Assembly (NCBI RefSeq): GCF_030269305.1
Contig: NZ_BSTC01000002.1
Span: 248,001-312,000, forward strand
DNA: 64,000 bases
Origin: Kineosporia sp. NBRC 101731
GTDB lineage: Bacteria; Actinomycetota; Actinomycetes; Actinomycetales; Kineosporiaceae
Direction of reading: 5' to 3'
The notes below the pieces were generated by a model. That model was given only the letters and a program-made list of their open reading frames with translations, did no database searches and was not told where the DNA came from. The translations under genes and the position numbers were made by a program. This document shows, piece after piece, positions 1-64,000 of this stretch (position 1 is the stretch's first letter; each line of letters opens with the position of its first letter).

Positions 1-530
1 CGGCCCCGCTCGATCAGGTGGGCCACCGCCTGCCGGGCGGCCTCCACATTGTCGATGCCGACGTGGTCGAGCGCGGTGCGGGCGGTGCGCTCCCCCAGCA
101 GCACCAGGGGCCGGCTGCCCGCCAGCCCGGCCAGGTCGACCCCGCGCAGACCGAGCGAACTGAACAGCACCCCGTCCACCCAGCTGGCCCGCGACAGGGT
201 GGTGAGCAGCTGTTTCTCCCGCAGGGGGTCGCCGCCGGACTCGTCGATCTGCACGGTGATCCCGCACGAGCTGGCGTAGTCGACCACCTCGTGTGCCAGC
301 TCACCGAAGTAGGAGACGTTGATCTCCGGCAGCACCAGCATGATGATGCCGGTGCGGCCCTGGCGCAGACTGCGCGCGACCAGGTTGGGCCGGTAGTTCA
401 GCTCTTCCAGGGCCGCCTGCACCCGCGCCCGGGTGGCCGGGGCGATGTGCTGGAAACCGTTCACCACGTTGGAGACCGTGCGCACGGAGACGCCCGCCTT
501 CTCGGCGACGTCGCGCAAGGTCACAGCCAT
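1..530 (-). CDS. LacI-family transcriptional regulator (5' part; gene runs off the left edge)
   Basis: The reading frame is open from the ATG at 530 to the window edge, about 176 residues. Residues 1-55 form a LacI helix-turn-helix: it opens MAVTLRDVAEKAGVS, followed by TVSNVVNG and the hinge helix region LNYRPNLVARSL. Then comes the start of a periplasmic-binding-protein-like sugar sensor (GIIMLVLPEINVSYFG). AGAAGG lies about 7 bases upstream of the ATG. The gene follows the GH2 glycosidase in the same direction and sits opposite a sugar ABC transporter, so it probably represses this locus until the imported glycoside or its product binds. Two 14-bp palindromes at 2614 and 2691 are the likely operators. 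The C-terminal effector domain is outside the window, so the ligand cannot be guessed. Confidence 0.93.
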   Translation of the reverse strand, partial: MAVTLRDVAEKAGVSVRTVSNVVNGFQHIAPATRARVQAALEELNYRPNLVARSLRQGRTGIIMLVLPEINVSYFGELAHEVVDYASSCGITVQIDESGGDPLREKQLLTTLSRASWVDGVLFSSLGLRGVDLAGLAGSRPLVLLGERTARTALDHVGIDNVEAARQAVAHLIERG

Positions 531-560
531 CCGCGCACCTTCTCACATCCCCCGTGAGGT

Positions 561-2540
<1,980 letters not shown>

Positions 2541-2613
2541 GTATACGGCCCTTCCGTCGAGACTTCGGTGCGAATGCGTCGTCGGCACCCGCGTGCCAGT
2601 GTGAGGCCTCCAT

Positions 2614-2627
2614 TTGCAACGATGCAA
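2614..2627. promoter_or_regulatory. Probable LacI-family operator, GH2-proximal
   Basis: TTGCAACGATGCAA is an imperfect palindrome with the central CG typical of LacI-family sites. It lies 74 bp upstream of the GH2 start and matches the site at 2691 in 13 of 14 positions. Confidence 0.72.
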
Positions 2628-2690
2628 GACGAAGTTGCGACTGCGTGAGCACGATTCCGCCGTCACCAGAAATTGCTGACCAGGCAGGCC

Positions 2691-2704
2691 TTGCATCGAT
2701 GCAA
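2691..2704. promoter_or_regulatory. Probable LacI-family operator, transporter-proximal
   Basis: TTGCATCGATGCAA is a perfect 14-bp palindrome with a central CG, 62 bp upstream of the binding-protein start. The two sites are 77 bp apart centre to centre, which would allow one regulator to control both divergent operons. Confidence 0.78.
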
Positions 2705-2765
2705 ACCGGTGTGTCAAGGTCTCGCCAAGCTTGATGCGGGCCGCACAATGAGGAGCGAATGCCGT

Positions 2766-4100
2766 ATGCGTGGTTCCCACACACGCCGAAACTTCCTGGC
2801 CATGGGAGGCGGCCTGTCGTTGGCAGGCCTTCTGTCCGCCTGTGGTTCTCCTGTGGTCACCAGCCTGACCGGCGGACAGCCGGCCACCGCGGATGTCATT
2901 TTCTGGCATCTGTTCGGCGGCGGTGACGGCGAGAACATGGCCACGATGGTCGACACCGTCCAGAAGGCGACGGGTCATTCGGTCGAGTCCACCCTGCTGT
3001 CGTGGGGAAACCCCTACTACACGAAGTTGTCCCTGGCGGCCTCCAGCAACCGGCCGCCGGACGTGGCACTGACCCACCTGTCCCGGCTACCCACCCTGGC
3101 GCAGGCCGGGCTGCTCACCCCCTGGAGCGAGACCGGGCTCGGCCAACTGGGTGTCACCCAGGACAAGTTCACCCCGGCCGCCTGGGAGAAGGCGACGATC
3201 GACGGTGAGACCTGGGCACTGCCCCTGGACACCCACCCGTTCGTCCTCTACTACAACGAGGCTCTGGCGAAGCAGGCCGGCCTGCTCAACGACGCCGGCG
3301 ACAACCTGGTCGACATCTCGGGCCGGGAGCGCTTCGTCGAGGCGCTGACCGAACTGAAGAAGGCGTCGGGCAAGTACGGCGTCACGATGCCGACGATCAC
3401 CGACCCGTCCACGGTCTGGCGCTGGTTCTACACCGTCTACAGCGGCCTGGCCGGGCCGATCGTCTCGGACTCGGGCACCGAGGTGACGGTGGACAACGAC
3501 GCCATGAACGAGGCGTTCGCGTTCATCCAGAGCCTGACCCAGGAGCTCGGGCTGATGGGGGCGAGCATCACCCCCGACCTGGCGAAGCAGCAGTTCAGCA
3601 ACGGTGACGCGGGCTTCCTGCTGGACGGCGTCTGGAACATCGCGCTGTACCGCGACGTGAAGGACCTGAAGTTCAACATGGTGCCGATCCCGGCACTGCT
3701 GGGCGACAAACCGGTGGCCTACGCCGACTCGCACGCCCTGATCATCCCCAGGTCCAGTGCGCGATCGACCGAGCGTGAGGGCTACGCCGAGCAGTTCATC
3801 CAGGGCATTCTCGGGCAGAGCGCGGTCTGGGCCGGTGGCGGTCACGTGCCGGCCTGGCTGCCGGTGCAGGAGAGCGCGGCGTTCAAGGCGCTGAGCCCGC
3901 AGAAGAACTACGTGGACGCCGCTTTCAACGCCGTTTACGACCCGGCGGGCTGGTACACCGGAGCCGGTTCGGACTTCCAGAACCAGATGGGCGGGGTCAT
4001 CTCCACCGTCATCACCGGGGCCACCAAGCCCCAGAGCGGCACCAGCCAGATCAAACGGGCACTGCGGCAGTTCGCCTCCACCAACGCGCCGGTCAGCTAA
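2766..4100 (+). CDS. Sugar ABC transporter substrate-binding lipoprotein (CUT1)
   Basis: A 444-residue extracellular solute-binding protein of family 1. The N-terminus has a twin-arginine pair (TRRNFL) and a lipobox (LLSAC), so it is probably Tat-exported and lipid-anchored. The mature part starts its first strand with DVIFWHLFGG and carries the usual two-lobe pattern. AGGAG lies 11 bases before the ATG at 2766; an upstream in-frame ATG at 2748 precedes that ribosome-binding site, so 2766 is preferred. The stop codon overlaps the Shine-Dalgarno sequence of the next permease gene, showing a tight operon. It delivers the glycoside to the two permeases downstream. Confidence 0.93.
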   Translation: MRGSHTRRNFLAMGGGLSLAGLLSACGSPVVTSLTGGQPATADVIFWHLFGGGDGENMATMVDTVQKATGHSVESTLLSWGNPYYTKLSLAASSNRPPDVALTHLSRLPTLAQAGLLTPWSETGLGQLGVTQDKFTPAAWEKATIDGETWALPLDTHPFVLYYNEALAKQAGLLNDAGDNLVDISGRERFVEALTELKKASGKYGVTMPTITDPSTVWRWFYTVYSGLAGPIVSDSGTEVTVDNDAMNEAFAFIQSLTQELGLMGASITPDLAKQQFSNGDAGFLLDGVWNIALYRDVKDLKFNMVPIPALLGDKPVAYADSHALIIPRSSARSTEREGYAEQFIQGILGQSAVWAGGGHVPAWLPVQESAAFKALSPQKNYVDAAFNAVYDPAGWYTGAGSDFQNQMGGVISTVITGATKPQSGTSQIKRALRQFASTNAPVS

Positions 4101-4111
4101 GGAGCAGACAC

Positions 4112-5050
4112 GTGACAACGACGACTACTGCTCCCGGGCCGGGTATCGCCAAGGTCGACACCACCCCGATCGACAACAGCGGGCGCGACACCAAGGCGGG
4201 CTGGCTGTTCTCCGCACCGTTCCTGGTGCTCTACACCCTGTTCCTGATCGGCCCGGTGATCGTGGGCCTGGTGATCAGCTTCTTCAACACCGCCACGGTG
4301 AAGAACGATCTGGGCGAGTTCGTGGCCCTGGAGAACTACACCGACGTGCTGGGCAACCTCGACTTCTGGAAGTCGATGTGGCACTCCACGCTGTTCACGA
4401 TCCTCACCGTGCCGTTCCTGGTGGTACTGCCCCTGCTGGCCGCGATCTTCGCCAGCCGGATCAGCCGTCACCAGTGGTTCTACCGGATCGCGTTCTTCGC
4501 GCCCTACGTGGTGCCGTCGGCCTCGGTCTGCCTGATCTTCGGCTTCATCTACGCTCCCGAGTCCGGGCTGTTCGTGAAGGCCCTCGGCCTGGTCGGACTG
4601 CCCGCGCCGGACTTCCTGGGCAGCACCGACGGCGCCTGGCTCTCGCTGACGATCCTGACCGTGTGGTGGACCTTCGGCTTCAACTTCGTGCTCTACACGG
4701 CTGCGCTGCAGGAGATCCCGGAAGAGACGTACGAGGCGGCGGCCATCGACGGGGCCTCGCCCTGGCAGCAGCTTCGCTCGATCACGGTACCGCTGCTGCG
4801 ACCCACCCTCTCTCTGGTGCTGATGCTGCAGATCCTGGCCTCGCTCAAGGTGTTCGACCAGATCTTCATCCTGCTGCAGGGTGGCCCGAACCTCAGCACC
4901 CGACCGGTGATCCAGTACATCTACGACACCGGATTCACCACCTACCGGGGCGGTTACGCAGCCGCGGCGACCATGGTCTACTTCGCGATCCTGGTCATCA
5001 TCTCCGCCGTCTGGATGCTCGCCACCCGCCGACGCGGCGCGGACGCGTGA
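4112..5050 (+). CDS. Sugar ABC transporter permease (MalF/UgpA type)
   Basis: A 312-residue inner-membrane permease with about six transmembrane segments (the first at about residues 30-52, LFSAPFLVLYTLFLIGPV). It has the EAA loop (EETYEAAAIDGASPWQQ) that contacts the ATPase. The GTG start at 4112 has AAGGAG 8 bases upstream, overlapping the previous stop codon. It forms the channel with the following MalG-type permease. No ATPase gene is present, which is usual in actinobacterial CUT1 operons that share one MsiK-type ATPase encoded elsewhere. Confidence 0.93.
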   Translation: MTTTTTAPGPGIAKVDTTPIDNSGRDTKAGWLFSAPFLVLYTLFLIGPVIVGLVISFFNTATVKNDLGEFVALENYTDVLGNLDFWKSMWHSTLFTILTVPFLVVLPLLAAIFASRISRHQWFYRIAFFAPYVVPSASVCLIFGFIYAPESGLFVKALGLVGLPAPDFLGSTDGAWLSLTILTVWWTFGFNFVLYTAALQEIPEETYEAAAIDGASPWQQLRSITVPLLRPTLSLVLMLQILASLKVFDQIFILLQGGPNLSTRPVIQYIYDTGFTTYRGGYAAAATMVYFAILVIISAVWMLATRRRGADA

Positions 5051-5067
5051 GAGAGGACCTGTAAACC

Positions 5068-5937
5068 ATGACAACCGCTACTCTTTCACGGAACAAAGAG
5101 ACCTCGAAGGCCGACAAGCTCGGCTCGAAGAGCTTCAACCGTCTCGCCGCCACCTGCCTCACCCTGTGGGCGCTGATCTGGCTGGTGCCCTTCGCCTGGG
5201 CCGTGATCACCTCGTTCCGTCCGGGCGACGAGATCACCGCCGACCCGATGAGCATCTGGTCGGACCACTGGACGCTCGACGCCTACACGAACGCGTTCAA
5301 GCTGAACTCGATCGGCTGGTGGTACCTGAACAGCTTCCTGATCTCCACGCTGTCGGTGATCTTCACCGTGGTGATCTGCTCGCTGATCGCGTTCGGCCTG
5401 GCGCACCTGCGGTTCCAGGGCAAGGGCGCACTGATGATCCTGATCCTGGCCGGCCTGATGGTGCCGATGGAGGCCCTGGTCCTGCCCCAGTTCATGGAAT
5501 TCCGCCTCCTCGGTCTGCTCGGCACCTACTGGGCGCTGATCCTGCCCGCCACGGCGTCACCAGTCGCGGTGTTCGTGTTCCGTTCGTTCCTCAAGGGCAT
5601 TCCCGATGCCCTGATCGAGGCCGCGCGCATCGACGGTGCCTCGTGGTGGCGGATCTACCGGGAGATCTGCATGCCGCTGTGCCGTCCGGCGATCTCCGCG
5701 GTGGGGATCTTCACGTTCATCACCACCTGGAACGCCTTCCTGTGGCCCCTGCTGGTGCTGACCCAGACCAAGTCGCAGACGATCCCCGTGGGTCTGAGCG
5801 GCCTGCTCGGGGCCACCGGCGTCAACCAGGCCGAGGTGCTCGCGAGCGCCGTGCTCGGTCTGCTGCCGCTGCTCGCGGTGTTCCTGGTGGCCCAGCGCCA
5901 GATCGTGCAGGGTGTGGCGAGCACGGGCATCAAGTAA
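5068..5937 (+). CDS. Sugar ABC transporter permease (MalG/UgpE type)
   Basis: A 289-residue second permease subunit with about six membrane spans. Its EAA loop reads ALIEAARIDGASWWRIYREI. It starts 17 bases after the previous stop with a purine-rich stretch (GAGAGAGGA) upstream of the ATG. It is the last gene of the three-gene uptake operon and is followed by a 38-bp palindrome, the likely terminator. Confidence 0.93.
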   Translation: MTTATLSRNKETSKADKLGSKSFNRLAATCLTLWALIWLVPFAWAVITSFRPGDEITADPMSIWSDHWTLDAYTNAFKLNSIGWWYLNSFLISTLSVIFTVVICSLIAFGLAHLRFQGKGALMILILAGLMVPMEALVLPQFMEFRLLGLLGTYWALILPATASPVAVFVFRSFLKGIPDALIEAARIDGASWWRIYREICMPLCRPAISAVGIFTFITTWNAFLWPLLVLTQTKSQTIPVGLSGLLGATGVNQAEVLASAVLGLLPLLAVFLVAQRQIVQGVASTGIK

Positions 5938-5952
5938 GCACAACCTCTTCTT

Positions 5953-5990
5953 GATCATGCAAACGTTCCCCGGGGAACGTTTGCATGATC
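5953..5990. terminator. 38-bp perfect loopless palindrome after the sugar operon
   Basis: Left arm 5953-5971 (GATCATGCAAACGTTCCCC) and right arm 5972-5990 are exact reverse complements with no spacer. The position 15 bases after the last permease gene suggests a terminator. The arms also contain GCAAACG and CGTTTGC elements reminiscent of LacI-type half sites, so a third regulatory role is possible. There is no T-tract. Confidence 0.7.
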
Positions 5991-6099
5991 ACGGCCAGTT
6001 TGGGGGGCCTTCCCCAGCGTCCATGGAGGACGAGGTACCTGGCGCACGCCTGTCGGCACGGTTCCGGAGGGCGAACCAGCGGGCCGATAGCCTTGGGCC

Positions 6100-6582
6100 G
6101 TGCCTGAGATCCTCGAGCTGCTCGTGTCGCCGGTCCACCGGTTCGAGGGCCGTCCGGCCGACGGGCCCGCCCCCGCGCCGCCCGGTGAGCTGGTGGACAA
6201 GGTCCTGGTCCGGGCCGGGCTGGGCCTGGTCGGCGACCGTTATTTCGGCAAGGCCGCCCACCGGGACGCCGCGGTCACGCTGATCGCGGCGCAGTCGCTA
6301 CCGGCCGGGGTCGGCCTGATGCAGTCGCGGCGCAACATCCTGGTCCGCGGGATCGACGTGGACTCGCTCGTGGGTCAGGTGCTCACCCTGGACTCCGGCT
6401 GCGGGCCGGTGTCGTTCGCGGTGCGGCGCCGGGCGAACCCCTGCGCCTGGATGGATGTCGTCATCGGGCCGGGTACCTTCAAGGCCCTGCGCGGCAAGGG
6501 CGGAATCCGCTGTGTGCCGCTGACCGACGGGGAGCTGCACATCGGCCCGGTCGAGGTGACCACCACCGAACCACAGACGTGA
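6100..6582 (+). CDS. MOSC-domain protein
   Basis: A 160-residue stand-alone MOSC domain (molybdenum cofactor sulfurase C-terminal type). Visible hallmarks are GDRYFGKAAHRDAAVTLI near residue 45, RRNILVRGIDVDSL near 77 and the NPCAWMD segment carrying the conserved cysteine near 113. Such domains handle the molybdenum cofactor or detoxify N-hydroxylated compounds, but single-domain members are poorly assigned. The GTG at 6100 is the first in-frame start that matches the family N-terminus. The stop codon lies inside the left arm of the terminator hairpin that follows. Confidence 0.85.
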   Translation: MPEILELLVSPVHRFEGRPADGPAPAPPGELVDKVLVRAGLGLVGDRYFGKAAHRDAAVTLIAAQSLPAGVGLMQSRRNILVRGIDVDSLVGQVLTLDSGCGPVSFAVRRRANPCAWMDVVIGPGTFKALRGKGGIRCVPLTDGELHIGPVEVTTTEPQT

Positions 6583-6617
6583 TCGGGCTTTTCCTCCTGG
6601 AGGAAAAGCCCGATCAC
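6579..6617. terminator. 19-bp stem hairpin overlapping the MOSC stop codon
   Basis: The 19-base arm at 6579-6597 (contains GGGCTTTTCCTCC) pairs exactly with 6599-6617 around a single-base loop. It sits between a rightward gene and the leftward GlsB-like gene, so it can terminate both. Confidence 0.85.
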
Positions 6618-6676
6618 GATCGGCGCAGCCGCTGGAGCCGACCCGCGAACCGGCGCCGGCGTGCGTCCACCATCGA

Positions 6677-6949
6677 TCAAATGGTGCGCCGCGAGCCCAT
6701 GTTCAACCACACGAGCAGCACGATGATGGTCCCGATGATCGAGCCGATCAGCCCGGAGGGCTGGAGGAACCCGTCGGTGGAGTCCTTGCCGAAGATCAGG
6801 TAGCCGAGGAAGCCACCGACGAACGAGCCGACGATGCCGATCACGATGGTGGTGACGATCGACATGTTCTGCCGGCCGGGCACCAGAAGTCGCGCCACGG
6901 CACCGGCAATCAGGCCGACGATGATGAGAGTAATGATCAGACCGAGCAT
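6677..6949 (-). CDS. GlsB/YeaQ/YmgE-family small membrane protein
   Basis: A 90-residue, almost wholly hydrophobic protein with three predicted membrane helices. The glycine-rich pattern is typical of the transglycosylase-associated (GlsB/YeaQ/YmgE) family: GLIAGAVARLLVPG, then GIVGSFVGGFLGYLIFG, then a GSIIGTIIVLLVW end. The ATG at 6949 has GGAGG 8 bases upstream; a longer frame exists but lacks a good site. Family members are often stress-induced, and their function is not established. Confidence 0.88.
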   Translation of the reverse strand: MLGLIITLIIVGLIAGAVARLLVPGRQNMSIVTTIVIGIVGSFVGGFLGYLIFGKDSTDGFLQPSGLIGSIIGTIIVLLVWLNMGSRRTI

Positions 6950-7027
6950 TTCGGATACCTCCATAGATTGCCGTGACCTCGAATAAACCACCCCTGAGGC
7001 TGGTCCGGTACACCCCTATGGAGGGTT

Positions 7028-7699
7028 ATGGTGACGGACGTGCCGCATCCGCCGATTCTCGTCGCCATCGTCAACGACTACGACGTAGTCACCACCGGTC
7101 TGGCCACCATGCTCGACGGCTACCGCGACCGGGTGGTGATCGCCGAACTCGATTCGAACCTGGGCGTGGACGATCACGTCGACATCGTTCTCTATGACAC
7201 GTTCGCCCAGCCGGAGTCCGACGTGGACGAACTCAGCACCCTGGTGCGCAATCCCCGGGCGAAGCGAGTCGTGGTCTACACCTGGAACTTTCACCCCGAC
7301 CTGATTCAGCGCGGTCGCGAGCAGGGCATGCACGGTTACCTGTCGAAGACGCTCTCGGCCTCGGAACTGGTGAAGTCGCTCGAGGCCGTGCACGCCGGCG
7401 AGATGGTGATCAGCCACCAGGCGCCCCGCGCGCGCACCAATCCCGGGCTCGACTGGCCGGGCCGCCCGGAGGCCCTGACCGACCGCGAGGCCGAGGTGCT
7501 GGCGCTGATCACCCAGGGCATGAGCAATGCCCAGGTGGCCGGGCTGACCTTCCTCAGCCCGAACACGATCAAGTCGTACATCCGCAGTATCTACCGCAAG
7601 ATCGGGGTCGAGAGCCGCACCCAGGCCGTGCTCTGGGGCGTCGACCACGGGTTCACCCCCGACCACCGCCGCATCGAGCACTGGCGGGGCGGGCCGTGA
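7028..7699 (+). CDS. LuxR/NarL-type response regulator
   Basis: A 223-residue regulator. The N-terminal receiver-like domain (residues 8-125) has Asp-Tyr near the start (VNDYDVV) and a candidate phospho-acceptor Asp in DIVLYDTF; the conserved Lys is in GYLSKTLSA. The C-terminal LuxR helix-turn-helix reads LTDREAEVLALITQG and then PNTIKSYIRSIYRKIGV. No sensor kinase is adjacent, so it is an orphan. Its stop codon directly abuts the stop codon of the convergent BluB-like gene with no spacer. Confidence 0.88.
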   Translation: MVTDVPHPPILVAIVNDYDVVTTGLATMLDGYRDRVVIAELDSNLGVDDHVDIVLYDTFAQPESDVDELSTLVRNPRAKRVVVYTWNFHPDLIQRGREQGMHGYLSKTLSASELVKSLEAVHAGEMVISHQAPRARTNPGLDWPGRPEALTDREAEVLALITQGMSNAQVAGLTFLSPNTIKSYIRSIYRKIGVESRTQAVLWGVDHGFTPDHRRIEHWRGGP

Positions 7700-8317
7700 T
7701 CACCAGGTCTCCTGGTGCACGAACTCCTCCAGCGGGGTGCGGGCCCGCCAGCCGTGACGTTCCAGGTCGGGAATCTCCTGCAGGGCGCTGACCGGGCCCA
7801 GGCAGAGCCAGGCCACCGGCCGGACCCCGTCGGGGATGTTCAGCAGCCCGGACAGGAACGGCTCGCGGTAGAACGACACCCAGCCCACGCCCAGGCCTTC
7901 CGCGGTCGCGGCCAGCCACAGGTTCTGGATGGCCAGGCACACCGAATACAACCCGGCGTCGGCGATCGCGTGCCGGCCCAGCACCGCCGTCCCGCCCCGC
8001 GAGGCGTCGTAGGTGACCACGACCGACAGGCCGGCCTCCATCACCCCGTCGATCTTGATCCGGGCGAAACGCTCGGCCTCCTCCCCCTCCAGCGTCGCGG
8101 CGAACACGTCGCGTTCGTGCCGCACGTGGTCGGAGAACTGCTGACGCGTGTTCCGGTCGCGGATCAGCAGGAAGTCCCAGGGCTGCGTCATGCCCACGCT
8201 CGGGGCGGCGTGCGCGGCGGCCAGGACCCGGCCCAGCGTGACCTCGTCGACGGGTTCACCCGTGAACTCGGCCCGCACGTCGCGGCGGCGGAACATCACC
8301 TCGTACAGATCTCGCAC
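7700..8317 (-). CDS. bluB: BluB-like nitroreductase-family enzyme (5,6-dimethylbenzimidazole synthase)
   Basis: A 205-residue flavin protein. The opening RRRDVRAEF and then AHAAPSVGMTQPWDFLLI match BluB, which breaks down reduced FMN to form the lower ligand of vitamin B12. The C-terminal part keeps the BluB pattern GVGWVSFY, then LCLGPV and HGWRARTPL. I chose the GTG at 8317, where similarity begins; the frame is open much further upstream only because of high GC. A general nitroreductase is the alternative. No other cobalamin genes are in the window. Confidence 0.8.
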   Translation of the reverse strand: MRDLYEVMFRRRDVRAEFTGEPVDEVTLGRVLAAAHAAPSVGMTQPWDFLLIRDRNTRQQFSDHVRHERDVFAATLEGEEAERFARIKIDGVMEAGLSVVVTYDASRGGTAVLGRHAIADAGLYSVCLAIQNLWLAATAEGLGVGWVSFYREPFLSGLLNIPDGVRPVAWLCLGPVSALQEIPDLERHGWRARTPLEEFVHQETW

Positions 8318-8374
8318 GGCAACATTGTCCGTGCCTGCCGTAGCGACCCCCTCACCGGGTCGTAGGGTCGATCC

Positions 8375-9001
8375 ATGGCTCTCATCCACAAGGCGACGCT
8401 GACCCCGTCGAAGATCGAGCTGCTCACCCCCTGGCTGCGATCGCGGGCCTGGGCGGACGGTGTCACGCAGGTCCGCCAGGTCGGCGCCTACCGTTTCGAC
8501 GACCCGGACGGTGAGGTCGGCATCGAGACCTTCCTGCTGGCCGTGCCGAACAGCGACGTGGTGCTCCAGGTCCCCCTCACCTACCGCAGTACCCCGCCGG
8601 CCGGGAACGACGAGCACCTGATCGGCACCACCGAACACTCGGTGCTCGGCACCCGCTGGGTCTACGACGGCTGCGGCGACCCGGTCTGGGCATCGGTGCT
8701 GGCCACGGTGATCCTCACCGGCGGGACCCAGGCACCCGAAATGGTGGACGACGGCAACGGTCAGGTGGTCGAGCGGACGCCCACGGCCACCGCGATCGGC
8801 TCCGGTACCCCCGGCGCCGACGTGCCGCCCGTGGTCGGCGCCCAGCCGCACGACGAGTCCGGCTACACCGTGGTCACCACCGGTGGGCCAGTGCTGGTCG
8901 TGGCCCGCGCCGTGGGCAACGAGCTGACCGGGCTCACCCAGACCCTGACCGTGCGCCGGGCGGACGCCGAACCGGTGGTGGTGGCCGGGGTCCGCGCGTA
9001 G
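8375..9001 (+). CDS. Maltokinase N-terminal cap-like protein
   Basis: A 208-residue protein that begins MALIHKATLTPSKIELLTPW, the signature of the N-terminal cap domain of actinobacterial maltokinases, here without a kinase domain. The middle (TFLLAVPNSDVVLQVPLTYR) is the conserved beta-rich core; the last 60 residues are proline- and glycine-rich. Stand-alone homologues are common in actinobacteria and are sometimes labelled glucan-branching-related without proof. The role is unknown; a link to trehalose or glycogen metabolism is only inferred from the domain. Confidence 0.72.
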   Translation: MALIHKATLTPSKIELLTPWLRSRAWADGVTQVRQVGAYRFDDPDGEVGIETFLLAVPNSDVVLQVPLTYRSTPPAGNDEHLIGTTEHSVLGTRWVYDGCGDPVWASVLATVILTGGTQAPEMVDDGNGQVVERTPTATAIGSGTPGADVPPVVGAQPHDESGYTVVTTGGPVLVVARAVGNELTGLTQTLTVRRADAEPVVVAGVRA

Positions 9002-9027
9002 GTCCCTGGCTCGACTCATGACGAAAA

Positions 9028-9052
9028 GCCCGCTCCCCCAGGGGGAGCGGGC
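9028..9052. terminator. GC-rich hairpin between convergent genes
   Basis: GCCCGCTCCCCC (9028-9039) and GGGGGAGCGGGC (9041-9052) form a perfect 12-bp stem with a one-base loop, followed by ATTCTCGT. It lies between convergent genes and can act on both strands. Confidence 0.88.
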
Positions 9053-9070
9053 CATTCTCGTCGGAATCGC

Positions 9071-10981
9071 TCAGCTCACGCCGCTCACCGAGACGAAGCC
9101 CTGGAGCGGGTTGGACGTGCTCCCGGGACGGATGTCCGGGCCCACCGAACCCTGGCCCCAGTAGTAGTCACCGAGGTTGGTGACCCACTGGCCCGTCGCC
9201 GCCTTGTAGGTGGCCGGGCTCATCGAACGCCAGCGCGTCCCGGCCGGCTCCAGGTCAGCAGCCATCGTGCCCCAGGCCTGCTGCACGGTCAGGGCGTCAC
9301 GGGTGGTCCACCACAGGAACTTCTCCGGGAACAGGTAGTTCGCGAACCGCCGTCCCGTACCGCCGTTCAGGCACTGGGCATTGGTGTCGAACCCGTTGAG
9401 CAGGTGCAGCCCCTGGAAGGCCTGACCCCAGCGGCCGAAGTAGTCCTTCTGGCCGTTGGTGTCACGCAGCACCTGGCAGCTCTCCAACTGCAGCCACTCC
9501 AGGTTGTCGTCGCCCCAGCGAGCATCGGCCGGCGTGATGTTGCCGTCGTCGTGGGCTCCCTTGAAGGTGAACCCGCCCGACCAGCCGTGGCCGGTGTACC
9601 ACTGGGCGTCGACCTTGTCGGTGTAGCTCGCGTCCAGGCCACCCTGGTTCTTGTCCTTGAAGTCCTTCTCCCAGGCCAGGGGCCCGCGCCAGTCGAAGGC
9701 GACGCTGTGCCCCTTCGACTGCATCACCGACTTGTAGCCGTTGGCGCTGTCCTGCGCGCACTGCCACTCGTCCACCGTTTGCTCGATGCCGTTGCTGGCG
9801 AGGGTTCCGCCGACACCACCCTGCACACCGGAGGACGAGGCGTCACCCTTGAGGTTCACCAGGTCCACCTTCGCGGTGGTGGCCAGGCCGTTGGTGTCGG
9901 CCACCGTCACCGTCAGCGTCTCGGTGAAGGTCTTCTGCGGGTCGCGGGGGTCGTAACGGTTCTGCCCGGCGTACTGGATCTCCGCCTTCTGCAGGTCCAG
10001 CGGGACGGACGACGAGGACCAGCTGTAGGTGTACGGCCCCGTGCCACCCTTCACCCCGGCACTCGCCGAGACCGTGCGACCGTCGCCGGAGGCCTTGAGC
10101 TGAACCGTCGGCGCCGAGGCGGGCGATGCCGGAACCAGTTTGCCGCCGTACGAGCTGGTCTCACTCACCCCGTCGACCGGCCGGCAGATGTAGTGCGGCA
10201 GCAGCTGGGCCACCCCACCCTTACCGTTGGCGTCGGTCGCACCCAGAGCCGGGGCGTAGTAGCCGAGCACCGGCGTGTCCTGCTTCGTGCGGGCGCCGTA
10301 GAGCTGGGTACAGGTTTCCTGGGCCCGGGCCGGGCTGATGATCGGCACATCACCCGAGCGCTTGATCTGGCGCACCGCCTGACCGAGCTGCACCACGCTG
10401 CCGTCCCCCGCGAACGAGGCCCGGATCTTCGCCCCCGGCCCGACCACCGGCACGTCACCCAGCGTCAGCTGGTACGAGACCGTGGTGTCCAGGTTGTAGC
10501 TGCGCAGCAATGTGCCGCGGGTGTCGCTCTGATCGAGGGTGGTGTGGTCGACGATCGGCTTCGCGCCGTAGCCGTCGGGGACCGGCAGCAGGCTCTTGGC
10601 CAGCTTCAGCGCCTCGTCGTCGGGCAGGGCCTTGGTGCGGCCGAGGGCGGTGAAGTCGATGGCCTCGGAGACCGTGGCCCGGCCGTCCTCGTCCTTGCCC
10701 CGCTCCAGCGCCGTACCCGGCACCCGGGCGAAGCGCTTCGGGTCGGTGAACGAGAACGACCCGTCCGGTCGCAGGGCATTGCCGACTCCGGCGGTCCGGG
10801 CGAGCTTCTCGGCCTGATCGACGGTGAGCCCCTCCTGCACCACGGCGTAGACCGGGGCGGTGGGGACGATGGCTGCGTTCACGGACGCATTCACCGACGC
10901 ATGCGCGGTGCCGTGGGTGAGAGGAACCAGGCCGGCGGCTGCCAGCGAGACGACGAGAGCTCGTCGGGTAGTTCTGGACAT
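9071..10981 (-). CDS. Secreted protein, DUF6345-like C-terminal domain
   Basis: A 636-residue exported protein. The N-terminus has an Arg-Arg pair, a hydrophobic stretch (ALVVSLAAAGLVPL) and a probable signal-peptidase site after AHA. The middle contains a PKD/immunoglobulin-like segment (GTGPYTYSWSSSSVPLDL). The C-terminal half (from about residue 420) holds WYTGHGWSGGFTF and DARWGDDNLEWLQLESCQVL, a pattern of secreted DUF6345 proteins that recalls a caspase-like or gingipain-like fold with His (GHG) and Cys (SCQVL). A peptidase role is inference only. The ATG at 10981 has TGGAG about 8 bases upstream. It is a single-gene unit. Confidence 0.7.
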   Translation of the reverse strand: MSRTTRRALVVSLAAAGLVPLTHGTAHASVNASVNAAIVPTAPVYAVVQEGLTVDQAEKLARTAGVGNALRPDGSFSFTDPKRFARVPGTALERGKDEDGRATVSEAIDFTALGRTKALPDDEALKLAKSLLPVPDGYGAKPIVDHTTLDQSDTRGTLLRSYNLDTTVSYQLTLGDVPVVGPGAKIRASFAGDGSVVQLGQAVRQIKRSGDVPIISPARAQETCTQLYGARTKQDTPVLGYYAPALGATDANGKGGVAQLLPHYICRPVDGVSETSSYGGKLVPASPASAPTVQLKASGDGRTVSASAGVKGGTGPYTYSWSSSSVPLDLQKAEIQYAGQNRYDPRDPQKTFTETLTVTVADTNGLATTAKVDLVNLKGDASSSGVQGGVGGTLASNGIEQTVDEWQCAQDSANGYKSVMQSKGHSVAFDWRGPLAWEKDFKDKNQGGLDASYTDKVDAQWYTGHGWSGGFTFKGAHDDGNITPADARWGDDNLEWLQLESCQVLRDTNGQKDYFGRWGQAFQGLHLLNGFDTNAQCLNGGTGRRFANYLFPEKFLWWTTRDALTVQQAWGTMAADLEPAGTRWRSMSPATYKAATGQWVTNLGDYYWGQGSVGPDIRPGSTSNPLQGFVSVSGVS

Positions 10982-11145
10982 CGGGAAACTCCAGGGTGTG
11001 GGCTGGCCGGACGGGCAGGCCCGGCACCCGGAAGTGAGCTGTCCAACCACACATCAGATACACAGAGCGCCATCGCAATTTAACTTTGCGTTACGCTTGA
11101 GTAGGTACACGGGCTCCCTGGACGCGAGGGATAGGGTCCGTCGGT

Positions 11146-11880
11146 GTGAAGCTTCGTGAGGAACGCGTATCGGTGCCCGGAACCGGGCACGAGATCAAAA
11201 CGGTCGTCATCGCCCCGGTCGGCGACACCCCCCGCCCCGGAGTGGTGCTCTACACCGACATCTTCCAGCTGACGGAGTCGACGCTGCGCACGGCCCGGCG
11301 TCTGGCCGCCTCCGGCTTCCTGGTCTGCGTGCCGGAGATCTACCCGCGCGGCGAACTGGCAGGCGTGGCCCTGGAATTCGACGACGACGGCAAGGCCCGC
11401 GGAATGGCCGGCGCGGCCGCCATGCCCACGTCCGAGTTCGACGAGGACCGCGTCAGCGTACTCGATTACCTGGCCACCCGCGACGACGTCACCGACCTCT
11501 TCGTGACCGGCTTCTGCATCGGCGGCCACCTGGCCTTCCGCGGCGCCTTCGACCCCCGCGTCACCTCGACCGTCTGCTTCTACCCGACCGGGCTCCAGGA
11601 CGGGAAACTGGGCGCGGACATCGCCGATTCACTGTCGCGCGCCGGGGACATCACCGGCCGCCTGCTGATCGTGTTCGGCTCGGCCGATCCCCACGTGCCG
11701 GCCGACGCCCGCCTTCAGATCTTCTCCGCGCTGTACGCGGCCGGGCTGGAACACACCGAGTTCCACGTCTACGCGGGCGGGGAGCACGCGTTCATGCGGG
11801 ACATCGGGGTGCGGCATGATCCCGAACTCTCGGATCTCGCTCTGCGGGAGGCAGTTTCGTTCTTCACCGGGCGGTCGTAA
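11146..11880 (+). CDS. Dienelactone hydrolase-family protein
   Basis: A 244-residue alpha/beta hydrolase. The catalytic triad of the family is visible: Cys in GFCIGGHLAF (nucleophile), Asp in FGSADPHVP and His in GGEHAFMRD. Family members open lactones or cleave activated esters and are often general detoxifying hydrolases. The GTG start at 11146 fits the conserved N-terminus (REERVSVPGTG). It is a single gene followed by a hairpin, with no aromatic-degradation genes nearby, so the true substrate is unknown. Confidence 0.85.
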   Translation: MKLREERVSVPGTGHEIKTVVIAPVGDTPRPGVVLYTDIFQLTESTLRTARRLAASGFLVCVPEIYPRGELAGVALEFDDDGKARGMAGAAAMPTSEFDEDRVSVLDYLATRDDVTDLFVTGFCIGGHLAFRGAFDPRVTSTVCFYPTGLQDGKLGADIADSLSRAGDITGRLLIVFGSADPHVPADARLQIFSALYAAGLEHTEFHVYAGGEHAFMRDIGVRHDPELSDLALREAVSFFTGRS

Positions 11881-11895
11881 AGGTCGATGCCCATG

Positions 11896-11928
11896 GTTGG
11901 GGACGGGCCGACACCCACCGTCCCCAAC
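11896..11928 (+). terminator. Hairpin after the dienelactone-hydrolase-like gene
   Basis: GTTGGGGACGG (11896-11906) pairs with CCGTCCCCAAC (11918-11928) across an 11-base loop, starting 16 bases after the stop codon. The remaining stretch 11929-12304 holds no gene I can support, only the palindrome at 12148. Confidence 0.75.
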
Positions 11929-12147
11929 ACCGTTTCCAGAGATCGAACTCTCCGGCCTGGACACCCTCCAGGAAAACCATCCGATCTCTCCCGGAGAAAA
12001 TCTGGTCCTGACCAGTGTCCACACCCGGCGCTCCTACCTCCCGCCCGGGCGTCTCTCGCGATGATCACCAACGCCCGCCGACCCGTGGTGCTCATCGCCC
12101 GGGACCGCCCGGGACCTGTCCCGGAGATCAACAGCAGGGCAGCTGAA

Positions 12148-12201
12148 GCGTTGTGTACACCTGGTACATCCGGTACCGGATGTACCAGGTGTACACAACG
12201 C
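12148..12201. repeat. 54-bp perfect palindrome in a gene-free stretch
   Basis: Each 27-base arm (starting GCGTTGTGTACACCTGG) is the exact reverse complement of the other, centred at 12174/12175 on GGTACC. It lies 103 bp after the 3' end of the carboxypeptidase gene and could act as its terminator, or be a protein-binding or cruciform site. Confidence 0.9.
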
Positions 12202-12304
12202 ATACCTCCCGGCTCGCGCCCGAGCCCGGCAGACCTGACCCACCCACACCGGACGATTGCACTGGACTGCGTTGCCCTCTCGCACTTGTCCACGTCACGA
12301 TGAA

Positions 12305-13474
12305 TCAGGAAAGAGGTTCCAGCGCAACCCCGATCGAGGATCCACCCGTCTTCAGGGTGATCCCGGCCGGGGCCTGCCCCGGTTTCCGGTCGACCGGCAG
12401 CCCCAGCCGGTACTCCATTCCCGACCAGCCCGGCACCACCACCGAACTCGCGACCCCGTACTCGGTGACCAGGCCGTCGTCGTCGGTGACCGCGAGCACC
12501 GGCGTGCCGCGTTTCACCAGGGTGACCCGCCGCAGGGCCCGACGGGCCGAGATCACCATCTTCTCGCTGACCCTCAGGGCGTTCGTGAGGATCCGCGGAC
12601 CGGGTGCACCGAGCATGACCCCGTAGATCGTGTAGGTCTCGCCGCCCACCTCGTCCGTGGCAGCGAACAGCAGACAGCCTCCGGCCGCGTCCGTGGAACC
12701 GGTCTTGATGCCGATCACGCCGTTGCGTCCCAGCAGTTTGTTCGTCGTGGTCAGGGTATTCATCGGAATACGGGCCTTCGGCATCGCGACGATCTGCGCG
12801 AAGGTCTCGTCTTTCATCGCCGCCAGGGCCAGGTCGACCAGATCGATCGCGCTGCTGCGGGACTTCGCGCTCAGCCCTGAGGTGTCGGCGAAAGAGGTAT
12901 CGGTGAGACCCAGTTCGGCCGCCTGGGTGTTCATCCGGGAGACGAACTTCTTCGGCGATCCGGCGTCCCAGCGCCCGAGAATATCGGCCATGTTGTTCCC
13001 CGACCGGATCAGCAGCGCCTCCAGCGCCTCACGCTGCGTGAACTTCAGCCCGGCCCGGACCTTGACCAGGCTCTCCCCGTTCGCCCGGCGCCGGGGATAG
13101 GAGTCCGCCTCGGCCTTCGTGACCGTGATCGTCGGCCCCTCCTCCCCCGGAGCGAGCGGATGATCGTCCAAAATTGTATACGCCGTCATAACTTTCGTGA
13201 CGCTGGCAATCGGCACGGAAACCGTGCCCCGACGCCGGCTTCCCATCGTGCCGACCCCGGGCACCACCAGCCGGGCCCGGCCCTTGTCCGGCCACGCCAC
13301 CTTCGGCGCGCCTCCCGGAACGATTCCCCGGGTAGGCACGAGCCACTCCTGTGTGGTGGCGGTCCGGTGCAACGCAACAACAGGGGACGCCGTGGCCGGC
13401 GCGGTCGGCAGGGTCACCGAGGCGCACACGGTCAGGGCGAGCAGGGTGGACGTTCTGCGCACCGTCGCCGGCAT
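12305..13474 (-). CDS. Serine D-alanyl-D-alanine carboxypeptidase (S11, penicillin-binding)
   Basis: A 389-residue exported low-molecular-mass penicillin-binding protein that trims the terminal D-Ala from peptidoglycan stem peptides. It has a signal peptide (residues 1-30, ending TAPATAS). The three active-site motifs are present: SVTK (Ser91, Lys94), SGN (158-160) and KTG in GIKTGSTD. The C-terminal beta domain is present but no obvious membrane anchor follows. The ATG at 13474 has GGGAG 8 bases upstream. Confidence 0.9.
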   Translation of the reverse strand: MPATVRRTSTLLALTVCASVTLPTAPATASPVVALHRTATTQEWLVPTRGIVPGGAPKVAWPDKGRARLVVPGVGTMGSRRRGTVSVPIASVTKVMTAYTILDDHPLAPGEEGPTITVTKAEADSYPRRRANGESLVKVRAGLKFTQREALEALLIRSGNNMADILGRWDAGSPKKFVSRMNTQAAELGLTDTSFADTSGLSAKSRSSAIDLVDLALAAMKDETFAQIVAMPKARIPMNTLTTTNKLLGRNGVIGIKTGSTDAAGGCLLFAATDEVGGETYTIYGVMLGAPGPRILTNALRVSEKMVISARRALRRVTLVKRGTPVLAVTDDDGLVTEYGVASSVVVPGWSGMEYRLGLPVDRKPGQAPAGITLKTGGSSIGVALEPLS

Positions 13475-13500
13475 TGCGTCGACTCCCGGAGTACGAGGGT

Positions 13501-13529
13501 GAGGGGGCCGCGCCTGCCGCAGCCCCCTC
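13501..13529 (-). terminator. Hairpin downstream of the DinB-family gene
   Basis: GAGGGGGC (13501-13508) pairs with GCCCCCTC (13522-13529). It lies 59 bases after the leftward DinB gene. Confidence 0.55.
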
Positions 13530-13533
13530 TACT

Positions 13534-13552
13534 GTCAGTAGATGCTACTGAC
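13534..13552. promoter_or_regulatory. Short inverted repeat upstream of the carboxypeptidase gene
   Basis: GTCAGTAG and CTACTGAC form a perfect 8-bp inverted repeat around ATG, about 60 bp upstream of the carboxypeptidase start. It may be an operator, or part of the DinB gene terminator next to it. Confidence 0.35.
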
Positions 13553-13587
13553 ACTCCTCGTGACCTCCGGGAGATCGGTGACGCGTG

Positions 13588-14157
13588 TTACTCGCCGACC
13601 GAGCCGTCGACCGCCTGACGGAGGAGGTCGGCGTGACCGCAGTGCCGGGCGTACTCCTCGATCATGTGCGTGACGATCCACCGCAGGCTCGGGGTCTGAC
13701 CGGTCCGGTGCACCCGCTGGGCGAGCTGGCTCAGGTCGCCCTGCGCCAGAGCCTTCACGACGGCTGCGCGCGACCGGTCGACTGAGGTCTGCCAGAGCGC
13801 GAGAACCTGCTCCGGGGTGTCGTCCGCGGCCGAGTGCCAGTCCCAGTCGGAGTCGGCGTTCCAGTCCACGGTGTCCCAGGGCGGTGACGGCTCGGCACCG
13901 AGCAGGAAGCAGCCGAACCACCAGTCCTCGACGAAGGCCAGGTGCTTCATCATGCCGCCGAGCGTCATGTCGCTCGGCGGCACGGTGACGGAGAGACCGG
14001 CGGAATCCAGCCCGCCGGTCTTCCAGGCGAAGGTGGCGCGCTGGTACTCCAGGAAGCCGATGAGTGTCTCGGCCTCCGTACCCCCGAACGGGGGCTCGGG
14101 TCGTCCGTACTCGTCGATATCGACCGCTACGTCATCGACCGCTACATCGTCAGCCAT
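13588..14157 (-). CDS. DinB-superfamily protein (DUF664 type)
   Basis: A 189-residue four-helix-bundle protein. Metal-binding histidines typical of the DinB/mycothiol-dependent enzyme fold are visible in KHLAFVEDWW and in HMIEEYARHCGHADLLRQ. Family members use mycothiol or bacillithiol in transfer reactions, but most, including this one, have no assigned substrate. The first ~15 residues are an acidic repeat (DDVAVDDVAVD). It lies 30 bp downstream of htpG in the same direction and could be co-transcribed with it. Confidence 0.85.
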   Translation of the reverse strand: MADDVAVDDVAVDIDEYGRPEPPFGGTEAETLIGFLEYQRATFAWKTGGLDSAGLSVTVPPSDMTLGGMMKHLAFVEDWWFGCFLLGAEPSPPWDTVDWNADSDWDWHSAADDTPEQVLALWQTSVDRSRAAVVKALAQGDLSQLAQRVHRTGQTPSLRWIVTHMIEEYARHCGHADLLRQAVDGSVGE

Positions 14158-14187
14158 CGGTTTCCCCCTGAGGTACCCGCGCGTCCA

Positions 14188-16119
14188 TCATTCTTTGTTC
14201 AGTGACTCCCCGAGTTGCGTGGCCAGCAGCTGCACGAACCGGGCCGGATCGTCGGGCTGGGTGCCCTCGGCGAGCAGCGCCATACCGTGCACGAGCTCGA
14301 CGGTCTCGGCGAGCTTCGGGTCTTGCGGCCGGGCCTCGTGCGCCGCACGCAGACCCGCCACCAGCGTGTGCGTGGGGTTGAGCTCGAGAATCCGCCGTTC
14401 CTGCGGGATCGGCTGCCCCATCGCCTTGTACAGGTTGACCAGGGTGGGCGTGGCGTCACCGGTGTCGCTGACCACGCAGGCCGGCGAGGTGGTCAGACGG
14501 TTGGAGAGCCGGACCTCCTTGACGTCTTCAGTGAGCACCTCGCCCATCCAGGTGAGCAGCCCGGCGAACTGCTCCTTGCGCTCCTCGCGCTCGTTCTCCT
14601 CGGCCTCGTCCAGCTCGATCTCACCCTTGGCGATGGACTGGAACTGCTTGCCGTCGAACTCCGGCAGGCCGTCCACCCAGACCTCGTCGATCGGGTCGGT
14701 CAGCAGCAGCACCTCGAGTTCCTTCGCCCGGAAAGCCTCCATGTAGGGCGAGTTCTCGATCGCCGCGCGAGAGTCACCGGTCAGGAAGTAGATCTTGTCC
14801 TGGCCTTCCTTCATCCGCTCCACGTACTCCCGCAGCGAGGTGCGCTTCTTGTCCTCGCCCAGGTCGTGGGTGGTCTCGAAGGAGCTGATCTCCAGGATCG
14901 CGTCACGGTTGGCGAAGTCCTGCAGCAGGCCCTCCTTCACCACGCGACCGAACTCGTCCCAGAACTTCTGGTACTTCTCCGCATCGTTCGCGGCCAGCCC
15001 CTTGATCGCCTGGAGCACGCGCTTGGTGAGCCGCTTGCGCATCGACTCGATCTGACGGTCCTGCTGAAGAATCTCGCGGGACACGTTCAGCGCGAGGTCC
15101 TGCGAGTCGACGACGCCCTTGACGAAGCGCAGGTACGTCGGCACCAGCTCCTCGCAGTCGTCCATCACGAACACACGGTTCACGTAGAGCTGCACGCCGT
15201 GCTTGGCGTCGGGGCTGAACAGGTTGGCGGTCGCGCGCTCGGGCAGGAACAGCAGTGCCTGGTACTGCAGGGTGCCCTCGATGTTGAGCCGGATCGTCTC
15301 CAGCGGGTCGTTCCAGTCGTGGCTGATGCGCTTGTAGAGCTCGGCGTACTCCTCCTCCGTCACCTCGGAGGCCGGGCGCGTCCACAGGGCCTTGCGGGAG
15401 TTGACCGTCTCCAGCTCGGGCGCCGCGGGCTCCTCGCCCTCTTCGGCCACGGGCACCTGCAGCGACTCCATGCGGATCGGCCAGGTAATGAAATCTGAAT
15501 ACCGGGTGACGATCTCACGAACCTTTCGGGGGTCCGTGTAGTCGAAGAGCCGGTCTTCGGGGTCGGCCGGCTTGAGGTGCAGCGTGATCGAGGTGCCCTG
15601 AGGGGCGTCGTCCAGAGGCTCCAGCGTGTAGGTCGCCTCGCCCTGCGACTCCCACCGCGTCGCCTCGGTCTGGCCCGCACGCCGGGTGACCAGGGTGACC
15701 CGGTCGGCGACCATGAAGCTGGAGTAGAACCCGACTCCGAACCGGCCGATCAGCTCCTCCGTGTCCGCGTCTTCACGCTGCGTCTCTTTCATCTGGCGCA
15801 TGAACTCGGCGGTACCGGAGTTGGCGATCTTGCCGATCAGGTCCACGACCTCGTCGCGGGACATCCCGATGCCGTTGTCGCTGAGGGTCAGCGTGCGTTC
15901 CTGCGCATCCAGCTCGATGCGAATGTGCAGGTCAGAGGTGTCGACGTCGAGCTTGTCGTCGTTGAACCGCTCCAGCCGCAGCTTGTCCAGGGCGTCCGAG
16001 GCATTGGAGATCAGCTCACGAAGGAACAGGTCCTTGTCCGAGTAGATCGAATTGATCATCAGCTGCAGCAGCTGACGGGTCTCGACCTGGAACTCGTAGC
16101 TTTCGGCCTGTGTCGTCAT
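14188..16119 (-). CDS. htpG: Chaperone HtpG (Hsp90 family)
   Basis: A 643-residue bacterial Hsp90. The N-terminal GHKL ATPase domain shows ELISNASDALDKLR, then LSDNGIGMSRDEV and a lid segment with FGVGFYSSFMVAD. The middle domain has the conserved catalytic Arg region (NRVFVMDDCEELVP and LNVSREILQ), and the C-terminal dimerisation domain follows. The length is normal. The ATG at 16119 has AAAGGTGG just upstream; the frame is open further upstream without family similarity. It refolds or remodels client proteins in the cytosol. Confidence 0.97.
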   Translation of the reverse strand: MTTQAESYEFQVETRQLLQLMINSIYSDKDLFLRELISNASDALDKLRLERFNDDKLDVDTSDLHIRIELDAQERTLTLSDNGIGMSRDEVVDLIGKIANSGTAEFMRQMKETQREDADTEELIGRFGVGFYSSFMVADRVTLVTRRAGQTEATRWESQGEATYTLEPLDDAPQGTSITLHLKPADPEDRLFDYTDPRKVREIVTRYSDFITWPIRMESLQVPVAEEGEEPAAPELETVNSRKALWTRPASEVTEEEYAELYKRISHDWNDPLETIRLNIEGTLQYQALLFLPERATANLFSPDAKHGVQLYVNRVFVMDDCEELVPTYLRFVKGVVDSQDLALNVSREILQQDRQIESMRKRLTKRVLQAIKGLAANDAEKYQKFWDEFGRVVKEGLLQDFANRDAILEISSFETTHDLGEDKKRTSLREYVERMKEGQDKIYFLTGDSRAAIENSPYMEAFRAKELEVLLLTDPIDEVWVDGLPEFDGKQFQSIAKGEIELDEAEENEREERKEQFAGLLTWMGEVLTEDVKEVRLSNRLTTSPACVVSDTGDATPTLVNLYKAMGQPIPQERRILELNPTHTLVAGLRAAHEARPQDPKLAETVELVHGMALLAEGTQPDDPARFVQLLATQLGESLNKE

Positions 16120-16314
16120 GGCCACCTTTCCCCACGTTCTTGATCTCTTCTGAGCATTGCGCGACCAAAGATTAGCTCTCCCCGTGCCGCCTGCGAGCCC
16201 CCTCCGGCACGGCTCGCGCGGCTGTTCATCTTCCGAGGTCACGCACGGCCGGGTGTGCTTGGGTTGGCCCACCGGCAAACCCAGCCCGCCCGTACACGCG
16301 AAAGGATGCCCCCT

Positions 16315-17079
16315 GTGGCCGCACCGGAGTCCCTCTCAGACCGTCCCTGCATCGTTCTCAGCTCCCACCTGGGCGATGCGGCGCTCTCCTGCGGCTATCT
16401 GATGTCTCAGCTGTCCGCGTCGACACCGGTCACGGTGATGACCGTGTTCACCCACAGCCAGGGCAATCCGACCCGCACGGCCCGCGCCTACCTGGAGAAG
16501 CGCAACGCCCGGAAGGCACCCGCCCTCTACAACCAGCGCCGCACCGAAGACCTGATCGCCCTGCGTTCCATCGGTGTCACGGGGGTGCACTTCGGGTTCG
16601 CCGACGCCCTGTTCCGCCGGCGCCCCGACAACCGGCTGCCGAAGATCGCGAACGACCTGGTGCCGGAGCTCAGCGTCATCTACCCGACCTACCGCTGGCA
16701 CATCGCGCAGGGCAAGGTCTCGCCGCTCGACGAGAAGCTCCTCTCCGACCTGGAACAGCGCCTGCTCTTCACCACCGGTGAGGACGACGTGATCCTGGCC
16801 CCGATCGGCCTGAGCAACCACGTCGACCGGGTGCTCGTGCACGAGCTCGGCCTGCGCATGGCCAAGCACCGCACCGTGGGCTTCTACGCCGAGCAGCCCG
16901 ACGCCCAGAAGCTCGAGGGCGACGTGCCCGCGCCGAAAGGCACCGAGCTGGTGAAATTCGACGTCGATCTGCACGCCAAGGCCCAGCTGCTCGAGCGTTT
17001 CACCACCCACACCCGGGCCATCCTCGGCCGGCGGGTGCCCGCACTCGACGAGTACGTGTTCATGCCGACCGCGGGCTGA
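16315..17079 (+). CDS. PIG-L family deacetylase
   Basis: A 254-residue zinc-dependent deacetylase-like protein. The usual HPDD motif is changed to HLGDAALSCG near the N-terminus, keeping His and Asp, and the third zinc ligand is probably the His in LSNHVDRVLVHEL. Family members deacetylate N-acetylglucosaminyl groups (MshB, PIG-L) or sugar antibiotics. The GTG at 16315 has AAAGG 7 bases upstream, while the ATG at 16306 sits directly on that site. Divergent from htpG. The substrate is unknown. Confidence 0.8.
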   Translation: MAAPESLSDRPCIVLSSHLGDAALSCGYLMSQLSASTPVTVMTVFTHSQGNPTRTARAYLEKRNARKAPALYNQRRTEDLIALRSIGVTGVHFGFADALFRRRPDNRLPKIANDLVPELSVIYPTYRWHIAQGKVSPLDEKLLSDLEQRLLFTTGEDDVILAPIGLSNHVDRVLVHELGLRMAKHRTVGFYAEQPDAQKLEGDVPAPKGTELVKFDVDLHAKAQLLERFTTHTRAILGRRVPALDEYVFMPTAG

Positions 17080-17091
17080 CCGTTCCGGCAC

Positions 17092-17132
17092 GCAGAAGGC
17101 CCGGGTCACCTGCCGGTGCCCGGGCATTCTGC
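17092..17132. terminator. Bidirectional hairpin between convergent genes
   Basis: GCAGAA...GCCCGGGTCACC pairs with GGTGCCCGGGC...TTCTGC around TGCC, with one bulge. It lies between the PIG-L gene and the leftward membrane-protein gene. Confidence 0.8.
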
Positions 17133-17140
17133 TGTCCGGA

Positions 17141-17857
17141 TCAGTAACCGTTGTTACCCGGCTGCTGCGGGAACTGACCGTCCGGGCCGGGCTGCACGTA
17201 CCGGGTCGGCTCGTCCTGGGGATACTGGTTCTGGTCCGGCTGAGCGGGGTGACCCCACTGCGGCTGACCCGCCTGACCGAACTGCTGACCCGGCTGACCC
17301 GGCTGACCGAACTGCTGGTTCTGCTGCCACTGGCCCGACGGGGGACCGGACGGGACCTGCGGCTGCGTCGCGGGCGTCTCGTTCAGCCGCAGGACATTGC
17401 CGACAACCAGGGCGATGGCGAACAGCAGGCCGAGGAAGAGACCGATGCTCCGGCTGAAGCCCATGTCGTAGTCGATGTCGCTGGTGTCGATGCCGAAGCC
17501 CGAGAAGTCAGGCATCTCGATCTCGGGGACAGACTGTCCGACAACCAGTTTCGCCAGCACGAGCAGAGCCGCCAGCCCGGCCAGGGCCAGGCGCCCCAGA
17601 CCCAGGAACCCGGTGACCTCCTGGGGCAGCTTCACCTTGGCCACCTGGACGAGCACGACCTCGGCCAGCAACAGGATCACCAGCAGACTGGCGGTCTTGG
17701 TCAGCGCGAAGTCCCAGGCATCCGCGTTCGCACACGTCGAATTCCCGAGAACCGTTGAACAGAAGCGGAAGTACGGAAGGAACGAGGTGATCAGAAAGAG
17801 CGCACCGGCGGCGGCGACGATCTTCCCACCGAGGGTGAGTGACGGATTGCTGGGCAT
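17141..17857 (-). CDS. Four-span membrane protein with Gln/Pro/Gly-rich tail
   Basis: A 238-residue protein with about four hydrophobic helices (residues 12-32, 55-75, 85-105 and 140-160) and a C-terminal ~70-residue tail dominated by Gln, Pro and Gly (QFGQPGQPGQQFGQ). The ATG at 17857 has GGAG 9 bases upstream. Its N-terminus (MPSNPSLTLGGKIVAAAGALF) closely matches the protein at 18492-18938, so the two are paralogues; a Cys pair (FCSTVLGNSTC here) is also shared. Function unknown. The tail could bind other proteins at the membrane. Confidence 0.8.
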   Translation of the reverse strand: MPSNPSLTLGGKIVAAAGALFLITSFLPYFRFCSTVLGNSTCANADAWDFALTKTASLLVILLLAEVVLVQVAKVKLPQEVTGFLGLGRLALAGLAALLVLAKLVVGQSVPEIEMPDFSGFGIDTSDIDYDMGFSRSIGLFLGLLFAIALVVGNVLRLNETPATQPQVPSGPPSGQWQQNQQFGQPGQPGQQFGQAGQPQWGHPAQPDQNQYPQDEPTRYVQPGPDGQFPQQPGNNGY

Positions 17858-18080
17858 GAGCGAGAGCTCCTTCTGATCCACATGTTCCTGAAATAAAGCT
17901 GCGGGCACACTGTGCCAGCGAAGTCGGCGCGACAAGAGAGGGTTTCCTCCCGGATGTCGCGTACTTCCAGGAACCAGACGCGGACCGGGCTCATCCCGTT
18001 GCATGCCCCGCGACTTTTGAATGTCACCCGAAAAGCACGGGAGGACAGCCGCGTCCACCATGGGCAAAAACCGGCGCCAG

Positions 18081-18317
18081 TCAGCGCCGCGAGGCGGACA
18101 ACCCCTGCGAGCGCGCAGCGCGGAACCGGCGCGCGGCCCAGACCCCCACGCCGGCGGCGACGACGACCGCGGCCCCGATCACGACGACGGAGACCGGCTG
18201 CGTCAGATCGATGAGCGACAGCACGCCGATGATCGCCCAGAAGGCGACCACGCCCGCGATCACCCCGACGACACCGACGAACCGCGGCTGCTCGCCCTCG
18301 GTAACAGAACCCCCCAT
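18081..18317 (-). CDS. Small two-span membrane protein
   Basis: A 78-residue protein with two hydrophobic segments (residues 13-35 and 43-61) and a basic C-terminus (ARRFRAARSQGLSASRR). The ATG at 18317 is preceded by GGAGGGG at good spacing. No family is recognised. Confidence 0.65.
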   Translation of the reverse strand: MGGSVTEGEQPRFVGVVGVIAGVVAFWAIIGVLSLIDLTQPVSVVVIGAAVVVAAGVGVWAARRFRAARSQGLSASRR

Positions 18318-18491
18318 GGAACACCCCTCCCCAGGAACCGGACAGGCCCCTCCACCCGGTACGCATCACACTACGGTGTGACATGTGCGATTCAAGCTAC
18401 CAGCGAGAGCGGTGATACGGCCTGCACCCGGCCCGATCGGGCCGCCCGAACGGGCGAACACCCACCGAAAACTTCCGCTGTGGAGCAGAAA

Positions 18492-18938
18492 TCACGCAGC
18501 GTGAGCCGACTGGAGAACGGGCGCCGATTCAGCCCGGCGCAGGTAGGTACCGACGGCCAGAACCGCCACGAGTACCAGACCGGCGGAGATGCCGTAACTG
18601 GGCCCCAGCCGGTCCGCCCCCACCAGCAACTGCAGCAGCACCAGGGCAGTGGCCGTACCGGCCACCCCCAGGCGCACCGTGCCCCAGCCGGCCCCGCCGA
18701 GGTCGGGTAGGCGCACCCGGACCACCTGCACGGCGACGACCTCGGCGACGAGGGCGAGCACGAGCAGGGCCGCGAGGGCCGAGAACGGTGTACCCCAGGC
18801 CGACTCGGAGTCGCACACCTCAGTTCCGAAGAGCCCGAAGCATTTGCGGTGCCAGGGCAGGAAGGTGTCCAGCAGGAAGAGGGTGCCGCCGAGGGCGACC
18901 AGCCTGCCCCCCAAGGTGAGCGGGACGTTACTGGGCAT
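18492..18938 (-). CDS. Four-span membrane protein, paralogue of the 17141-17857 protein
   Basis: A 148-residue protein with four hydrophobic helices and no long tail. It shares the start MPSN-PLTLGG--VA-GG-LFL and the extracellular loop Cys pair (KCFGLFGTEVC) with the protein encoded 634 bp away, pointing to an ancient local duplication. The ribosome-binding site before the ATG at 18938 is weak (GGAG about 13 bases away). Function unknown. Confidence 0.75.
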   Translation of the reverse strand: MPSNVPLTLGGRLVALGGTLFLLDTFLPWHRKCFGLFGTEVCDSESAWGTPFSALAALLVLALVAEVVAVQVVRVRLPDLGGAGWGTVRLGVAGTATALVLLQLLVGADRLGPSYGISAGLVLVAVLAVGTYLRRAESAPVLQSAHAA

Positions 18939-19170
18939 GGAACCGGTTCTCCGATCCGGGTCGTGTCTTCCGGGCAATCCTGTCAATGGACTGTGCGACC
19001 CACTGTGCCAGGAGTTCTGGACCGATGACGGCGCATTTACCCGGTCGTGTCCCGTTTGCACCGCGTAATCGTCACCAAACTGACGGATCCACGGTGCTTT
19101 CGTGCCCGAACAGGAGTCGCTTTCCTACCCACGCATTAAGTCGCGCCACCCACACACCGAGGTTCTGGAC

Positions 19171-19971
19171 GTGCCCCACCGGAACGAGAGCGAGTCGCAG
19201 CCCCAGGTCGGGCCTGTCGGGCCTGGTCCGGTGGTGTTCGCGCCGGAGGCACACCGTCCTCGGGACCTGCGTCTGCTGGTCGACTCGTCCGGCCTGACGC
19301 TGGAGATGGGTCTCGGGATGCGGCAGAACTTCGTCTGGTCGGACTGCGAGGCGGTCATGGTCTGGCCGGACCGGGCCGAGCTGGTGCTGGGTGAGGGGGC
19401 CAGCCTGCTCGTGCGGGCCGCGGACTGGCACCACGGCGACCGGGCCCTGCGGTCCATCACGGAACGGGTGCCCACCGACGTACTGGTGCCGATGATGGCC
19501 GACGACGAACCGCAGCCGGAGGTCTACCGCCTGCCGGGGCTGGCCGCGAGCCCCGGCGTGGTGCTGATCGTGCTGGCCCTGGCGGCCGGGGCGATCGGGC
19601 TGATGGGTCTGGTGATCGGTGCGACCGAGAAACATGTCTCCGCTCTCGCGGTGGGCACCGTGTTCCTGGTCGGCGCCGTACCGCCGTCGCACGCGTTCGT
19701 GCAGCGGATGCGCGTGCCCCGGCGTTGGCGCGAGCGCGCAGCTGTCAGTGGACCGGTCTCGGTGCGGGTGAACTCCGTGATGGCCCGCGCCACCCCCGGG
19801 CTGCTCTGGACCGCACTCGTGGCGCTGCTCGTCCTGTGCGCCGTCCTGGTGGGACTCGCGATGGACGATCTCTCCACCCTCCTCTTCGCCCTCTTCAGCG
19901 GGGCAGGGGCGGCCGGCTGTGCCCGGGAGCTGTTGCGGCGTCGTCGCCGGGGGCGCCGAGGCCGGCCCTAA
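19171..19971 (+). CDS. Hypothetical membrane protein with PH-like N-terminal region
   Basis: About 266 residues. A soluble N-terminal half (about residues 30-125, with LVDSSGLTLEMG and DRAELVLGEGASLLVRAADW) has the beta-strand pattern of a small PH-like or YokE-type domain. Then come two membrane helices (near 140-185) and two more near the C-terminus, ending in a cluster of arginines. I placed the start at the GTG at 19171, which has GAGG 8 bases upstream; an in-frame GTG at 19102 is possible. No family is recognised with confidence. Confidence 0.65.
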   Translation: MPHRNESESQPQVGPVGPGPVVFAPEAHRPRDLRLLVDSSGLTLEMGLGMRQNFVWSDCEAVMVWPDRAELVLGEGASLLVRAADWHHGDRALRSITERVPTDVLVPMMADDEPQPEVYRLPGLAASPGVVLIVLALAAGAIGLMGLVIGATEKHVSALAVGTVFLVGAVPPSHAFVQRMRVPRRWRERAAVSGPVSVRVNSVMARATPGLLWTALVALLVLCAVLVGLAMDDLSTLLFALFSGAGAAGCARELLRRRRRGRRGRP

Positions 19972-19980
19972 CCTGGTTCC

Positions 19981-20952
19981 ATGATCGATTCCCGGTCCTT
20001 CTCCCTGGAGGTCCCACCGCTGTTCGCAGCGCTGGACGGGGCCCGGAACGTGCTGCTCGCGGGGGCCGGTGGGGGCTTCGACGTCTATGCCGCCCTGCCG
20101 CTGGCCGTCTCGCTGTGGAACCGCGGCGTCACGGTGCATCTGGCGAGCCTCTCGTTCGCCGAGCTGGAGACGCTGGAACCGGGTGCGTGGCAGACACCCG
20201 ACCTGGCCCGGGTCGGCTCCGGCAGTGGGGGGCCGGCGGACTACTTCCCGGAGCGGACCCTCGCCCGGTGGCTGGCCGGTCAGGGACTCCCCTCGACCGT
20301 GTACGCCTTCGCCAAGGTGGGTGTCCAGCAGCTGCGCGAGGCCTACCGGCACCTGGTCGACACCCTCGGGATCGACGCGATCGTTCTGGTCGACGGGGGC
20401 ACCGACATCCTGATGCGCGGTGACGAGACGGAACTGGGCACCCCGGTGGAAGACATCACCAGCCTGCTGGCGGTCGCCGGCCTGGAGGTGCCCGTCAAGC
20501 TGGTGAGCTGCCTGGGTTTCGGCATCGATGCCCACCACGGCGTCGTGCACACCCAGGTGCTGGAGAACCTCGCCGCGCTCGACCGCGAGGGTGCCTACCT
20601 CGGCGCCCTGAGCGTTCCCGGGAGCAGCCGGGAGGCCGTGCTCTACCGCGACGCCGTCGACGACGCCCAGGCCGCGACCCCGATCCGGCCCAGCATCGTG
20701 AACGGCCAGATCGCGGCGGCCACCCGCGGCGACTTCGGAGACATCCGGTTCACCGAGCGCACCAGCGACAGCACCCTGTTCGTCAACCCGCTGATGGCGA
20801 TCTACTTCACCGTCGGCCTCGACGCGCTGGCCGCCCGCTGCCTGTACCGGGACCGGATCGCCGACACCGTCCTGATGCGCCAGGTGGCCACCCGCATCCG
20901 GGGCTTCCGGGACGAGATCACCCCGCGCGTGCCCCGGGCGTTCCCGCACTGA
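19981..20952 (+). CDS. DUF1152-family protein
   Basis: A 323-residue protein with a nucleotide-binding-like glycine-rich start (NVLLAGAGGGFDVYAALPLA) and the conserved VLVDGGTDILMRGDE motif of DUF1152 proteins. Function unknown. It ends only 11 bp from the convergent stop codon of the first cluster gene and marks the left edge of ordinary chromosome before the biosynthetic cluster. Confidence 0.82.
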   Translation: MIDSRSFSLEVPPLFAALDGARNVLLAGAGGGFDVYAALPLAVSLWNRGVTVHLASLSFAELETLEPGAWQTPDLARVGSGSGGPADYFPERTLARWLAGQGLPSTVYAFAKVGVQQLREAYRHLVDTLGIDAIVLVDGGTDILMRGDETELGTPVEDITSLLAVAGLEVPVKLVSCLGFGIDAHHGVVHTQVLENLAALDREGAYLGALSVPGSSREAVLYRDAVDDAQAATPIRPSIVNGQIAAATRGDFGDIRFTERTSDSTLFVNPLMAIYFTVGLDALAARCLYRDRIADTVLMRQVATRIRGFRDEITPRVPRAFPH

Positions 20953-20963
20953 GGTTCGTGCGC

Positions 20964-21974
20964 TCAGACCGGCCTGATGCCGGCGACCAGGTCCTGCCGG
21001 GCCCGGGCGATGCGTTCCTGGGTGATCTCCGGAGTGTCACCCACGACGGCCACATAGGCCCGCCGGGCCCGCACGTCATCGGCCGGAGCGATCCGGTCGC
21101 CGACCTGGTAGGGGAAACGGACTCCTCGTACCCACGGCGTCACCGCGATGTCCTCCATGCCGGTGTAGGTCTCCAGGAGCCCTTCCGGTAGGAGGAAGAA
21201 TCCGAGCTCCGCGTACCGGGAGGCGTCCGGGACCAGGGGGTGGCCGCCCTGAAGACCGCTGAAAACTGCCTCCTCCAGGTCGAATCCACAGGACCCCTCG
21301 ATGAGCAGGGGAATGCGGTCGACGCCCAGGTGAGGCCGGACCGACACGATCTGCGGCCCTTCGGGCAGCAGGACCACCTCGGTGACGGACGGGCCGGAAC
21401 GGTATCCGCTCGTCATCAGTTCGTCCGCGACCACCTCGCCGATGGTCTTCTGTTCGTGGTCGGTCAACGGAGCGGGCTGCAGGTAGCCGGTCAGACGGAA
21501 GTGCGGCGGGCCGGTGGTCCGGTGGGCCGTCATCCCCACGACGTGATGGGTCCCGTTCACGGTCACCGCCTGGACGCTCACCCGGGGGGCCTCCGGCGGC
21601 ACCCGGACCGTTCCCGACCGGGCCGCGAGGCGTTCGTAGACCTCCGGCGGGTTCGGGGACCGGCCCAGCCGCCAGGCCTCCTCGACCACCGGCCGGACGC
21701 TGCTGCCGTATCCGCAGTGCATCACCACGTCGATGCCCGCACGCTCCACGGTGGACACGATCACCTCGCGCAGGCCGGCCTCGTCGGTGAAGTCGGTGAG
21801 CAACAGCTCCTGTGAACAACTCTCGATCCGTGGGGCGAAGTCGGCCTCGAGCTGAGAAGGGTCCCACACCGACCAGATGCGGAACCCCATCTCGGCTCCC
21901 CTACGGACGAGTTGGTGACTCGGCATCACCAAAAGCACCCTGAGCTGCGAGACTCCTGGGAATTGTGCGTCCAT
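20964..21974 (-). CDS. Degenerate ATP-grasp ligase-like protein lacking the ATP-binding core
   Basis: About 336 residues. The N-terminal lobe (MPSHQLVRRGAEMGFRIWSVWD) and the C-terminal half (HHVVGMTAHRTTGPPHFRLTGY, then a degraded counterpart of the Glu-Asn segment in EGPQIVSVRPHLGVDRIP) resemble carboxylate-amine ligases of the L-amino-acid-ligase group. Between SPNPPEVYERLAARSG and the following strand, the stretch that normally holds the Lys-containing ATP-grasp core is absent. It probably cannot bind ATP normally and may be a partner subunit, a binding protein or a decaying gene. I used the ATG at 21974; a GTG at 22055 would lengthen it into the upstream gene. Last gene of the leftward run. 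Confidence 0.65.
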   Translation of the reverse strand: MDAQFPGVSQLRVLLVMPSHQLVRRGAEMGFRIWSVWDPSQLEADFAPRIESCSQELLLTDFTDEAGLREVIVSTVERAGIDVVMHCGYGSSVRPVVEEAWRLGRSPNPPEVYERLAARSGTVRVPPEAPRVSVQAVTVNGTHHVVGMTAHRTTGPPHFRLTGYLQPAPLTDHEQKTIGEVVADELMTSGYRSGPSVTEVVLLPEGPQIVSVRPHLGVDRIPLLIEGSCGFDLEEAVFSGLQGGHPLVPDASRYAELGFFLLPEGLLETYTGMEDIAVTPWVRGVRFPYQVGDRIAPADDVRARRAYVAVVGDTPEITQERIARARQDLVAGIRPV

Positions 21975-23079
21975 GCCCTCGACTATGGACCGCCCTCTTC
22001 CCACCTTGTTCCCCTTCGCTTCCCCTGCCGCCGTGGACGAGTACGGGTCGGTCACCGGGCCGTAACGAGTAGACCAGTTCCCCGGCCGTCGACGGATCTC
22101 CGGGCCAGAGCCGTAGTTCCCCCCGGTCGGGGCGCATCATCACGGCCGCGACCGTGCGTTCGCGCCGGATGTCACCGTTGTCCGCCACCAGCACCGGCGG
22201 TACCGACAGCAGCCGGTGGTGGCCGTCCGTGTCGTCCGGGTCCAGCACCAGTGCTGCCCGGACCGCCTCCAGACGCCGCCGGGACGAGTTCTTGGCGAAG
22301 ATGTTGATCTCGTCCCGCGCGAGGAGGTCCGGGTGCAGGAAGTGGTTCGTGTGGGCCAGCTCGTCGCCCTCGATCAGACGTCTCTGGGTGCCCAGGGCCT
22401 CGACGCACACCACCCGTTCCCGGCCGCAGACCATGAATGACCGGGAGCTGGCCAGCGGTAGCGCGGTGAGCATCGCCACCGCCTCGTCGACCGTGCCCGC
22501 GCTGTCCAGCACGTGCCGGATCGCCAGGTAGGGCGGCACGCCCGGGGTCCAGTCACCCCCGAGGACGAGGTTGATGCCGACGGCGATCCCGGCATCGTTC
22601 AGCCCGAGGTACCCCAGGAGCCCCGCGAAACTGAGGACGAGACTGCGCCGGCCTGGCCCGGAGACCGCCAGCAGGGCGATCTGGTCGTCGAGATTCCCGT
22701 TCAGGTCGACGGTCTGCGCCAGTACCGGCCGGTTCCGGACCGAGGCGTAGGTGCTGCAGTCGCCCGCCGTGACCCGGCTGTAGCCCAGGAGCTCGCGCCG
22801 CAGTTGCAGCAGCCAGGCCTCGTCCCGCTCGATCCCGGCGCCGACGGCCAGCCCGTCCACCTCGTCGGCGAGCCCGGGCAGCACGGCGGCCACGACCTCC
22901 CGGTGGGCGGCGATACCGGGCCGGAGCGAGTCCAGGTCCATCGGCCGGTCGCTGAGGTGGCCGAGACGGGCGAGCGAGTCGTCCAGGAAGCCCCGCAGCC
23001 GTCCGGCCAGCGCCCGGCCGTGGGTGACCCCACGGGACCGGGGCGAGCCGGACAGCTCCAGCAGCGGAACGCTGTTCAT
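21901..23079 (-). CDS. C45/acyl-CoA:6-APA acyltransferase-family N-terminal-nucleophile enzyme
   Basis: A 392-residue protein of the penicillin acyltransferase (AAT, peptidase C45) family. The nucleophile is Cys108 in AGDCSTYAS, at the expected self-cleavage site. Downstream, GLNDAGIAVGINLV and LAHTNHFL are family-typical. Such enzymes remove or exchange an acyl group on an amine. In this setting the most economical role is removing a temporary N-acyl group put on by the adjacent GNAT protein (inference). The start overlaps the GNAT stop (ATGA). The C-terminal ~40 residues look non-conserved and run into the next gene, so the functional end may be near the YSLRPGD segment. Confidence 0.8.
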   Translation of the reverse strand: MNSVPLLELSGSPRSRGVTHGRALAGRLRGFLDDSLARLGHLSDRPMDLDSLRPGIAAHREVVAAVLPGLADEVDGLAVGAGIERDEAWLLQLRRELLGYSRVTAGDCSTYASVRNRPVLAQTVDLNGNLDDQIALLAVSGPGRRSLVLSFAGLLGYLGLNDAGIAVGINLVLGGDWTPGVPPYLAIRHVLDSAGTVDEAVAMLTALPLASSRSFMVCGRERVVCVEALGTQRRLIEGDELAHTNHFLHPDLLARDEINIFAKNSSRRRLEAVRAALVLDPDDTDGHHRLLSVPPVLVADNGDIRRERTVAAVMMRPDRGELRLWPGDPSTAGELVYSLRPGDRPVLVHGGRGSEGEQGGKRAVHSRGHGRTIPRSLAAQGAFGDAESPTRP

Positions 23080-23693
23080 GTCCCGGATCCGGTGGCCCGG
23101 CCGAATCGGCGCAGCTGGTCCTCGACCGAGGGCCACTCGCTGCGGAGCACCGAGTAGAAGATGGCGTCCCGCCGGCGACCACCGGGCATCGGGTTGAAAC
23201 TGCGCAGCACCCCCTCCTGGGTGGCCCCGATCTTGCTGAGCCCCGCCCGGGCCCGGTCATTGAGGACGTCCGTCTTGAACTCGACCCGTTCCGCGCCCAG
23301 GACCTCGAACGCGTGGCTCAGCAGCAGGTACTTGACCCACCGGTTGATGCCCTTCCCCCGGAAGTCGGCGCCGAGCCACGACCAGCCGATCTCCAGACGC
23401 CCGTCGGCCTCGGCGAGATTGCCGTAGCTGGAGCTCCCGGCGACCTGCCCGGTGCCCCGGTCCACGACGATGCGGACGACCCGTCTCCCGCTCGCGTGGT
23501 CGGCGAGCAGGGCGTCGAAGAAGGCGTCGAAGTCGTGGTCGTTCTCGACGCGGGAGACGAAGTAGGTCCAGATCTGCGGATCGAACGCGATCCTCCGCAG
23601 GGGTTCACGGTCGGTCTCCGCCACCGGGTGCAGTTCGACGTGCTCGTTCCGCAGAACGGTGGAGGCACTGTGGCTCCAGGGTGCGCGGCTCAC
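23076..23693 (-). CDS. GNAT-family N-acyltransferase
   Basis: A 205-residue GNAT of the RimJ/RimL type. The acyl-CoA pyrophosphate-binding motif is visible around GADFRGKGINRWVKYLLL, preceded by the strand RLEIGWSWL. In triacsin biosynthesis a GNAT-like enzyme succinylates hydrazinoacetyl-ACP. The order here (ligase, ACP, GNAT) suggests an equivalent N-acylation of the hydrazine, which is inference. The GTG start lies 6 bases after the ACP stop codon, and the gene overlaps the C45 gene by four bases. Confidence 0.82.
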   Translation of the reverse strand: MSRAPWSHSASTVLRNEHVELHPVAETDREPLRRIAFDPQIWTYFVSRVENDHDFDAFFDALLADHASGRRVVRIVVDRGTGQVAGSSSYGNLAEADGRLEIGWSWLGADFRGKGINRWVKYLLLSHAFEVLGAERVEFKTDVLNDRARAGLSKIGATQEGVLRSFNPMPGGRRRDAIFYSVLRSEWPSVEDQLRRFGRATGSGT

Positions 23694-23699
23694 GGATCC

Positions 23700-23963
23700 T
23701 CACCCTTCCGGGACGGCGTGGGGGCGCAGCGCGTTCACGACGCCGTCGAGGGTGCGCATGCGGGCCAGATCGTCCTCGGTGAAGTTGTGGAGACCGACCG
23801 ACGCCGCCTTGCACAGGGAGGTCAGGAAGAGCACCTTGTTGAGCGACGAGACCCCGTAGACCTCGACGAGGTCCTCGCTCGGGTCGAGGGTCGCGGGGTC
23901 CGGGTGGTCACGCAGCACCTGGGAGAGCTTCACGCGGGCCAGGGTGTCGAGGTCAGTAGGCAC
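23700..23963 (-). CDS. Acyl/peptidyl carrier protein (for the adjacent ligase)
   Basis: An 87-residue carrier protein. The 4'-phosphopantetheine attachment serine is probably Ser40 in VYGVSSLNKV, at the usual position before helix 2; the common DSL is SSL. The gene overlaps the 3' end of the adenylating ligase by 11 bases, so the two are translationally coupled. The ligase most likely loads hydrazinoacetic acid, or a derivative, onto this protein. Confidence 0.85.
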   Translation of the reverse strand: MPTDLDTLARVKLSQVLRDHPDPATLDPSEDLVEVYGVSSLNKVLFLTSLCKAASVGLHNFTEDDLARMRTLDGVVNALRPHAVPEG

Positions 23964-25470
23964 GGATACCTGCTTTCGGGTCGTCGATACGGTTGCTGTA
24001 GCGGTGGGCGATGCGGTGGCGCACGGGCTTGAACTGTGATGTCAGGAGACCGTTCTCGACCGTGAACGGTTCGTCGGCGACGATCACCCGCACGATCCGC
24101 TCGTCCGGCTCGGACACGGCGTTGACGTCGGCCAGGGCCACGCTGACCGCGCCGGTGTCGACCGGGCCGGGAAGCGGGGAAACGACGGCGACCAGCCCGG
24201 CCGAGCTCGGGTGGTACAGGACGCAGTCGCTCACCGCACCGGTGTCCCGGAAGCGGGTCTCGACCGGCCGGACGATGATCTTCTTGCCGTTGCCGAGGAC
24301 CAGGACGTCGTCGGCGCGGCCGAGGATGTACAGGAACCCGTCGTCGTCGAGCCGGCCCAGATCGCCGGTGCGCACCAGACCTCCTGGCCCGAAGATGTTC
24401 TCGCTGCTACCGGGCGCCGCGAAGGTGTAGCGGGTGTTGACCGGGAAGTCGCTGCGCACGTGGACCACCCCGTCGTCATCGATGATGATCTCCTTGCCGG
24501 GCAGAGCCCGCCCCACACTCCCTTCACGCGTGGCGCCGGGATAGTTCTTCGTGACGATGCAGGTCTCGTTGAGTCCGTAGCCCTCGTAGATCTCCAGCCC
24601 GGCCCGGCCGTAGAAATCGAGCATGGCCCGGTCGGCCGGGGCCGAACCCGTCCACAGGTACCGGATCCGGTCGCCGAAGACCTCCGCGACGGCTTCGGCG
24701 GGTTCGGCGCCGTCGGCGACACTGTTCTCGATGTGCCGCCGGACCGCGTCGAAGAAGGCGGGCACCCCCATCACGACCGTGGGCCGCACGGTCGACATCA
24801 CCGCCAGCACCGACTGGTAGGTCGTGATCGTGAGGTCGTGCCCCCAGTACAGGGCCGAGTAGAGCCAATAGCGCTGCTGGAGGATCGAGAGCGGCAGAAA
24901 GGTGAGGATGTCGTCGCCCGGGCCGTGCCCGAAGAGCCCCTGGACGGCGTGCAGCGACGAGTCGATGCTGCCGGCGGTCGCTTCCAGTCCTTTGGGCACG
25001 CCGGTGGAACCGGACGTGAACTTCACCGTCGTGCAGTCTGTGGTCGCCCACTGCACCGGGTCGAGGTCCGCGGGCACCTCCCCCGCATGGTCGGCGACGA
25101 TCGAGATCGGTACCGCCTGCGGTGGGGCGTCGTCGGGCAGGGGAACGTCGGTGAACAGCAGGTCGAGGTCGTAACGCTCGACCAGATCGGCGTCCGGGGT
25201 GAACTTGCCCGGTTCGAAGCCGGCCGTCTGTGCCTTGATCATGAGAGCGGCGAGGTCGAGCAGCACCCATTCCATCCGGTTCGCCGACAGAATCCCGATG
25301 CGGCTGCCCGGGCCGGCGCCCCGGCGTCGCAGGGCACCGGCCACGGCCCGGGCCTGGTCGTAAAAATCGGCCGCCGACCATGATGTTCGATGACCGAGCC
25401 CGATGACCGTGATGCCCGCCCCGGGTGCCGGCCGGGTCGAGATGACGTGATTGATGACGGAGGTGTCCAC
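23953..25470 (-). CDS. AMP-dependent acyl/amino-acyl-ACP ligase
   Basis: A 505-residue ANL-superfamily enzyme. Motif A3 is FTSGSTGVPKG, A5 is GYGLNET, A7 is RTGDLG and A8 is ILGRADDVLVLGNGKK. The C-terminal Lys (QFKPVRHRI region) is plausible. It activates a carboxylic acid as acyl-AMP and, given its coupled carrier protein, transfers it to the phosphopantetheine thiol. By analogy with the triacsin acyl-ACP ligase that follows the hydrazine-forming genes, hydrazinoacetic acid is the predicted substrate (inference). The GTG at 25470 starts 5 bases after the upstream stop. Confidence 0.82.
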   Translation of the reverse strand: MDTSVINHVISTRPAPGAGITVIGLGHRTSWSAADFYDQARAVAGALRRRGAGPGSRIGILSANRMEWVLLDLAALMIKAQTAGFEPGKFTPDADLVERYDLDLLFTDVPLPDDAPPQAVPISIVADHAGEVPADLDPVQWATTDCTTVKFTSGSTGVPKGLEATAGSIDSSLHAVQGLFGHGPGDDILTFLPLSILQQRYWLYSALYWGHDLTITTYQSVLAVMSTVRPTVVMGVPAFFDAVRRHIENSVADGAEPAEAVAEVFGDRIRYLWTGSAPADRAMLDFYGRAGLEIYEGYGLNETCIVTKNYPGATREGSVGRALPGKEIIIDDDGVVHVRSDFPVNTRYTFAAPGSSENIFGPGGLVRTGDLGRLDDDGFLYILGRADDVLVLGNGKKIIVRPVETRFRDTGAVSDCVLYHPSSAGLVAVVSPLPGPVDTGAVSVALADVNAVSEPDERIVRVIVADEPFTVENGLLTSQFKPVRHRIAHRYSNRIDDPKAGIRAY

Positions 25471-25475
25471 GGCCG

Positions 25476-27470
25476 CTACCTGTCCCGGGCCGGTTCGCCG
25501 ACGCTGAAGAAGCGGGTTCCCGCCAGGGTGCAACGGTTTCCGGGGCCGACCAGACGCACCTCGTCGGGCCATTCGCTGACCGCCGGAAGCCCTAGGGAAG
25601 CAGCGAGTCTCGCCGAGAACCGGGGCATCATCGGGGCCGCCGCGGTGGCGAGCAACCGGGCTGCCGCCAGTTCGAGAGCGACCGCCGTGCGGGCCTCGGA
25701 ACTCCACCGGTCGATCCCGGCCAGGGCCGCCTGTCGGCGCGAGAAGGCCCGGACATCGGTGACGATGCCGTCCAGGACGGCCGCCGCGTCGCGCACCGAG
25801 AAGCCCCCGGGGTCGAGCGCCGCGGTGACCTCGTCGAGCCGCAACGACAGCCGGGCCAGGAACGCGGTGTGCTCCCCGGTCCAGGTGCCGGCGTCGGGAA
25901 CCACACCGCCGAAGTCCCGGTCGATGCGCTCGCCCAGCCCGCCGAGCCAGTCCTCCCACTGACCGACGAGGGTCTGCGAGCAGGCCCGGTCGAACTCGGC
26001 GCGACGGAAGTCGGTGCGCTCACCCTCGGGGCGAGTGCGGCAGAGGTAGTAGCGGACGGCGTCGACGGACTCCGGGGTGAGGATGTCCTTGCCCCAGATC
26101 GCATGCCGTCGGCTGGTCGAGAACTTCTGCCCTTCGAGCAGATAGAACTCGTTGACGTGGTAATCGATGTCGGGGTCCCACCCGGGGAAGGCCAGCCGGT
26201 AGAGAACGGGGTAGAGGATCGAGTGGTAGAAGCTGTTGTCGTAACCGAAGAAGTGCACGATCTTCCAGTCCGCCGACGGCGTCTCCCGTGACCAGCTCTC
26301 CCCCCGGCCGGCGCCGAGACGTTCGATGCCGTGCAGGAACCCGTAGCTCATCTCCGGCCAGACCCAGATCGCCTGACCCTCCAGGTCGTCCTGCGCCGGT
26401 GGCACGCCCCAGCCGGACGGGTGCGAGACCGGCAGGTCGAGCCGCCCGCGGGCGAAGACCCGCTGGGCCAGCTCGCGCAGACGGGCCGGCACCCGGCCGC
26501 GCCGATGATGATCGGCCACCACGTCGGCGAATTCGTGCAACGGCAGCGTGTAGCGCTCGACCTCGGTCTGCTTCGGGGCCGAGGGGCTCAGCCGGGAGAC
26601 CGGGGCGGCGAGGTCCGCCACCAGGTTGGGCTCACCGCACTCCTCGCAGATGTTGCCGCCCGTGCTCCCGGAGCAGCCGGGACAGGTCCCCCCGACATTG
26701 ACCTCGTAGAGATACTCGCCGGTCTCGGCGTCCTGGAGGGCAGGCGTGGTCATCGGGCGGACGTGGCCCGACTCCACCAGGCGGGTGAAGAAGCGCTGGA
26801 GGCCCTCGGGGTAGCCCTCGTTCACGCTGGTGGCGTAGAACTCGTCGACCTCGATGTCCATCGCCTTCAGCGTCGCGGCGATCTCGGCCGAGTAATGGGC
26901 GGCCACCTCGGCGGGAGTGGTGTTCTCGCGTTCCGCAACGGCGCCGACATAGCTCTGGAAATCGTCACTGCCCGTCAGGTGCCAGGCCTGGTTGCCCTGC
27001 AGTCGCTGGTGCCGGACGTAGACGTCCGCCCCCAGGTAGGGACCGGAGAGATGACCGAGGTGCAGGTCGCCATTGGGGGTGGGAGGGGTGGAGAAGACGA
27101 ACTGCGGACGCCCGGTGCGCCCGGTGCTGTTGCCCGACCGGGCCTGGTCCTGCGCCCGGGCCGGGTCGCGCCAGTACTGGGTGAAGAAGATCAGGTCGGT
27201 CCCGCCGTTGTTGCTGATGGTGTGCGACTCGAACGGCTCGAACAGGACCACGGTGCCCGGCCGGACTTCTCGGGTGCGCCCGTCGACGGTCAGATCGCCG
27301 GTGCCGGAGACGATCACGAAGAACTCGGTCTCGTCGTGCTGATGGCTCTGCGAGGCCGCGCCCGGGACCACCCGGCCCCAGCCGGCGCCGAAACCGAGCC
27401 CCTCGACCGAGGACATGTCGATGTCGAACGCTTCCGACAGCTCGGATTCGCTGTACTGGTTGAGGATCAT
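25476..27470 (-). CDS. Cupin-methionyl-tRNA-synthetase-like fusion (hydrazine synthetase)
   Basis: A 664-residue fusion. An N-terminal cupin (residues 25-98) carries metal ligands H43, H45 and E49 (SHQHDETEF) and H83. The rest is a class I MetRS-like module: HLGH (137-140) replaces HIGH, KFSTSR (449-454) replaces KMSKS, and Cys263, Cys266, Cys275 and Cys278 form a zinc knuckle. The fusion is diagnostic for enzymes such as Spb40 (s56-p1) and its triacsin counterpart, which use ATP to activate one amino acid and join it to N6-hydroxylysine, creating an N-N bond with glycine. The two neighbouring genes supply and process that substrate. AGAGG precedes the ATG by 5 bases, and the start overlaps the oxidase stop (ATGA). 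A housekeeping MetRS is ruled out by the cupin and context. Confidence 0.93.
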   Translation of the reverse strand: MILNQYSESELSEAFDIDMSSVEGLGFGAGWGRVVPGAASQSHQHDETEFFVIVSGTGDLTVDGRTREVRPGTVVLFEPFESHTISNNGGTDLIFFTQYWRDPARAQDQARSGNSTGRTGRPQFVFSTPPTPNGDLHLGHLSGPYLGADVYVRHQRLQGNQAWHLTGSDDFQSYVGAVAERENTTPAEVAAHYSAEIAATLKAMDIEVDEFYATSVNEGYPEGLQRFFTRLVESGHVRPMTTPALQDAETGEYLYEVNVGGTCPGCSGSTGGNICEECGEPNLVADLAAPVSRLSPSAPKQTEVERYTLPLHEFADVVADHHRRGRVPARLRELAQRVFARGRLDLPVSHPSGWGVPPAQDDLEGQAIWVWPEMSYGFLHGIERLGAGRGESWSRETPSADWKIVHFFGYDNSFYHSILYPVLYRLAFPGWDPDIDYHVNEFYLLEGQKFSTSRRHAIWGKDILTPESVDAVRYYLCRTRPEGERTDFRRAEFDRACSQTLVGQWEDWLGGLGERIDRDFGGVVPDAGTWTGEHTAFLARLSLRLDEVTAALDPGGFSVRDAAAVLDGIVTDVRAFSRRQAALAGIDRWSSEARTAVALELAAARLLATAAAPMMPRFSARLAASLGLPAVSEWPDEVRLVGPGNRCTLAGTRFFSVGEPARDR

Positions 27471-28549
27471 GCCAACCTCTGTGGTTGCTGGTAGGAGTTC
27501 CGGTGCGGGACAAGGTGCGGGGCGAGATCCAGCGCGGCGACGGTCTCGACCGCGATGGCGGGGGCCAGGCGGTACCCGGAGCCGTTGGCCGCCCCGGCGA
27601 AGACGAGGCCCGGTCGCAGTTGCGCGACGACGGGTTCGCGGTTCGGGCTGTAGGCGTCGCAGAACACCCGGCCGGAGTCGCACCGCGCCACCAGGCCGGG
27701 AGCGAACCGGGCCAGGGCGGCCCGGGCGTCGTCGAGGTCGAAGCTCTCCAGGCCGCGTCCGACGTCGTCGGGATCGACGTCCCAGCGATCGCTCGTGTAG
27801 CTGAACAGGAAGTGGTTGCGTTCCAGGAGCGGCAGGAGGAAGGCGTCGTGGTCGTGGAAGATCGTGAGCGGGTCGTCCGGTGACGGGAGAAGGGCGAGAT
27901 GGGCCGCGACCACCCTCTTCACGCGCAGTTCCAGCGGTGCGAGCAGGTCGGCCCAGGCCGGGTGCGCGATCCACGGGCCCGGAGCCAGCACGACCTGCCG
28001 GGCGAGCACCTGCCTCCCATGGCCGAGGGTGAGCCGGATCCGGCCGTCCGGGCCGTCGCAGATCTCCCCGACCTCCGCCCCCTCGAGCACCGTCACCCGA
28101 TCACGCAGACCTGCCAGTAGCCGGTTGGCGACCCCCTGGACATCGGCGTAGTGGCAGCCCTCCACCTTCCAGGCCCGGGCCGCGACCCCGGGGCCCCCGT
28201 CACGGGCGGCCCCGGACCAGGCGATCTCGTCACCGAGCCGGACGTAGGTGGTCGACACGGCGCCGGCGTCACCACCGGTGACGACCGTCGCGTCCACCTG
28301 CCGGATCGGCAGGTCGAGTTCGGCGGCCAGACGCTCCCAGACCCCCTGGGAGTACTCGGCCATCGACCGGACCCGCTCGGTCGCACCTCGCGGGAAGTGC
28401 ACGCCCGCCGATCGGCTGGAGGCTCCCTGACCGATCAGGCCCTGTTCCAGAACAACCACCGTGGTGCCGGGAGATGCCGCCACCACCTCGTGGGCGATGA
28501 GCGCACCGATGACCCCGCCACCCACGATCGCGACGTCTACAGCGTCCAC
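27467..28549 (-). CDS. FAD-dependent amine/amino-acid oxidase (DAO family, hydrazinoacetate-releasing)
   Basis: A 360-residue flavoprotein of the D-amino-acid/glycine oxidase fold. The FAD-binding Rossmann motif is VAIVGGGVIGALIAHE at the N-terminus, and the C-terminal FAD contact is FAGAANGSGYRLAPAI. In the s56-p1 pathway the equivalent enzyme oxidises the N6-(carboxymethylamino)lysine hydrazine, releasing hydrazinoacetic acid and 2-aminoadipate semialdehyde. The gene sits exactly between the lysine hydroxylase (13-bp overlap) and the cupin-MetRS gene (4-bp overlap), which strongly supports that role. Confidence 0.88.
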   Translation of the reverse strand: MDAVDVAIVGGGVIGALIAHEVVAASPGTTVVVLEQGLIGQGASSRSAGVHFPRGATERVRSMAEYSQGVWERLAAELDLPIRQVDATVVTGGDAGAVSTTYVRLGDEIAWSGAARDGGPGVAARAWKVEGCHYADVQGVANRLLAGLRDRVTVLEGAEVGEICDGPDGRIRLTLGHGRQVLARQVVLAPGPWIAHPAWADLLAPLELRVKRVVAAHLALLPSPDDPLTIFHDHDAFLLPLLERNHFLFSYTSDRWDVDPDDVGRGLESFDLDDARAALARFAPGLVARCDSGRVFCDAYSPNREPVVAQLRPGLVFAGAANGSGYRLAPAIAVETVAALDLAPHLVPHRNSYQQPQRLA

Positions 28550-29877
28550 TGGGTGCCCCGTCCGATCTTGGCCGACCAGTCGATGAACGACATCGCCGGG
28601 TCCGGGGTGTTACGCCCCCGCAGACGATTGGTCACCCGCTGGGCCCGCCAGGCGTTCAGGCTCAGGTTCACGTCAGGCAGACCCCGCTGACCTCGTACAG
28701 CGTTCTGCAGGAACATGTTCCGGTCCGGTGGCCCGTCCCAGACCGCAGCGAAGTCCTCGTCCACACGCATCTCGCCGTCCTCGGTCTCGACGCGATCCAT
28801 CAGCGACGCCAGGAAGTCCTTGGGGGCCGACCGGAAGCCGGTGGCCCACACCACCGCGTCCACCGGAAGGAACTGGCTCTGGTCGGGCTCGTCGTTGTGC
28901 CGGACGATCAACTCGAAACCTCCTCCCGCGGTGCGGTCGACCGACAGGATGCTGCGGTTGGGCAGCAGACCGAACCGGTTCTCCTCCCGCTCGATGAACT
29001 GGATCCGGTACAGCTCCTGGTAGATCGCCCGGAGCGTCGACTCGGAGATCCCGTCCGAGGTCAGCAGGTGGGCCGAGCTGAGTTCGGCGCGTTTGGTCCC
29101 GGGCAGCCGGTAGAAGTAGTCGGAGTACCCCGGCATGTAGAAGTCGTTGGTGAAGGTCGAGTCGTCGATCGGGAAGTAGTTGCGGCGCCGGGAGACCCAG
29201 GACACCCAGGCCGGGCGCTCAGGACCACGCCGCGAGATCAGGTCCAGGAACGCCTCGGCCCCGGACTGCCCGCCACCGACCACCGCGACCCGCCGGCCGG
29301 CCAGATTCTTCGCCCGGCTCATGTACTGGCTGACGTGGAACTGGTCGGGCCCCAGATGAGGAACGGCGAACTCCGGCACCCAGGGCACGGTCCCGACGCC
29401 GACGGCAATGTTGTCGGCGGTGACCTGACGGCGATCGGTGGTGACCCGGAAGACCCCGTCGAAGTCGACCTGCTGGACCGTCTCGCCGAAGCCCACGTTC
29501 TCGTTGCTCCGGGCCGCCCAGGCCAGGTAGTTGCGGAACTCGGTCCGCGGCACCTCGGCGAACTGGGCGTTGAGGAAGTGGTACATCCGGCCGTGCTCGT
29601 GCAGGTAGGACAGGAAGGAGAACCGGTTGGTCGGGTCGGTCAGGCTGACCAGGTCCTTGAAGATGGACACCTGAAGGGTCGCACCGGTGACGAGCTGGTC
29701 GTCGTGCCAGGAGAAGCTCGGCTTGCGATCGAGGAAGAGGGACGGCTGCTCCCGATCGCCGTGCAGCAGTGCCGCCAGGCTCAGGTTGGCCGGTCCGGCG
29801 CCGATCCCGAGGAGCCGGTAATGGCCGCCGCACTCGTCAGATCCCAGCCCCGTCATTGATTTCGGTACAGGTCCCAC
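28537..29877 (-). CDS. L-lysine N6-hydroxylase (flavin N-monooxygenase)
   Basis: A 446-residue class B N-hydroxylating monooxygenase of the IucD/SidA type. The FAD site is LGIGAGPANLSLAALL, the NADPH site VAVVGGGQSGAEAF, and the C-terminal ATGF-type motif is in VDAVVWATGFRS. It would hydroxylate the side-chain amine of lysine, the first step of hydrazine formation. The GTG at 29877 has AGGAAGG upstream at good spacing; an ATG at 29856 is an alternative. No siderophore genes are present. Lysine rather than ornithine is inferred from the adjacent hydrazine synthetase. Confidence 0.92.
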   Translation of the reverse strand: MGPVPKSMTGLGSDECGGHYRLLGIGAGPANLSLAALLHGDREQPSLFLDRKPSFSWHDDQLVTGATLQVSIFKDLVSLTDPTNRFSFLSYLHEHGRMYHFLNAQFAEVPRTEFRNYLAWAARSNENVGFGETVQQVDFDGVFRVTTDRRQVTADNIAVGVGTVPWVPEFAVPHLGPDQFHVSQYMSRAKNLAGRRVAVVGGGQSGAEAFLDLISRRGPERPAWVSWVSRRRNYFPIDDSTFTNDFYMPGYSDYFYRLPGTKRAELSSAHLLTSDGISESTLRAIYQELYRIQFIEREENRFGLLPNRSILSVDRTAGGGFELIVRHNDEPDQSQFLPVDAVVWATGFRSAPKDFLASLMDRVETEDGEMRVDEDFAAVWDGPPDRNMFLQNAVRGQRGLPDVNLSLNAWRAQRVTNRLRGRNTPDPAMSFIDWSAKIGRGTQWTL

Positions 29878-29922
29878 GTCAGGTCCTTCCTATGGATGGG
29901 TGTAACCGGGATCAGCGATGGT

Positions 29923-31074
29923 TCACAGGGCATCGGCGATCGTCATCTCGATCACCTCGGACGACCCCTCATAGATCCGCAGCGAACGAATCTGTCGGTA
30001 CAGCAGTTCCATCGGACTTCCCGCGACGAGTCCTGCGGCTCCGAAGATCTGGAGGGCGGCGTCCACGATCTCGCCGGCCGCCTCGCTGGCGTAGAGCTTG
30101 GCGATCGAGGACTGCGTGGCATGGTCGCGTCCGGTGTCCACCGCCCAGGAGGCGCGTGCGGTCAGCAGGGCGGCGGCCGAGAGCTTGACCTCCATACCGG
30201 CGAGCGAAGACCTGACCAGCTGAAGGTCTGACAGCTTGCCTCCGTACGCCTTTCGGGTACGAGCGTGTCCCAGCGCGAGGTGGAAAGCCCGTCGGGCGAA
30301 GCCCACTGCCGCGGCGGCAACGCTCGCGCGGGCCCGTTCGAGCACGTCCAGGGCGACCACCAGACCCTGCCCCCGTTCACCGAGCACGGCTTCCGGCCCC
30401 ACCACGACGTTCGTGAACGTGAGCTCGGCCCACGACCGGGGTGCGATCGCGCCCACCGGGTCGGCCTTGAAGCCGGCCGTGGTGGTGTCGACGAGAAAGG
30501 TGGTCAGCCCCAGCGGTCCGGGCCCGTCCCCGGTCCGGGCCAGAACCACACACACATCGGCAATATCGCCCTGGGCGATCCACGACTTGGTTCCGTTGAG
30601 GACGAATCCCTCACCGGCGGGGGCCGCCTCAAGTATGCAGGCGGAGAGATCGGAACCCGCACCGGGTTCAGAGAGTGCCATGGCCCCCGCCGCGGCCCCG
30701 GAGGCCAGGCCCGGCAGGTACCGGCCACACTGCTGTGCGGTGCCGTGCCGGATGATCGCATCGGCGGTGAGTTCTTGAATGGCGTAGGCGAAGTCGGCCA
30801 GGTCCGCGTGATAGGCCAGCGCCTGCCGACGCAGGCACACCGATCGGAAGTCGGAGCCGGGTCGATCCGGGTCGAGATGGCTCAGCCATCCCGCCCGGCC
30901 GATCTCGGCGAGCATCGCCCGGCCGGCCGCAGCCGGATCGGCGATGTCCGGGCTTCGCAGTACCGGCTCCCGATCACCGCACCATTGCCCGATCTCACCG
31001 GCCAGAGTACGATGGACGTCGTCGAACATCGGTATCGCGAGAACGCCGGGGTCGAATACTTCTGAGAGACTCAT
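29923..31074 (-). CDS. Acyl-CoA-dehydrogenase-like flavoenzyme (candidate hydrazine oxidase)
   Basis: A 383-residue protein with the full acyl-CoA dehydrogenase architecture. MALSEPGAGSDLSA contacts FAD, then SWIAQGDIADV, and the catalytic-base segment IYEGSSEVIEM keeps the Glu. In triacsin biosynthesis an acyl-CoA-dehydrogenase-like enzyme oxidises N-acylated hydrazinoacetyl-ACP to a hydrazone. Its place directly upstream of the hydrazine genes makes that the leading hypothesis. The ATG at 31074 has GAGG 7 bases upstream; the longer frame has no better site. It is distinct from the dehydrogenase pair at 46146-48363. Confidence 0.85.
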   Translation of the reverse strand: MSLSEVFDPGVLAIPMFDDVHRTLAGEIGQWCGDREPVLRSPDIADPAAAGRAMLAEIGRAGWLSHLDPDRPGSDFRSVCLRRQALAYHADLADFAYAIQELTADAIIRHGTAQQCGRYLPGLASGAAAGAMALSEPGAGSDLSACILEAAPAGEGFVLNGTKSWIAQGDIADVCVVLARTGDGPGPLGLTTFLVDTTTAGFKADPVGAIAPRSWAELTFTNVVVGPEAVLGERGQGLVVALDVLERARASVAAAAVGFARRAFHLALGHARTRKAYGGKLSDLQLVRSSLAGMEVKLSAAALLTARASWAVDTGRDHATQSSIAKLYASEAAGEIVDAALQIFGAAGLVAGSPMELLYRQIRSLRIYEGSSEVIEMTIADAL

Positions 31075-31179
31075 CGTGATCCTCACTCGAAAGATCGACC
31101 CAGGATCTGACATGGGTCGTCCGTGTGGCTCAGAGCCCGACGCGCACCGCCGGGCCCCGGGCCCACGAGATCGTCCAGG

Positions 31180-31860
31180 TCAGCAGAATTCCAGAAAGAA
31201 CATGTCGCGGTGCCCTTCCGCATACGCCGCGACAGCCTCCACCGGTGATGCGGAATGCATGCAGGTGGCGTCGTCCAGGTAAATGAAATCGCCTGGCCGG
31301 GTGAGCGTCTGGCTCATGATTGGCGTCTGGTCGTTGTCGTAGATCGTACTGACACCGCCGGAGACGTTCTCCCGCTCCACCATCATCATCACGATGTGGG
31401 CCACCCCGTCGCGATGAATTCCTTCCGGAGTGGGGTTTCCCGACTCTCCCCGGGTCGCGACGATGCGGTGCTGGTGGATGTTGATCTGCCGCACCCGGGT
31501 GGCAGAGTCCTGCGCGTCGCCGGTCTCCGCGATGTGGTTGCTGAAATGCTCCACCAGCCGGCGGAAGGTGGCGGTGTCCAGCAACGCCTGGTCGATCGGC
31601 TCGAAACGACGTGTGACACCGCCGTTCAGCTTGTTGATCTCCTTGCTCTGCAGGAACCCGTCCTGATCGAGCACCTCGATGGTCTTGTCGTCGAGGTGGT
31701 ACGAGATCGTGGTGTACTTGCGGCGACGGTAGGTTCCGCCGTCTGCCATGTGCTGGTCGCGGGGCAGGTTCTCCCAGAACCGGCTGAACTTGTCCCAGTC
31801 GTTGTCGTCCCAGGCCAGGTAGTCGCGAACATTTCCCAGCAGGTACTTCGGTTCACCCAT
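31180..31860 (-). CDS. 2-oxoglutarate/Fe(II) dioxygenase (2OG-Fe_Oxy_2, amino-acid hydroxylase type)
   Basis: A 226-residue oxygenase resembling the free-amino-acid hydroxylases related to L-isoleucine 4-hydroxylase. The iron ligands are His149 and Asp151 (GIHRDGV) and His202 (CMHSAS), and Arg218 in GHRDMFFLEF is positioned to bind 2-oxoglutarate. It likely hydroxylates an amino-acid building block before or after assembly; which one cannot be told. GGAGG lies 9 bases before the ATG. It is separated by 105 bp from the dehydrogenase gene and preceded by a 162-bp gap, so it may have its own promoter. Confidence 0.85.
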   Translation of the reverse strand: MGEPKYLLGNVRDYLAWDDNDWDKFSRFWENLPRDQHMADGGTYRRRKYTTISYHLDDKTIEVLDQDGFLQSKEINKLNGGVTRRFEPIDQALLDTATFRRLVEHFSNHIAETGDAQDSATRVRQINIHQHRIVATRGESGNPTPEGIHRDGVAHIVMMMVERENVSGGVSTIYDNDQTPIMSQTLTRPGDFIYLDDATCMHSASPVEAVAAYAEGHRDMFFLEFC

Positions 31861-32022
31861 GGTTCCGGTCCTCCCTCTACCCGATGAGGCGAACTGTCCG
31901 TCGCCTCTCGAATGACGTTACGCACCAAGCGAACCATGTGCGTCAGTGGAGAGTGCATCCTGAATGACTCATAGTGTTGGGGTTTTCCAATGACCGCTGC
32001 GTGCGTCGATTACCCTCGTTGG

Positions 32023-32280
32023 CTAATTATGCTGTACTGCAGAACGATTCGCATCAATCAGTTCAGCGACCTCCACCAGACGATGACCGCCCACCAGAGC
32101 GCCCATCTCGATCCGGACCGACGTCTCCCGCAGGATGCGGAACTGCAGCGCGACCGCCTGCAGCGAGCCGAGGCCGAGCTCGGTCAGTGTGCGCCGATCG
32201 ATCTCCTCGGACTCCGGCACCTGCAGGGTCTCCCGGACCAGGGTCCGCAGCCACGGCAGGGTTTCACTGGTGCTCAGCAT
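32023..32280 (-). CDS. Acyl carrier protein (second ACP, with KAS III-like partner)
   Basis: An 85-residue carrier protein with attachment Ser39 in LGLGSLQAV. AAGGAGG lies 7 bases before the ATG at 32280, a near-ideal ribosome-binding site. It is immediately downstream of a ketoacyl-synthase-III-like gene and probably carries that enzyme's donor or acceptor. It differs clearly in sequence from the ACP at 23700. Confidence 0.88.
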   Translation of the reverse strand: MLSTSETLPWLRTLVRETLQVPESEEIDRRTLTELGLGSLQAVALQFRILRETSVRIEMGALVGGHRLVEVAELIDANRSAVQHN

Positions 32281-32293
32281 GGTGTTGCCTCCT

Positions 32294-33217
32294 TCAGGAG
32301 TGGTCGACGGCACGCAGCAGGCAGGACGCCCTCAGCCCGGGCACACTCGAGGCCAGCAGGTAGTGCCCACCCGGGCGGACACCGCCGGCCGACCAGCGAT
32401 CCGCGAGGTTGATCAGGGGGTCCGCGGCGAAGCAGTGACCGACGCGGGTGATGTTCGAGGTGTCCAGTTGCGACGGATCGAATCCGGCCTGCAGCTCCTT
32501 GATCGTGACAATGGGAAGAAAGATGTTGTTGTGCATCAGAGCGTCGATGGTGTCGAGGCCGATACCGGCCTGGGCGAGCGCCTTCCGGTCGGCGATCCGG
32601 GCCAGGTCGGCGCTGATCTCGTGGCTGCCCCCGAGCGCCGCCGGATCCTGCGCCTGGGCGTCACCCACCCAGACGTAGGACTCCGGGGTGGCCGACGGCT
32701 CCCTCGTCATCAGGCAACTGGCCGCACCGTCGCTGAACAGCGCGAAATCAGCGATCCGGTCGGACTCGACGGTCACCCGGTCGGTGGTGATCACCAGCAC
32801 CCGGCGATGTCGCCGGGCCGCTAACGTGCCGGCCGCCAGTTGCAGTCCGGTCAACAGGTTCGCACACCGGTTGAGCGTGACCCCGGTGACCGGGACCGGC
32901 CCGAGACGCAGGCCCTGGAGCAGTGACCGGACCAGCTCGCCGTGGTCCGCGACATCGGCGGGAAAAGTGCTGGAGCACAGCACGACGGCGTCGATGTCAC
33001 CGGGTCCGACGCCGGCAGCGTCCAGGGTCAGGCGCCCGGCCCGGACAGCGAGGGTGGCCGTGTCGAGTGCGGTCCGGTGCACGGCGCCCCACCCCCACAG
33101 GTCCGGGTCGGGCACCATGCCCCGATCCTCGACGACGTCGGAGAATCCCTTCAGTTCCGCGTGGTCCGTGAGGATCTCGCCGAGTACGTACCGGGGTGCG
33201 CACAGCGTGATGCTCAC
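32294..33217 (-). CDS. Ketoacyl-ACP synthase III-like (KAS III) enzyme with altered triad
   Basis: A 307-residue thiolase-fold protein. The nucleophile is Cys118 in LNRCANLLTG, and a histidine is kept in LMHNNIF (near residue 228). The usual third residue, Asn in G-N-x-S, is replaced in VGHCFAADPL. KAS III enzymes with altered triads often catalyse acyl transfer to oxygen or nitrogen instead of decarboxylative condensation, so this could join a carrier-bound acyl group to an amine, alcohol or hydrazine (inference). The GTG start overlaps the hydrolase stop (GTGA). It pairs with the ACP 13 bp downstream. Confidence 0.82.
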   Translation of the reverse strand: MSITLCAPRYVLGEILTDHAELKGFSDVVEDRGMVPDPDLWGWGAVHRTALDTATLAVRAGRLTLDAAGVGPGDIDAVVLCSSTFPADVADHGELVRSLLQGLRLGPVPVTGVTLNRCANLLTGLQLAAGTLAARRHRRVLVITTDRVTVESDRIADFALFSDGAASCLMTREPSATPESYVWVGDAQAQDPAALGGSHEISADLARIADRKALAQAGIGLDTIDALMHNNIFLPIVTIKELQAGFDPSQLDTSNITRVGHCFAADPLINLADRWSAGGVRPGGHYLLASSVPGLRASCLLRAVDHS

Positions 33218-34176
33218 TCCAGCCGCCGGCGCAGGAACTCGGCGATCTCGCCCAGGGCGTCCCTCGCCGTCCCGAGAATCGCGGACATGGCCACGAATCC
33301 GTGGGGCAGATCCGGGTACCGGTGATGCTCCACCGGGACACCGGCCCGGGCGAGCGCATCGGCGTAGGCGTCGCCCTCGTCCGCCAGGGGACAGTACTCC
33401 GCGGTGATCACGAGGGCCGGCGGAAGCCCGCTGTGATCGGCCGCCTTGAGGGGTGAGGCGAGGGGGGACTCGCCGTCGGCCGGATCCGCGAGGTACCGGC
33501 TCCAGAACCACCCGGAAGACGTCGCGTTGAAGAACATCGGGTCGTTGTGCTCCCGCATGGACTCGGTGTCGGCGTCGTTGCTCATCGGTGGATAGACCAG
33601 TGCCTGGGCGCAGATCCGGGGCCCGTCAGCGTCTCTGGCCATCAGGGTCATGGCCGCGGCCAGGTTCCCGCCGGAACTGTCCCCGACCACACCGATACGT
33701 TCGACGTCGGCGCCGATCTCGGCCCCGTGCTGCGCCACCCACTGCACCGCGGCGTAGCAGTCGTCGACGGCCGCCGGGAACGGGTGCTCGGGAGCCAGTC
33801 GGTACCCGGCCGAGACGATCACGCAGGGCACCAGGGTGGACAGCGCCCGGCAGATCGCGTCCGAGGTGTCCAGGGAGCCGACGACCCAGCCGCCACCGAA
33901 GAAGTACACCAGCACCGGGAGCGGACCTTCACTGTCGGGCCGGTAGACCCGGATCGGCTGCGGGCCGGCCGGTCCCTCGATCTCCAGCTCGAACACCTGG
34001 TCCGGTTGCCGGTGCCAGTCCCAGGTGGTGGCCTCGGTCTCGCGGTCCGAGCGCCGGGCCTCGTCCACCGTCATCGTGTAGAGCGGCGTGAAACCGGTGG
34101 CCACCCGGTACTCCCGAACTCCCGCCACGATCGGATCGAGCGGCACGGGAGGCCTCCTGTTCGTCCGGACGCTCAT
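33214..34176 (-). CDS. Alpha/beta hydrolase (hormone-sensitive-lipase family)
   Basis: A 320-residue hydrolase. The nucleophile Ser is in GDSSGGN, His in LPHGF and Asp in the YCPLADEG segment. The oxyanion-hole motif is FFGGGW instead of the usual HGGGW. It could remove an ester or thioester at the end of assembly. The start overlaps the SDR stop by four bases and its own stop overlaps the KAS III start, so all three are translationally coupled. Confidence 0.85.
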   Translation of the reverse strand: MSVRTNRRPPVPLDPIVAGVREYRVATGFTPLYTMTVDEARRSDRETEATTWDWHRQPDQVFELEIEGPAGPQPIRVYRPDSEGPLPVLVYFFGGGWVVGSLDTSDAICRALSTLVPCVIVSAGYRLAPEHPFPAAVDDCYAAVQWVAQHGAEIGADVERIGVVGDSSGGNLAAAMTLMARDADGPRICAQALVYPPMSNDADTESMREHNDPMFFNATSSGWFWSRYLADPADGESPLASPLKAADHSGLPPALVITAEYCPLADEGDAYADALARAGVPVEHHRYPDLPHGFVAMSAILGTARDALGEIAEFLRRRLE

Positions 34177-34946
34177 CGGCCGATGAGGTGCTTCTGAGTC
34201 GCCGGACGCATCCGGAGACCGTGAATCCCGCCGTCCACGGCCAGCACGGTGCCCACCGTGGCCCCGGACAACGGGCTCGCCAGGTAGGCGATGGCCCCCG
34301 CCACCTCGGCGGCCGCCACCAGACGGTCGATCGGCAGGGTCGCGTTCATGGCCGCCCGGGCCGACTCCGGATCCGGCGTGCGGCTGAGCTGCCCGTTCAC
34401 CCAGGGCGAGTCGACGGCACCGGGAGCGACGGCGTTGACGCGGATGCCCTCGCGGACGTGGTCCGCCGCCATGGCCTGCGTCAGGGCGGAGATCGCGCCC
34501 TTGCTGGCCGAGTACAGAACCCGCCGCTCCAGGCCGGCCCAGGCCACGATCGAGCTGGTGTTGACGATCGCGGCAGCCGGCGACCGGCGCAGGTGCGGTA
34601 CCGCGTGCCGGGCGACCCGCACCATGCTCACCACGTTCGTGTTCAGCGTGCCGAGCCATTCCTCGTCGCTGTTCTCGGTGACGTTGCCGACCGCTGCGAT
34701 CCCGACATTGTTCACCACCACGTCGAGCCGGCCGAACCGCTCGACCACGGAGTCGACCGCGGCCTTGACCTGGGCGTCGTCGGTGACATCAACCTCGATG
34801 CCGAGAATGTCGCCGGGCAGGCCGTCGGGCTTGATGTCGAAGGCGACGACCTGGGCGCCACGGTCCCTGAGCAGTTCTGCGGTGGCGAGGCCGATCGCCC
34901 CCGCTCCGCCGGTGACGATCGCAACCAGTCCGTTGAAGTCACTCAC
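34173..34946 (-). CDS. Short-chain dehydrogenase/reductase
   Basis: A 257-residue classical SDR. The cofactor motif is TGGAGAIG, NNVG lies in VVNNVGIA, and the active site is Ser (NTSSIV) with YSASK. An acidic Asp after the second strand (AFDIKPDG) favours NAD(H). GAGGAG precedes the GTG at 34946 by 6 bases. It is the first gene of the coupled SDR-hydrolase-KAS III-ACP block and may oxidise or reduce a hydroxyl on one building block. Confidence 0.88.
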   Translation of the reverse strand: MSDFNGLVAIVTGGAGAIGLATAELLRDRGAQVVAFDIKPDGLPGDILGIEVDVTDDAQVKAAVDSVVERFGRLDVVVNNVGIAAVGNVTENSDEEWLGTLNTNVVSMVRVARHAVPHLRRSPAAAIVNTSSIVAWAGLERRVLYSASKGAISALTQAMAADHVREGIRVNAVAPGAVDSPWVNGQLSRTPDPESARAAMNATLPIDRLVAAAEVAGAIAYLASPLSGATVGTVLAVDGGIHGLRMRPATQKHLIGR

Positions 34947-34983
34947 AGTCTTCTCCTCGGGTTGATGTGGACATCGTGGATGA

Positions 34984-35015
34984 CCGGGTCCGAACGAGAT
35001 TCCGGACGGACCCGG
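34984..35015 (-). terminator. Hairpin after the MFS transporter gene
   Basis: CCGGGTCCG (34984-34992) pairs with CGGACCCGG (35007-35015). It is a possible attenuator or terminator between the leftward MFS gene and the SDR gene. Confidence 0.5.
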
Positions 35016-35041
35016 GGGTGACCCCGCGGACCGGGTGGGCC

Positions 35042-36286
35042 TCAGTCCGCGGTGAGAGCAGGCGCCTGCAGGCGCAGGCAGAGAAAGACGCTCAGCAGTC
35101 CCAGTACCCCCGTCAGGGCCCACAGGGCTTCGGGTGCCAGCGCGTACAGGGCACCCCCGATGACGGGGCCGGCCCCGGTGCCGACCGTGTAGGCGGCGCC
35201 GTACAGCCCCTGGTACCGCCCCACCATCCCGGGCGGGGTCAGACTGGCCAGATGGGCCTGGGCGACGGAGGAGTAGAGCATCTCGCCGAACGTCCAGATG
35301 AGCACCGTCACCGCGAGCAGGGCCAGACCGGAGGTGAAGCCGGTCAGGGTGAGCCCGACACCGGTGAAGACGTTCCCGACAGCCAGCACGTTCTGCGGCT
35401 TGTACCGGGAGACCACACTGATGAGAGGCAGTTCCAGCAGCACCACGAGCAACCCGTTGAGACCCATCAGAAGGCCGAAGTCGCTCTCGTCCAAGTTGAT
35501 CTCGGTGACGTGCAGGGGAAGTCCGACCGTGGTCTGGATGTAGACGAACATCGCGAACACGGTCATCAGCAGGAATTGCCGCAGAGTCCGGTCGGCGAGC
35601 ACCTGGCGATACCCGGTGGTGGTCCCGCCCTGCGGTTCTTCGTCTTTCTGCGCGGTCTTCGCCTCGACCGCCGGCTCGGGCGAGCGGCGCAGCAGGATCG
35701 CGACGATGACGCCGAACACCAGAAGTGTGCCCGCCTCGGCGAGGAACAGCCCGACGTAGGAGATGGTGGCCACCACACCGCCCAGGACACCTCCCACGGC
35801 GGAGCCGATGTTCTGGGCGAACCGCAGCACCCCGAAGGCGGCGAGCCGTTGCTGCGGGTTCTTCACCGCGTCGATCACCACCGCCGCCATGGCCGGCCGG
35901 TAGATCTGCGAAATCACACCCATCAGGGCGATCACGATCAGGATGGCGGGTAGCCAGCCGAGAAACGGCACGATCGCCGTCAGGGCCGAGGTGGCGAGAA
36001 CGGACAGCAGGATGGACCGGCGCCAGCCGATGGTGTCGGTGAGGTACCCGCCCAGGACGTTGCCGAGCACTCGGCTCAGCCCGGCCACGCCGAGCACCAA
36101 CCCGGCGGTCCCGGCGGAAAAGCCGCGCTGGGTCAGGTAGAGCACGAGGAACACCGGCAGGAAGGTACCGATCTGGAGGATCAGCCCACCGAGGCTGATG
36201 ACCCAGACCCGGTTCGGCAGACCCCGGAGGGTGTCCCGGAATCGAGGTTCGCCGACGTCCGGTCGGACTGCACTTCTGGACAACAT
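35042..36286 (-). CDS. MFS exporter
   Basis: A 414-residue major facilitator with 12 predicted membrane helices and a central cytosolic loop (residues ~200-225, rich in Glu and Lys). The family motif between helices 2 and 3 is GGYLTDTIGWRRSILL. Single multidrug-type MFS genes inside biosynthetic clusters usually export the product and give self-protection; that is the likely role here. The ATG at 36286 has AGGAG close upstream (short spacing). Expression probably comes from the lysW-side promoter. Confidence 0.85.
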   Translation of the reverse strand: MLSRSAVRPDVGEPRFRDTLRGLPNRVWVISLGGLILQIGTFLPVFLVLYLTQRGFSAGTAGLVLGVAGLSRVLGNVLGGYLTDTIGWRRSILLSVLATSALTAIVPFLGWLPAILIVIALMGVISQIYRPAMAAVVIDAVKNPQQRLAAFGVLRFAQNIGSAVGGVLGGVVATISYVGLFLAEAGTLLVFGVIVAILLRRSPEPAVEAKTAQKDEEPQGGTTTGYRQVLADRTLRQFLLMTVFAMFVYIQTTVGLPLHVTEINLDESDFGLLMGLNGLLVVLLELPLISVVSRYKPQNVLAVGNVFTGVGLTLTGFTSGLALLAVTVLIWTFGEMLYSSVAQAHLASLTPPGMVGRYQGLYGAAYTVGTGAGPVIGGALYALAPEALWALTGVLGLLSVFLCLRLQAPALTAD

Positions 36287-36379
36287 GGCTCCTAGTCTCG
36301 GAACTCCCGGCGTAGAGCCGGAGGCGCGAATTCTCTCCTCATTCCGAAGCGGTATCAAACCGGCATTTCGCCGTGGCGA

Positions 36380-37651
36380 TCACCGCGTGACGCCGGCGTA
36401 GAGGTGGTCCTGCTCGAGCCGCCGCAGCGTGCGGTAATCAGCCTCGATCTGATCCGGATCGTCGGAAATCAGGATGACGTAACCCGGTTGGGTGGCGACG
36501 TCGATGGTGCGGGCCAGGGGCTCGCCTGCCGGGTGCGCCATCCGGGCCTCGGCGAACGACGGAAGTTCGCGCACCACAGCCAATTTCTCGTCGTCCGGAG
36601 CCGTACCCAGTTCGTGCGGATTGACCAGATGCACATAGCGCAGGTGCTGATTCACCCGATAGGCGATGTCCGGCAGGCGTTCGAGAGCGGCCGGGTCCGC
36701 CACCGACAGGGCGAGGAGATCGATCTGGTTGGTCCCGAAGCAGCGGTTACTGATCTCCGGGATCTGCCCCCCGCCCACCCGCGCGGCACACTCCACGAGC
36801 ACCGGCCCCCGGGCGGTCATCATGACCTCGGTGTGGGCGGCCCAGTGCCGGATGCCGAGGGCGTCGAGCACCTCCCGGACGTAGGAGTCCAGTTCACCGG
36901 CCACCGGATCCTCCGGTGCCAGCATCTCGTTGTAGTCGTAGATGATGTTCCCGCCGGCCAGCCGGTTCTTGTAGTACCGCCAGATCTCGGTGGTGTGGTG
37001 CCGCCCCTCACGACTCACGGTGTTGACGAAATACTCGTCCCCGTCGAGGAACTCCTGGGCGAGGACCTCGGTGTTGGGGCGGGCGTAGCGATCGGTCCCG
37101 GCCATGATCTTCCGGTGGACGGCCCGGACCTGCTCCCCGGACGAACAGGCCACCACGTTGTCGGTACCGGCGCTGGACACCGGTTTCAGGACGACCGGGT
37201 ACCCGGCGGTCCGCTCCGCCCACCCGACGATCTCGTCGGCGTCGGAAGAGACCATGGTGTCCGCGTGCCTGCGTCCGGACTCCCGCAGGGCCAGGACCAT
37301 CTCGTACTTGTTCCGGCGCGCCGTCGTGCGGGCCGTGCCGTTGCCGGGGGTACCGAGCTCCGCGGAGAGCCGATCAGCCAGCTCCACACCCGACTCACCG
37401 CCGGCGATCACCCACCCGACATCGAGCCCGCGCAGCTGCGACACCGTGGCGGCAAGGTCGCCATGATGCCTGATGTTGGCAAAAAACCCTTCGGGAAAAG
37501 GTAATTTGGCCATGAAGACATCAGGGCTCGGAGACTGCACGTGGACGGCCTCAAGACCGAGCCGTTGCACCGCGGGCAGCATGAGCCGCCCCAGGGAGAG
37601 AGCGTCGACGAACGCCACCCGCTGCCTTCGTCCATGAGTACTGGTCGGCAT
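36380..37651 (-). CDS. ATP-grasp carboxylate-amine ligase (L-amino acid ligase type)
   Basis: A 423-residue ATP-grasp enzyme. ATP-binding Lys is in PVVLKPVSSAGTDNV, a lid-type strand in EVLAQEFLDGDEYFVNTV, and the Mg-binding Glu segment in VLVECAARVGGG. It should activate a carboxylate as acyl-phosphate and form an amide with an amine, as in bacilysin-type dipeptide synthesis. It starts 2 bases after the LysZ-like gene stop and is thus tied to the carrier-protein operon. It is a candidate for joining the AmCP-derived amino acid to another residue. Confidence 0.88.
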   Translation of the reverse strand: MPTSTHGRRQRVAFVDALSLGRLMLPAVQRLGLEAVHVQSPSPDVFMAKLPFPEGFFANIRHHGDLAATVSQLRGLDVGWVIAGGESGVELADRLSAELGTPGNGTARTTARRNKYEMVLALRESGRRHADTMVSSDADEIVGWAERTAGYPVVLKPVSSAGTDNVVACSSGEQVRAVHRKIMAGTDRYARPNTEVLAQEFLDGDEYFVNTVSREGRHHTTEIWRYYKNRLAGGNIIYDYNEMLAPEDPVAGELDSYVREVLDALGIRHWAAHTEVMMTARGPVLVECAARVGGGQIPEISNRCFGTNQIDLLALSVADPAALERLPDIAYRVNQHLRYVHLVNPHELGTAPDDEKLAVVRELPSFAEARMAHPAGEPLARTIDVATQPGYVILISDDPDQIEADYRTLRRLEQDHLYAGVTR

Positions 37652-37653
37652 CC

Positions 37654-38505
37654 TCAGCCACCTTCTTCGTCGTGGGAGCGATCCCTGATCGCCACCGTGG
37701 TTCCGGAACCGGCCAGCGCCCGGCCGACCGGATGGGGCACCCGCCCGTCCGCGATCTGGACGCAGGCGACCCCACCGGCCAGAGCCTCGCGCGCCGCAAC
37801 AAGTTTGAGCGCCATACCACCACCGACGGCGCCACCGGGAGCGCCGCTGGGTGGCACTTCGTAGGCACTCAGCAGGCTGGTCTCGTCGCCGGGGTCTGCG
37901 AGCAGGCCCGGTGCCCCGGTCAGGAGCACCAGGCGGTCTGCCCGCAGGGCCGCCGCGAGAGCCGCCGCCGCGCGGTCGGCGTCGACGTTCACCGGACGTC
38001 CACTCTCGTCGATCGCCGGTGGCGAGACCACCGGCACGAAGCCGGCCGCCAGGAGAGTCTGCACCAGTTCGGTGCGTACCTCACCGAGCCGCCCACTGAG
38101 GTTGTCCCGCACCACGGTCGTCCGGCCGTCCACCACGGCCCGCACGGCGGTCTTGCGACGGGCCTGCAGCATGCCCCCGTCCAGGCCGGTGAGGCCCACG
38201 GCCGCAACCCCCCGGCGGGAGAGTTCCGCGACGATCCCCGGCTTGACCGATCCGGCCAGGGCCAGCACGACCACCTCCAGCGTGGCCGGGTCGGTGTACC
38301 GGGTGGACACCTGGTCCGGAGCGACGAGAGTGCGTTGGGGTACGTCGAGTTTTTCGGCCAGACGCGCAATTTCCCCCGATCCCCCGTGAACCAGGAGGAT
38401 CGAGTGCCCCTGGGCCACGAGCCGGGCGACGTCGGCACAGACGCCGGCGATGTCGACGGCCGGGTTGCCACCGCACTTGATCACCGTCAACGGTCTGGTG
38501 GTCAC
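37654..38505 (-). CDS. lysZ: LysZ-like [AmCP]-glutamate kinase (acetylglutamate kinase family)
   Basis: A 283-residue amino-acid kinase. The nucleotide motif is VIKCGGNPAV, the substrate loop LLVHGGSGEIARL, and the C-terminal nucleotide-binding part GGGMALKLVAA. LysZ proteins phosphorylate the side-chain carboxyl of an amino acid whose alpha-amine is masked on LysW. ArgB acting on free N-acetylglutamate is the look-alike, but the adjacent LysW and LysY-type genes and absence of argJ, argD and argF argue for the carrier-protein version. The predicted product is [LysW]-glutamyl phosphate. Confidence 0.88.
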   Translation of the reverse strand: MTTRPLTVIKCGGNPAVDIAGVCADVARLVAQGHSILLVHGGSGEIARLAEKLDVPQRTLVAPDQVSTRYTDPATLEVVVLALAGSVKPGIVAELSRRGVAAVGLTGLDGGMLQARRKTAVRAVVDGRTTVVRDNLSGRLGEVRTELVQTLLAAGFVPVVSPPAIDESGRPVNVDADRAAAALAAALRADRLVLLTGAPGLLADPGDETSLLSAYEVPPSGAPGGAVGGGMALKLVAAREALAGGVACVQIADGRVPHPVGRALAGSGTTVAIRDRSHDEEGG

Positions 38506-38527
38506 GGTCTTCTCCAGTTCACCGAAA

Positions 38528-39553
38528 TCAGATGGGATGCAGGCCGGGAAAGGTGAGGCCGAGGTTCTCGGGCCGACCCATCCGGATATTCATGCACTGG
38601 ACCGCGTTTCCCGCGCCTCCCTTCATCAGGTTGTCCAGTGCCGCGATGACGACCAACCGCCCGGTCTTCTCGTCGTGGGCAAATCCGACGTCGCAGAAGT
38701 TCGATCCCAGAAGGATCTTCGGCTCCGGATACCGGAAGGTGCCCCGCCGGTGAGCGACCAGGCGCACGAACGGCTCGTCCTGATAGCTCTCCCGGAAGGC
38801 CCGGCGCACCGCCGAGAGGTCCACACCGGGGCACAGGGTGACGTGACCGATCGTCTGAACGCCCCGCACCGCCTCCACCCCGGTCGCCGTCATCATCGTC
38901 GGGATGCCCGTGTGCCGGGCGATCTCGGCCTCGTGCCGATGCCCGGTCGGAGCGAAGACCCGCATCGCACCACTACGTTCGGCGTGCAGGTTGCCTTCCC
39001 CCGCGGTGGCCCCGGAACCGCTGGAACCGGTCCGGGCGTCGAACCGGGCCGACCGCTCGACCAGTCCCCGCACCGCGAGGGGGTGCAACGCCAGGATGCC
39101 CGCCATCGCCATGCAACCGGGCATACTGACCCGGTCGGCACCGCGCAGGCGTTCTCGGTGAAGCTCCGGGATCCCCGGTACGAAGTCGCCGAGCAGATGC
39201 GGGGCGACGTGCGATGTCCCGTAGTACTGCTCGAAGACTCCGGGGTCGTCCAGCCGGAAGTCACCCGTGAGGTCGATGACCTGCTTCGCCCGGCCGGCCC
39301 AGGTGTCGATCTGGGTCATGGCCGAGCGGTGCGGCAGCGACAGGAACACCGTGTCGCAGTCGCTCACCTCGTCGGCCGAGCAGAACGTCTGGTCGGTGAC
39401 CGAGCGCAGGTTCGGGTGCACGCCGTCGACCCGTTTGCCGGCGAACCGGGACGACACCGCGCTCACCGCCTCGACCTCGGGATGGCCGAGCAGCAGACGC
39501 AGCAGTTCACCACCGATGTAGCCGGCCGCGCCGACCACCGCTACCCGGGCCAC
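38528..39553 (-). CDS. lysY: LysY/ArgC-like [AmCP]-glutamyl-phosphate reductase
   Basis: A 341-residue reductase. The NADP motif is GAAGYIGGELLRLLL, the nucleophile Cys147 is in SMPGCMAMAG, and the active-site histidine is in GHRHEAEI. It reduces the acyl-phosphate made by the LysZ-like kinase to the semialdehyde while the substrate stays on LysW. Basic patches that contact acidic LysW are plausible but not proven. It lies 40 bp after lysW and 22 bp before lysZ, an operon order that occurs in several AmCP clusters. Confidence 0.88.
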   Translation of the reverse strand: MARVAVVGAAGYIGGELLRLLLGHPEVEAVSAVSSRFAGKRVDGVHPNLRSVTDQTFCSADEVSDCDTVFLSLPHRSAMTQIDTWAGRAKQVIDLTGDFRLDDPGVFEQYYGTSHVAPHLLGDFVPGIPELHRERLRGADRVSMPGCMAMAGILALHPLAVRGLVERSARFDARTGSSGSGATAGEGNLHAERSGAMRVFAPTGHRHEAEIARHTGIPTMMTATGVEAVRGVQTIGHVTLCPGVDLSAVRRAFRESYQDEPFVRLVAHRRGTFRYPEPKILLGSNFCDVGFAHDEKTGRLVVIAALDNLMKGGAGNAVQCMNIRMGRPENLGLTFPGLHPI

Positions 39554-39593
39554 TACCGGCCGCCCGGGAGATTCAGCTGCTCGTGCTCAATCA

Positions 39594-39773
39594 TTACTCT
39601 CCCCAGTCCTCTTCGACCTCGGGCGCCAGGGCGAGCACGGTCGGGGCCAGGGCCACGATCTCCAGTTCACTGCGGCAACCGGCACAGTCGATGATCTCGT
39701 TGAGCCGCACCGACTGACTGATCCGGACCTCGTCCTCGCACTCGGGACAGGCCTGCAGGGTGGTCATGGTCAT
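39594..39773 (-). CDS. lysW: LysW-type amino-group carrier protein (AmCP)
   Basis: A 59-residue acidic protein. The zinc ribbon uses Cys9 and Cys12 (CPEC) with Cys30 and Cys33 (CAGC), and the C-terminus is EEDWGE, the defining LysW end whose terminal glutamate forms an isopeptide bond with the substrate amine. It carries and protects glutamate-derived intermediates through the LysX, LysZ, LysY, transketolase and aminotransferase steps. GGAAGGA lies 9 bases before the ATG at 39773; the second in-frame ATG at 39767 is less well spaced. First gene of the long leftward run. Lysine biosynthesis by aminoadipate is unlikely because no homocitrate-branch genes are present. Confidence 0.95.
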   Translation of the reverse strand: MTMTTLQACPECEDEVRISQSVRLNEIIDCAGCRSELEIVALAPTVLALAPEVEEDWGE

Positions 39774-39994
39774 CGGGGAAATTCCTTCCGCTTGGTCCGC
39801 CTCATCGAGAAAGACGCTACGTGGCAGCGAGTTCGGGTACGTCCGCGACAAGTTCAAGCAGGACTCGACGGAGGGCTTACTTTCCCGGCGAGAAGTCATC
39901 GTCCCGATTACCCGGGCCAATTTCCGCGCGTGCGAGCCTGGCTGAAATTCACGTTCCCTGTTCTCCCCGAAGTCCCCGAGCTGGAGGTTCCAGC
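39774..39994. promoter_or_regulatory. Divergent promoter region between lysW and the rightward ligase/regulator run
   Basis: 221 bp with no gene, flanked by ribosome-binding sites for lysW (minus) and the ATP-grasp gene (plus). It must hold two outward promoters. I cannot assign a clear -10/-35 pair or a SARP direct repeat by eye. Confidence 0.6.
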
Positions 39995-41206
39995 ATGAAA
40001 CCCGTTGTTGTCCTTTCCCAATGGGGTGCCGGCGGTGTGGTTCTCGCCGCCGCGCAGTTACGGGCCCGCGGTCTGCGGTCGGTCTTGGTCTCCGAACTGC
40101 CCGACCACCGCTGGCGCCATCTGTGCGACGACCACGTCCTGATGGACTGGGCCACCGAGGACGTGTCCACCCTGATCTCCCGGCTCGACCAGCGCGGGAT
40201 CGTCCCCGTCGCCGTCGTCAACCTGGTGGAGCCGCTCATTCACTGGCAGCAGGAGCTGAGCGCCCACTACGGCCTCCCCGGGGCCGGTGGCGGCCTCACG
40301 TCGCTGGCCAGCAAGACGCTGGTGCGTGAACAGATGCGGACACTCGGGCTGTCCACCGTGCGCTTCTGCAGCGATCCGGCGGAGGTCGACTTCTTCCCGG
40401 CGATCGTCAAGCCCGCCAGCGGCTCATCGGCCTCGTGGCTGGTGCGGCTGCTGCACGACCACAACGATCTGCTGGCCTACCAGCGCCTCCTGGCCGAGCG
40501 CGATCTCGCCGGCACCGACCTGATCTTCGAGGAGTACCTGCCCGGTACCGAGTTCTCCCTGGACGGGCCGGTCGTCGACGGGATCTTCCATCCGGTGCTG
40601 GCGGTCGAGAAGCCCGACCACGACGAGATCCGGCACCACGACGCCGGTCTGCGGATCCACCCGCCCCAGGACGAGCACGTCCGGGCCGGTGTGAGCGCCC
40701 TGCGCGACAGCCTCAGCGCACTGTGCACCCACCTGCGGCTGGACTCCGTCTGGCTACACGTCGAAGGCCGGTCGAACGCAGACGGCAGGACCGAGCTGGT
40801 GGAGATCAACCCCCGGTTCGGCGGAGGCATGTACTACACGGCGATCCGGGAGGCGACCGGCATCGATGCGATGGAGGCGGTCCTGGCCATGTTGCTGGGT
40901 GAGTTCACGCTGGGGCCGGCCCGGCCTCGGCACCAGGGGGCGATGCTCGGCTGGGTCGACGTGGAGGCCGACGAGATCGGCCGGGTCGAGATCAGCACGA
41001 CGGCCGACGACCTGCGGTCATTCCCCTTCGTGATCGACGCGGACGTCGTCGACGGGTACCAGGCCACCGACATGGAGAAGGAGAACTACTTCCTGCGGTT
41101 CGCCATGACCGCCGATTCGGTGGACGAGTTGCGGGCCCGGGCGGCCGACGTGCTGGCCTCGGTCGACTACCGCATCGTCGCCCCGGGGACGGAGGACCGA
41201 CGATGA
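39995..41206 (+). CDS. ATP-grasp carboxylate-amine ligase
   Basis: A 403-residue ATP-grasp enzyme. ATP-binding Lys is in FPAIVKPASGSSASWLV and the metal ligands in ELVEINPRFGGGMYYT. Its N-terminal domain (VVVLSQWGAGGVVLAA) is glycine-rich like PurK and carnosine-synthase-type ligases. GGAGG lies 8 bases before the ATG at 39995; upstream starts have no support. It is the first gene of the rightward run and overlaps the DUF1062 gene by four bases. It forms an amide or isopeptide bond in the product or on a carrier; the substrates are unknown. Confidence 0.88.
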   Translation: MKPVVVLSQWGAGGVVLAAAQLRARGLRSVLVSELPDHRWRHLCDDHVLMDWATEDVSTLISRLDQRGIVPVAVVNLVEPLIHWQQELSAHYGLPGAGGGLTSLASKTLVREQMRTLGLSTVRFCSDPAEVDFFPAIVKPASGSSASWLVRLLHDHNDLLAYQRLLAERDLAGTDLIFEEYLPGTEFSLDGPVVDGIFHPVLAVEKPDHDEIRHHDAGLRIHPPQDEHVRAGVSALRDSLSALCTHLRLDSVWLHVEGRSNADGRTELVEINPRFGGGMYYTAIREATGIDAMEAVLAMLLGEFTLGPARPRHQGAMLGWVDVEADEIGRVEISTTADDLRSFPFVIDADVVDGYQATDMEKENYFLRFAMTADSVDELRARAADVLASVDYRIVAPGTEDRR

Positions 41207-41781
41207 GCGCCGGGACGATGAGCCCGCCGATCGCGGCGACCTGGGAGATCCGCCGCACCCGGCTTCCCCTGGTCCGGCGGCGCTGCCCGGACTGCCGGAG
41301 CCGGACGGCGCAGGCCTCGGGCAAGTTCCGGGTCAACGCCAGCGCCAAGTTGCTGGACGTGTGGCTGCTGCTGCACTGCACCGGTTGCGAACGCACCTCG
41401 AAGGTGACCGTCATCGAACGGTCCGCCACGATCGCCCACCACCTGCTCGTCCGGTTCGAGAACAACGATCCCGACCTGATCGCGCAGGTGCTGCTCGACC
41501 CGGCGACCGCCCACCGGAACCACTTCGCCCTCGACTGGGGCAACTCGTGGGAGGTCGTCACCGATCCGGATGCCTCCTGGCAGCATCCCGGCACCTTCCG
41601 CGTCACGTTCGCCGACCCGATCCCGCTGCGTCCCGCCCGGCTGATCGCCGCGGGCCTGCGCATATCCCGGAACAAGGCTGAGGAACTGCTGGACACCCGG
41701 GTGATCGAGCTGTCCGGCGAGCTCGGTACCAAGATCCGCAGCACTTTCGAGTTCACCACGGCCTCGGTGCTGAGCGACTGA
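41203..41781 (+). CDS. DUF1062-like zinc-ribbon protein
   Basis: A 192-residue protein. Near its N-terminus CPDC and CTGC form a zinc ribbon, framing the DUF1062 signature SGKFRVNASAKLLDVWLL. The family has no known function. Here it is translationally coupled (ATGA) to an ATP-grasp ligase inside a carrier-protein pathway. It may bind LysW or the ligase, or be regulatory; both are guesses. GGAGGA precedes the ATG by 6 bases. Confidence 0.75.
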   Translation: MSAGTMSPPIAATWEIRRTRLPLVRRRCPDCRSRTAQASGKFRVNASAKLLDVWLLLHCTGCERTSKVTVIERSATIAHHLLVRFENNDPDLIAQVLLDPATAHRNHFALDWGNSWEVVTDPDASWQHPGTFRVTFADPIPLRPARLIAAGLRISRNKAEELLDTRVIELSGELGTKIRSTFEFTTASVLSD

Positions 41782-41936
41782 TCCCCTCCCCCGGCCTGCT
41801 GTGAAGAGATTCTGCAGACTTGAACTCTTGAGTACACTCTGCGGTAGCACTGACTTCAGGGGGACGAACGTCGGCGCGGGACGAGACAGATCGCGTGGTC
41901 GGTCTGCCTTGTCTCGGCAGTAGGCAGGGGGAATGA

Positions 41937-44900
41937 GTGGGGCCCGCGACATCGCCGAACAGCGCTAACAACCTAGATCCTCGTCCCGGATTCTTCATCC
42001 TGGGATCTTTGGAAGTCCACCTCGGCAACGTTCTGGAGTCCTTCAAGGGCGCACTGCAGCAGCGTGTTCTGGTGATGCTTCTCCTGGAGACCGGCCGGGT
42101 CGTGCCGGTCTCCCGGCTGGTGACGGCTGTCTGGAACGAGGAACCACCGGACAGCGCCGAGCACCAGGTGCGCAAGGCGGTGGCCAAGCTGCGCAGTCGG
42201 CTCCCGCACGGTCGCGACATCATCGTCACCGACGGCCCAGGGTACCGCGCCGTCGTCGACGCCGAGCAGCTCGACCTGCTGCGCTACCAGAAACTGCTGC
42301 GGCAGGCCCGGGAGTCGCTGAACGGCGGGGAGTCGCAGCAAGCCGTCGCGCAGTTGCGCGAGGCCCTGGCGCTGTGGCGAGGACCGGTGCTGGCCGGCTC
42401 CGGTGGTCATGTGGTCGATGCCGCCTCGACCGTTCTGGAGGAGCAGCGGCTCAGCGCCGCCGAGCAGTTGTACGAGTTACGCATCGCCTCGGGCGAGGCG
42501 ACCGAGGTCACCGGCGAACTCCGCGCCCTGGTCGATGAGAATCCGCTGCGGGAGACCCTGCGCCACCAGCTGATGCTCGCGCTCTACCAGTCCGGGCAGC
42601 AGGCCGCCGCACTCGACGAGTTCGCCCGGGCCCGTGGCCATCTCGCGGACGAGCTGGGTATCGACCCGGGATCCGGGCTGATCGACCTGCACGATCGGAT
42701 GCTGCGCCAGGATCCGTCCCTGAGCCGGCCGGAACGCTCCGAGCCCCGCACCCGCCGCCCGCCACGCACGCCTGCGGTGCCCGACCAGACCGACGAGGCG
42801 CCGTACACGTTGCCGTTCGACGTGCCCGATTTCTCAGGCCGTACCGCCGAACTGCAGTGGATCCACCAGGCGGCCGACCGCGGCCCGAAGACCAGGCCCA
42901 CGGTCCTGGCGCTCGACGGTATGGGCGGCGGCGGTAAGACCGCCCTGGCGGTCCACGCCGCCCACCACCTGGCCCAGGACTACCCGGACGGCAGTCTCTT
43001 CATCGACCTGCACGGCTTCACCGCAGGTCAGAAGCCCCTCAGCGCATTCCAGGCGCAAGGCGACCTGCTCGCTGCGGCGGGTATCGCCAGCGACGAGATC
43101 CTCATCCTGCCGGCCGGCCGGGCCGCCCGCTGGCAGTCCTACATGCGAGGACGGCGCATGCTGCTCGTCCTCGACAACGCCTCGGCCTCCGAGCAGGTGC
43201 GGGCCCTGATCCCGGCCTCGTCGGACACGCTGGTCCTGGTCACCAGCCGTTCCCGGCTGACCGGACTGGACGGGGTCGAGTGGCATTCCGTGGGTGCTCT
43301 CGCGGAGCCGGACAGCCATCAGCTCCTGCGCAGCACCCTTGATCCCGATCGCATCGCGAGGGAACCGGACGCCGCCGCCGAACTGCTGCGCCTGTGTGGC
43401 GGGCTGCCCCTGGCGGTCCGGATCGCAGCGGCCCGGCTGGCCAACCGTCCGCACTGGACCATCCAGAAACTGGTCGAACGGTTGCGGCACCACGACCGGC
43501 GCCTGGACGAGCTCACCAGTGAGGGCCGAGGAGTCGCGGGCGCGCTGCTGCTGTCGTACCAGGCCATGCCGCCCGAGCAGCAGAAAGTCTTCCGCACCCT
43601 GGGATTCCACCCCGGACGGCACCTCGACATCGACGAGGCCGCCGCGCTGCTGGACGTGGACAGTCTCACGGCTGAGAACGACCTGGACGAACTGGTCGAC
43701 GTGCGTCTGCTGGAGGCCACCGACTCCGGGCTCTACCGGATGCACGACCTGGTCCGCAGCTTCGTGCAGCGGGTCTCCCAGGACGAGAAGGCGGACGACG
43801 ACGGGCTGGCGGTGGAACGCCTGCTGGACCACTACCTGATCGCGGCCGAACGCAGCTGCGACACCCTGTTTCCCGGACGGCGCACCTTCGGACGGCGCGA
43901 GGGAAGCGGCCGGGGCACCGACGATCTCGACCACAAGGACACCGCACTGCAGTGGCTGGACCAGCACCGCGACAGCCTGCTCGCCGCGGTGGACACCGCC
44001 TACGACCGGGGACTGCTGTGGCACGCCGCCCGGCTGCCGCGTGAGGTCGGTTTCCACTCCAGCATCCGCGGCTACGACGTGCTCGCGAACGCGGCCCTGG
44101 AGAAGGGGGTCAGCGCGTCGCGGCAGCTCGGGGACAAGTCCCTGACCCGGCTGAACCTGATGAATCTGGCCATGGGCCGGTGGCGGCTGGGTGAGCTGCG
44201 CGACGCGGTCGTGCGGCTGGAGGAGGCCGTCGACCTGGCCCTGGAGATGCAGGACCGGCACAGCGAGGCCGAGTGCCGGGCCCGGCTGGGACAGGCGTGC
44301 AACAGCATGGGCGAGCTGGAACGCGGGCTGGACCTGTGCCAGGAGGCCAACGCGCGGGCCCAGGAGCTCGGGTTCCCCCGGCTCGAGGGCTCGTCGCTGA
44401 GCACGCTGAGCCTGATCCAGGTGCGGTTGGCCCGCTACGAGGAGGCCGAGGAGTCCGCCGGGCGGGCGGTGGCCATCTTCGACACGCTCGAGGAGATCCA
44501 GCTCTCCGTCGACGCGTTGAGCAATCTCTCCCAGGCGGTCGAAGGGCTGGGCCGCTTCGAGGAGGCGCTGGTCTGGGCCGACGCGGCGCTGGAGCGGTGC
44601 CGGCGGATGAGCATGCCCTCCGTGCTGCCGCTCGTCCTCGCCCGCCGGGCCGACGCGCTGACCCGTCTGGGGAAGCTCGACGAGGCCGCGGACACAGCCG
44701 GCCAGGCCCTCGACAAGGCCGCCAAGAGCACCGGCGACATCCATCGGGCCGTCGTGCATCTCGCGGCCGGACGGGTGATGTATGCCCAGGGCGACCTCGA
44801 CACGGCGCGGGCGCAGCAGCTCCTGGCGCACGAGATCGCCTGCCGGATGGAGTTGCGGTACGACGAGGCCTGCGCGCTGTGGGGTCTGGCCCGTACGGAA

Positions 44901-44993
44901 CAGGCGCAGGGGGATCTGGAGACGGCCGAGCAGCACCGCCTCCGGGCCGATGAGCTCTTCGACCTCATGAAGGTGTCTCAGAACGGTAGATAA
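41937..44993 (+). CDS. AfsR/SARP-type regulator with BTAD, NB-ARC and TPR domains
   Basis: A 1018-residue regulator. It has an OmpR-like winged helix (about residues 20-105) followed by a bacterial transcriptional activation domain (110-260), then an NB-ARC ATPase (about 300-640). The P-loop is GMGGGGKT near 328-335 and Walker B is RMLLVLDNAS. A TPR array fills the rest (about 680-1010). AfsR-like proteins activate secondary-metabolite genes from direct repeats overlapping the -35 box; the two divergent promoter regions of this cluster are the natural targets. The GTG at 41937 has a GGGGGA site upstream. It is the probable master activator of the cluster. Confidence 0.92.
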   Translation: MGPATSPNSANNLDPRPGFFILGSLEVHLGNVLESFKGALQQRVLVMLLLETGRVVPVSRLVTAVWNEEPPDSAEHQVRKAVAKLRSRLPHGRDIIVTDGPGYRAVVDAEQLDLLRYQKLLRQARESLNGGESQQAVAQLREALALWRGPVLAGSGGHVVDAASTVLEEQRLSAAEQLYELRIASGEATEVTGELRALVDENPLRETLRHQLMLALYQSGQQAAALDEFARARGHLADELGIDPGSGLIDLHDRMLRQDPSLSRPERSEPRTRRPPRTPAVPDQTDEAPYTLPFDVPDFSGRTAELQWIHQAADRGPKTRPTVLALDGMGGGGKTALAVHAAHHLAQDYPDGSLFIDLHGFTAGQKPLSAFQAQGDLLAAAGIASDEILILPAGRAARWQSYMRGRRMLLVLDNASASEQVRALIPASSDTLVLVTSRSRLTGLDGVEWHSVGALAEPDSHQLLRSTLDPDRIAREPDAAAELLRLCGGLPLAVRIAAARLANRPHWTIQKLVERLRHHDRRLDELTSEGRGVAGALLLSYQAMPPEQQKVFRTLGFHPGRHLDIDEAAALLDVDSLTAENDLDELVDVRLLEATDSGLYRMHDLVRSFVQRVSQDEKADDDGLAVERLLDHYLIAAERSCDTLFPGRRTFGRREGSGRGTDDLDHKDTALQWLDQHRDSLLAAVDTAYDRGLLWHAARLPREVGFHSSIRGYDVLANAALEKGVSASRQLGDKSLTRLNLMNLAMGRWRLGELRDAVVRLEEAVDLALEMQDRHSEAECRARLGQACNSMGELERGLDLCQEANARAQELGFPRLEGSSLSTLSLIQVRLARYEEAEESAGRAVAIFDTLEEIQLSVDALSNLSQAVEGLGRFEEALVWADAALERCRRMSMPSVLPLVLARRADALTRLGKLDEAADTAGQALDKAAKSTGDIHRAVVHLAAGRVMYAQGDLDTARAQQLLAHEIACRMELRYDEACALWGLARTEQAQGDLETAEQHRLRADELFDLMKVSQNGR

Positions 44994-45115
44994 GTCCTGG
45001 TCGGAGGCTTTCCCCCGAAGAGGGATCCGGCCGGTGTCCAGAGGGGAACGCGCCGGGAAGGCTGATCGGAAGTATCAGCGGTGTCGAAGAAGACTCCTCC
45101 GGAAAAAGGAACATC

Positions 45116-45271
45116 ATGCGCCTCCTCGCGACCGCCGCTCCCGTCGTTGCCCTCGCTGCCCTGCTGGGCGGATACGCGACGACCCCCAGCACACCGATCA
45201 CCTCTGCGGCCTCCGCGGGAACGCTCGACAACAACGGCAACGGAATTCTCGACAACAACGGCAACGGCTGA
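45116..45271 (+). CDS. 51-residue secreted peptide with a duplicated LDNNGNG end
   Basis: A 51-residue ORF starting MRLLATAAPVVALAALLG, a typical short signal peptide, and ending in two copies of LDNNGNG separated by one Ile. The two copies are encoded by a 20-bp exact direct repeat (45224-45243 and 45248-45267, period 24). AAAGGA lies 5 bases before the ATG, as good as any site in the region. It sits between the AfsR-like and LuxR-like regulator genes in the same direction. A secreted signal or structural peptide is conceivable; no family is recognised. A chance ORF cannot be excluded, but the signal peptide plus repeat argue against it. Confidence 0.65.
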   Translation: MRLLATAAPVVALAALLGGYATTPSTPITSAASAGTLDNNGNGILDNNGNG

Positions 45272-45340
45272 TCCAGGCACGTCGCCCGCCGGTCCGGAAC
45301 GCGTCCTTGCTGAGAGACGCCGCAATTCGAGGGGAACAGC

Positions 45341-46054
45341 ATGACTATTCGAGTGCTCATCTGTGATCTGGTACCCGTTATCGCGGACGGTCTCAAGACC
45401 CTCCTGGAGGCGGTGCCGGACATCGATGTGGTGGGAACGACGCCCAACGGCATGGAAGCCATCATTCTGGTGCGCACCCTGCAACCCGATGTCGTGGTCA
45501 CCGATCTGCAGCTCGAGGCCATTCCCGGCCTCGAGGTGATCCGTCGGCTGGGTAGCGAGGAAAACCCGCCGCAGGTCGTCGTCTTCACCGCTTCCGACGC
45601 CGACCAGGTGGTGAGCGACGTGCTGCACGCCGGTGCGAGCTGCCTGCTCGGCAAGGACGCGAGTGCGCAGGAGCTGGTCACCGCGATCCACGCGGCGGCC
45701 GCCGGGCAGACCATGCTCGCCCCGAGCATCGCGCGCCGCCTGGTCACCTGGTTCCGCGAGCAGCCCCTCCCCCAGGAGGTCGTCAAGTTCACCGAGATGA
45801 CCGAACTGACACCCCGGGAAAGGGAAGTGACCAAGATGGTGGCACAGGGGATGTCCACCGACGAGGTCGCCCGCGAGCTGATCATCGGTGAGGCCACCGT
45901 CCGGACCCACCTTTACCGGGTGCGCACCAAGCTCGGTGTCCGGGACCGGGCCGAGCTGGTCTCCCTGGCCTACCGGACCGGGCTCATCCACTCGGCCGGC
46001 CGGGCCCACGGGAACGAGCGGGAGTTCGCAGCGAGCAGACCCAGAGCGAGCTGA
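45341..46054 (+). CDS. LuxR/NarL-type response regulator
   Basis: A 237-residue two-domain regulator. The receiver domain has the acidic pair near Asp9 (LICDLVPV), the phospho-acceptor Asp in VVVTDLQLE and the conserved Lys in LLGKDASA. The DNA-binding domain reads LTPREREVTKMVAQG, then EATVRTHLYRVRTKLGV. GAGGGGA precedes the ATG at 45341 by about 6 bases. No histidine kinase is linked. It is the last gene of the regulatory run and is probably a cluster-specific co-regulator. Confidence 0.9.
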   Translation: MTIRVLICDLVPVIADGLKTLLEAVPDIDVVGTTPNGMEAIILVRTLQPDVVVTDLQLEAIPGLEVIRRLGSEENPPQVVVFTASDADQVVSDVLHAGASCLLGKDASAQELVTAIHAAAAGQTMLAPSIARRLVTWFREQPLPQEVVKFTEMTELTPREREVTKMVAQGMSTDEVARELIIGEATVRTHLYRVRTKLGVRDRAELVSLAYRTGLIHSAGRAHGNEREFAASRPRAS

Positions 46055-46097
46055 CCTCGCCTCCGCGCCCTCCGTGCGGTTCCCCGTAGGACGAGGA

Positions 46098-46130
46098 GGC
46101 GGCCGGTACGGGAACACCGTTCCGGCCGCC
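46098..46130. terminator. Hairpin between convergent regulator and dehydrogenase genes
   Basis: GGCGGCCGG (46098-46106) pairs with CCGGCCGCC (46122-46130), with an inner GGAAC/GTTCC stem. It separates the rightward regulatory run from the leftward NRPS run. Confidence 0.8.
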
Positions 46131-46145
46131 GCCGACGAACCGTCC

Positions 46146-47216
46146 TCAGGACCGGGCCTGCTCCAGGGCCCGCAGCTCCACCCGACGGTACAGATCGGCA
46201 CCGGCCGTACGCCACAGCGCGGCGGGATCGCCGTACCGGGCCGACTCGGCCACGGCCAGCCGGAAGTACCGGTGCAGATCCAGCTCTGCCGTCATCGCGC
46301 GCACCCCGCAGCTCTGCATGCTGACCCGCACCACGTCGCGCGCGGCCTCGGCGGCCATCGCCAGCGCCGTGATCGGTGCGGTACCCACGGCCTCCGGCGC
46401 GGAGTCGACCAGCCACGCACCTCGGTACACGGCCGCCCGGGTCGCGCGTAGCGTCACCATCGCTCGTGCCAGCGGGAACGAGACGGCGGTCAGATCACGC
46501 AGGCGGCTTCCCGACTGACGCCGGAAACCGGTGTACTCCACCGCAGTCCGATGCGCACCGTCGGCGATCCCGAGGAGGTAGCCGGCCTGCCGCAGGCGCG
46601 CCCGGGTGAGCGGGCCGGCCGGGGAGTCGTCCAGGCGCGCGACCACGTCCGCCGCGGTGAACGGGGCCGCCGCGAACCGGGCGACCGGAGGCCAGCAGGA
46701 ATTCTCCACCACGATGCCAGGGGTCCTCCGTGGGAGAGCGACCAGCACCCCCTGGCCCCCCGTGCGCGTGGCCACCAGAAACGTTCCCGCGTCCACGTCG
46801 TCCACCGTGACCGCACCGTTCAGTTCCCAGCCCCCGGCCCGCGCCGTCGCAGTGACCCCGCTCCCGGCCGGCAGCGCCTCCAGACCGGCTGACGCGTGCC
46901 CGGCCGAGTCGGCCGAGTCGGCCGGGACACCGGCGTCGGCCGCCAAGGCCATGGCCCGGTAGGGGTTTCCCCGGGCCGCGCGACCGAGTTCCTCGCTGAC
47001 CAGAACCCCGGCCGTCAGGCCGAGGTCGAGGCCGCCAGAGGTGACCGGCCGCTCGAGAGCGGCCGCGTCCAGCCCTTCGATCACCGTCCCGGCCGCACTG
47101 TGGGCGCCGTCGTCCACCGGCGCCCCGTGCAGTCCGCCGACCGCGGGAAGACCGGCCAGACCGGCCCGCAGGCTCTTCCCCAGCTGAACGAAAAGTGGAT
47201 CAGGGGTGGGAATCAC
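46146..47216 (-). CDS. Divergent acyl-CoA-dehydrogenase-like protein (probable partner subunit)
   Basis: A 356-residue protein of the acyl-CoA dehydrogenase fold, recognised from its order of segments and the C-terminal helices (VYRGAWLVDSAPEAVG then MQSCGVRAMTAELDLHRYFR). The usual catalytic Glu segment near the C-terminus is not recognisable, and the FAD-contact motif is weak. It starts one base after the stop of a canonical dehydrogenase, so the two probably form a heteromer, as known for some steroid and secondary-metabolite dehydrogenases. The GTG start is at 47216. Confidence 0.75.
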   Translation of the reverse strand: MIPTPDPLFVQLGKSLRAGLAGLPAVGGLHGAPVDDGAHSAAGTVIEGLDAAALERPVTSGGLDLGLTAGVLVSEELGRAARGNPYRAMALAADAGVPADSADSAGHASAGLEALPAGSGVTATARAGGWELNGAVTVDDVDAGTFLVATRTGGQGVLVALPRRTPGIVVENSCWPPVARFAAAPFTAADVVARLDDSPAGPLTRARLRQAGYLLGIADGAHRTAVEYTGFRRQSGSRLRDLTAVSFPLARAMVTLRATRAAVYRGAWLVDSAPEAVGTAPITALAMAAEAARDVVRVSMQSCGVRAMTAELDLHRYFRLAVAESARYGDPAALWRTAGADLYRRVELRALEQARS

Positions 47217-47217
47217 G

Positions 47218-48363
47218 TCAGTACCTCTCCGATCCGAGGGAGTCGAACGCCGTGGCCATGATCTGGAGCATCACCTCGGAGGTACCCGCCGACAGGGTGA
47301 GTCCGGGCGCCTCCCGACAGGCCGAGTCCAGGGCCAGGACGGTCCGGTGGCGGTCCGCCCGTTGCTGCGGGCTGGGGACACCGGCGGCCCAGATCGCGAT
47401 GTCCTGGGCGAGTTCGCTGCTGTGGTACTTGGCCACGGCCGCCGAGACCGGGTCCATCTCGTCCGACGCGAGCCTCGAGAGAACCTCCCAGGCCAGGACG
47501 TGGTCGGCGGCCAGGGCGCCCTGCCAGCGGCCGACCTGTTCGAGATGGGCGTCGTCGGCCCCGCGGTCGACCAGGGTCTCCAGCGCCAGATCCAGCCAGC
47601 GCTCCGCCTTGAGGTAGTAGTCGAGGCCGGTACGCTCGATCGCCAGTGCATCGTTGAGCAAGACCCATCCCTCGTCCCGGGGCCCGAGAAGGGCGTCACC
47701 CGGCACCCACACCGAGTCGAGGTCGACCCGGTGGAAGTGCTCGTCACCGATGCCGGCAACGGTCGATCGAGCCACCCCGGGAGCCTTCAGATCGACCAGG
47801 AAAAGACTTATCCCCTGGTATTTTCCGGAGCCAGGAGAGGTACGGGCCGCGCAGAGCCCGAGATCCACCAGGTGCGTCTTGAGACTGAACACCTTGGTCC
47901 CGGTGATCCGGTACCCGTCGCCGTCCGGCTCGGCCACGGTCCGCAGCGCGCCGAGATCGGACCCGGCGTCGGGTTCGGTGTAGAGCACCGAGGCAAAGCT
48001 GTGACCGCGGGCCAGTGCGGGCAGGTACCGGCGTTTCTGCTCGTCACTGCCGGTCATCAGCAGGAACTGACCGACGATCTGAATGGTGTTGACGTGCAGG
48101 GTGTCCGGGATTCCTGCCCGCACCAGCTCCTCGGCGAGGATCGCCGCGTCGGTGAGGGCCCGGTCGCAACCGCCGAACTCGGCCGGCCAGTGCACGGCCA
48201 GAAGTCCTCGCTCCCCGAGCAGGCGGTAGAGCGGACGACCGTCCGGCTCGACACCGTCCGCACCGGTGGCCTCTTCCGCCGCGGTACGTATCTCGTCCGA
48301 TCGCAATATCTTTCGAACTTCTGCCCGGAAGTTTTCCTGGTCATCGGTGAATCCGAACCGCAT
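47218..48363 (-). CDS. Acyl-CoA-dehydrogenase-like flavoprotein (PCP/acyl desaturase candidate)
   Basis: A 381-residue dehydrogenase. FAD and substrate segments are LYTEPDAGSDLGALRT and VFSLKTHLVDLGLCAA, and the C-terminus keeps LSAGTSEVMLQIMA. The catalytic Glu position that normally precedes G-T-S is occupied by Ala, as in subfamilies that place the base elsewhere. GGAG lies 6 bases before the ATG and 10 bp separates it from the NRPS stop. Being in the LysX-LysK-NRPS operon, it may desaturate an amino-acyl group on the NRPS carrier domain (inference). Confidence 0.84.
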   Translation of the reverse strand: MRFGFTDDQENFRAEVRKILRSDEIRTAAEEATGADGVEPDGRPLYRLLGERGLLAVHWPAEFGGCDRALTDAAILAEELVRAGIPDTLHVNTIQIVGQFLLMTGSDEQKRRYLPALARGHSFASVLYTEPDAGSDLGALRTVAEPDGDGYRITGTKVFSLKTHLVDLGLCAARTSPGSGKYQGISLFLVDLKAPGVARSTVAGIGDEHFHRVDLDSVWVPGDALLGPRDEGWVLLNDALAIERTGLDYYLKAERWLDLALETLVDRGADDAHLEQVGRWQGALAADHVLAWEVLSRLASDEMDPVSAAVAKYHSSELAQDIAIWAAGVPSPQQRADRHRTVLALDSACREAPGLTLSAGTSEVMLQIMATAFDSLGSERY

Positions 48364-48373
48364 CTGCGTCTCC

Positions 48374-51300
48374 TCAGGAGGTGAGCGTCTCTTCGATCGC
48401 CGCGGCCACCCGGCTCAACGCCGGCTCTGCGAAAAGGGTGTAATGGTCGGCCGGAACGCCCTGGGCCAGGAAGGGCCCGGTACATACGGCCCGCCACTGC
48501 TCCTGCCGGGCGGGATCGGGTGAAGCGGTGAGCACCGTGACCGGTCCGCCGTAGGGGGCCGGCGGCCGGTACTCCTGCATGGCCAGGGCGCAGGACCGGA
48601 AGATCTGGAACCGGGAGTCCAGCTCCGACTCGGTGAATTCGGTCTCGACACCCAGGTTCTTCAGCGCCTGCCCGACCCCGAGGGAGCCCAGTTCGGGGGC
48701 CTGCGGTGCGGCCCGCCCGGCCAGCCGGGCGACATCGTGCACGAAGCGCTGCCGCATGATCTCCTCGTCGAGGCGAACGCTGTCCTCGTCGTAGGCGGCA
48801 TCCAGCAGGACCACCGGCGGTCGCTGCCCGGTGTCCCGTTCGATCTGCCGGGCCACCTCGAACGCGAGCACCCCGCCGTACGACCAGCCGGCCAGGCAGT
48901 GGGACTCCGGCAGACCGTGCGCGATCAGGGACCGGGCGATCCGTCCGGCCGTCACCACCAGGGCGTCATCGGGATCGATCGCCGCGTCGGCCGGATCGGC
49001 CACGAACCCCTGTACCCCGATGTCCTCGCGCAACGCTCTGACCAGGGGTACGTAGCAGAACAGTTCGCCGCCGGAGGGATGCAGCAGGGTGACCTGGGAC
49101 GGGCCGGAGGCACGCAGGACCAGGGGTTCGGGGTCTGTCGCCCCGGCGCCGCGCAGGTTCTCCAGGGTGCTGAGCGGATCGCTGTGGTCGCGTGGTCGTT
49201 CCCGGGCCGCGTCGATGGTGGCGGCCAGGTGCACGACGGTGGGCGAGGCGAAGAAGTCGCTCAACGCGATCTCCACCCCGTACCGGCGCCGGATCGCCGA
49301 CATCAGCTGGACGGCCTGGAGGCTGTTGCCACCGGCCAGGAAGAAGTCGTCCCGCGCACCGAGCCGCGCACCCCGCAGGAGGGGGGCGAGCACTTCCTGC
49401 AGCAGGGACCGCTGGGTCGGGGTGAGCGAGTCGTCTTCCGGTTCCCCGCCCTGACGGTCCACGTCAGGTGCGGGCAGGCGACGCCAGTCGACCTTGCCGC
49501 TGCCGGTGAGCGGTAATTCCTCGAGAAGGACGAAATACGAAGGGATCATGTACGACGGCAGACGGGCACCGAGGTACTGGCGCACCTGTGGCACCTGCTC
49601 CTGGGTGATCCCGGTCAGGAAACCGACCAGGTGCTGGGAGCCGTTCTCGTCGGTCCAGGCCCGTACGCTCACCGTCTCGACCCCGTCGAAGCCGGTCAGC
49701 GCCGACTCCACCTCCCCCAGCTCGATCCGCAGTCCACGGATCTTGACCTGCTGGTCCAGGCGGCCGAGAAAACTCAGCCTCCCGTCGGGAAGCCTCTTCA
49801 CCAGGTCGCCGGTGCGGTACAGACGACCACCGGGCGCGGTGCCGAAGGGATCGATGATGAACTTCTCCGACGTCAGCTCGTCCCGGTCCAGGTAGCCCCG
49901 TGCCAGACCGGCACCACCGATGACCAGTTCGCCCGGCACCCCGACCGGCACCGGCCGCAGGTCACGGTCGAGCACGTGCGCCACGTGGTTGGCCATCGGC
50001 AGCCCGATCGGCGGCTGGGTGTCCCAGGTGCCGGAACACTCCTGCACGATCATCGTCACGGTGCACTCGGTCGGCCCGTAACCGTTGAACAGCCGTCGGC
50101 CCGGGTTCCACCGGTTCACCAGCTCACCACTGAACGCCTCACCCCCGACGAACGCGATCCGCAGCCGGTCGAACGTCTCCGGCGCCAGCAAGGGCATCAC
50201 GGTCGGGGGCAGGTCGATGACGGTGATACCGGCCTGCTCCATCAGGGCCTGGAGCCGGTCGACGGACAGCCGTTCGTCGTCGGTCGCCAGGTACAGACGG
50301 GCTCCGGTCAGCAGCGCGGAGAACATCTCGAACACCGATACGTCGAAGGTCGCCGAGGCGAACCCGAGCACCCGGTCCTGCGGGGTCAGGACGAACAGGT
50401 CACGGCAGGAATCGATGAAACTGACCACGCCCCGGTGCTCCAGCAGAACGCCCTTCGGCTTTCCGGTGCTGCCGGAGGTGTAGATGACGTAGGCGACATC
50501 GCCGGGTCCCGCCGCGAGGGGCGGGTCGTGTGCGGGCATCAGGTCCAGCTCTGCGCCGACCTCGTCCAGCACCACCACGGGTGCGTCGACCCCGCTCACC
50601 GCGGCACCGGCCCCGCTGTGCGCGATCACAGCAAGAAGTCCTGCATCGGAGGCAACGTCCGCAACCCGTGCTGGTGGGTGCGAGGGGTCGAGCGGGACGT
50701 ACGCCGCCCCGGTCTTGAGCACGGCGAGGACGGCCGTCGGCAGGTCGGTGTCCCGGCGCAGGCAGAGACCGATCCTCGCCCCGGGCCGGGCGCCGCGCTC
50801 CCGCAGCAGGGCCGCGAGCCGGTTCGCCCGGGCATCGAGTTCGGCGTAGCTCAGGTGGATGCCCGCGGCCACGACGGCCACGCTGTCCGGCGCCTCCCGG
50901 ACCCGGGCCTCGAACTGCTCGACGACGGTGGACTCCCGGATCGGCCGGACCGGTCCGGTGGCGGCCGCGCTCAGGAAGTCCAGGTCCTGCGGGCTCAGCA
51001 GCTCGATGTCCGACAGCGGGATGTCCGGGGTGGCGGTCAGGGCCCGCAGCAACCCGTCGTAGTGCCGGGCGAACCGGGCCATGCTCTCCACGTCGAAGAG
51101 GTCGGTGCTGAAGTCGATGTGCAGCTCGGCATCGGCGCCCGCCGCGTCGGGCACGATGACGGACCAGCTCATGTCGAACCTCGAGGTACCGGTCCGGACG
51201 GGTTCGGGTGAGGCGACGATCTGCGGAAAATCAAGGGCCGGCGAGGCTTCCTCGATGCCGAAAACGATCTGGAAGACCGGCGAGCGGGACGGGTCGGGGG

Positions 51301-52435
51301 CCGGGTCGCTCGCCTCGACCAGCGATCCGAGAGACAACCCCGTCCACTGCTCCGCCTCTGACCGCACCTGGACGACCCGGTGGATCAGCTCACGGAAGAC
51401 CGGGTCGCCGGACAGGTCGGCCCGCAGCACTCTCAGATCGGTGAGACATCCGACCACCGCGGCCATGGCCTCGTGCCGGCGGTCGGTGTACGGCGATCCG
51501 ATCACCAGGTCGTCCTGGCCGCAGTAGCGTTGCAGCAGAACCAGGAACGCGGCGGTCAGGACGTCGGGGAGACGAGCGCCGGTCTCCCGGGCCAGTTGCC
51601 CCCCGCGCTCCAGGCCCTCGTGCCCGACGGCGAAACGTCGGCGCTCACCGGCGAAGGTCCGGGACTCGCCCCGGGGCCGATCGGTCGGGAACTCGAGGGT
51701 CTCGGCACCGGCCAGCCGGTCACGCCAGTAGCCGCCGAGCTGGTCCGGGCCGGTGGCGCGCAGACGCTCCCGACACCACACCCCGTAGTCCGAGTGCTGC
51801 ACGGGAAGATCGGGCAACTGCACCGGACCGCCCTGGCGGATCGACCGGTAGGACTCCGCGAGGTCACGGATCAGCAGATCGCGGGAACGGTCGTCGCACA
51901 CCAGGGCGGGCAGGTCGAGAACGAAGAGATGATCGTCCGGGCCGACCCGGATCAGCTCCGCCCGCCACACGGGAACCCGGCTCAGGTCGAACGGTTCCGC
52001 GCTCAGCCGCCGCACCCGGGCCCGCGCCGCGCCCAGTCGCTGATCGGCGTCCTCGCCCTCCGCTTCCACCCGGGACAGCCCGACGGGAACTTCCGGCACG
52101 ATCACCTGCGCAGGGCTGCCCTCACGCTCCACGACGACCGTCCGCAGGGCGTCGTGCCGGGCCACCACCGCAGCCAGCGCCCGGTGAAAGGTGTTCCCGT
52201 CCAGATCTCCCCGCAGACGCAGGCACAGCGGTGCCCCGGCGACGGAACCGTGCGGTGCCTGCTGGTCCAGGAACCGGAGCGTCTCCTGCGGTGTACTCAG
52301 GGGCACCGGGCCGGTGTCACCACGTGGCGCCGGGCCCCGCCGGGCCGCGGTCTCCACCCCCTCACGCAGGCGGGAGAGGAACCGCGCCCGCCGCCCGGCA
52401 GGCAGCAGCGCCAGGCGCTGGGTCATGTCGGTCAT
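48374..52435 (-). CDS. Single-module NRPS, C-A-PCP-TE, with abnormal condensation motif
   Basis: A 1353-residue synthetase. The condensation-like domain (about 43-480) has PALVCDDRS at 176-184 where HHxxxDG is expected, so the catalytic His is missing; heterocyclisation DxxxxD is also not met. The adenylation domain (505-985) has A3 YTSGSTGKPKG and A5 NGYGPTE. The hand-read specificity code is D-V-F-D-F-G-G-V-T-K, matching no code I know; the Asp at the fourth position would suit a basic side chain. The PCP serine is Ser1038 (GGNSLQ). The thioesterase has Ser1185 (GWSYGG) and His in ADHYTLF. The start overlaps the LysK-like stop (ATGA). It likely activates the AmCP-derived or another amino acid and releases the peptide. 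Confidence 0.93.
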   Translation of the reverse strand: MTDMTQRLALLPAGRRARFLSRLREGVETAARRGPAPRGDTGPVPLSTPQETLRFLDQQAPHGSVAGAPLCLRLRGDLDGNTFHRALAAVVARHDALRTVVVEREGSPAQVIVPEVPVGLSRVEAEGEDADQRLGAARARVRRLSAEPFDLSRVPVWRAELIRVGPDDHLFVLDLPALVCDDRSRDLLIRDLAESYRSIRQGGPVQLPDLPVQHSDYGVWCRERLRATGPDQLGGYWRDRLAGAETLEFPTDRPRGESRTFAGERRRFAVGHEGLERGGQLARETGARLPDVLTAAFLVLLQRYCGQDDLVIGSPYTDRRHEAMAAVVGCLTDLRVLRADLSGDPVFRELIHRVVQVRSEAEQWTGLSLGSLVEASDPAPDPSRSPVFQIVFGIEEASPALDFPQIVASPEPVRTGTSRFDMSWSVIVPDAAGADAELHIDFSTDLFDVESMARFARHYDGLLRALTATPDIPLSDIELLSPQDLDFLSAAATGPVRPIRESTVVEQFEARVREAPDSVAVVAAGIHLSYAELDARANRLAALLRERGARPGARIGLCLRRDTDLPTAVLAVLKTGAAYVPLDPSHPPARVADVASDAGLLAVIAHSGAGAAVSGVDAPVVVLDEVGAELDLMPAHDPPLAAGPGDVAYVIYTSGSTGKPKGVLLEHRGVVSFIDSCRDLFVLTPQDRVLGFASATFDVSVFEMFSALLTGARLYLATDDERLSVDRLQALMEQAGITVIDLPPTVMPLLAPETFDRLRIAFVGGEAFSGELVNRWNPGRRLFNGYGPTECTVTMIVQECSGTWDTQPPIGLPMANHVAHVLDRDLRPVPVGVPGELVIGGAGLARGYLDRDELTSEKFIIDPFGTAPGGRLYRTGDLVKRLPDGRLSFLGRLDQQVKIRGLRIELGEVESALTGFDGVETVSVRAWTDENGSQHLVGFLTGITQEQVPQVRQYLGARLPSYMIPSYFVLLEELPLTGSGKVDWRRLPAPDVDRQGGEPEDDSLTPTQRSLLQEVLAPLLRGARLGARDDFFLAGGNSLQAVQLMSAIRRRYGVEIALSDFFASPTVVHLAATIDAARERPRDHSDPLSTLENLRGAGATDPEPLVLRASGPSQVTLLHPSGGELFCYVPLVRALREDIGVQGFVADPADAAIDPDDALVVTAGRIARSLIAHGLPESHCLAGWSYGGVLAFEVARQIERDTGQRPPVVLLDAAYDEDSVRLDEEIMRQRFVHDVARLAGRAAPQAPELGSLGVGQALKNLGVETEFTESELDSRFQIFRSCALAMQEYRPPAPYGGPVTVLTASPDPARQEQWRAVCTGPFLAQGVPADHYTLFAEPALSRVAAAIEETLTS

Positions 52436-53556
52436 CGGAGAACTCCCGCCGGTCGCAGCATCTCGATGACCTGGTCGGCCCTGTGACGGGGCAGGTCGGT
52501 CAGCTCCTCGATCGCGGTGGTCAGCACGTCGATGCCCCGGAAGTAGTCGGAGAGCACGATGTGCTCGTCGTCGGCGTGGTCCAGGCTGCTGTCACCCGGA
52601 CCGTAGGTCGCCATCGGGATGTCCCAGACCTCGGCCAGGGTGTTCATGTCCGAGGTGCCGGTCTTCACCAGGAGCCGGGGTTTGACGTGCAGCCGGCGCG
52701 CACCGGTCACCAGGGCCCGGACCACCGGGTCGGCCCGCCCCACCCGGTGCGCGGCCACCGAGTTCAGCACCTCGAGGTCGCCTACGGGAAGGCGCTCGCG
52801 GAGCGTGCGGACCAGGGCGGTGTCGTCGAATCCGGGTGGGGTACGGACGCTGAGGTCCGCCGTCGCGGTGACCTGGTCGGCGTTGATCCCGACCAGGGTC
52901 GCACCCGGTCGGTCGAAAACGCCGTGGCCGGAGTCCGGTCCGAGCAGGTCGACCAGTGTGTCCCAGCACGAGACGGCCAGCTCGGAGGCCTTCGGCACCG
53001 GGTTGCTCGGGTGCGTGGCCGGGCACGCGACGGTGTAGCGCAGGTCGAGCTTGCCCTTGTACCCGAGCACCACGTTCGACCAGCCGCTCGGTTCGCCGAT
53101 GATCAGCGCGTCCGGCCGGTCGTGCGTGGCCCGGATCGCCATGGCTCCACGCGAGCGCGGGGTCTCCTCCTCCACCACGCCGATCACCACGAGCCGACCG
53201 CGGAAGTTGACCGCACCGACGGCAGCACAGATCATCGCCGCGAGAGGTCCTTTGGCGTCCACAGCGCCGCGGCCGTAGAGCCTTCCCGCTTCCGAGCGGA
53301 CCGGGACCGGGCCCGGAACGGTGTCCAGGTGCCCCAGCAGCATCAGGGTCGGGCCGTCCCCGCGCTCGATCACGCCGATCACGTTGCCGACGTCATCGAT
53401 GTGCGTACGGAAGCCCAGATCCGTCATGGCCGCGGCGAGGAACGCGGCCTGATCGCGTTCCTGATAGGACGGGGAGGGAATCTCCAGCATCCCGCGCAGC
53501 AGCCCGGCGGCATACGTCTCGGTGATGTTGCCCCACGCGGTGAGTGCCTGTTTCAT
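52432..53556 (-). CDS. lysK: LysK-like M20 metallopeptidase (releases amino acid from AmCP)
   Basis: A 374-residue zinc amidohydrolase of the M20 (ArgE/DapE/LysK) family. The metal site is visible as LMLLGHLDTVPG, then GRGAVDAKGPLAAM, the catalytic Glu pair in VVEEETPRSRGA, and a ligand in IIGEPSG. LysK cleaves the isopeptide bond between LysW and the finished amino acid. The four-base overlaps with the LysX-like gene before it and the NRPS gene after it link release directly to peptide assembly. DapE or ArgE housekeeping roles are less likely in this context. Confidence 0.88.
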   Translation of the reverse strand: MKQALTAWGNITETYAAGLLRGMLEIPSPSYQERDQAAFLAAAMTDLGFRTHIDDVGNVIGVIERGDGPTLMLLGHLDTVPGPVPVRSEAGRLYGRGAVDAKGPLAAMICAAVGAVNFRGRLVVIGVVEEETPRSRGAMAIRATHDRPDALIIGEPSGWSNVVLGYKGKLDLRYTVACPATHPSNPVPKASELAVSCWDTLVDLLGPDSGHGVFDRPGATLVGINADQVTATADLSVRTPPGFDDTALVRTLRERLPVGDLEVLNSVAAHRVGRADPVVRALVTGARRLHVKPRLLVKTGTSDMNTLAEVWDIPMATYGPGDSSLDHADDEHIVLSDYFRGIDVLTTAIEELTDLPRHRADQVIEMLRPAGVLR

Positions 53557-54431
53557 CGGTGTACCCGTTCCAGTAGGTGGTCGACAATGGCGTCCGCGAC
53601 GTCGACCCGGTCGCCGTGCGCGGACTGGAATCCGCTGAACTCGACCCGGTGGTTGACCTCCAGCACCAGTAACCGGCCCTCGCGGTCCTCGACCAGGTCG
53701 ACCCCGGCGATGTCGGCGCCGACCGCGGCGGCGGCGTCGAGAGCCAGCCGCGCGATGTCCGCGGTGACCTCGCACGCCTGGGTCTGGCCACCGAGAGCCA
53801 CGTTGGTACGCAACGACTCTCCGGTCCGGTAGACGGCACCGAGCACCCGGCCACCGACCACGATCACCCGGATGTCCCGGTCGGGTTTGTCGATCAGTTC
53901 CTGTACGTAACCCAGGTGCGACTGCGGACCGGTCAGTGCCGCCGCGTATTCCAGCACCGCCTCGGCGGTGGCGCGGTCGGGCAGCGGGACGATCAGACGG
54001 CCCCACGAACCGACCAGCGGTTTGATCAGCGCCGGGTACTTGATGTCGTCCAGGGCGTCCAGCGTGGCCTCGGGGGTCAGGCCGAGCGCGGTCCGCGGCA
54101 TCGGCACTCCCGCCGCCTGCAGGCTGACGGTGGAGCGCCACTTGTCGCCGCACACCTCGATGGCGGCGGCGCTGTTGACCACCTCGGCACCGGCCGCCGC
54201 GAGACAGTGGGCCGCGTACGCCGCCCGGACCTGACTGATCTCGCGGTTCAGCACCAGGCGCCACGGCAGATCGCGTCGCCCGGCCACAAAGGACTGCCGG
54301 CGTGTGTCGACGTGCTCGTAGGGGACGCCGCGCCGTTCGAACGCGCCGAACAATCGCTTCTCGTCCGCACCGACCCTACTGGCGAGCACCGCTATCGTGC
54401 GCTCGCCCAGGTGCTCCGGTGTCGCTGACAC
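53553..54431 (-). CDS. lysX: LysX-like AmCP-glutamate ligase (ATP-grasp, RimK family)
   Basis: A 292-residue ATP-grasp ligase. ATP-binding Lys is in YPALIKPLVGSWGRL, a specificity segment in YVQELIDKPDRDIRVIVVGG, and the C-terminal metal and substrate motif VNHRVEFSGFQ is typical of LysX. It joins the alpha-amine of glutamate (or a related amino acid) to the C-terminal Glu of LysW. GGAGG lies just before the GTG at 54431. The gene is about 14 kb from lysW, on the other side of the regulatory genes, yet it heads the operon containing the release peptidase and NRPS. Confidence 0.9.
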   Translation of the reverse strand: MSATPEHLGERTIAVLASRVGADEKRLFGAFERRGVPYEHVDTRRQSFVAGRRDLPWRLVLNREISQVRAAYAAHCLAAAGAEVVNSAAAIEVCGDKWRSTVSLQAAGVPMPRTALGLTPEATLDALDDIKYPALIKPLVGSWGRLIVPLPDRATAEAVLEYAAALTGPQSHLGYVQELIDKPDRDIRVIVVGGRVLGAVYRTGESLRTNVALGGQTQACEVTADIARLALDAAAAVGADIAGVDLVEDREGRLLVLEVNHRVEFSGFQSAHGDRVDVADAIVDHLLERVHR

Positions 54432-54656
54432 GTGACCTCCGCAGTAGGACCGGTCTTCTGGGTGGCAAAAATCTAAGCCGTTCCGGGATCGGCCACGTCC
54501 GCGCCAGATTCAGTTCGAACGACGCAGCGCGCTGACTTTCCGGGCTCCGGACTGCCGGTCCTGATTACCGTTTCCGGCTCGCCCCCGTGTCAGTCTGGCG
54601 GAAGTCGTATTCCGGCCACGCCGAGCCGGCCCGAGATACCCGAGGCAAGGGGAAAC
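54432..54656. promoter_or_regulatory. Divergent promoter region between lysX-like and sulfotransferase genes
   Basis: 225 bp without a supported gene, flanked by ribosome-binding sites on both sides (GGAGG for lysX-type, AAGGGGA for the sulfotransferase). It must drive both the NRPS run and the sulfotransferase-transketolase run. Confidence 0.6.
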
Positions 54657-55391
54657 ATGATGGGACGCACATCGGAGTGGGCTTCGGTGCTGGCTCTGTG
54701 GAGCGCACCACGCAGCCGCTCGACCGCGTTCGCCCGGATGATGGCCGAGCGCGACGATCGCCTGGTCGTGCACGAACCCTTCTCCCGGGTGGTCGATTTC
54801 GGCGAGGTGGAGGTCGGCGATCAGATCGCCCGCTCCGAGCAGGAGGTGATCTCCGCACTGCGGTCCAGCGCCGGGCGCCGGCCGGTCTTCTTCAAGGACA
54901 CCACGGACTTCCACTATCCGGCGCTGCTCGCCGACCAGGACTTCCTCGCGGGCGCGACGCACACCTTCATCATCCGTGACCCGGCCGAGGCCATCGCCTC
55001 TCACTACGCACTCAACCCCAACCTTGAGCAGGACGAGATCGGCTTCGCCCGTCTCCACGAAATCTTCACTGCTGTAGAGGAAGCCACCGGCACCACACCC
55101 GTCGTCATCAATTCCGACGATCTGCTCGAGCGGCCGACCGAGACGGTGAAGGCGTACTGCTCGGCCGTCGGCATCCCCTTCCTGGCCGACGCACTGTCCT
55201 GGCGGCCGGGGATGCGGTCGGAATGGCAGACCACCAGCAAGTGGCACCGGGCGACCAGCCAGACCTCCGGATTCGAGCGCCGGGCCCTTACCGACGCCCC
55301 GAAGATGACCGAGAACCCGAAACTCCGGGCCTACATCGATCACCACCGGCCGTACTACGAGAAGCTGCGCGCCGTCGCGCTGGCGACCTGA
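54657..55391 (+). CDS. PAPS-dependent sulfotransferase
   Basis: A 244-residue sulfotransferase. The 5'-phosphosulfate-binding loop is SAPRSRSTAF (residues 16-25), and the 3'-phosphate-binding region is FIIRDPAEAIASHY with Arg107 and Ser115. In vazabitide- and azinomycin-type pathways a sulfotransferase puts a sulfate on the 5-hydroxyl of the DADH unit, turning it into a leaving group for aziridine closure. The two genes that follow are in the right place to carry out that elimination. The ATG at 54657 has AAGGGGA upstream; the next codon is also ATG. Confidence 0.88.
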   Translation: MMGRTSEWASVLALWSAPRSRSTAFARMMAERDDRLVVHEPFSRVVDFGEVEVGDQIARSEQEVISALRSSAGRRPVFFKDTTDFHYPALLADQDFLAGATHTFIIRDPAEAIASHYALNPNLEQDEIGFARLHEIFTAVEEATGTTPVVINSDDLLERPTETVKAYCSAVGIPFLADALSWRPGMRSEWQTTSKWHRATSQTSGFERRALTDAPKMTENPKLRAYIDHHRPYYEKLRAVALAT

Positions 55392-55485
55392 CGCCGTCCC
55401 GGATCCCCGATGCCGCCACCGGATGTTCTTTCCGGCGATCGAGGTTCGGCCACATCCATAACCGTTCAGTGAGGTGGATCATTCG

Positions 55486-56076
55486 ATGGACATAGCGATG
55501 TCCTCAGCCAGATCAGGCCTGTGCGACCCGGTCGACATCTCCGGCCATCGCAACAACACGGCCGTCTCCACGGCCACCGGGACCGGGGCCGGAGAGTTCA
55601 ACGTATGGGGAAATTCTTTTGCCGCCGAATATTTGCCGTCCGGACCGGAACGGGTTCAGGTCGACGGCATTCCCTTCGACTTCCCGCGGGTCGGTGACGG
55701 TCCCGACAACATCCGCTGCTCCGGGCAGGCCATCCGCGTCCCGGAAGGTCGCTACGACTGGATCCACGTCCTGGCCGCCTCCGAACGACGCAGTGAGGAG
55801 ACCGTCGACCTGCGCTTCGCCGACGGCTCGGTCGACGCCGAACCGCTGCGGGTCTCCGACTTCTGGTCCGCACCGGCCTGGTTCGGTGAGATCAAGGCGT
55901 TCGAGAGCCTCGTCATGCACTACCCGCACCACGTGCAGCGCGGTGTCCCGGCGGTGATGTGGGCCCAGCGGGTGCCGGTCACCCGGCGGGCCGCGCTGAC
56001 CAGCATCCTGCTGCCCCGCAACGTCGCCGTGCACATCTTCGCGGTCACCCTCCAACGGACGGAGAAACTGAGATGA
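55486..56076 (+). CDS. Beta-rich protein, candidate small subunit of aziridine synthase (AziU2/Vzb10-11 type)
   Basis: A 196-residue protein with many predicted beta strands and a galactose-binding-like pattern (GDGPDNIRCSGQAIRVPEGRYDW is split here between two strands). Tryptophan-rich segments lie near VSDFWSAPAWFGEIKAF, and the C-terminal strands include ILLPRNVAVHIFAV. I recognise no catalytic motif. It is 94 bp after the sulfotransferase and overlaps the next gene by four bases, which suggests a two-subunit enzyme. I placed the start at the ATG at 55486, which has GAGGTGG 8 bases upstream. The aziridine-synthase role is inferred from gene order only. Confidence 0.5.
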   Translation: MDIAMSSARSGLCDPVDISGHRNNTAVSTATGTGAGEFNVWGNSFAAEYLPSGPERVQVDGIPFDFPRVGDGPDNIRCSGQAIRVPEGRYDWIHVLAASERRSEETVDLRFADGSVDAEPLRVSDFWSAPAWFGEIKAFESLVMHYPHHVQRGVPAVMWAQRVPVTRRAALTSILLPRNVAVHIFAVTLQRTEKLR

Positions 56077-57125
56077 CGGTCGAGGCGACGACCCGGACGT
56101 CCATGGTCACCGGCGCGGAACCACAGTGGTGGTACCGCGATCTCGTCAGCTGCCTACAGTCCACGTTCGGCTCGGTCCTGGCCCGGGCGGGGGCCGACCC
56201 CCTGACCGTGCTCGGCTCGGGCTGGCGTTTCCTGCACCGGCCGGGCGACGTACGGTCCGAGGAGTTCTACTACCCGTGCCCCACCGATGCCTCGCGCGAA
56301 CCCGACCTCGGCGCCGCTCTGGCTCCGCACCACGAACTTCACGCCCGATGGTGGCAACCCGCCGACGAGAACGACACCTGGCGGGAGGTACGCGATTCCC
56401 TGAACGACGACCGGCTGGTGATCGCGGCCGTGGACAACTACCACCTGCCCTTCCGGCCCGCCTACGGCGACGTGCACGCCGCCCACCTGGTCGTCATCTA
56501 CGGACTGGACGAGACCCGTGGGCTGGTGCACGTCTGTGACGCGATGCCCCCCGCGTTCCGCGGCACTGTCCCGATCGAGGCATTCCTGCGCAGCTGGGGC
56601 TCCGCGAATCCGAGCGACGTCCAGGACGCCTTCTTCAGCGACTCCCAGATCGGGCGGCGCTGTCTCGACGTCCGTCTCGACGCGGAACCCGCACCGCTGA
56701 CGCCCGAACTGCTCGGCGGCTTCATGCGCATCGACGTCGAGCACTTCACCACGGCCGGACCCGGCCGGACCGGGCTGACCGGCTACGACCGGTTCGCCGC
56801 GGAACTGCTCGACCGCTGCCGGGCCGGGGACGCCGGCGCCCTGCGCGAGCTCTACCCGTTCGGCTGGGCCATGCAGGCGCAGGCATCACTCCACGGTGAA
56901 CTGGTCCGGCGCTGCGGTCATGAGTGGGACGACCCGGCCCTCGCCGGGGCGGGCCGCGCGGTGGAGACCGTCGCCCACGCCTGGACCGGACTGCGGTTCA
57001 CCGGCGCCCACGGGCTCGCCGATCCCCGGGCGGTCTCGTCGGACATCGCACATCACCTCACGGTGCTGCGCTCGGCGTACGCGCGCGCGGTCGACGCCGT
57101 GGGCGCCTGCGCGGCGCGACTTTGA
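56073..57125 (+). CDS. BtrH-like papain-fold protein, candidate large subunit of aziridine synthase (AziU3 type)
   Basis: A 350-residue protein. The N-terminal part resembles the BtrH-type papain-like fold: Cys27 ([10 protein letters not shown]), His135/His138 ([14 protein letters not shown]) and Asp156 (VCDAMPP), although whether these act as a triad is unknown. The C-terminal 120 residues look helical. It is coupled (ATGA) to the beta-rich protein before it and lies between a sulfotransferase and the DADH-forming genes, which is where a sulfate-eliminating aziridine synthase would be expected. An acyltransferase or peptidase-like role is the main alternative. Confidence 0.5.
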
Positions 57126-57168
57126 CCGCGAGCGGACCGATCAGCGTGGACCAGCGGAGGAGAGAGCC

Positions 57169-58464
57169 ATGAGCAAGCTGGCAGTGTTCGGCGGTACGGC
57201 CGCCGTGCCGAAGCACCGTCGCCGGGTCGAGTGGCCCCTGGTGGAGGACGACGACCGCAAGGCCGTCCTCGGCGCGCTCGACGGTGCGCGGCTGGTGTCT
57301 GACACCGACGGGGTGAACCCGGTGTCGGACCTGGAGGAGAGCTGGGCCCGTCAGTTCGGGTTCGAGCACTGCGTCGCGGTGTCCAACGGCACCGCGGCCC
57401 TGGCCCTGGCCCTGGCCGCGCTCGGTATCGGCCCCGGTGACGAGGTGATCGTGCCCGCACTCACCTTCATCGCCACCGGGCTCGCCCCGTTGCACCAGAT
57501 GGCGGTTCCGGTGTTCGCCGACGTCGATCCGGTCACCTTCACCATCGACCCGGACGACATCGAACGCCGGATCACGCCCCGGACCAGGGCGATCATCCCC
57601 GTGCACCTGCACGGAGCCCCCGCCGACATGGACCGGATCAACGAGATCGCGACCCGGCACGGCCTCGCGGTGGTGGAGGACGCCGCCCAGGCCCCCGGCG
57701 CGACGCACCGCGGGCGCCCCGTCGGCGGGATCGGCGATCTGGGCACGTTCAGTCTCCAGGTCAGCAAGAACATCCCGACCTGTGGTGAGGGCGGGCTGGT
57801 GGTGACCCGCAGCGCCGAACTGGCCGAGGCGGTGCGCAAGGGACGGCAGTTCGGCGAGGTCATCGAGAGCGGACGCGAACGCGACTACATCTCCTACAAC
57901 CTGGGCTGGAACTACAAGATGAACGCGCTGCAGGCCGCGTTCACCCAGTCCCAGCTGACCCGGTTCGAGGGGTACGAGCGGGCCCGGCAGCAGAACATCG
58001 GCGGTTTCCTCGCCCGGCTCTCGCGACTGCCGGGGATTCAGGTGCCGACCGCATTGCCGGACACCACCCATGCCTGGCACATTCTGCGCTTCCGGTTCGA
58101 TCCGGCCGCGTTCGGCCTGGACGGCACGCGACCGCAGGCACTGCGCTCGGCCCTGCGACGGCTGCTGCGTGCCGAGGGCGTGCCGATGTCGCAGTACCAG
58201 CTCATGCCGCTACCCGACCAGAAGGTGTTCGTCGAACGTCTCGGTTTCGGCTCGGGCTATCCCTGGTCGGTCACCGGAGCGACGGGAACAATTGCGGGAG
58301 AGGGGTATCCGGTGACCCGCGCGGTGATCGCCGACTCCCTGACCATTCAGAAGCGGCACCTGCACCCGGGGTCGGGAGACCTGCTCGGACTCTACGCGGA
58401 CGCCTTCGAGAAGGTGTGGGAGAACCGCGACGCGGTGGCCACACTCGCGGGTGCGGCGTCATGA
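57169..58464 (+). CDS. DegT/DnrJ/EryC1-family PLP aminotransferase
   Basis: A 431-residue fold-type I aminotransferase. The PLP-binding lysine is Lys200 in [14 protein letters not shown], with [13 protein letters not shown] near residue 71 and [11 protein letters not shown] near residue 168. In the AmCP pathway it would aminate the C6 ketone made by the transketolase, giving a 2,6-diamino-5,7-dihydroxyheptanoyl group on LysW. Sugar aminotransferases are the usual members of this family, but no sugar-nucleotide genes are present. GGAGG precedes the ATG at 57169, and the stop overlaps the transketolase start. Confidence 0.88.
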
Positions 58465-59303
58465 CGATCATCCAGTCCCCGGAGACCTCGACCCTGTACT
58501 CGGTGGCCGCGCGCATCCGCTCGCACGTCGTCGACATGTGCGCGGGACCGGAGGGCGGCCATCTCGGGGGCGCCTTCTCCAGTGCCGATGTGCTTGCCGC
58601 CCTGTACTTCTCGGTGATGAACGTCGATCCGCAACGACCGGACGACCCGGATCGCGACCGGTTCCTGCTCAGCAAGGGCCATGCTGCGATCGGTCTCTAC
58701 GCGACGCTCGCCGAGCGGGGGTTCATCCCGGTCGAGGAGCTCGCCGGGTACGGCCGGCCGGGCAGCCGGCTGATGGGTCATCCCGTGCGGGCGGTGCCGG
58801 GGGTGGAGCTGCCGACCGGCTCGCTCGGGCACGGGCTGGCTCTGGCCTGCGGCTTCGCTCTGGCCGCGCGATACGCCGGCCGCCGCTCGCGCAGTTTCGT
58901 CCTGCTCGGTGACGGCGAACTCCAGGAGGGCTCGGTCTGGGAGGCCGCGATCGTGGCGGCGGCCCAGCGTCTGGACCGGCTGGTGGCTGTGGTGGACCGC
59001 AACGGCCTGCAGTTGACCGGCTCCACCGAAGGTATTGCCCCGATGGAGCCGCTGGCCGAGCGCTGGCGCAGTTTCGGCTGGTCGGTGCGCGACGTCGACG
59101 GACACGACCCGGTCGAGCTGGCCGAGCATCTGGACGAGGCGCCGTGGGAACCGGGCCGCCCGAGCGTGCTGATCGCGCGCACGGTCAAGGGCCAGGGCCT
59201 GCCGTTCCTGGCCGGCCACAGCAGCAGCCACTACGTGACGCTGTCGGCGCGCCATCACGCCCGGGCGATCCGTGCACTGCGGGCCGGGGAGGTGGACGGA
59301 TGA
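58461..59303 (+). CDS. Transketolase, N-terminal (ThDP-binding) subunit
   Basis: A 280-residue half-transketolase. The thiamine-diphosphate motif runs from [10 protein letters not shown] to [10 protein letters not shown], and catalytic histidines lie in [12 protein letters not shown] and MGHPV. It pairs with the next gene to form a two-gene enzyme. In the DADH route such a pair transfers a two-carbon ketol unit to the aldehyde of [LysW]-glutamate semialdehyde. The start overlaps the aminotransferase stop by four bases (ATGA). A primary pentose-phosphate enzyme would normally be a single longer chain. Confidence 0.9.
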
Positions 59304-60235
59304 GCACAGCGAGCCGGGAGGCGTACCGGGACACGTTGTTCACGCTGCTGGAGCAGCACCCCGAGCTGATCTGCCTGGACACGGACACCGGGTTGTTCCG
59401 GGCCGAGCACGCCGCGGCGGCCGGTGAGCAGTACCTGAACCTCGGCATCGCCGAGCACACCCTGATGGGCGTGGGCGCCGGGATGGCTGCGAGCGGGCGG
59501 GTCCCGTTCGTCAACACGATGGCTACCTTCGCGGTGTCCCGGGCCCTCGAAGCCATCAAGATCGATATCGCGTACAACCAGCTACCGGTGCGCATCATGG
59601 CCACCCACGGTGGTCTGTCGGCCGGGCACCTCGGCCCGACCCATCAGGCCCTGGAGGATCTCGCCCTGATGCGGATCCTGCCGGGCATGACCGTGGTGGT
59701 GCCGGCCGATGCCGCCGCCACCGAGGAGTTCGTCCGGCAGAGCATGGATGTGGCCGGCCCGATGTACATCCGGCTGGACCGCAAACCGACACCGCTCCTG
59801 CCGCCCGCACCGCCCCCGGTCATCGGCCGGGCGCAGACCCTGCGCGAGGGCGACGACGTGGTTCTCGTGTGCTGCGGGCCGTACCCGGTTCTCGCCTGTC
59901 TCGAAGCGGCCGATCTCCTGGCCGGGCAGGGCATCGGGGCCAGGGTGCTGAACATGCACACCCTGCGGCCGTTCGACGCGGCCACGCTGGTGGCCGCGGC
60001 GCGACCGGCGCGACTCGTCGTCACGGTGGAAGAGCATTGGCGCAGCGGAGGTCTCGGCGGCGCGGTGACCGAGGTACTGGCGGAGTCGGTGCCCCGGAAG
60101 GTGCTGCGGCTGGGCCTGCCGGACCAGTTCGTCGACGTCGTCGGCGACCAGAGACATCTGGTCTCCCACTACGGCCTGACCGCGGAACGCGTCGTCAGCA
60201 AGGTCCGGTCCGCCCTCGATGCTGCCCACTGCTGA
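59300..60235 (+). CDS. Transketolase, C-terminal (Pyr and regulatory) subunit
   Basis: A 311-residue partner of the preceding gene. The pyrimidine-binding domain contains the catalytic Glu in LNLGIAEHTLMGVGAGMA, and SAGHLGPTHQALEDLALMR is typical of the C-terminal transketolase half. The C-terminal domain (LRPFDAATLVAAARPARLVVTVEEH) is complete. The start overlaps the N-subunit stop by four bases. Together they supply carbons 6 and 7 of the predicted DADH unit. Confidence 0.9.
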   Translation: MSTASREAYRDTLFTLLEQHPELICLDTDTGLFRAEHAAAAGEQYLNLGIAEHTLMGVGAGMAASGRVPFVNTMATFAVSRALEAIKIDIAYNQLPVRIMATHGGLSAGHLGPTHQALEDLALMRILPGMTVVVPADAAATEEFVRQSMDVAGPMYIRLDRKPTPLLPPAPPPVIGRAQTLREGDDVVLVCCGPYPVLACLEAADLLAGQGIGARVLNMHTLRPFDAATLVAAARPARLVVTVEEHWRSGGLGGAVTEVLAESVPRKVLRLGLPDQFVDVVGDQRHLVSHYGLTAERVVSKVRSALDAAHC

Positions 60236-60248
60236 AGGAGAGTCCCCG

Positions 60249-61499
60249 ATGTCCCGGTCCGAACTGGCCCCCTCGTCACATGTCATCGTGATCAATCGCT
60301 GGCGGGAGCACTACGCGGAATATGCCGCCCATATCGACCACCACCGGCATCGCGTGACCTACGTGAGTACCGAGGTGGGTCTGGCCTCGGTGCCGGACAC
60401 CGCGACCGAGGTCGTCGTGGTGACGGCTACCGACGATCTGGCCGAGGTCACCGCGGCCGTCGACGACCTGGTCGGCCGGCACGGACGCCCCGACGGGATC
60501 GTCGCTCTCAAGGAGGACGATCTCCTGATCGGCGCCGCACTGCGGGAGCGGTGGAGCGTGCCCGGCCCGTCGGCCGGCCAGTTGCTGCCGTTCCGCGACA
60601 AACTGGTGATGGCGTCCCTCATCGCCGAGGCGGGCGTACCCGCACCGGCATTCGCAGCGGCCCCGGACGCCGCGCGGGTGACGGCCTTCGCGCAGCTCCA
60701 CGGCTGGCCGGTGATCGTCAAACCGACGACGGCCAGTTCCAGCCTGGGTGTGGTGCGGGTCGAAACCCCGCAGGACGCGGCCGGCCTGGACCTCGACGAC
60801 GGTCCGCACATCGTGCAGACCTTCGATCCGCGCCCGATCCATCACGTGGACGGTTCCTTCGACGGGGAGAAGGTCTGTGTCGTCCGGACGTCCCGTTATC
60901 TCACCAGTTGCCTGGACTTCCGTGACGGAAAGGTTCTGAGCACGGTCGAGGAAGACGACCCGGTACTCCAGCAGTTCGTGGCCGACTTCGCCGACCGGGC
61001 CCTGCGCGCGCTCACGGACCGGCCCACCGTGTTCCATCTGGAACTGTTCGTCGACCGGACGACCGGTGAGTGCAGCTTCCTGGAGGTCGGGGCACGCGTC
61101 GGAGGTGGAGAGACGTCGTTGCTGTGGCGCGAGGTGCACGGGACGGACCTGATGGAGATCGCTGTCCGCTATCAGCTCGCACTGCCGTCACCGTTGATCT
61201 CCGCGCCGGCCACTCGTGAGGTCGCGGGCTATCTCCTGGCGCCGGCCCCGCAGAACAGGCCGTGCCGGATCACCACCGTCACATCGATGCTCGGGCAGTC
61301 GCCCGGCCCCTACGCGGAGTCGATCCCGGAGGCCGGCGACGTGCTGTCCGACGCCGACTCCTACTACGAGCACGTGGGTGGGAGATTCCGCTTCCGGGGT
61401 GTTTCCACGGCCGCGGTGGAGGAGGCCATCCGGCGGACCGCAGCCACGTTCCGGGTGGAGGGGGAGGCGCTGGAACAGCGTGTCTCCCAGTTCGCCTGA
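60249..61499 (+). CDS. ATP-grasp carboxylate-amine ligase
   Basis: A 416-residue ATP-grasp enzyme. ATP-binding Lys is in WPVIVKPTTASSSLGVVRVE and the metal-binding Glu in FLEVGARVGGGETSLL, close to L-amino-acid ligase. AAGGAGA lies just before the ATG at 60249. It is the last gene of the sulfotransferase-aminotransferase-transketolase run. It could couple the DADH-type amino acid to a second acid, for example the hydrazinoacetate-derived unit (inference). Differs strongly from the ligases at 36380 and 39995. Confidence 0.88.
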   Translation: MSRSELAPSSHVIVINRWREHYAEYAAHIDHHRHRVTYVSTEVGLASVPDTATEVVVVTATDDLAEVTAAVDDLVGRHGRPDGIVALKEDDLLIGAALRERWSVPGPSAGQLLPFRDKLVMASLIAEAGVPAPAFAAAPDAARVTAFAQLHGWPVIVKPTTASSSLGVVRVETPQDAAGLDLDDGPHIVQTFDPRPIHHVDGSFDGEKVCVVRTSRYLTSCLDFRDGKVLSTVEEDDPVLQQFVADFADRALRALTDRPTVFHLELFVDRTTGECSFLEVGARVGGGETSLLWREVHGTDLMEIAVRYQLALPSPLISAPATREVAGYLLAPAPQNRPCRITTVTSMLGQSPGPYAESIPEAGDVLSDADSYYEHVGGRFRFRGVSTAAVEEAIRRTAATFRVEGEALEQRVSQFA

Positions 61500-61505
61500 C
61501 CTCAG

Positions 61506-61545
61506 CTGCTGTTACCCGGAACCGATCGGTTCCGGGTAACAGCAG
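61506..61545. terminator. 40-bp perfect palindrome at the right end of the cluster
   Basis: The arms (CTGCTGTTACCCGGAACCGA on the left) meet without a loop at 61525/61526. It lies 7 bp after the last cluster gene and 8 bp before the convergent tmRNA 3' end, so it can terminate both. Confidence 0.88.
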
Positions 61546-61553
61546 GTCAGAGC

Positions 61554-61921
61554 GGTGGAGGTGGGGGGAATCGAACCCCCGTCCGTCAGCGCAGAACCAG
61601 GGCTTCTCCGGGCGCAGTCTGCTACGGCTTTTCTCAGCCCCAGCGATCCCACAGACAGGTCGCTGAGCCGGGCTCAGTCACGGTTAGTGTTCCCGCAGGC
61701 CCCGTAACCGGTCCCTTGGGCAGTGGCCTTCTAGTCGACGCCAGGACCCGGGACGAAGGCATTCCCGAACTGACGGACTCACACTCGCTTAGGCAGCGAG
61801 GGCGAAGTCGTTGCGCTGTGTATCGGCAACTATTGTTTTGCGACGAGGATTTACGAGATCACATCGCGTACTCGGCCCGCTTCTCCTGGTAAGACGACCA
61901 ACGTCGAAACCAGTCACCCCC
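61554..61921 (-). ncRNA. ssrA: Transfer-messenger RNA (tmRNA)
   Basis: About 368 nt on the minus strand. The 5' end GGGGGTGACTGGTTTCGAC and the 3' T-arm GGGTTCGATTCCCCCC are classical. The first seven bases pair with CACCTCC near the 3' end. The CCA is not fully encoded. After AATAGTT the resume frame encodes ADTQRNDFALAA followed by TAA, the proteolysis tag. It works with SmpB, encoded 145 bp away in the same direction, to rescue stalled ribosomes. Confidence 0.97.
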
Positions 61922-62066
61922 GAGGGGAGTGGATCTGGTTCGACAAGATCTGGAACTTCCCAGTCTTGCCGTGTTCAGTTATCAAACGGTGCGGCCAGGT
62001 TCGGCCCCACCGCGCTGTACAACTCTACAGCCTCGGGCCGTGTTCCCGCCTCTTCAATTGACCCGG

Positions 62067-62537
62067 CTAGCGGTTGGCCCGCAGCGACATGGCGCGATCG
62101 GACTCGCGCTTGTCCTGACGCTCACGCAGGGTCTGCCGCTTGTCCCAGTGCTTCTTACCGCGGGCCAGGGCGATCTCCACCTTGGCCTTGCCGTCCTTGA
62201 AGTAGAGCTGCAGCGGCACCAGCGTGTAACCACCCTCACGGGTACTACCCGCCAGCTTGTCGATCTCGGCGCGGTGCAGCAGCAGCTTGCGGCGCCGGCG
62301 CGGGGAGTGGTTGTTCCACGTGCCCTGGAAGTACTCCGGGATGTGCACGTGCTCCAGCCAGGCCTCACCACGATCGATCTGGGCGAAGCCGTCGGCCAGG
62401 GAAGCCCTTCCCTGGCGCAGGGCCTTGACCTCGGTACCGGTGAGCACGATGCCCGCCTCGTACGTGTCGTCGATGTGATAGTCGTGCCGTGCCTTGCGGT
62501 TGGACGCAACCACCTTCTTGCCAGTTTCCCTGGGCAC
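62067..62537 (-). CDS. smpB: SsrA-binding protein SmpB
   Basis: A 156-residue protein with the family signature [20 protein letters not shown], then [19 protein letters not shown], and [24 protein letters not shown]. The basic C-terminal tail ([16 protein letters not shown]) enters the empty ribosomal A site. It binds tmRNA, whose gene is immediately downstream. It closely follows the M23 peptidase gene. Confidence 0.97.
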
Positions 62538-62647
62538 GCCTACCTCACCTCTTCCGCCGAATGCCGAAGAGCAAGTCTATGAGGTGGCGCAGCCCCTGCC
62601 CACTTCATTACCCCGGGTTACGCGGTGAGCGTCGTACGGGGAGAGCA

Positions 62648-63946
62648 TCAGAGCCAGCCCATCGGATCGGTGGTGCCGCCGTTCACCCACACCTCGAAGT
62701 GGAGGTGGCAGCCGGTCGACAGGCCCGTGGTGCCGGAGTATCCGATCAGCTGGCCCCGGCTGACCTGGCCGGAGTGAACGCTGATGCGGCTGAGGTGGTT
62801 GTACGACGTGGCCACGCCGGCTCCCCGGAGCCGTCCGTGGTCGACCACGATCTGGTTGCCGTAACCGCCCGACCAGCCCGCCCGCACGATCGACCCGGAG
62901 GCCGCCGCCCTCACCGGAGTACCGCAGGGAGCACCGAAATCGGTGCCCGTGTGCAGCTTCCGGTAGTTCAGGATCGGGTGGTAGCGCCAGCCGTAGCTCG
63001 AGGTGATCGGGGCGCCGACCGGGTAGGACAGGGTCGACCCGCCCGGCGCCGCTTCCGGCTCCGCGTCGTCGGCGGCCCGGGCCCGGGCGGCCGCGGCCCG
63101 CTCCCGCAGGATCCGGGCGAGCTTCTCCTGCTCGGCCTCGGCCGCGTCGATCCGCTTCTGCTCGGCGGCCTTCCTCGCGGAGATGACCCGGACCGCCGCG
63201 CCGCGCACGTCGACGAGCTTCTTGATCTCCTGTGTGGCCGACCGGGCCTGGGTGGTCGCGGCCTCGCGCTGCACCACGACCTGCGCGGCCTGTTCCTTGA
63301 GGTCGGCCACCTGCTTCCGGCCGGCGTCGAGTTTCGCCTTGCGGGCCCGAATCTCAGCCTGCTCGACGGCGAGCCGGTCGATGGCACCACCCTGGGCCCG
63401 CAGCACGTTCCCGGCCAGACCCAGCCGATCGGTGAACTGTTCGGGGGTCTGCGCGTTCAGGGCGATCGACAGCCCGGTCAGACCGGAACTGACATAGGCC
63501 TCACGGGCGATCCGGCCCAGCCGGTCCCGGGTCTCCTGTTCCTGCTCAGCACGCGACGCGAGGGCCCGTTGCGCCTTGTCGACCGCGGCGACCGCGAGCT
63601 CCAGCTCGTCGGCCAGCTGCTCGTCCCGCTGATCGGCCCGCCGCAGGGCTGCCTCGGCGACCTTCAGGCGGGAGTTGGCATCCGCGAGCCGCGCCTGGGC
63701 CGTCCGCAACCGGACCGCGGCCTCGACCAGATCGTCCGATGTTCCCTCGAGATCGTCGCGCAGCTGCTTGATCTCGTCGGCGAGCTTCGCCTGCTTGTCC
63801 CTGACCTCGTCCGCCGCCGCCGGGGTCGCGGTCTGCGCCACCTGCGTGACGCCGACCGCGAGAGCTGACCCGGCCACCATCAAGGCCGCGAAAAACCGGG
63901 TAGGACGGCCCGTCCTACCGGGTGCACCAGTGGTCCACCGCTTCAT
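62648..63946 (-). CDS. Exported M23 (LytM-type) peptidase with coiled coil
   Basis: A 432-residue EnvC-like protein. A signal or anchor helix (near residues 20-40) is followed by a long coiled coil (about 50-300, rich in Ala, Glu, Arg) and a C-terminal M23 domain. The zinc-site residues are His and Asp in HTGTDFGAPCG and the HLH in GCHLHFEVW. In actinobacteria this gene usually lies between ftsX and smpB and is activated by FtsEX at the division site; ftsE and ftsX would be just off the right edge. AGGAGG lies 7 bases before the ATG at 63946. Confidence 0.93.
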   Translation of the reverse strand: MKRWTTGAPGRTGRPTRFFAALMVAGSALAVGVTQVAQTATPAAADEVRDKQAKLADEIKQLRDDLEGTSDDLVEAAVRLRTAQARLADANSRLKVAEAALRRADQRDEQLADELELAVAAVDKAQRALASRAEQEQETRDRLGRIAREAYVSSGLTGLSIALNAQTPEQFTDRLGLAGNVLRAQGGAIDRLAVEQAEIRARKAKLDAGRKQVADLKEQAAQVVVQREAATTQARSATQEIKKLVDVRGAAVRVISARKAAEQKRIDAAEAEQEKLARILRERAAAARARAADDAEPEAAPGGSTLSYPVGAPITSSYGWRYHPILNYRKLHTGTDFGAPCGTPVRAAASGSIVRAGWSGGYGNQIVVDHGRLRGAGVATSYNHLSRISVHSGQVSRGQLIGYSGTTGLSTGCHLHFEVWVNGGTTDPMGWL

Positions 63947-64000
63947 CCGCGTGCCTCCTGTCGCTGATCACCCCCATGAGCGGGTGGCAACATTGGTCAC

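What the first reader, a model, noticed from the sequence alone, without database searches (positions are those of the whole stretch)
20964..61499. One cluster appears to join hydrazinoacetate (N-N bond) machinery with amino-group-carrier, sulfotransferase and candidate aziridine-forming machinery
The sequence directly shows a cupin-MetRS fusion with a lysine N-hydroxylase and FAD oxidase (the hydrazine set), a LysW with LysX, LysZ, LysY and LysK homologues, a split transketolase and DegT aminotransferase (the DADH set), plus a sulfotransferase and two unusual proteins. Each module is known separately or in part (s56-p1, triacsin, vazabitide, azinomycin). The combination with KAS III, two ACPs, a 2OG dioxygenase, an abnormal NRPS and four ATP-grasp-type proteins suggests a product with both a hydrazine/hydrazone and a DADH-derived, perhaps aziridine, unit. 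I cannot exclude that it makes s56-p1 or a close relative.
Basis: partly seen in the sequence, partly recalled or inferred. Interest (0 to 1): 0.95.

Follow-up and report, generated by a model that had tools for sequence, protein, structure and literature searches.

The report
s56-p1-type hydrazone plus aziridine gene cluster
This stretch of an actinobacterial genome holds a gene set that appears to build one small molecule from a nitrogen-nitrogen unit and a strained aziridine-type amino acid, closely matching clusters in Streptomyces that resemble the pathway of the known compound s56-p1; it looks like a new host and a sub-variant rather than a new kind of system.

Summary
Window 20964-61499 carries 35 cluster genes. 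One block is a full hydrazonoacetyl-carrier cassette. The other is an amino-group-carrier/DADH set with a LysW ending in EDWGE. The "two unusual proteins" match solved AziU2 and AziU3, the aziridine-forming pair. The two acyl-CoA-dehydrogenase-like genes beside the NRPS match both chains of PDB 8hk0, which I take, by inference, to be the reported azabicyclohexane oxidase. The combination is not unprecedented: s56-p1 is published as derived from hydrazinoacetate and DADH. Four Streptomyces contigs carry 32, 33, 33 and 31 of the 35 genes; the last contig ends inside the cluster. In two more genomes the two halves lie on separate contigs. None of 12 other genomes searched from the host's family has the AziU2 gene. 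The window and Streptomyces sp. CBMA156 share a 2OG dioxygenase and an extra ATP-grasp protein not seen in the clusters of the other relatives, and lack five genes that three others share. Verdict: new member of a known kind.

The parts
20964..21974 (-). LAL_C2 protein, possibly degenerate ATP-grasp; cluster edge
   Evidence: PF18603 E 5e-12, ATP-grasp_4 only E 0.25; 63-66% in four relatives
21901..23079 (-). C45 peptidase (AzsT/DobA role: removes succinyl)
   Evidence: PF03417; NF040521 above cut-off; role from PMC13061610
23076..23693 (-). GNAT, hydrazinoacetate succinyltransferase (AzsS/DobB/Tri31 role)
   Evidence: PF13302
23700..23963 (-). ACP1, carrier of the hydrazonoacetyl group (AzsQ/DobQ/Tri30 role)
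   Evidence: no Pfam hit; GVSSLNKV motif; 74-81% in six relatives
23953..25470 (-). AMP-dependent ligase loading succinyl-hydrazinoacetate on ACP1 (start chosen by homology)
   Evidence: PF00501; start
25476..27470 (-). Cupin-MetRS hydrazine synthetase (Spb40/Tri28 role), no C-terminal carrier domain found
   Evidence: PF07883, PF09334, PF19303; 73-82% in six relatives
27467..28549 (-). FAD oxidase releasing hydrazinoacetate (Spb39 role)
   Evidence: PF01266
28537..29877 (-). L-lysine N6-hydroxylase (Spb38 role)
   Evidence: PF13434 E 3e-95
29923..31113 (-). Acyl-CoA-dehydrogenase-type oxidase making the hydrazone (AzsF/Tri22/DobM role)
   Evidence: PF00441, PF02770
31180..31860 (-). 2OG-Fe dioxygenase, subtype-specific
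   Evidence: PF10014; 66% in CBMA156 in the same place; other matches in the six genomes 35-36% and outside the cluster
32023..32313 (-). ACP2, proposed acceptor carrier
   Evidence: PF00550; its homologue is fused to KAS III in WAC 01529
32294..33217 (-). KAS III-like acyltransferase (AzsD/Tri13 role)
   Evidence: PF08545/PF08541; GHCFAADP where FabH has Asn (recalled), 5 of 5
33214..34176 (-). alpha/beta hydrolase
   Evidence: PF07859
34173..34946 (-). short-chain dehydrogenase
   Evidence: PF13561; start
35042..36358 (-). MFS exporter
   Evidence: PF07690
36380..37651 (-). ATP-grasp amide ligase resembling DdaF (dapdiamide A synthase)
   Evidence: PF13535; DdaF model 226 bits, below its 840-bit cut-off; NF005543 above cut-off, no function named
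37654..38505 (-). LysZ-type [LysW]-aminoacyl kinase
   Evidence: NF010659 above cut-off
38528..39553 (-). LysY-type semialdehyde dehydrogenase
   Evidence: PF01118, PF22698
39594..39773 (-). LysW amino-group carrier protein ending EEDWGE
   Evidence: PF21344 E 4e-12
39995..41206 (+). ATP-grasp ligase
   Evidence: PF13535
41203..41781 (+). DUF1062 protein
   Evidence: PF06353; 43-45% in four relatives
41937..44993 (+). AfsR/SARP-type regulator
   Evidence: PF03704, PF00931
45341..46054 (+). LuxR-type response regulator
   Evidence: PF00072, PF00196
46146..47216 (-). Oxidase partner subunit
   Evidence: 8hk0_C E 1.5e-118
47218..48363 (-). Oxidase subunit
   Evidence: 8hk0_A E 6e-192 over the full length
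48374..52435 (-). NRPS C*-A-PCP-TE with a degenerate condensation domain
   Evidence: Pfam; motif comparison
52432..53556 (-). M20 / LysK-type hydrolase releasing product from LysW
   Evidence: PF01546; start
53553..54431 (-). LysX-type ligase
   Evidence: PF08443, PF22626
54657..55391 (+). Sulfotransferase
   Evidence: PF19798 E 4e-16
55474..56076 (+). AziU2 homologue (aziridine formation)
   Evidence: 7wuw_A E 4e-51, 8gs1_A
56073..57125 (+). AziU3 homologue (BtrH_N)
   Evidence: 7wuw_C E 1e-67
57169..58464 (+). DegT aminotransferase
   Evidence: PF01041; start
58461..59303 (+). Transketolase, N-terminal part
   Evidence: PF00456; start
59300..60235 (+). Transketolase, C-terminal part
   Evidence: PF02779, PF02780; start
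60249..61499 (+). ATP-grasp-like protein, subtype-specific in the cluster; cluster edge
   Evidence: weak ATP-grasp hits; 70% in CBMA156 in place

Best explanation
This is an s56-p1-type biosynthetic cluster in an unnamed actinobacterium whose family is not that of the Streptomyces relatives as far as the searches show. Inferred path: (1) lysine is N-hydroxylated, joined to glycine by the cupin-MetRS enzyme, and cleaved by the FAD oxidase to hydrazinoacetate. (2) This is succinylated, loaded on ACP1, oxidised and desuccinylated to hydrazonoacetyl-ACP1, then moved by the KAS III to ACP2. (3) LysW carries glutamate, which LysZ, LysY, transketolase and DegT turn into DADH; LysK-type hydrolysis frees it. 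(4) The sulfotransferase sulfates DADH, and AziU2/AziU3 displace the sulfate to give the aziridine. (5) The amino acid is held on the NRPS carrier, and the two-subunit oxidase closes the 1-azabicyclo[3.1.0]hexane ring, probably by alpha,beta-desaturation and aza-Michael addition (my proposal). The thioesterase releases it. (6) ATP-grasp ligases and ACP2 join the parts into a dipeptide-like hydrazone; in this subtype a 2OG dioxygenase adds a hydroxyl. Shown here: gene identities and relationships. Inferred from named homologues: all reactions. Unresolved: which enzyme moves the hydrazonoacetyl group onto an amine, and the final structure.
For: All six Pfam families that PMC13061610 used to define hydrazone-forming clusters are adjacent here. 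The lysine N-hydroxylase, FAD oxidase and fusion lie next to each other in the Spb38-39-40 order. AziU2 and AziU3 homologues sit beside a sulfotransferase; the oxidase pair matches both chains of 8hk0. LysW, LysX, LysY, LysZ and LysK types are present. 32, 33 and 33 of 35 genes recur in Streptomyces sp. WAC 01529, TBY4 and S. bambusae, and 31 of 35 on the truncated CBMA156 contig. KAS III is fused to the ACP2 homologue in WAC 01529 and its residues fit an acyltransferase. All six relatives carry CysC-, CysD- and CysN-type genes on the fetched stretches, side by side, which would supply PAPS for sulfation. s56-p1 is reported as a hydrazone dipeptide from hydrazinoacetate and DADH (PMC10445470, PMC11705231, PMC9303977; passages). 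Azinomycin DADH is reported to be sulfated and then closed to an aziridine (PMC9570651 passage).
Against: The s56-p1 cluster sequence (BGC0001764) was not available, so identity to the spb genes was not measured. The window has genes (2OG, ATP-grasp 3) not seen in the clusters of five of the six relatives, and lacks five genes that three of them share, so the product may differ. The three PAPS-supply genes present in all six relatives have no match anywhere in the 64-kb window. I saw only the title of the oxidase-heterotetramer paper; the link of 8hk0 to it is inference. ACP1 has no Pfam hit. No expression or metabolite data.
Confidence: 0.8

Rival explanations
1. The cluster makes s56-p1 itself, with no chemical novelty.
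For: Same building-block logic and Spb38-39-40 gene order. The published formula C16H26N6O9S (PMC13266690 table) can be written exactly as hydrazonoacetic acid + glycine + a dihydroxylated azabicyclic amino acid + N-acetylcysteine - 2 H2O, which would use the 2OG enzyme and a thiol-opened aziridine.
Against: The formula fits at least one quite different exact composition too (two DADH + hydrazonoacetic acid + sulfate), and 16 building-block sets fit its C, N and S with changes in H and O, so it proves nothing. At least two cluster subtypes exist and it is unknown which one is spb.
Confidence: 0.35
2. Two neighbouring, independent clusters (a hydrazone one and an azabicycle one) lie side by side.
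For: The azabicycle module occurs without the hydrazone block: 14 of the 21 loci with AziU2 at 71% or more lie in genomes without a cupin match at E <= 1e-10.
Against: The modules are interleaved (LysW, LysY, LysZ lie between the hydrazone genes and the NRPS), in a different order in relatives, yet stay on one contig in four genomes; published s56-p1 uses both.
Confidence: 0.07
3. The product carries a diazo group, like azaserine or 4-diazo-3-oxobutanoate.
For: The hydrazonoacetyl cassette is shared with azs and dob.
Against: No ferritin-like diiron (Dob3), haem-oxygenase-like (AzsE) or P450 (AzsG) family appeared in the Pfam scans of the cluster genes. PMC13061610 set s56-p1-related clusters apart from its diazo candidates. 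The 2OG enzyme's sequence matches in the PDB include an amino-acid hydroxylase.
Confidence: 0.05

Closest known systems
s56-p1 cluster (spb, BGC0001764, Streptomyces sp. SoC090715LN-17)
   Same: Lysine N-hydroxylase, FAD oxidase and cupin-MetRS in the same order; AmCP/DADH route; hydrazone dipeptide logic
   Different: Not compared by sequence; host genome is in another family than Streptomyces as far as seen; presence of 2OG and ATP-grasp 3 in spb unknown
Clusters of Streptomyces sp. WAC 01529, TBY4 and S. bambusae T110
   Same: 32, 33 and 33 of 35 genes
   Different: No 2OG or ATP-grasp 3 in the cluster; they share a desaturase, a Cys/Met-type PLP enzyme, a C26 peptidase, an alpha/beta hydrolase, an aminotransferase and a 452-aa protein without Pfam hit, plus CysC/D/N-type genes, none with a match in the window
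Cluster of Streptomyces sp. CBMA156 (41-kb contig)
   Same: 31 of 35 genes including 2OG (66%) and ATP-grasp 3 (70%) in place
   Different: Contig ends inside the cluster; carries CysC/D/N-type genes
Azinomycin and ficellomycin azabicycle pathways
   Same: AziU2, AziU3 by sequence; transketolase and aminotransferase to DADH and sulfation in azinomycin (PMC9570651 passage); oxidase heterotetramer with an NRPS (title only)
   Different: No hydrazinoacetate cassette there (recalled); gene clusters not compared here
Azaserine (azs) and triacsin (tri) clusters
   Same: Hydrazonoacetyl-ACP cassette and KAS III transferase (PMC10445470)
   Different: azs has a carrier domain on the cupin-MetRS protein and a Cy-type NRPS; tri has a second N-N enzyme and a PKS; no such families in the scans here

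Membership tests
s56-p1-type cluster | Lysine N-hydroxylase, FAD oxidase, cupin-MetRS adjacent in the Spb38-39-40 order | tested here: met
   28537-29877, 27467-28549, 25476-27470, all (-)
s56-p1-type cluster | AmCP (LysW) and DADH gene set in the same cluster | tested here: met
s56-p1-type cluster | Sequence identity to the spb genes | not testable with these tools
   BGC0001764 is not among the collections offered, as far as I could see
s56-p1-type cluster | Product is s56-p1 or a hydrazone dipeptide | not testable with these tools
   needs metabolite data
Hydrazonoacetyl-ACP cassette (azs/tri/dob) | PF02770, PF13434, PF01266, PF00501, PF13302, PF03417 together (criterion in PMC13061610) | tested here: met
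   criterion read
Azabicyclo[3.1.0]hexane module | AziU2 and AziU3 homologues with a sulfotransferase | tested here: met
Azabicyclo[3.1.0]hexane module | Two-subunit oxidase beside an NRPS | tested here: met
   that 8hk0 is the published oxidase is inferred
Azabicyclo[3.1.0]hexane module | PAPS-supply genes in the cluster (seen in all six relatives here; not known to be defining) | tested here: not met
   no CysC, CysD or CysN match in the 64-kb window; the rest of the genome was not searched for them
Azaserine cluster | Carrier domain at the end of the cupin-MetRS protein; a diazo-forming redox candidate (AzsE, AzsG types) | tested here: not met
   no PP-binding match in 25476-27974; no such redox families
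Triacsin cluster | Tri17/CreM-type second N-N enzyme and PKS | tested here: not met
   Pfam level only: no PKS ketosynthase other than KAS III, and the only AMP-binding proteins scanned are the ACP1 ligase and the NRPS; Tri17 itself was not searched for by sequence

The most novel reading that the evidence does not exclude
The window and CBMA156 clusters make a distinct, undescribed dual-warhead compound: a hydrazonoacetyl dipeptide whose azabicyclic aziridine is still intact and hydroxylated by the 2OG enzyme, and sulfur-containing s56-p1 is a thiol-trapped product of such an aziridine.
Probability: 0.2. Interest if true: 0.7.

Novelty: new member of a known kind. Interest (0 to 1): 0.45.

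Why it matters
It ties two unusual chemistries (N-N bond formation on a tRNA-synthetase-like enzyme, and sulfate-displacement aziridine formation followed by oxidase/NRPS ring closure) into one gene set, seen together on one contig in five genomes here, the host included. If the aziridine survives in the product, s56-p1-type compounds would be expected to alkylate DNA or thiols. The subtypes, with a natural KAS III-ACP2 fusion in one relative, offer a direct test of how the hydrazonoacetyl unit is handed on.

Tried and rejected
Considered and set aside: diazo product (no Dob3-, AzsE- or AzsG-type family); azaserine or triacsin identity (membership rows); two unrelated adjacent clusters (gene interleaving and co-occurrence). 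The A-domain residues read by eye along recalled GrsA positions (D V F D F G G V T) match no code that I recall; no substrate is claimed. The Spb numbers (Spb9 as a thioesterase homologue in PMC10445470, Spb38-40) were tried by eye against the gene orders here and gave no decision on which subtype spb is. The formula arithmetic is non-unique: two hand-written compositions are exact, and a search with fixed building blocks gave 16 sets that fit C, N and S with changes in H and O. Hits of the sulfotransferase to antibody chains (best E 0.022) are read as chance; no solved sulfotransferase appeared among the 60 rows shown. No PDB chain matched the lysine N-hydroxylase at E <= 1e-60, and the fusion matched MetRS structures only, no solved hydrazine synthetase by name. 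The ORF 44978-46201(-) opposite the response regulator gives tblastn matches but has no Pfam hit and is read as an antisense artefact; it was dropped from the 35-gene count, as was a 37%/81-aa match of ATP-grasp 3 in TBY4. A structure prediction of 20964-21974 was not obtained.


Full report
What is there. The window is G000:C2:248001-312000 of an unnamed 8.26-Mb actinobacterial genome. Of 10 flanking genes put into the comparison (eight upstream from 12305, and SmpB and an M23 peptidase downstream), none matched in the ten groups of related loci, while both edge genes did. The gene set was checked with Pfam and NCBIfam.

Hydrazone block, 21901-31113. It holds the C45 peptidase, GNAT, ACP1, AMP ligase, cupin-MetRS, FAD oxidase, lysine N-hydroxylase and an acyl-CoA-dehydrogenase-type oxidase. 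PMC13061610 (passages) defined hydrazone-forming clusters by PF02770, PF13434, PF01266, PF00501, PF13302 and PF03417; all six are here. ACP1 itself has no Pfam hit. The reactions are taken from that paper and from PMC10445470 (abstract, sections 6 and 10, and passages): succinylation of hydrazinoacetate, loading on a carrier, oxidation and desuccinylation, then transfer between carriers by a KAS III (AzsD, Tri13). Here a KAS III and a second ACP lie next to the block. In Streptomyces sp. WAC 01529 the two are one ORF, and the position of the FabH Asn (recalled) reads His in 5 of 5 sequences, which fits an acyltransferase better than a condensing enzyme.

DADH and azabicycle block. LysW (39594-39773) ends in EEDWGE and hits the LysW model. 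LysZ passes its curated cut-off. LysX, LysY, an M20/LysK-type hydrolase, DegT and a split transketolase are present. The sulfotransferase (54657) is followed by an AziU2 homologue and an AziU3 homologue. AziU3/U2 is described as functionally an aziridine synthase with a sulfate-displacement pathway (PMC12559475 passage), and 7WUX holds O7-sulfo-DADH (PMC11168924 passage); the sulfation and closure of azinomycin DADH are summarised in PMC9570651 (passage). The two acyl-CoA-dehydrogenase-like genes beside the NRPS match the two chains of PDB 8hk0 (E 1.5e-118 and 6e-192). I take 8hk0 to be the oxidase heterotetramer of Cheng et al. 2023, of which I saw only the title in a reference list; this link is inference. 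The NRPS condensation domain has lost the catalytic His motif (recalled) in 5 of 5 homologues, so it probably serves as a loading and ring-closing platform rather than as a peptide-bond maker.

Relatives. One scan of named genomes with the AziU2 homologue gave 42 loci. Their genomes were searched for the cupin part of the fusion: 40 genomes were searched (41 of the 42 loci; L040 was not held; two loci share a genome), and 12 had a match at E <= 1e-10. Six of these are at 72-81% identity. In four (WAC 01529, TBY4, S. bambusae, CBMA156) the cupin and AziU2 genes are on one contig, judged by equal contig lengths; in two (S. alkaliphilus, S. spiramenti) they are on different contigs. The other six matches are at 30-62%. 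Of the 35 cluster genes, 32, 33 and 33 are found in WAC 01529, TBY4 and S. bambusae. CBMA156 has 30 in the 40,000 of 41,145 contig bases searched and 31 with locus L050 added (ACAD2 as an 88-aa piece at the contig end). The antisense ORF at 44978 and one 81-aa match in TBY4 were dropped before counting. Of the 21 loci with AziU2 at 71% or more, all 21 carry the sulfotransferase, AziU3, DegT and both transketolase parts. Fifteen of them are not among the six genomes above; 14 of those had no cupin match and one (S. niger) had a 62% match on another contig. So the azabicycle module is the commoner part in this sample and the hydrazone block the addition.

Subtypes. The 2OG dioxygenase is in place only in the window and CBMA156 (66%); of the other five genomes, three have only 35-36% homologues away from the cluster and two have none at E <= 1e-5. 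ATP-grasp 3 is in place only in CBMA156 (70%); the other five have weaker homologues, the best 47-48% and on other contigs. WAC 01529, TBY4 and S. bambusae share a desaturase, a Cys/Met-type PLP enzyme, a C26 peptidase, an alpha/beta hydrolase and an aminotransferase (typed in WAC 01529; 81-92% between WAC 01529 and the other two) and a 452-aa protein without Pfam hit (70-88%). TBY4 and S. bambusae also have a glutamine-synthetase-like gene. None of these seven has a match in the window or CBMA156, nor in the held stretches of S. alkaliphilus and S. spiramenti, which are incomplete and also lack the 2OG gene; so there may be a third, plainer subtype. All six relatives have CysC-, CysD- and CysN-type genes side by side (typed for single examples; matches), as expected if PAPS is needed. 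None of the three has a match in the 64-kb window, so the host would have to supply PAPS from elsewhere; that was not searched.

Host. The AziU2 gene is in 1 of 13 genomes of the family, the host's own, and in 1 of 6 of the genus. The host's SmpB is 96% identical to one congener, 76-78% to two other family members and at most 74% to the genomes behind named loci that were tested (20 genomes searched, host included). The cupin part at E <= 1e-20 was found in 7 of 394 genomes drawn from the class, the host included; the best of the other six is 63%. Together with the close Streptomyces relatives this suggests horizontal transfer (inference; no tree was made).

Known or new. s56-p1 is described as a dipeptide with a hydrazone unit (PMC10445470), made through hydrazinoacetate (PMC11705231, PMC7347517 passages) and the DADH route (PMC9303977 passage). 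The joining of the two chemistries is therefore published. PMC13061610 counted 2 s56-p1-related clusters among 129. In my literature searches (listings, with passages from the papers named) I did not see a statement that s56-p1-type clusters encode AziU2/AziU3 and the 8hk0-like pair, but I did not see the primary s56-p1 papers, which may say so.

Noticed in passing
20964-21974 (-): An L-amino-acid-ligase-like protein with a good LAL_C2 domain but only a weak partial ATP-grasp match, with homologues in four relatives; possibly a non-catalytic ATP-grasp.
   Followed up: partly
L066:2375-3589 (-): In Streptomyces sp. WAC 01529 the KAS III and the second ACP are fused in one ORF.
   Followed up: partly
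G018, G025, G014, G034, G038, G049: Cupin and AziU2 homologues occur in these genomes but were not shown on one contig or close together; whether they form split or separate clusters is open.
   Followed up: no
41203-41781 (+): A DUF1062 protein of unknown role recurs at 43-45% in four of the relatives.
   Followed up: no
L070:2700-17557 (+): The TBY4 cluster region holds additional NRPS-like genes (34-37% to the window NRPS) between the SDR and the C45 peptidase.
   Followed up: no
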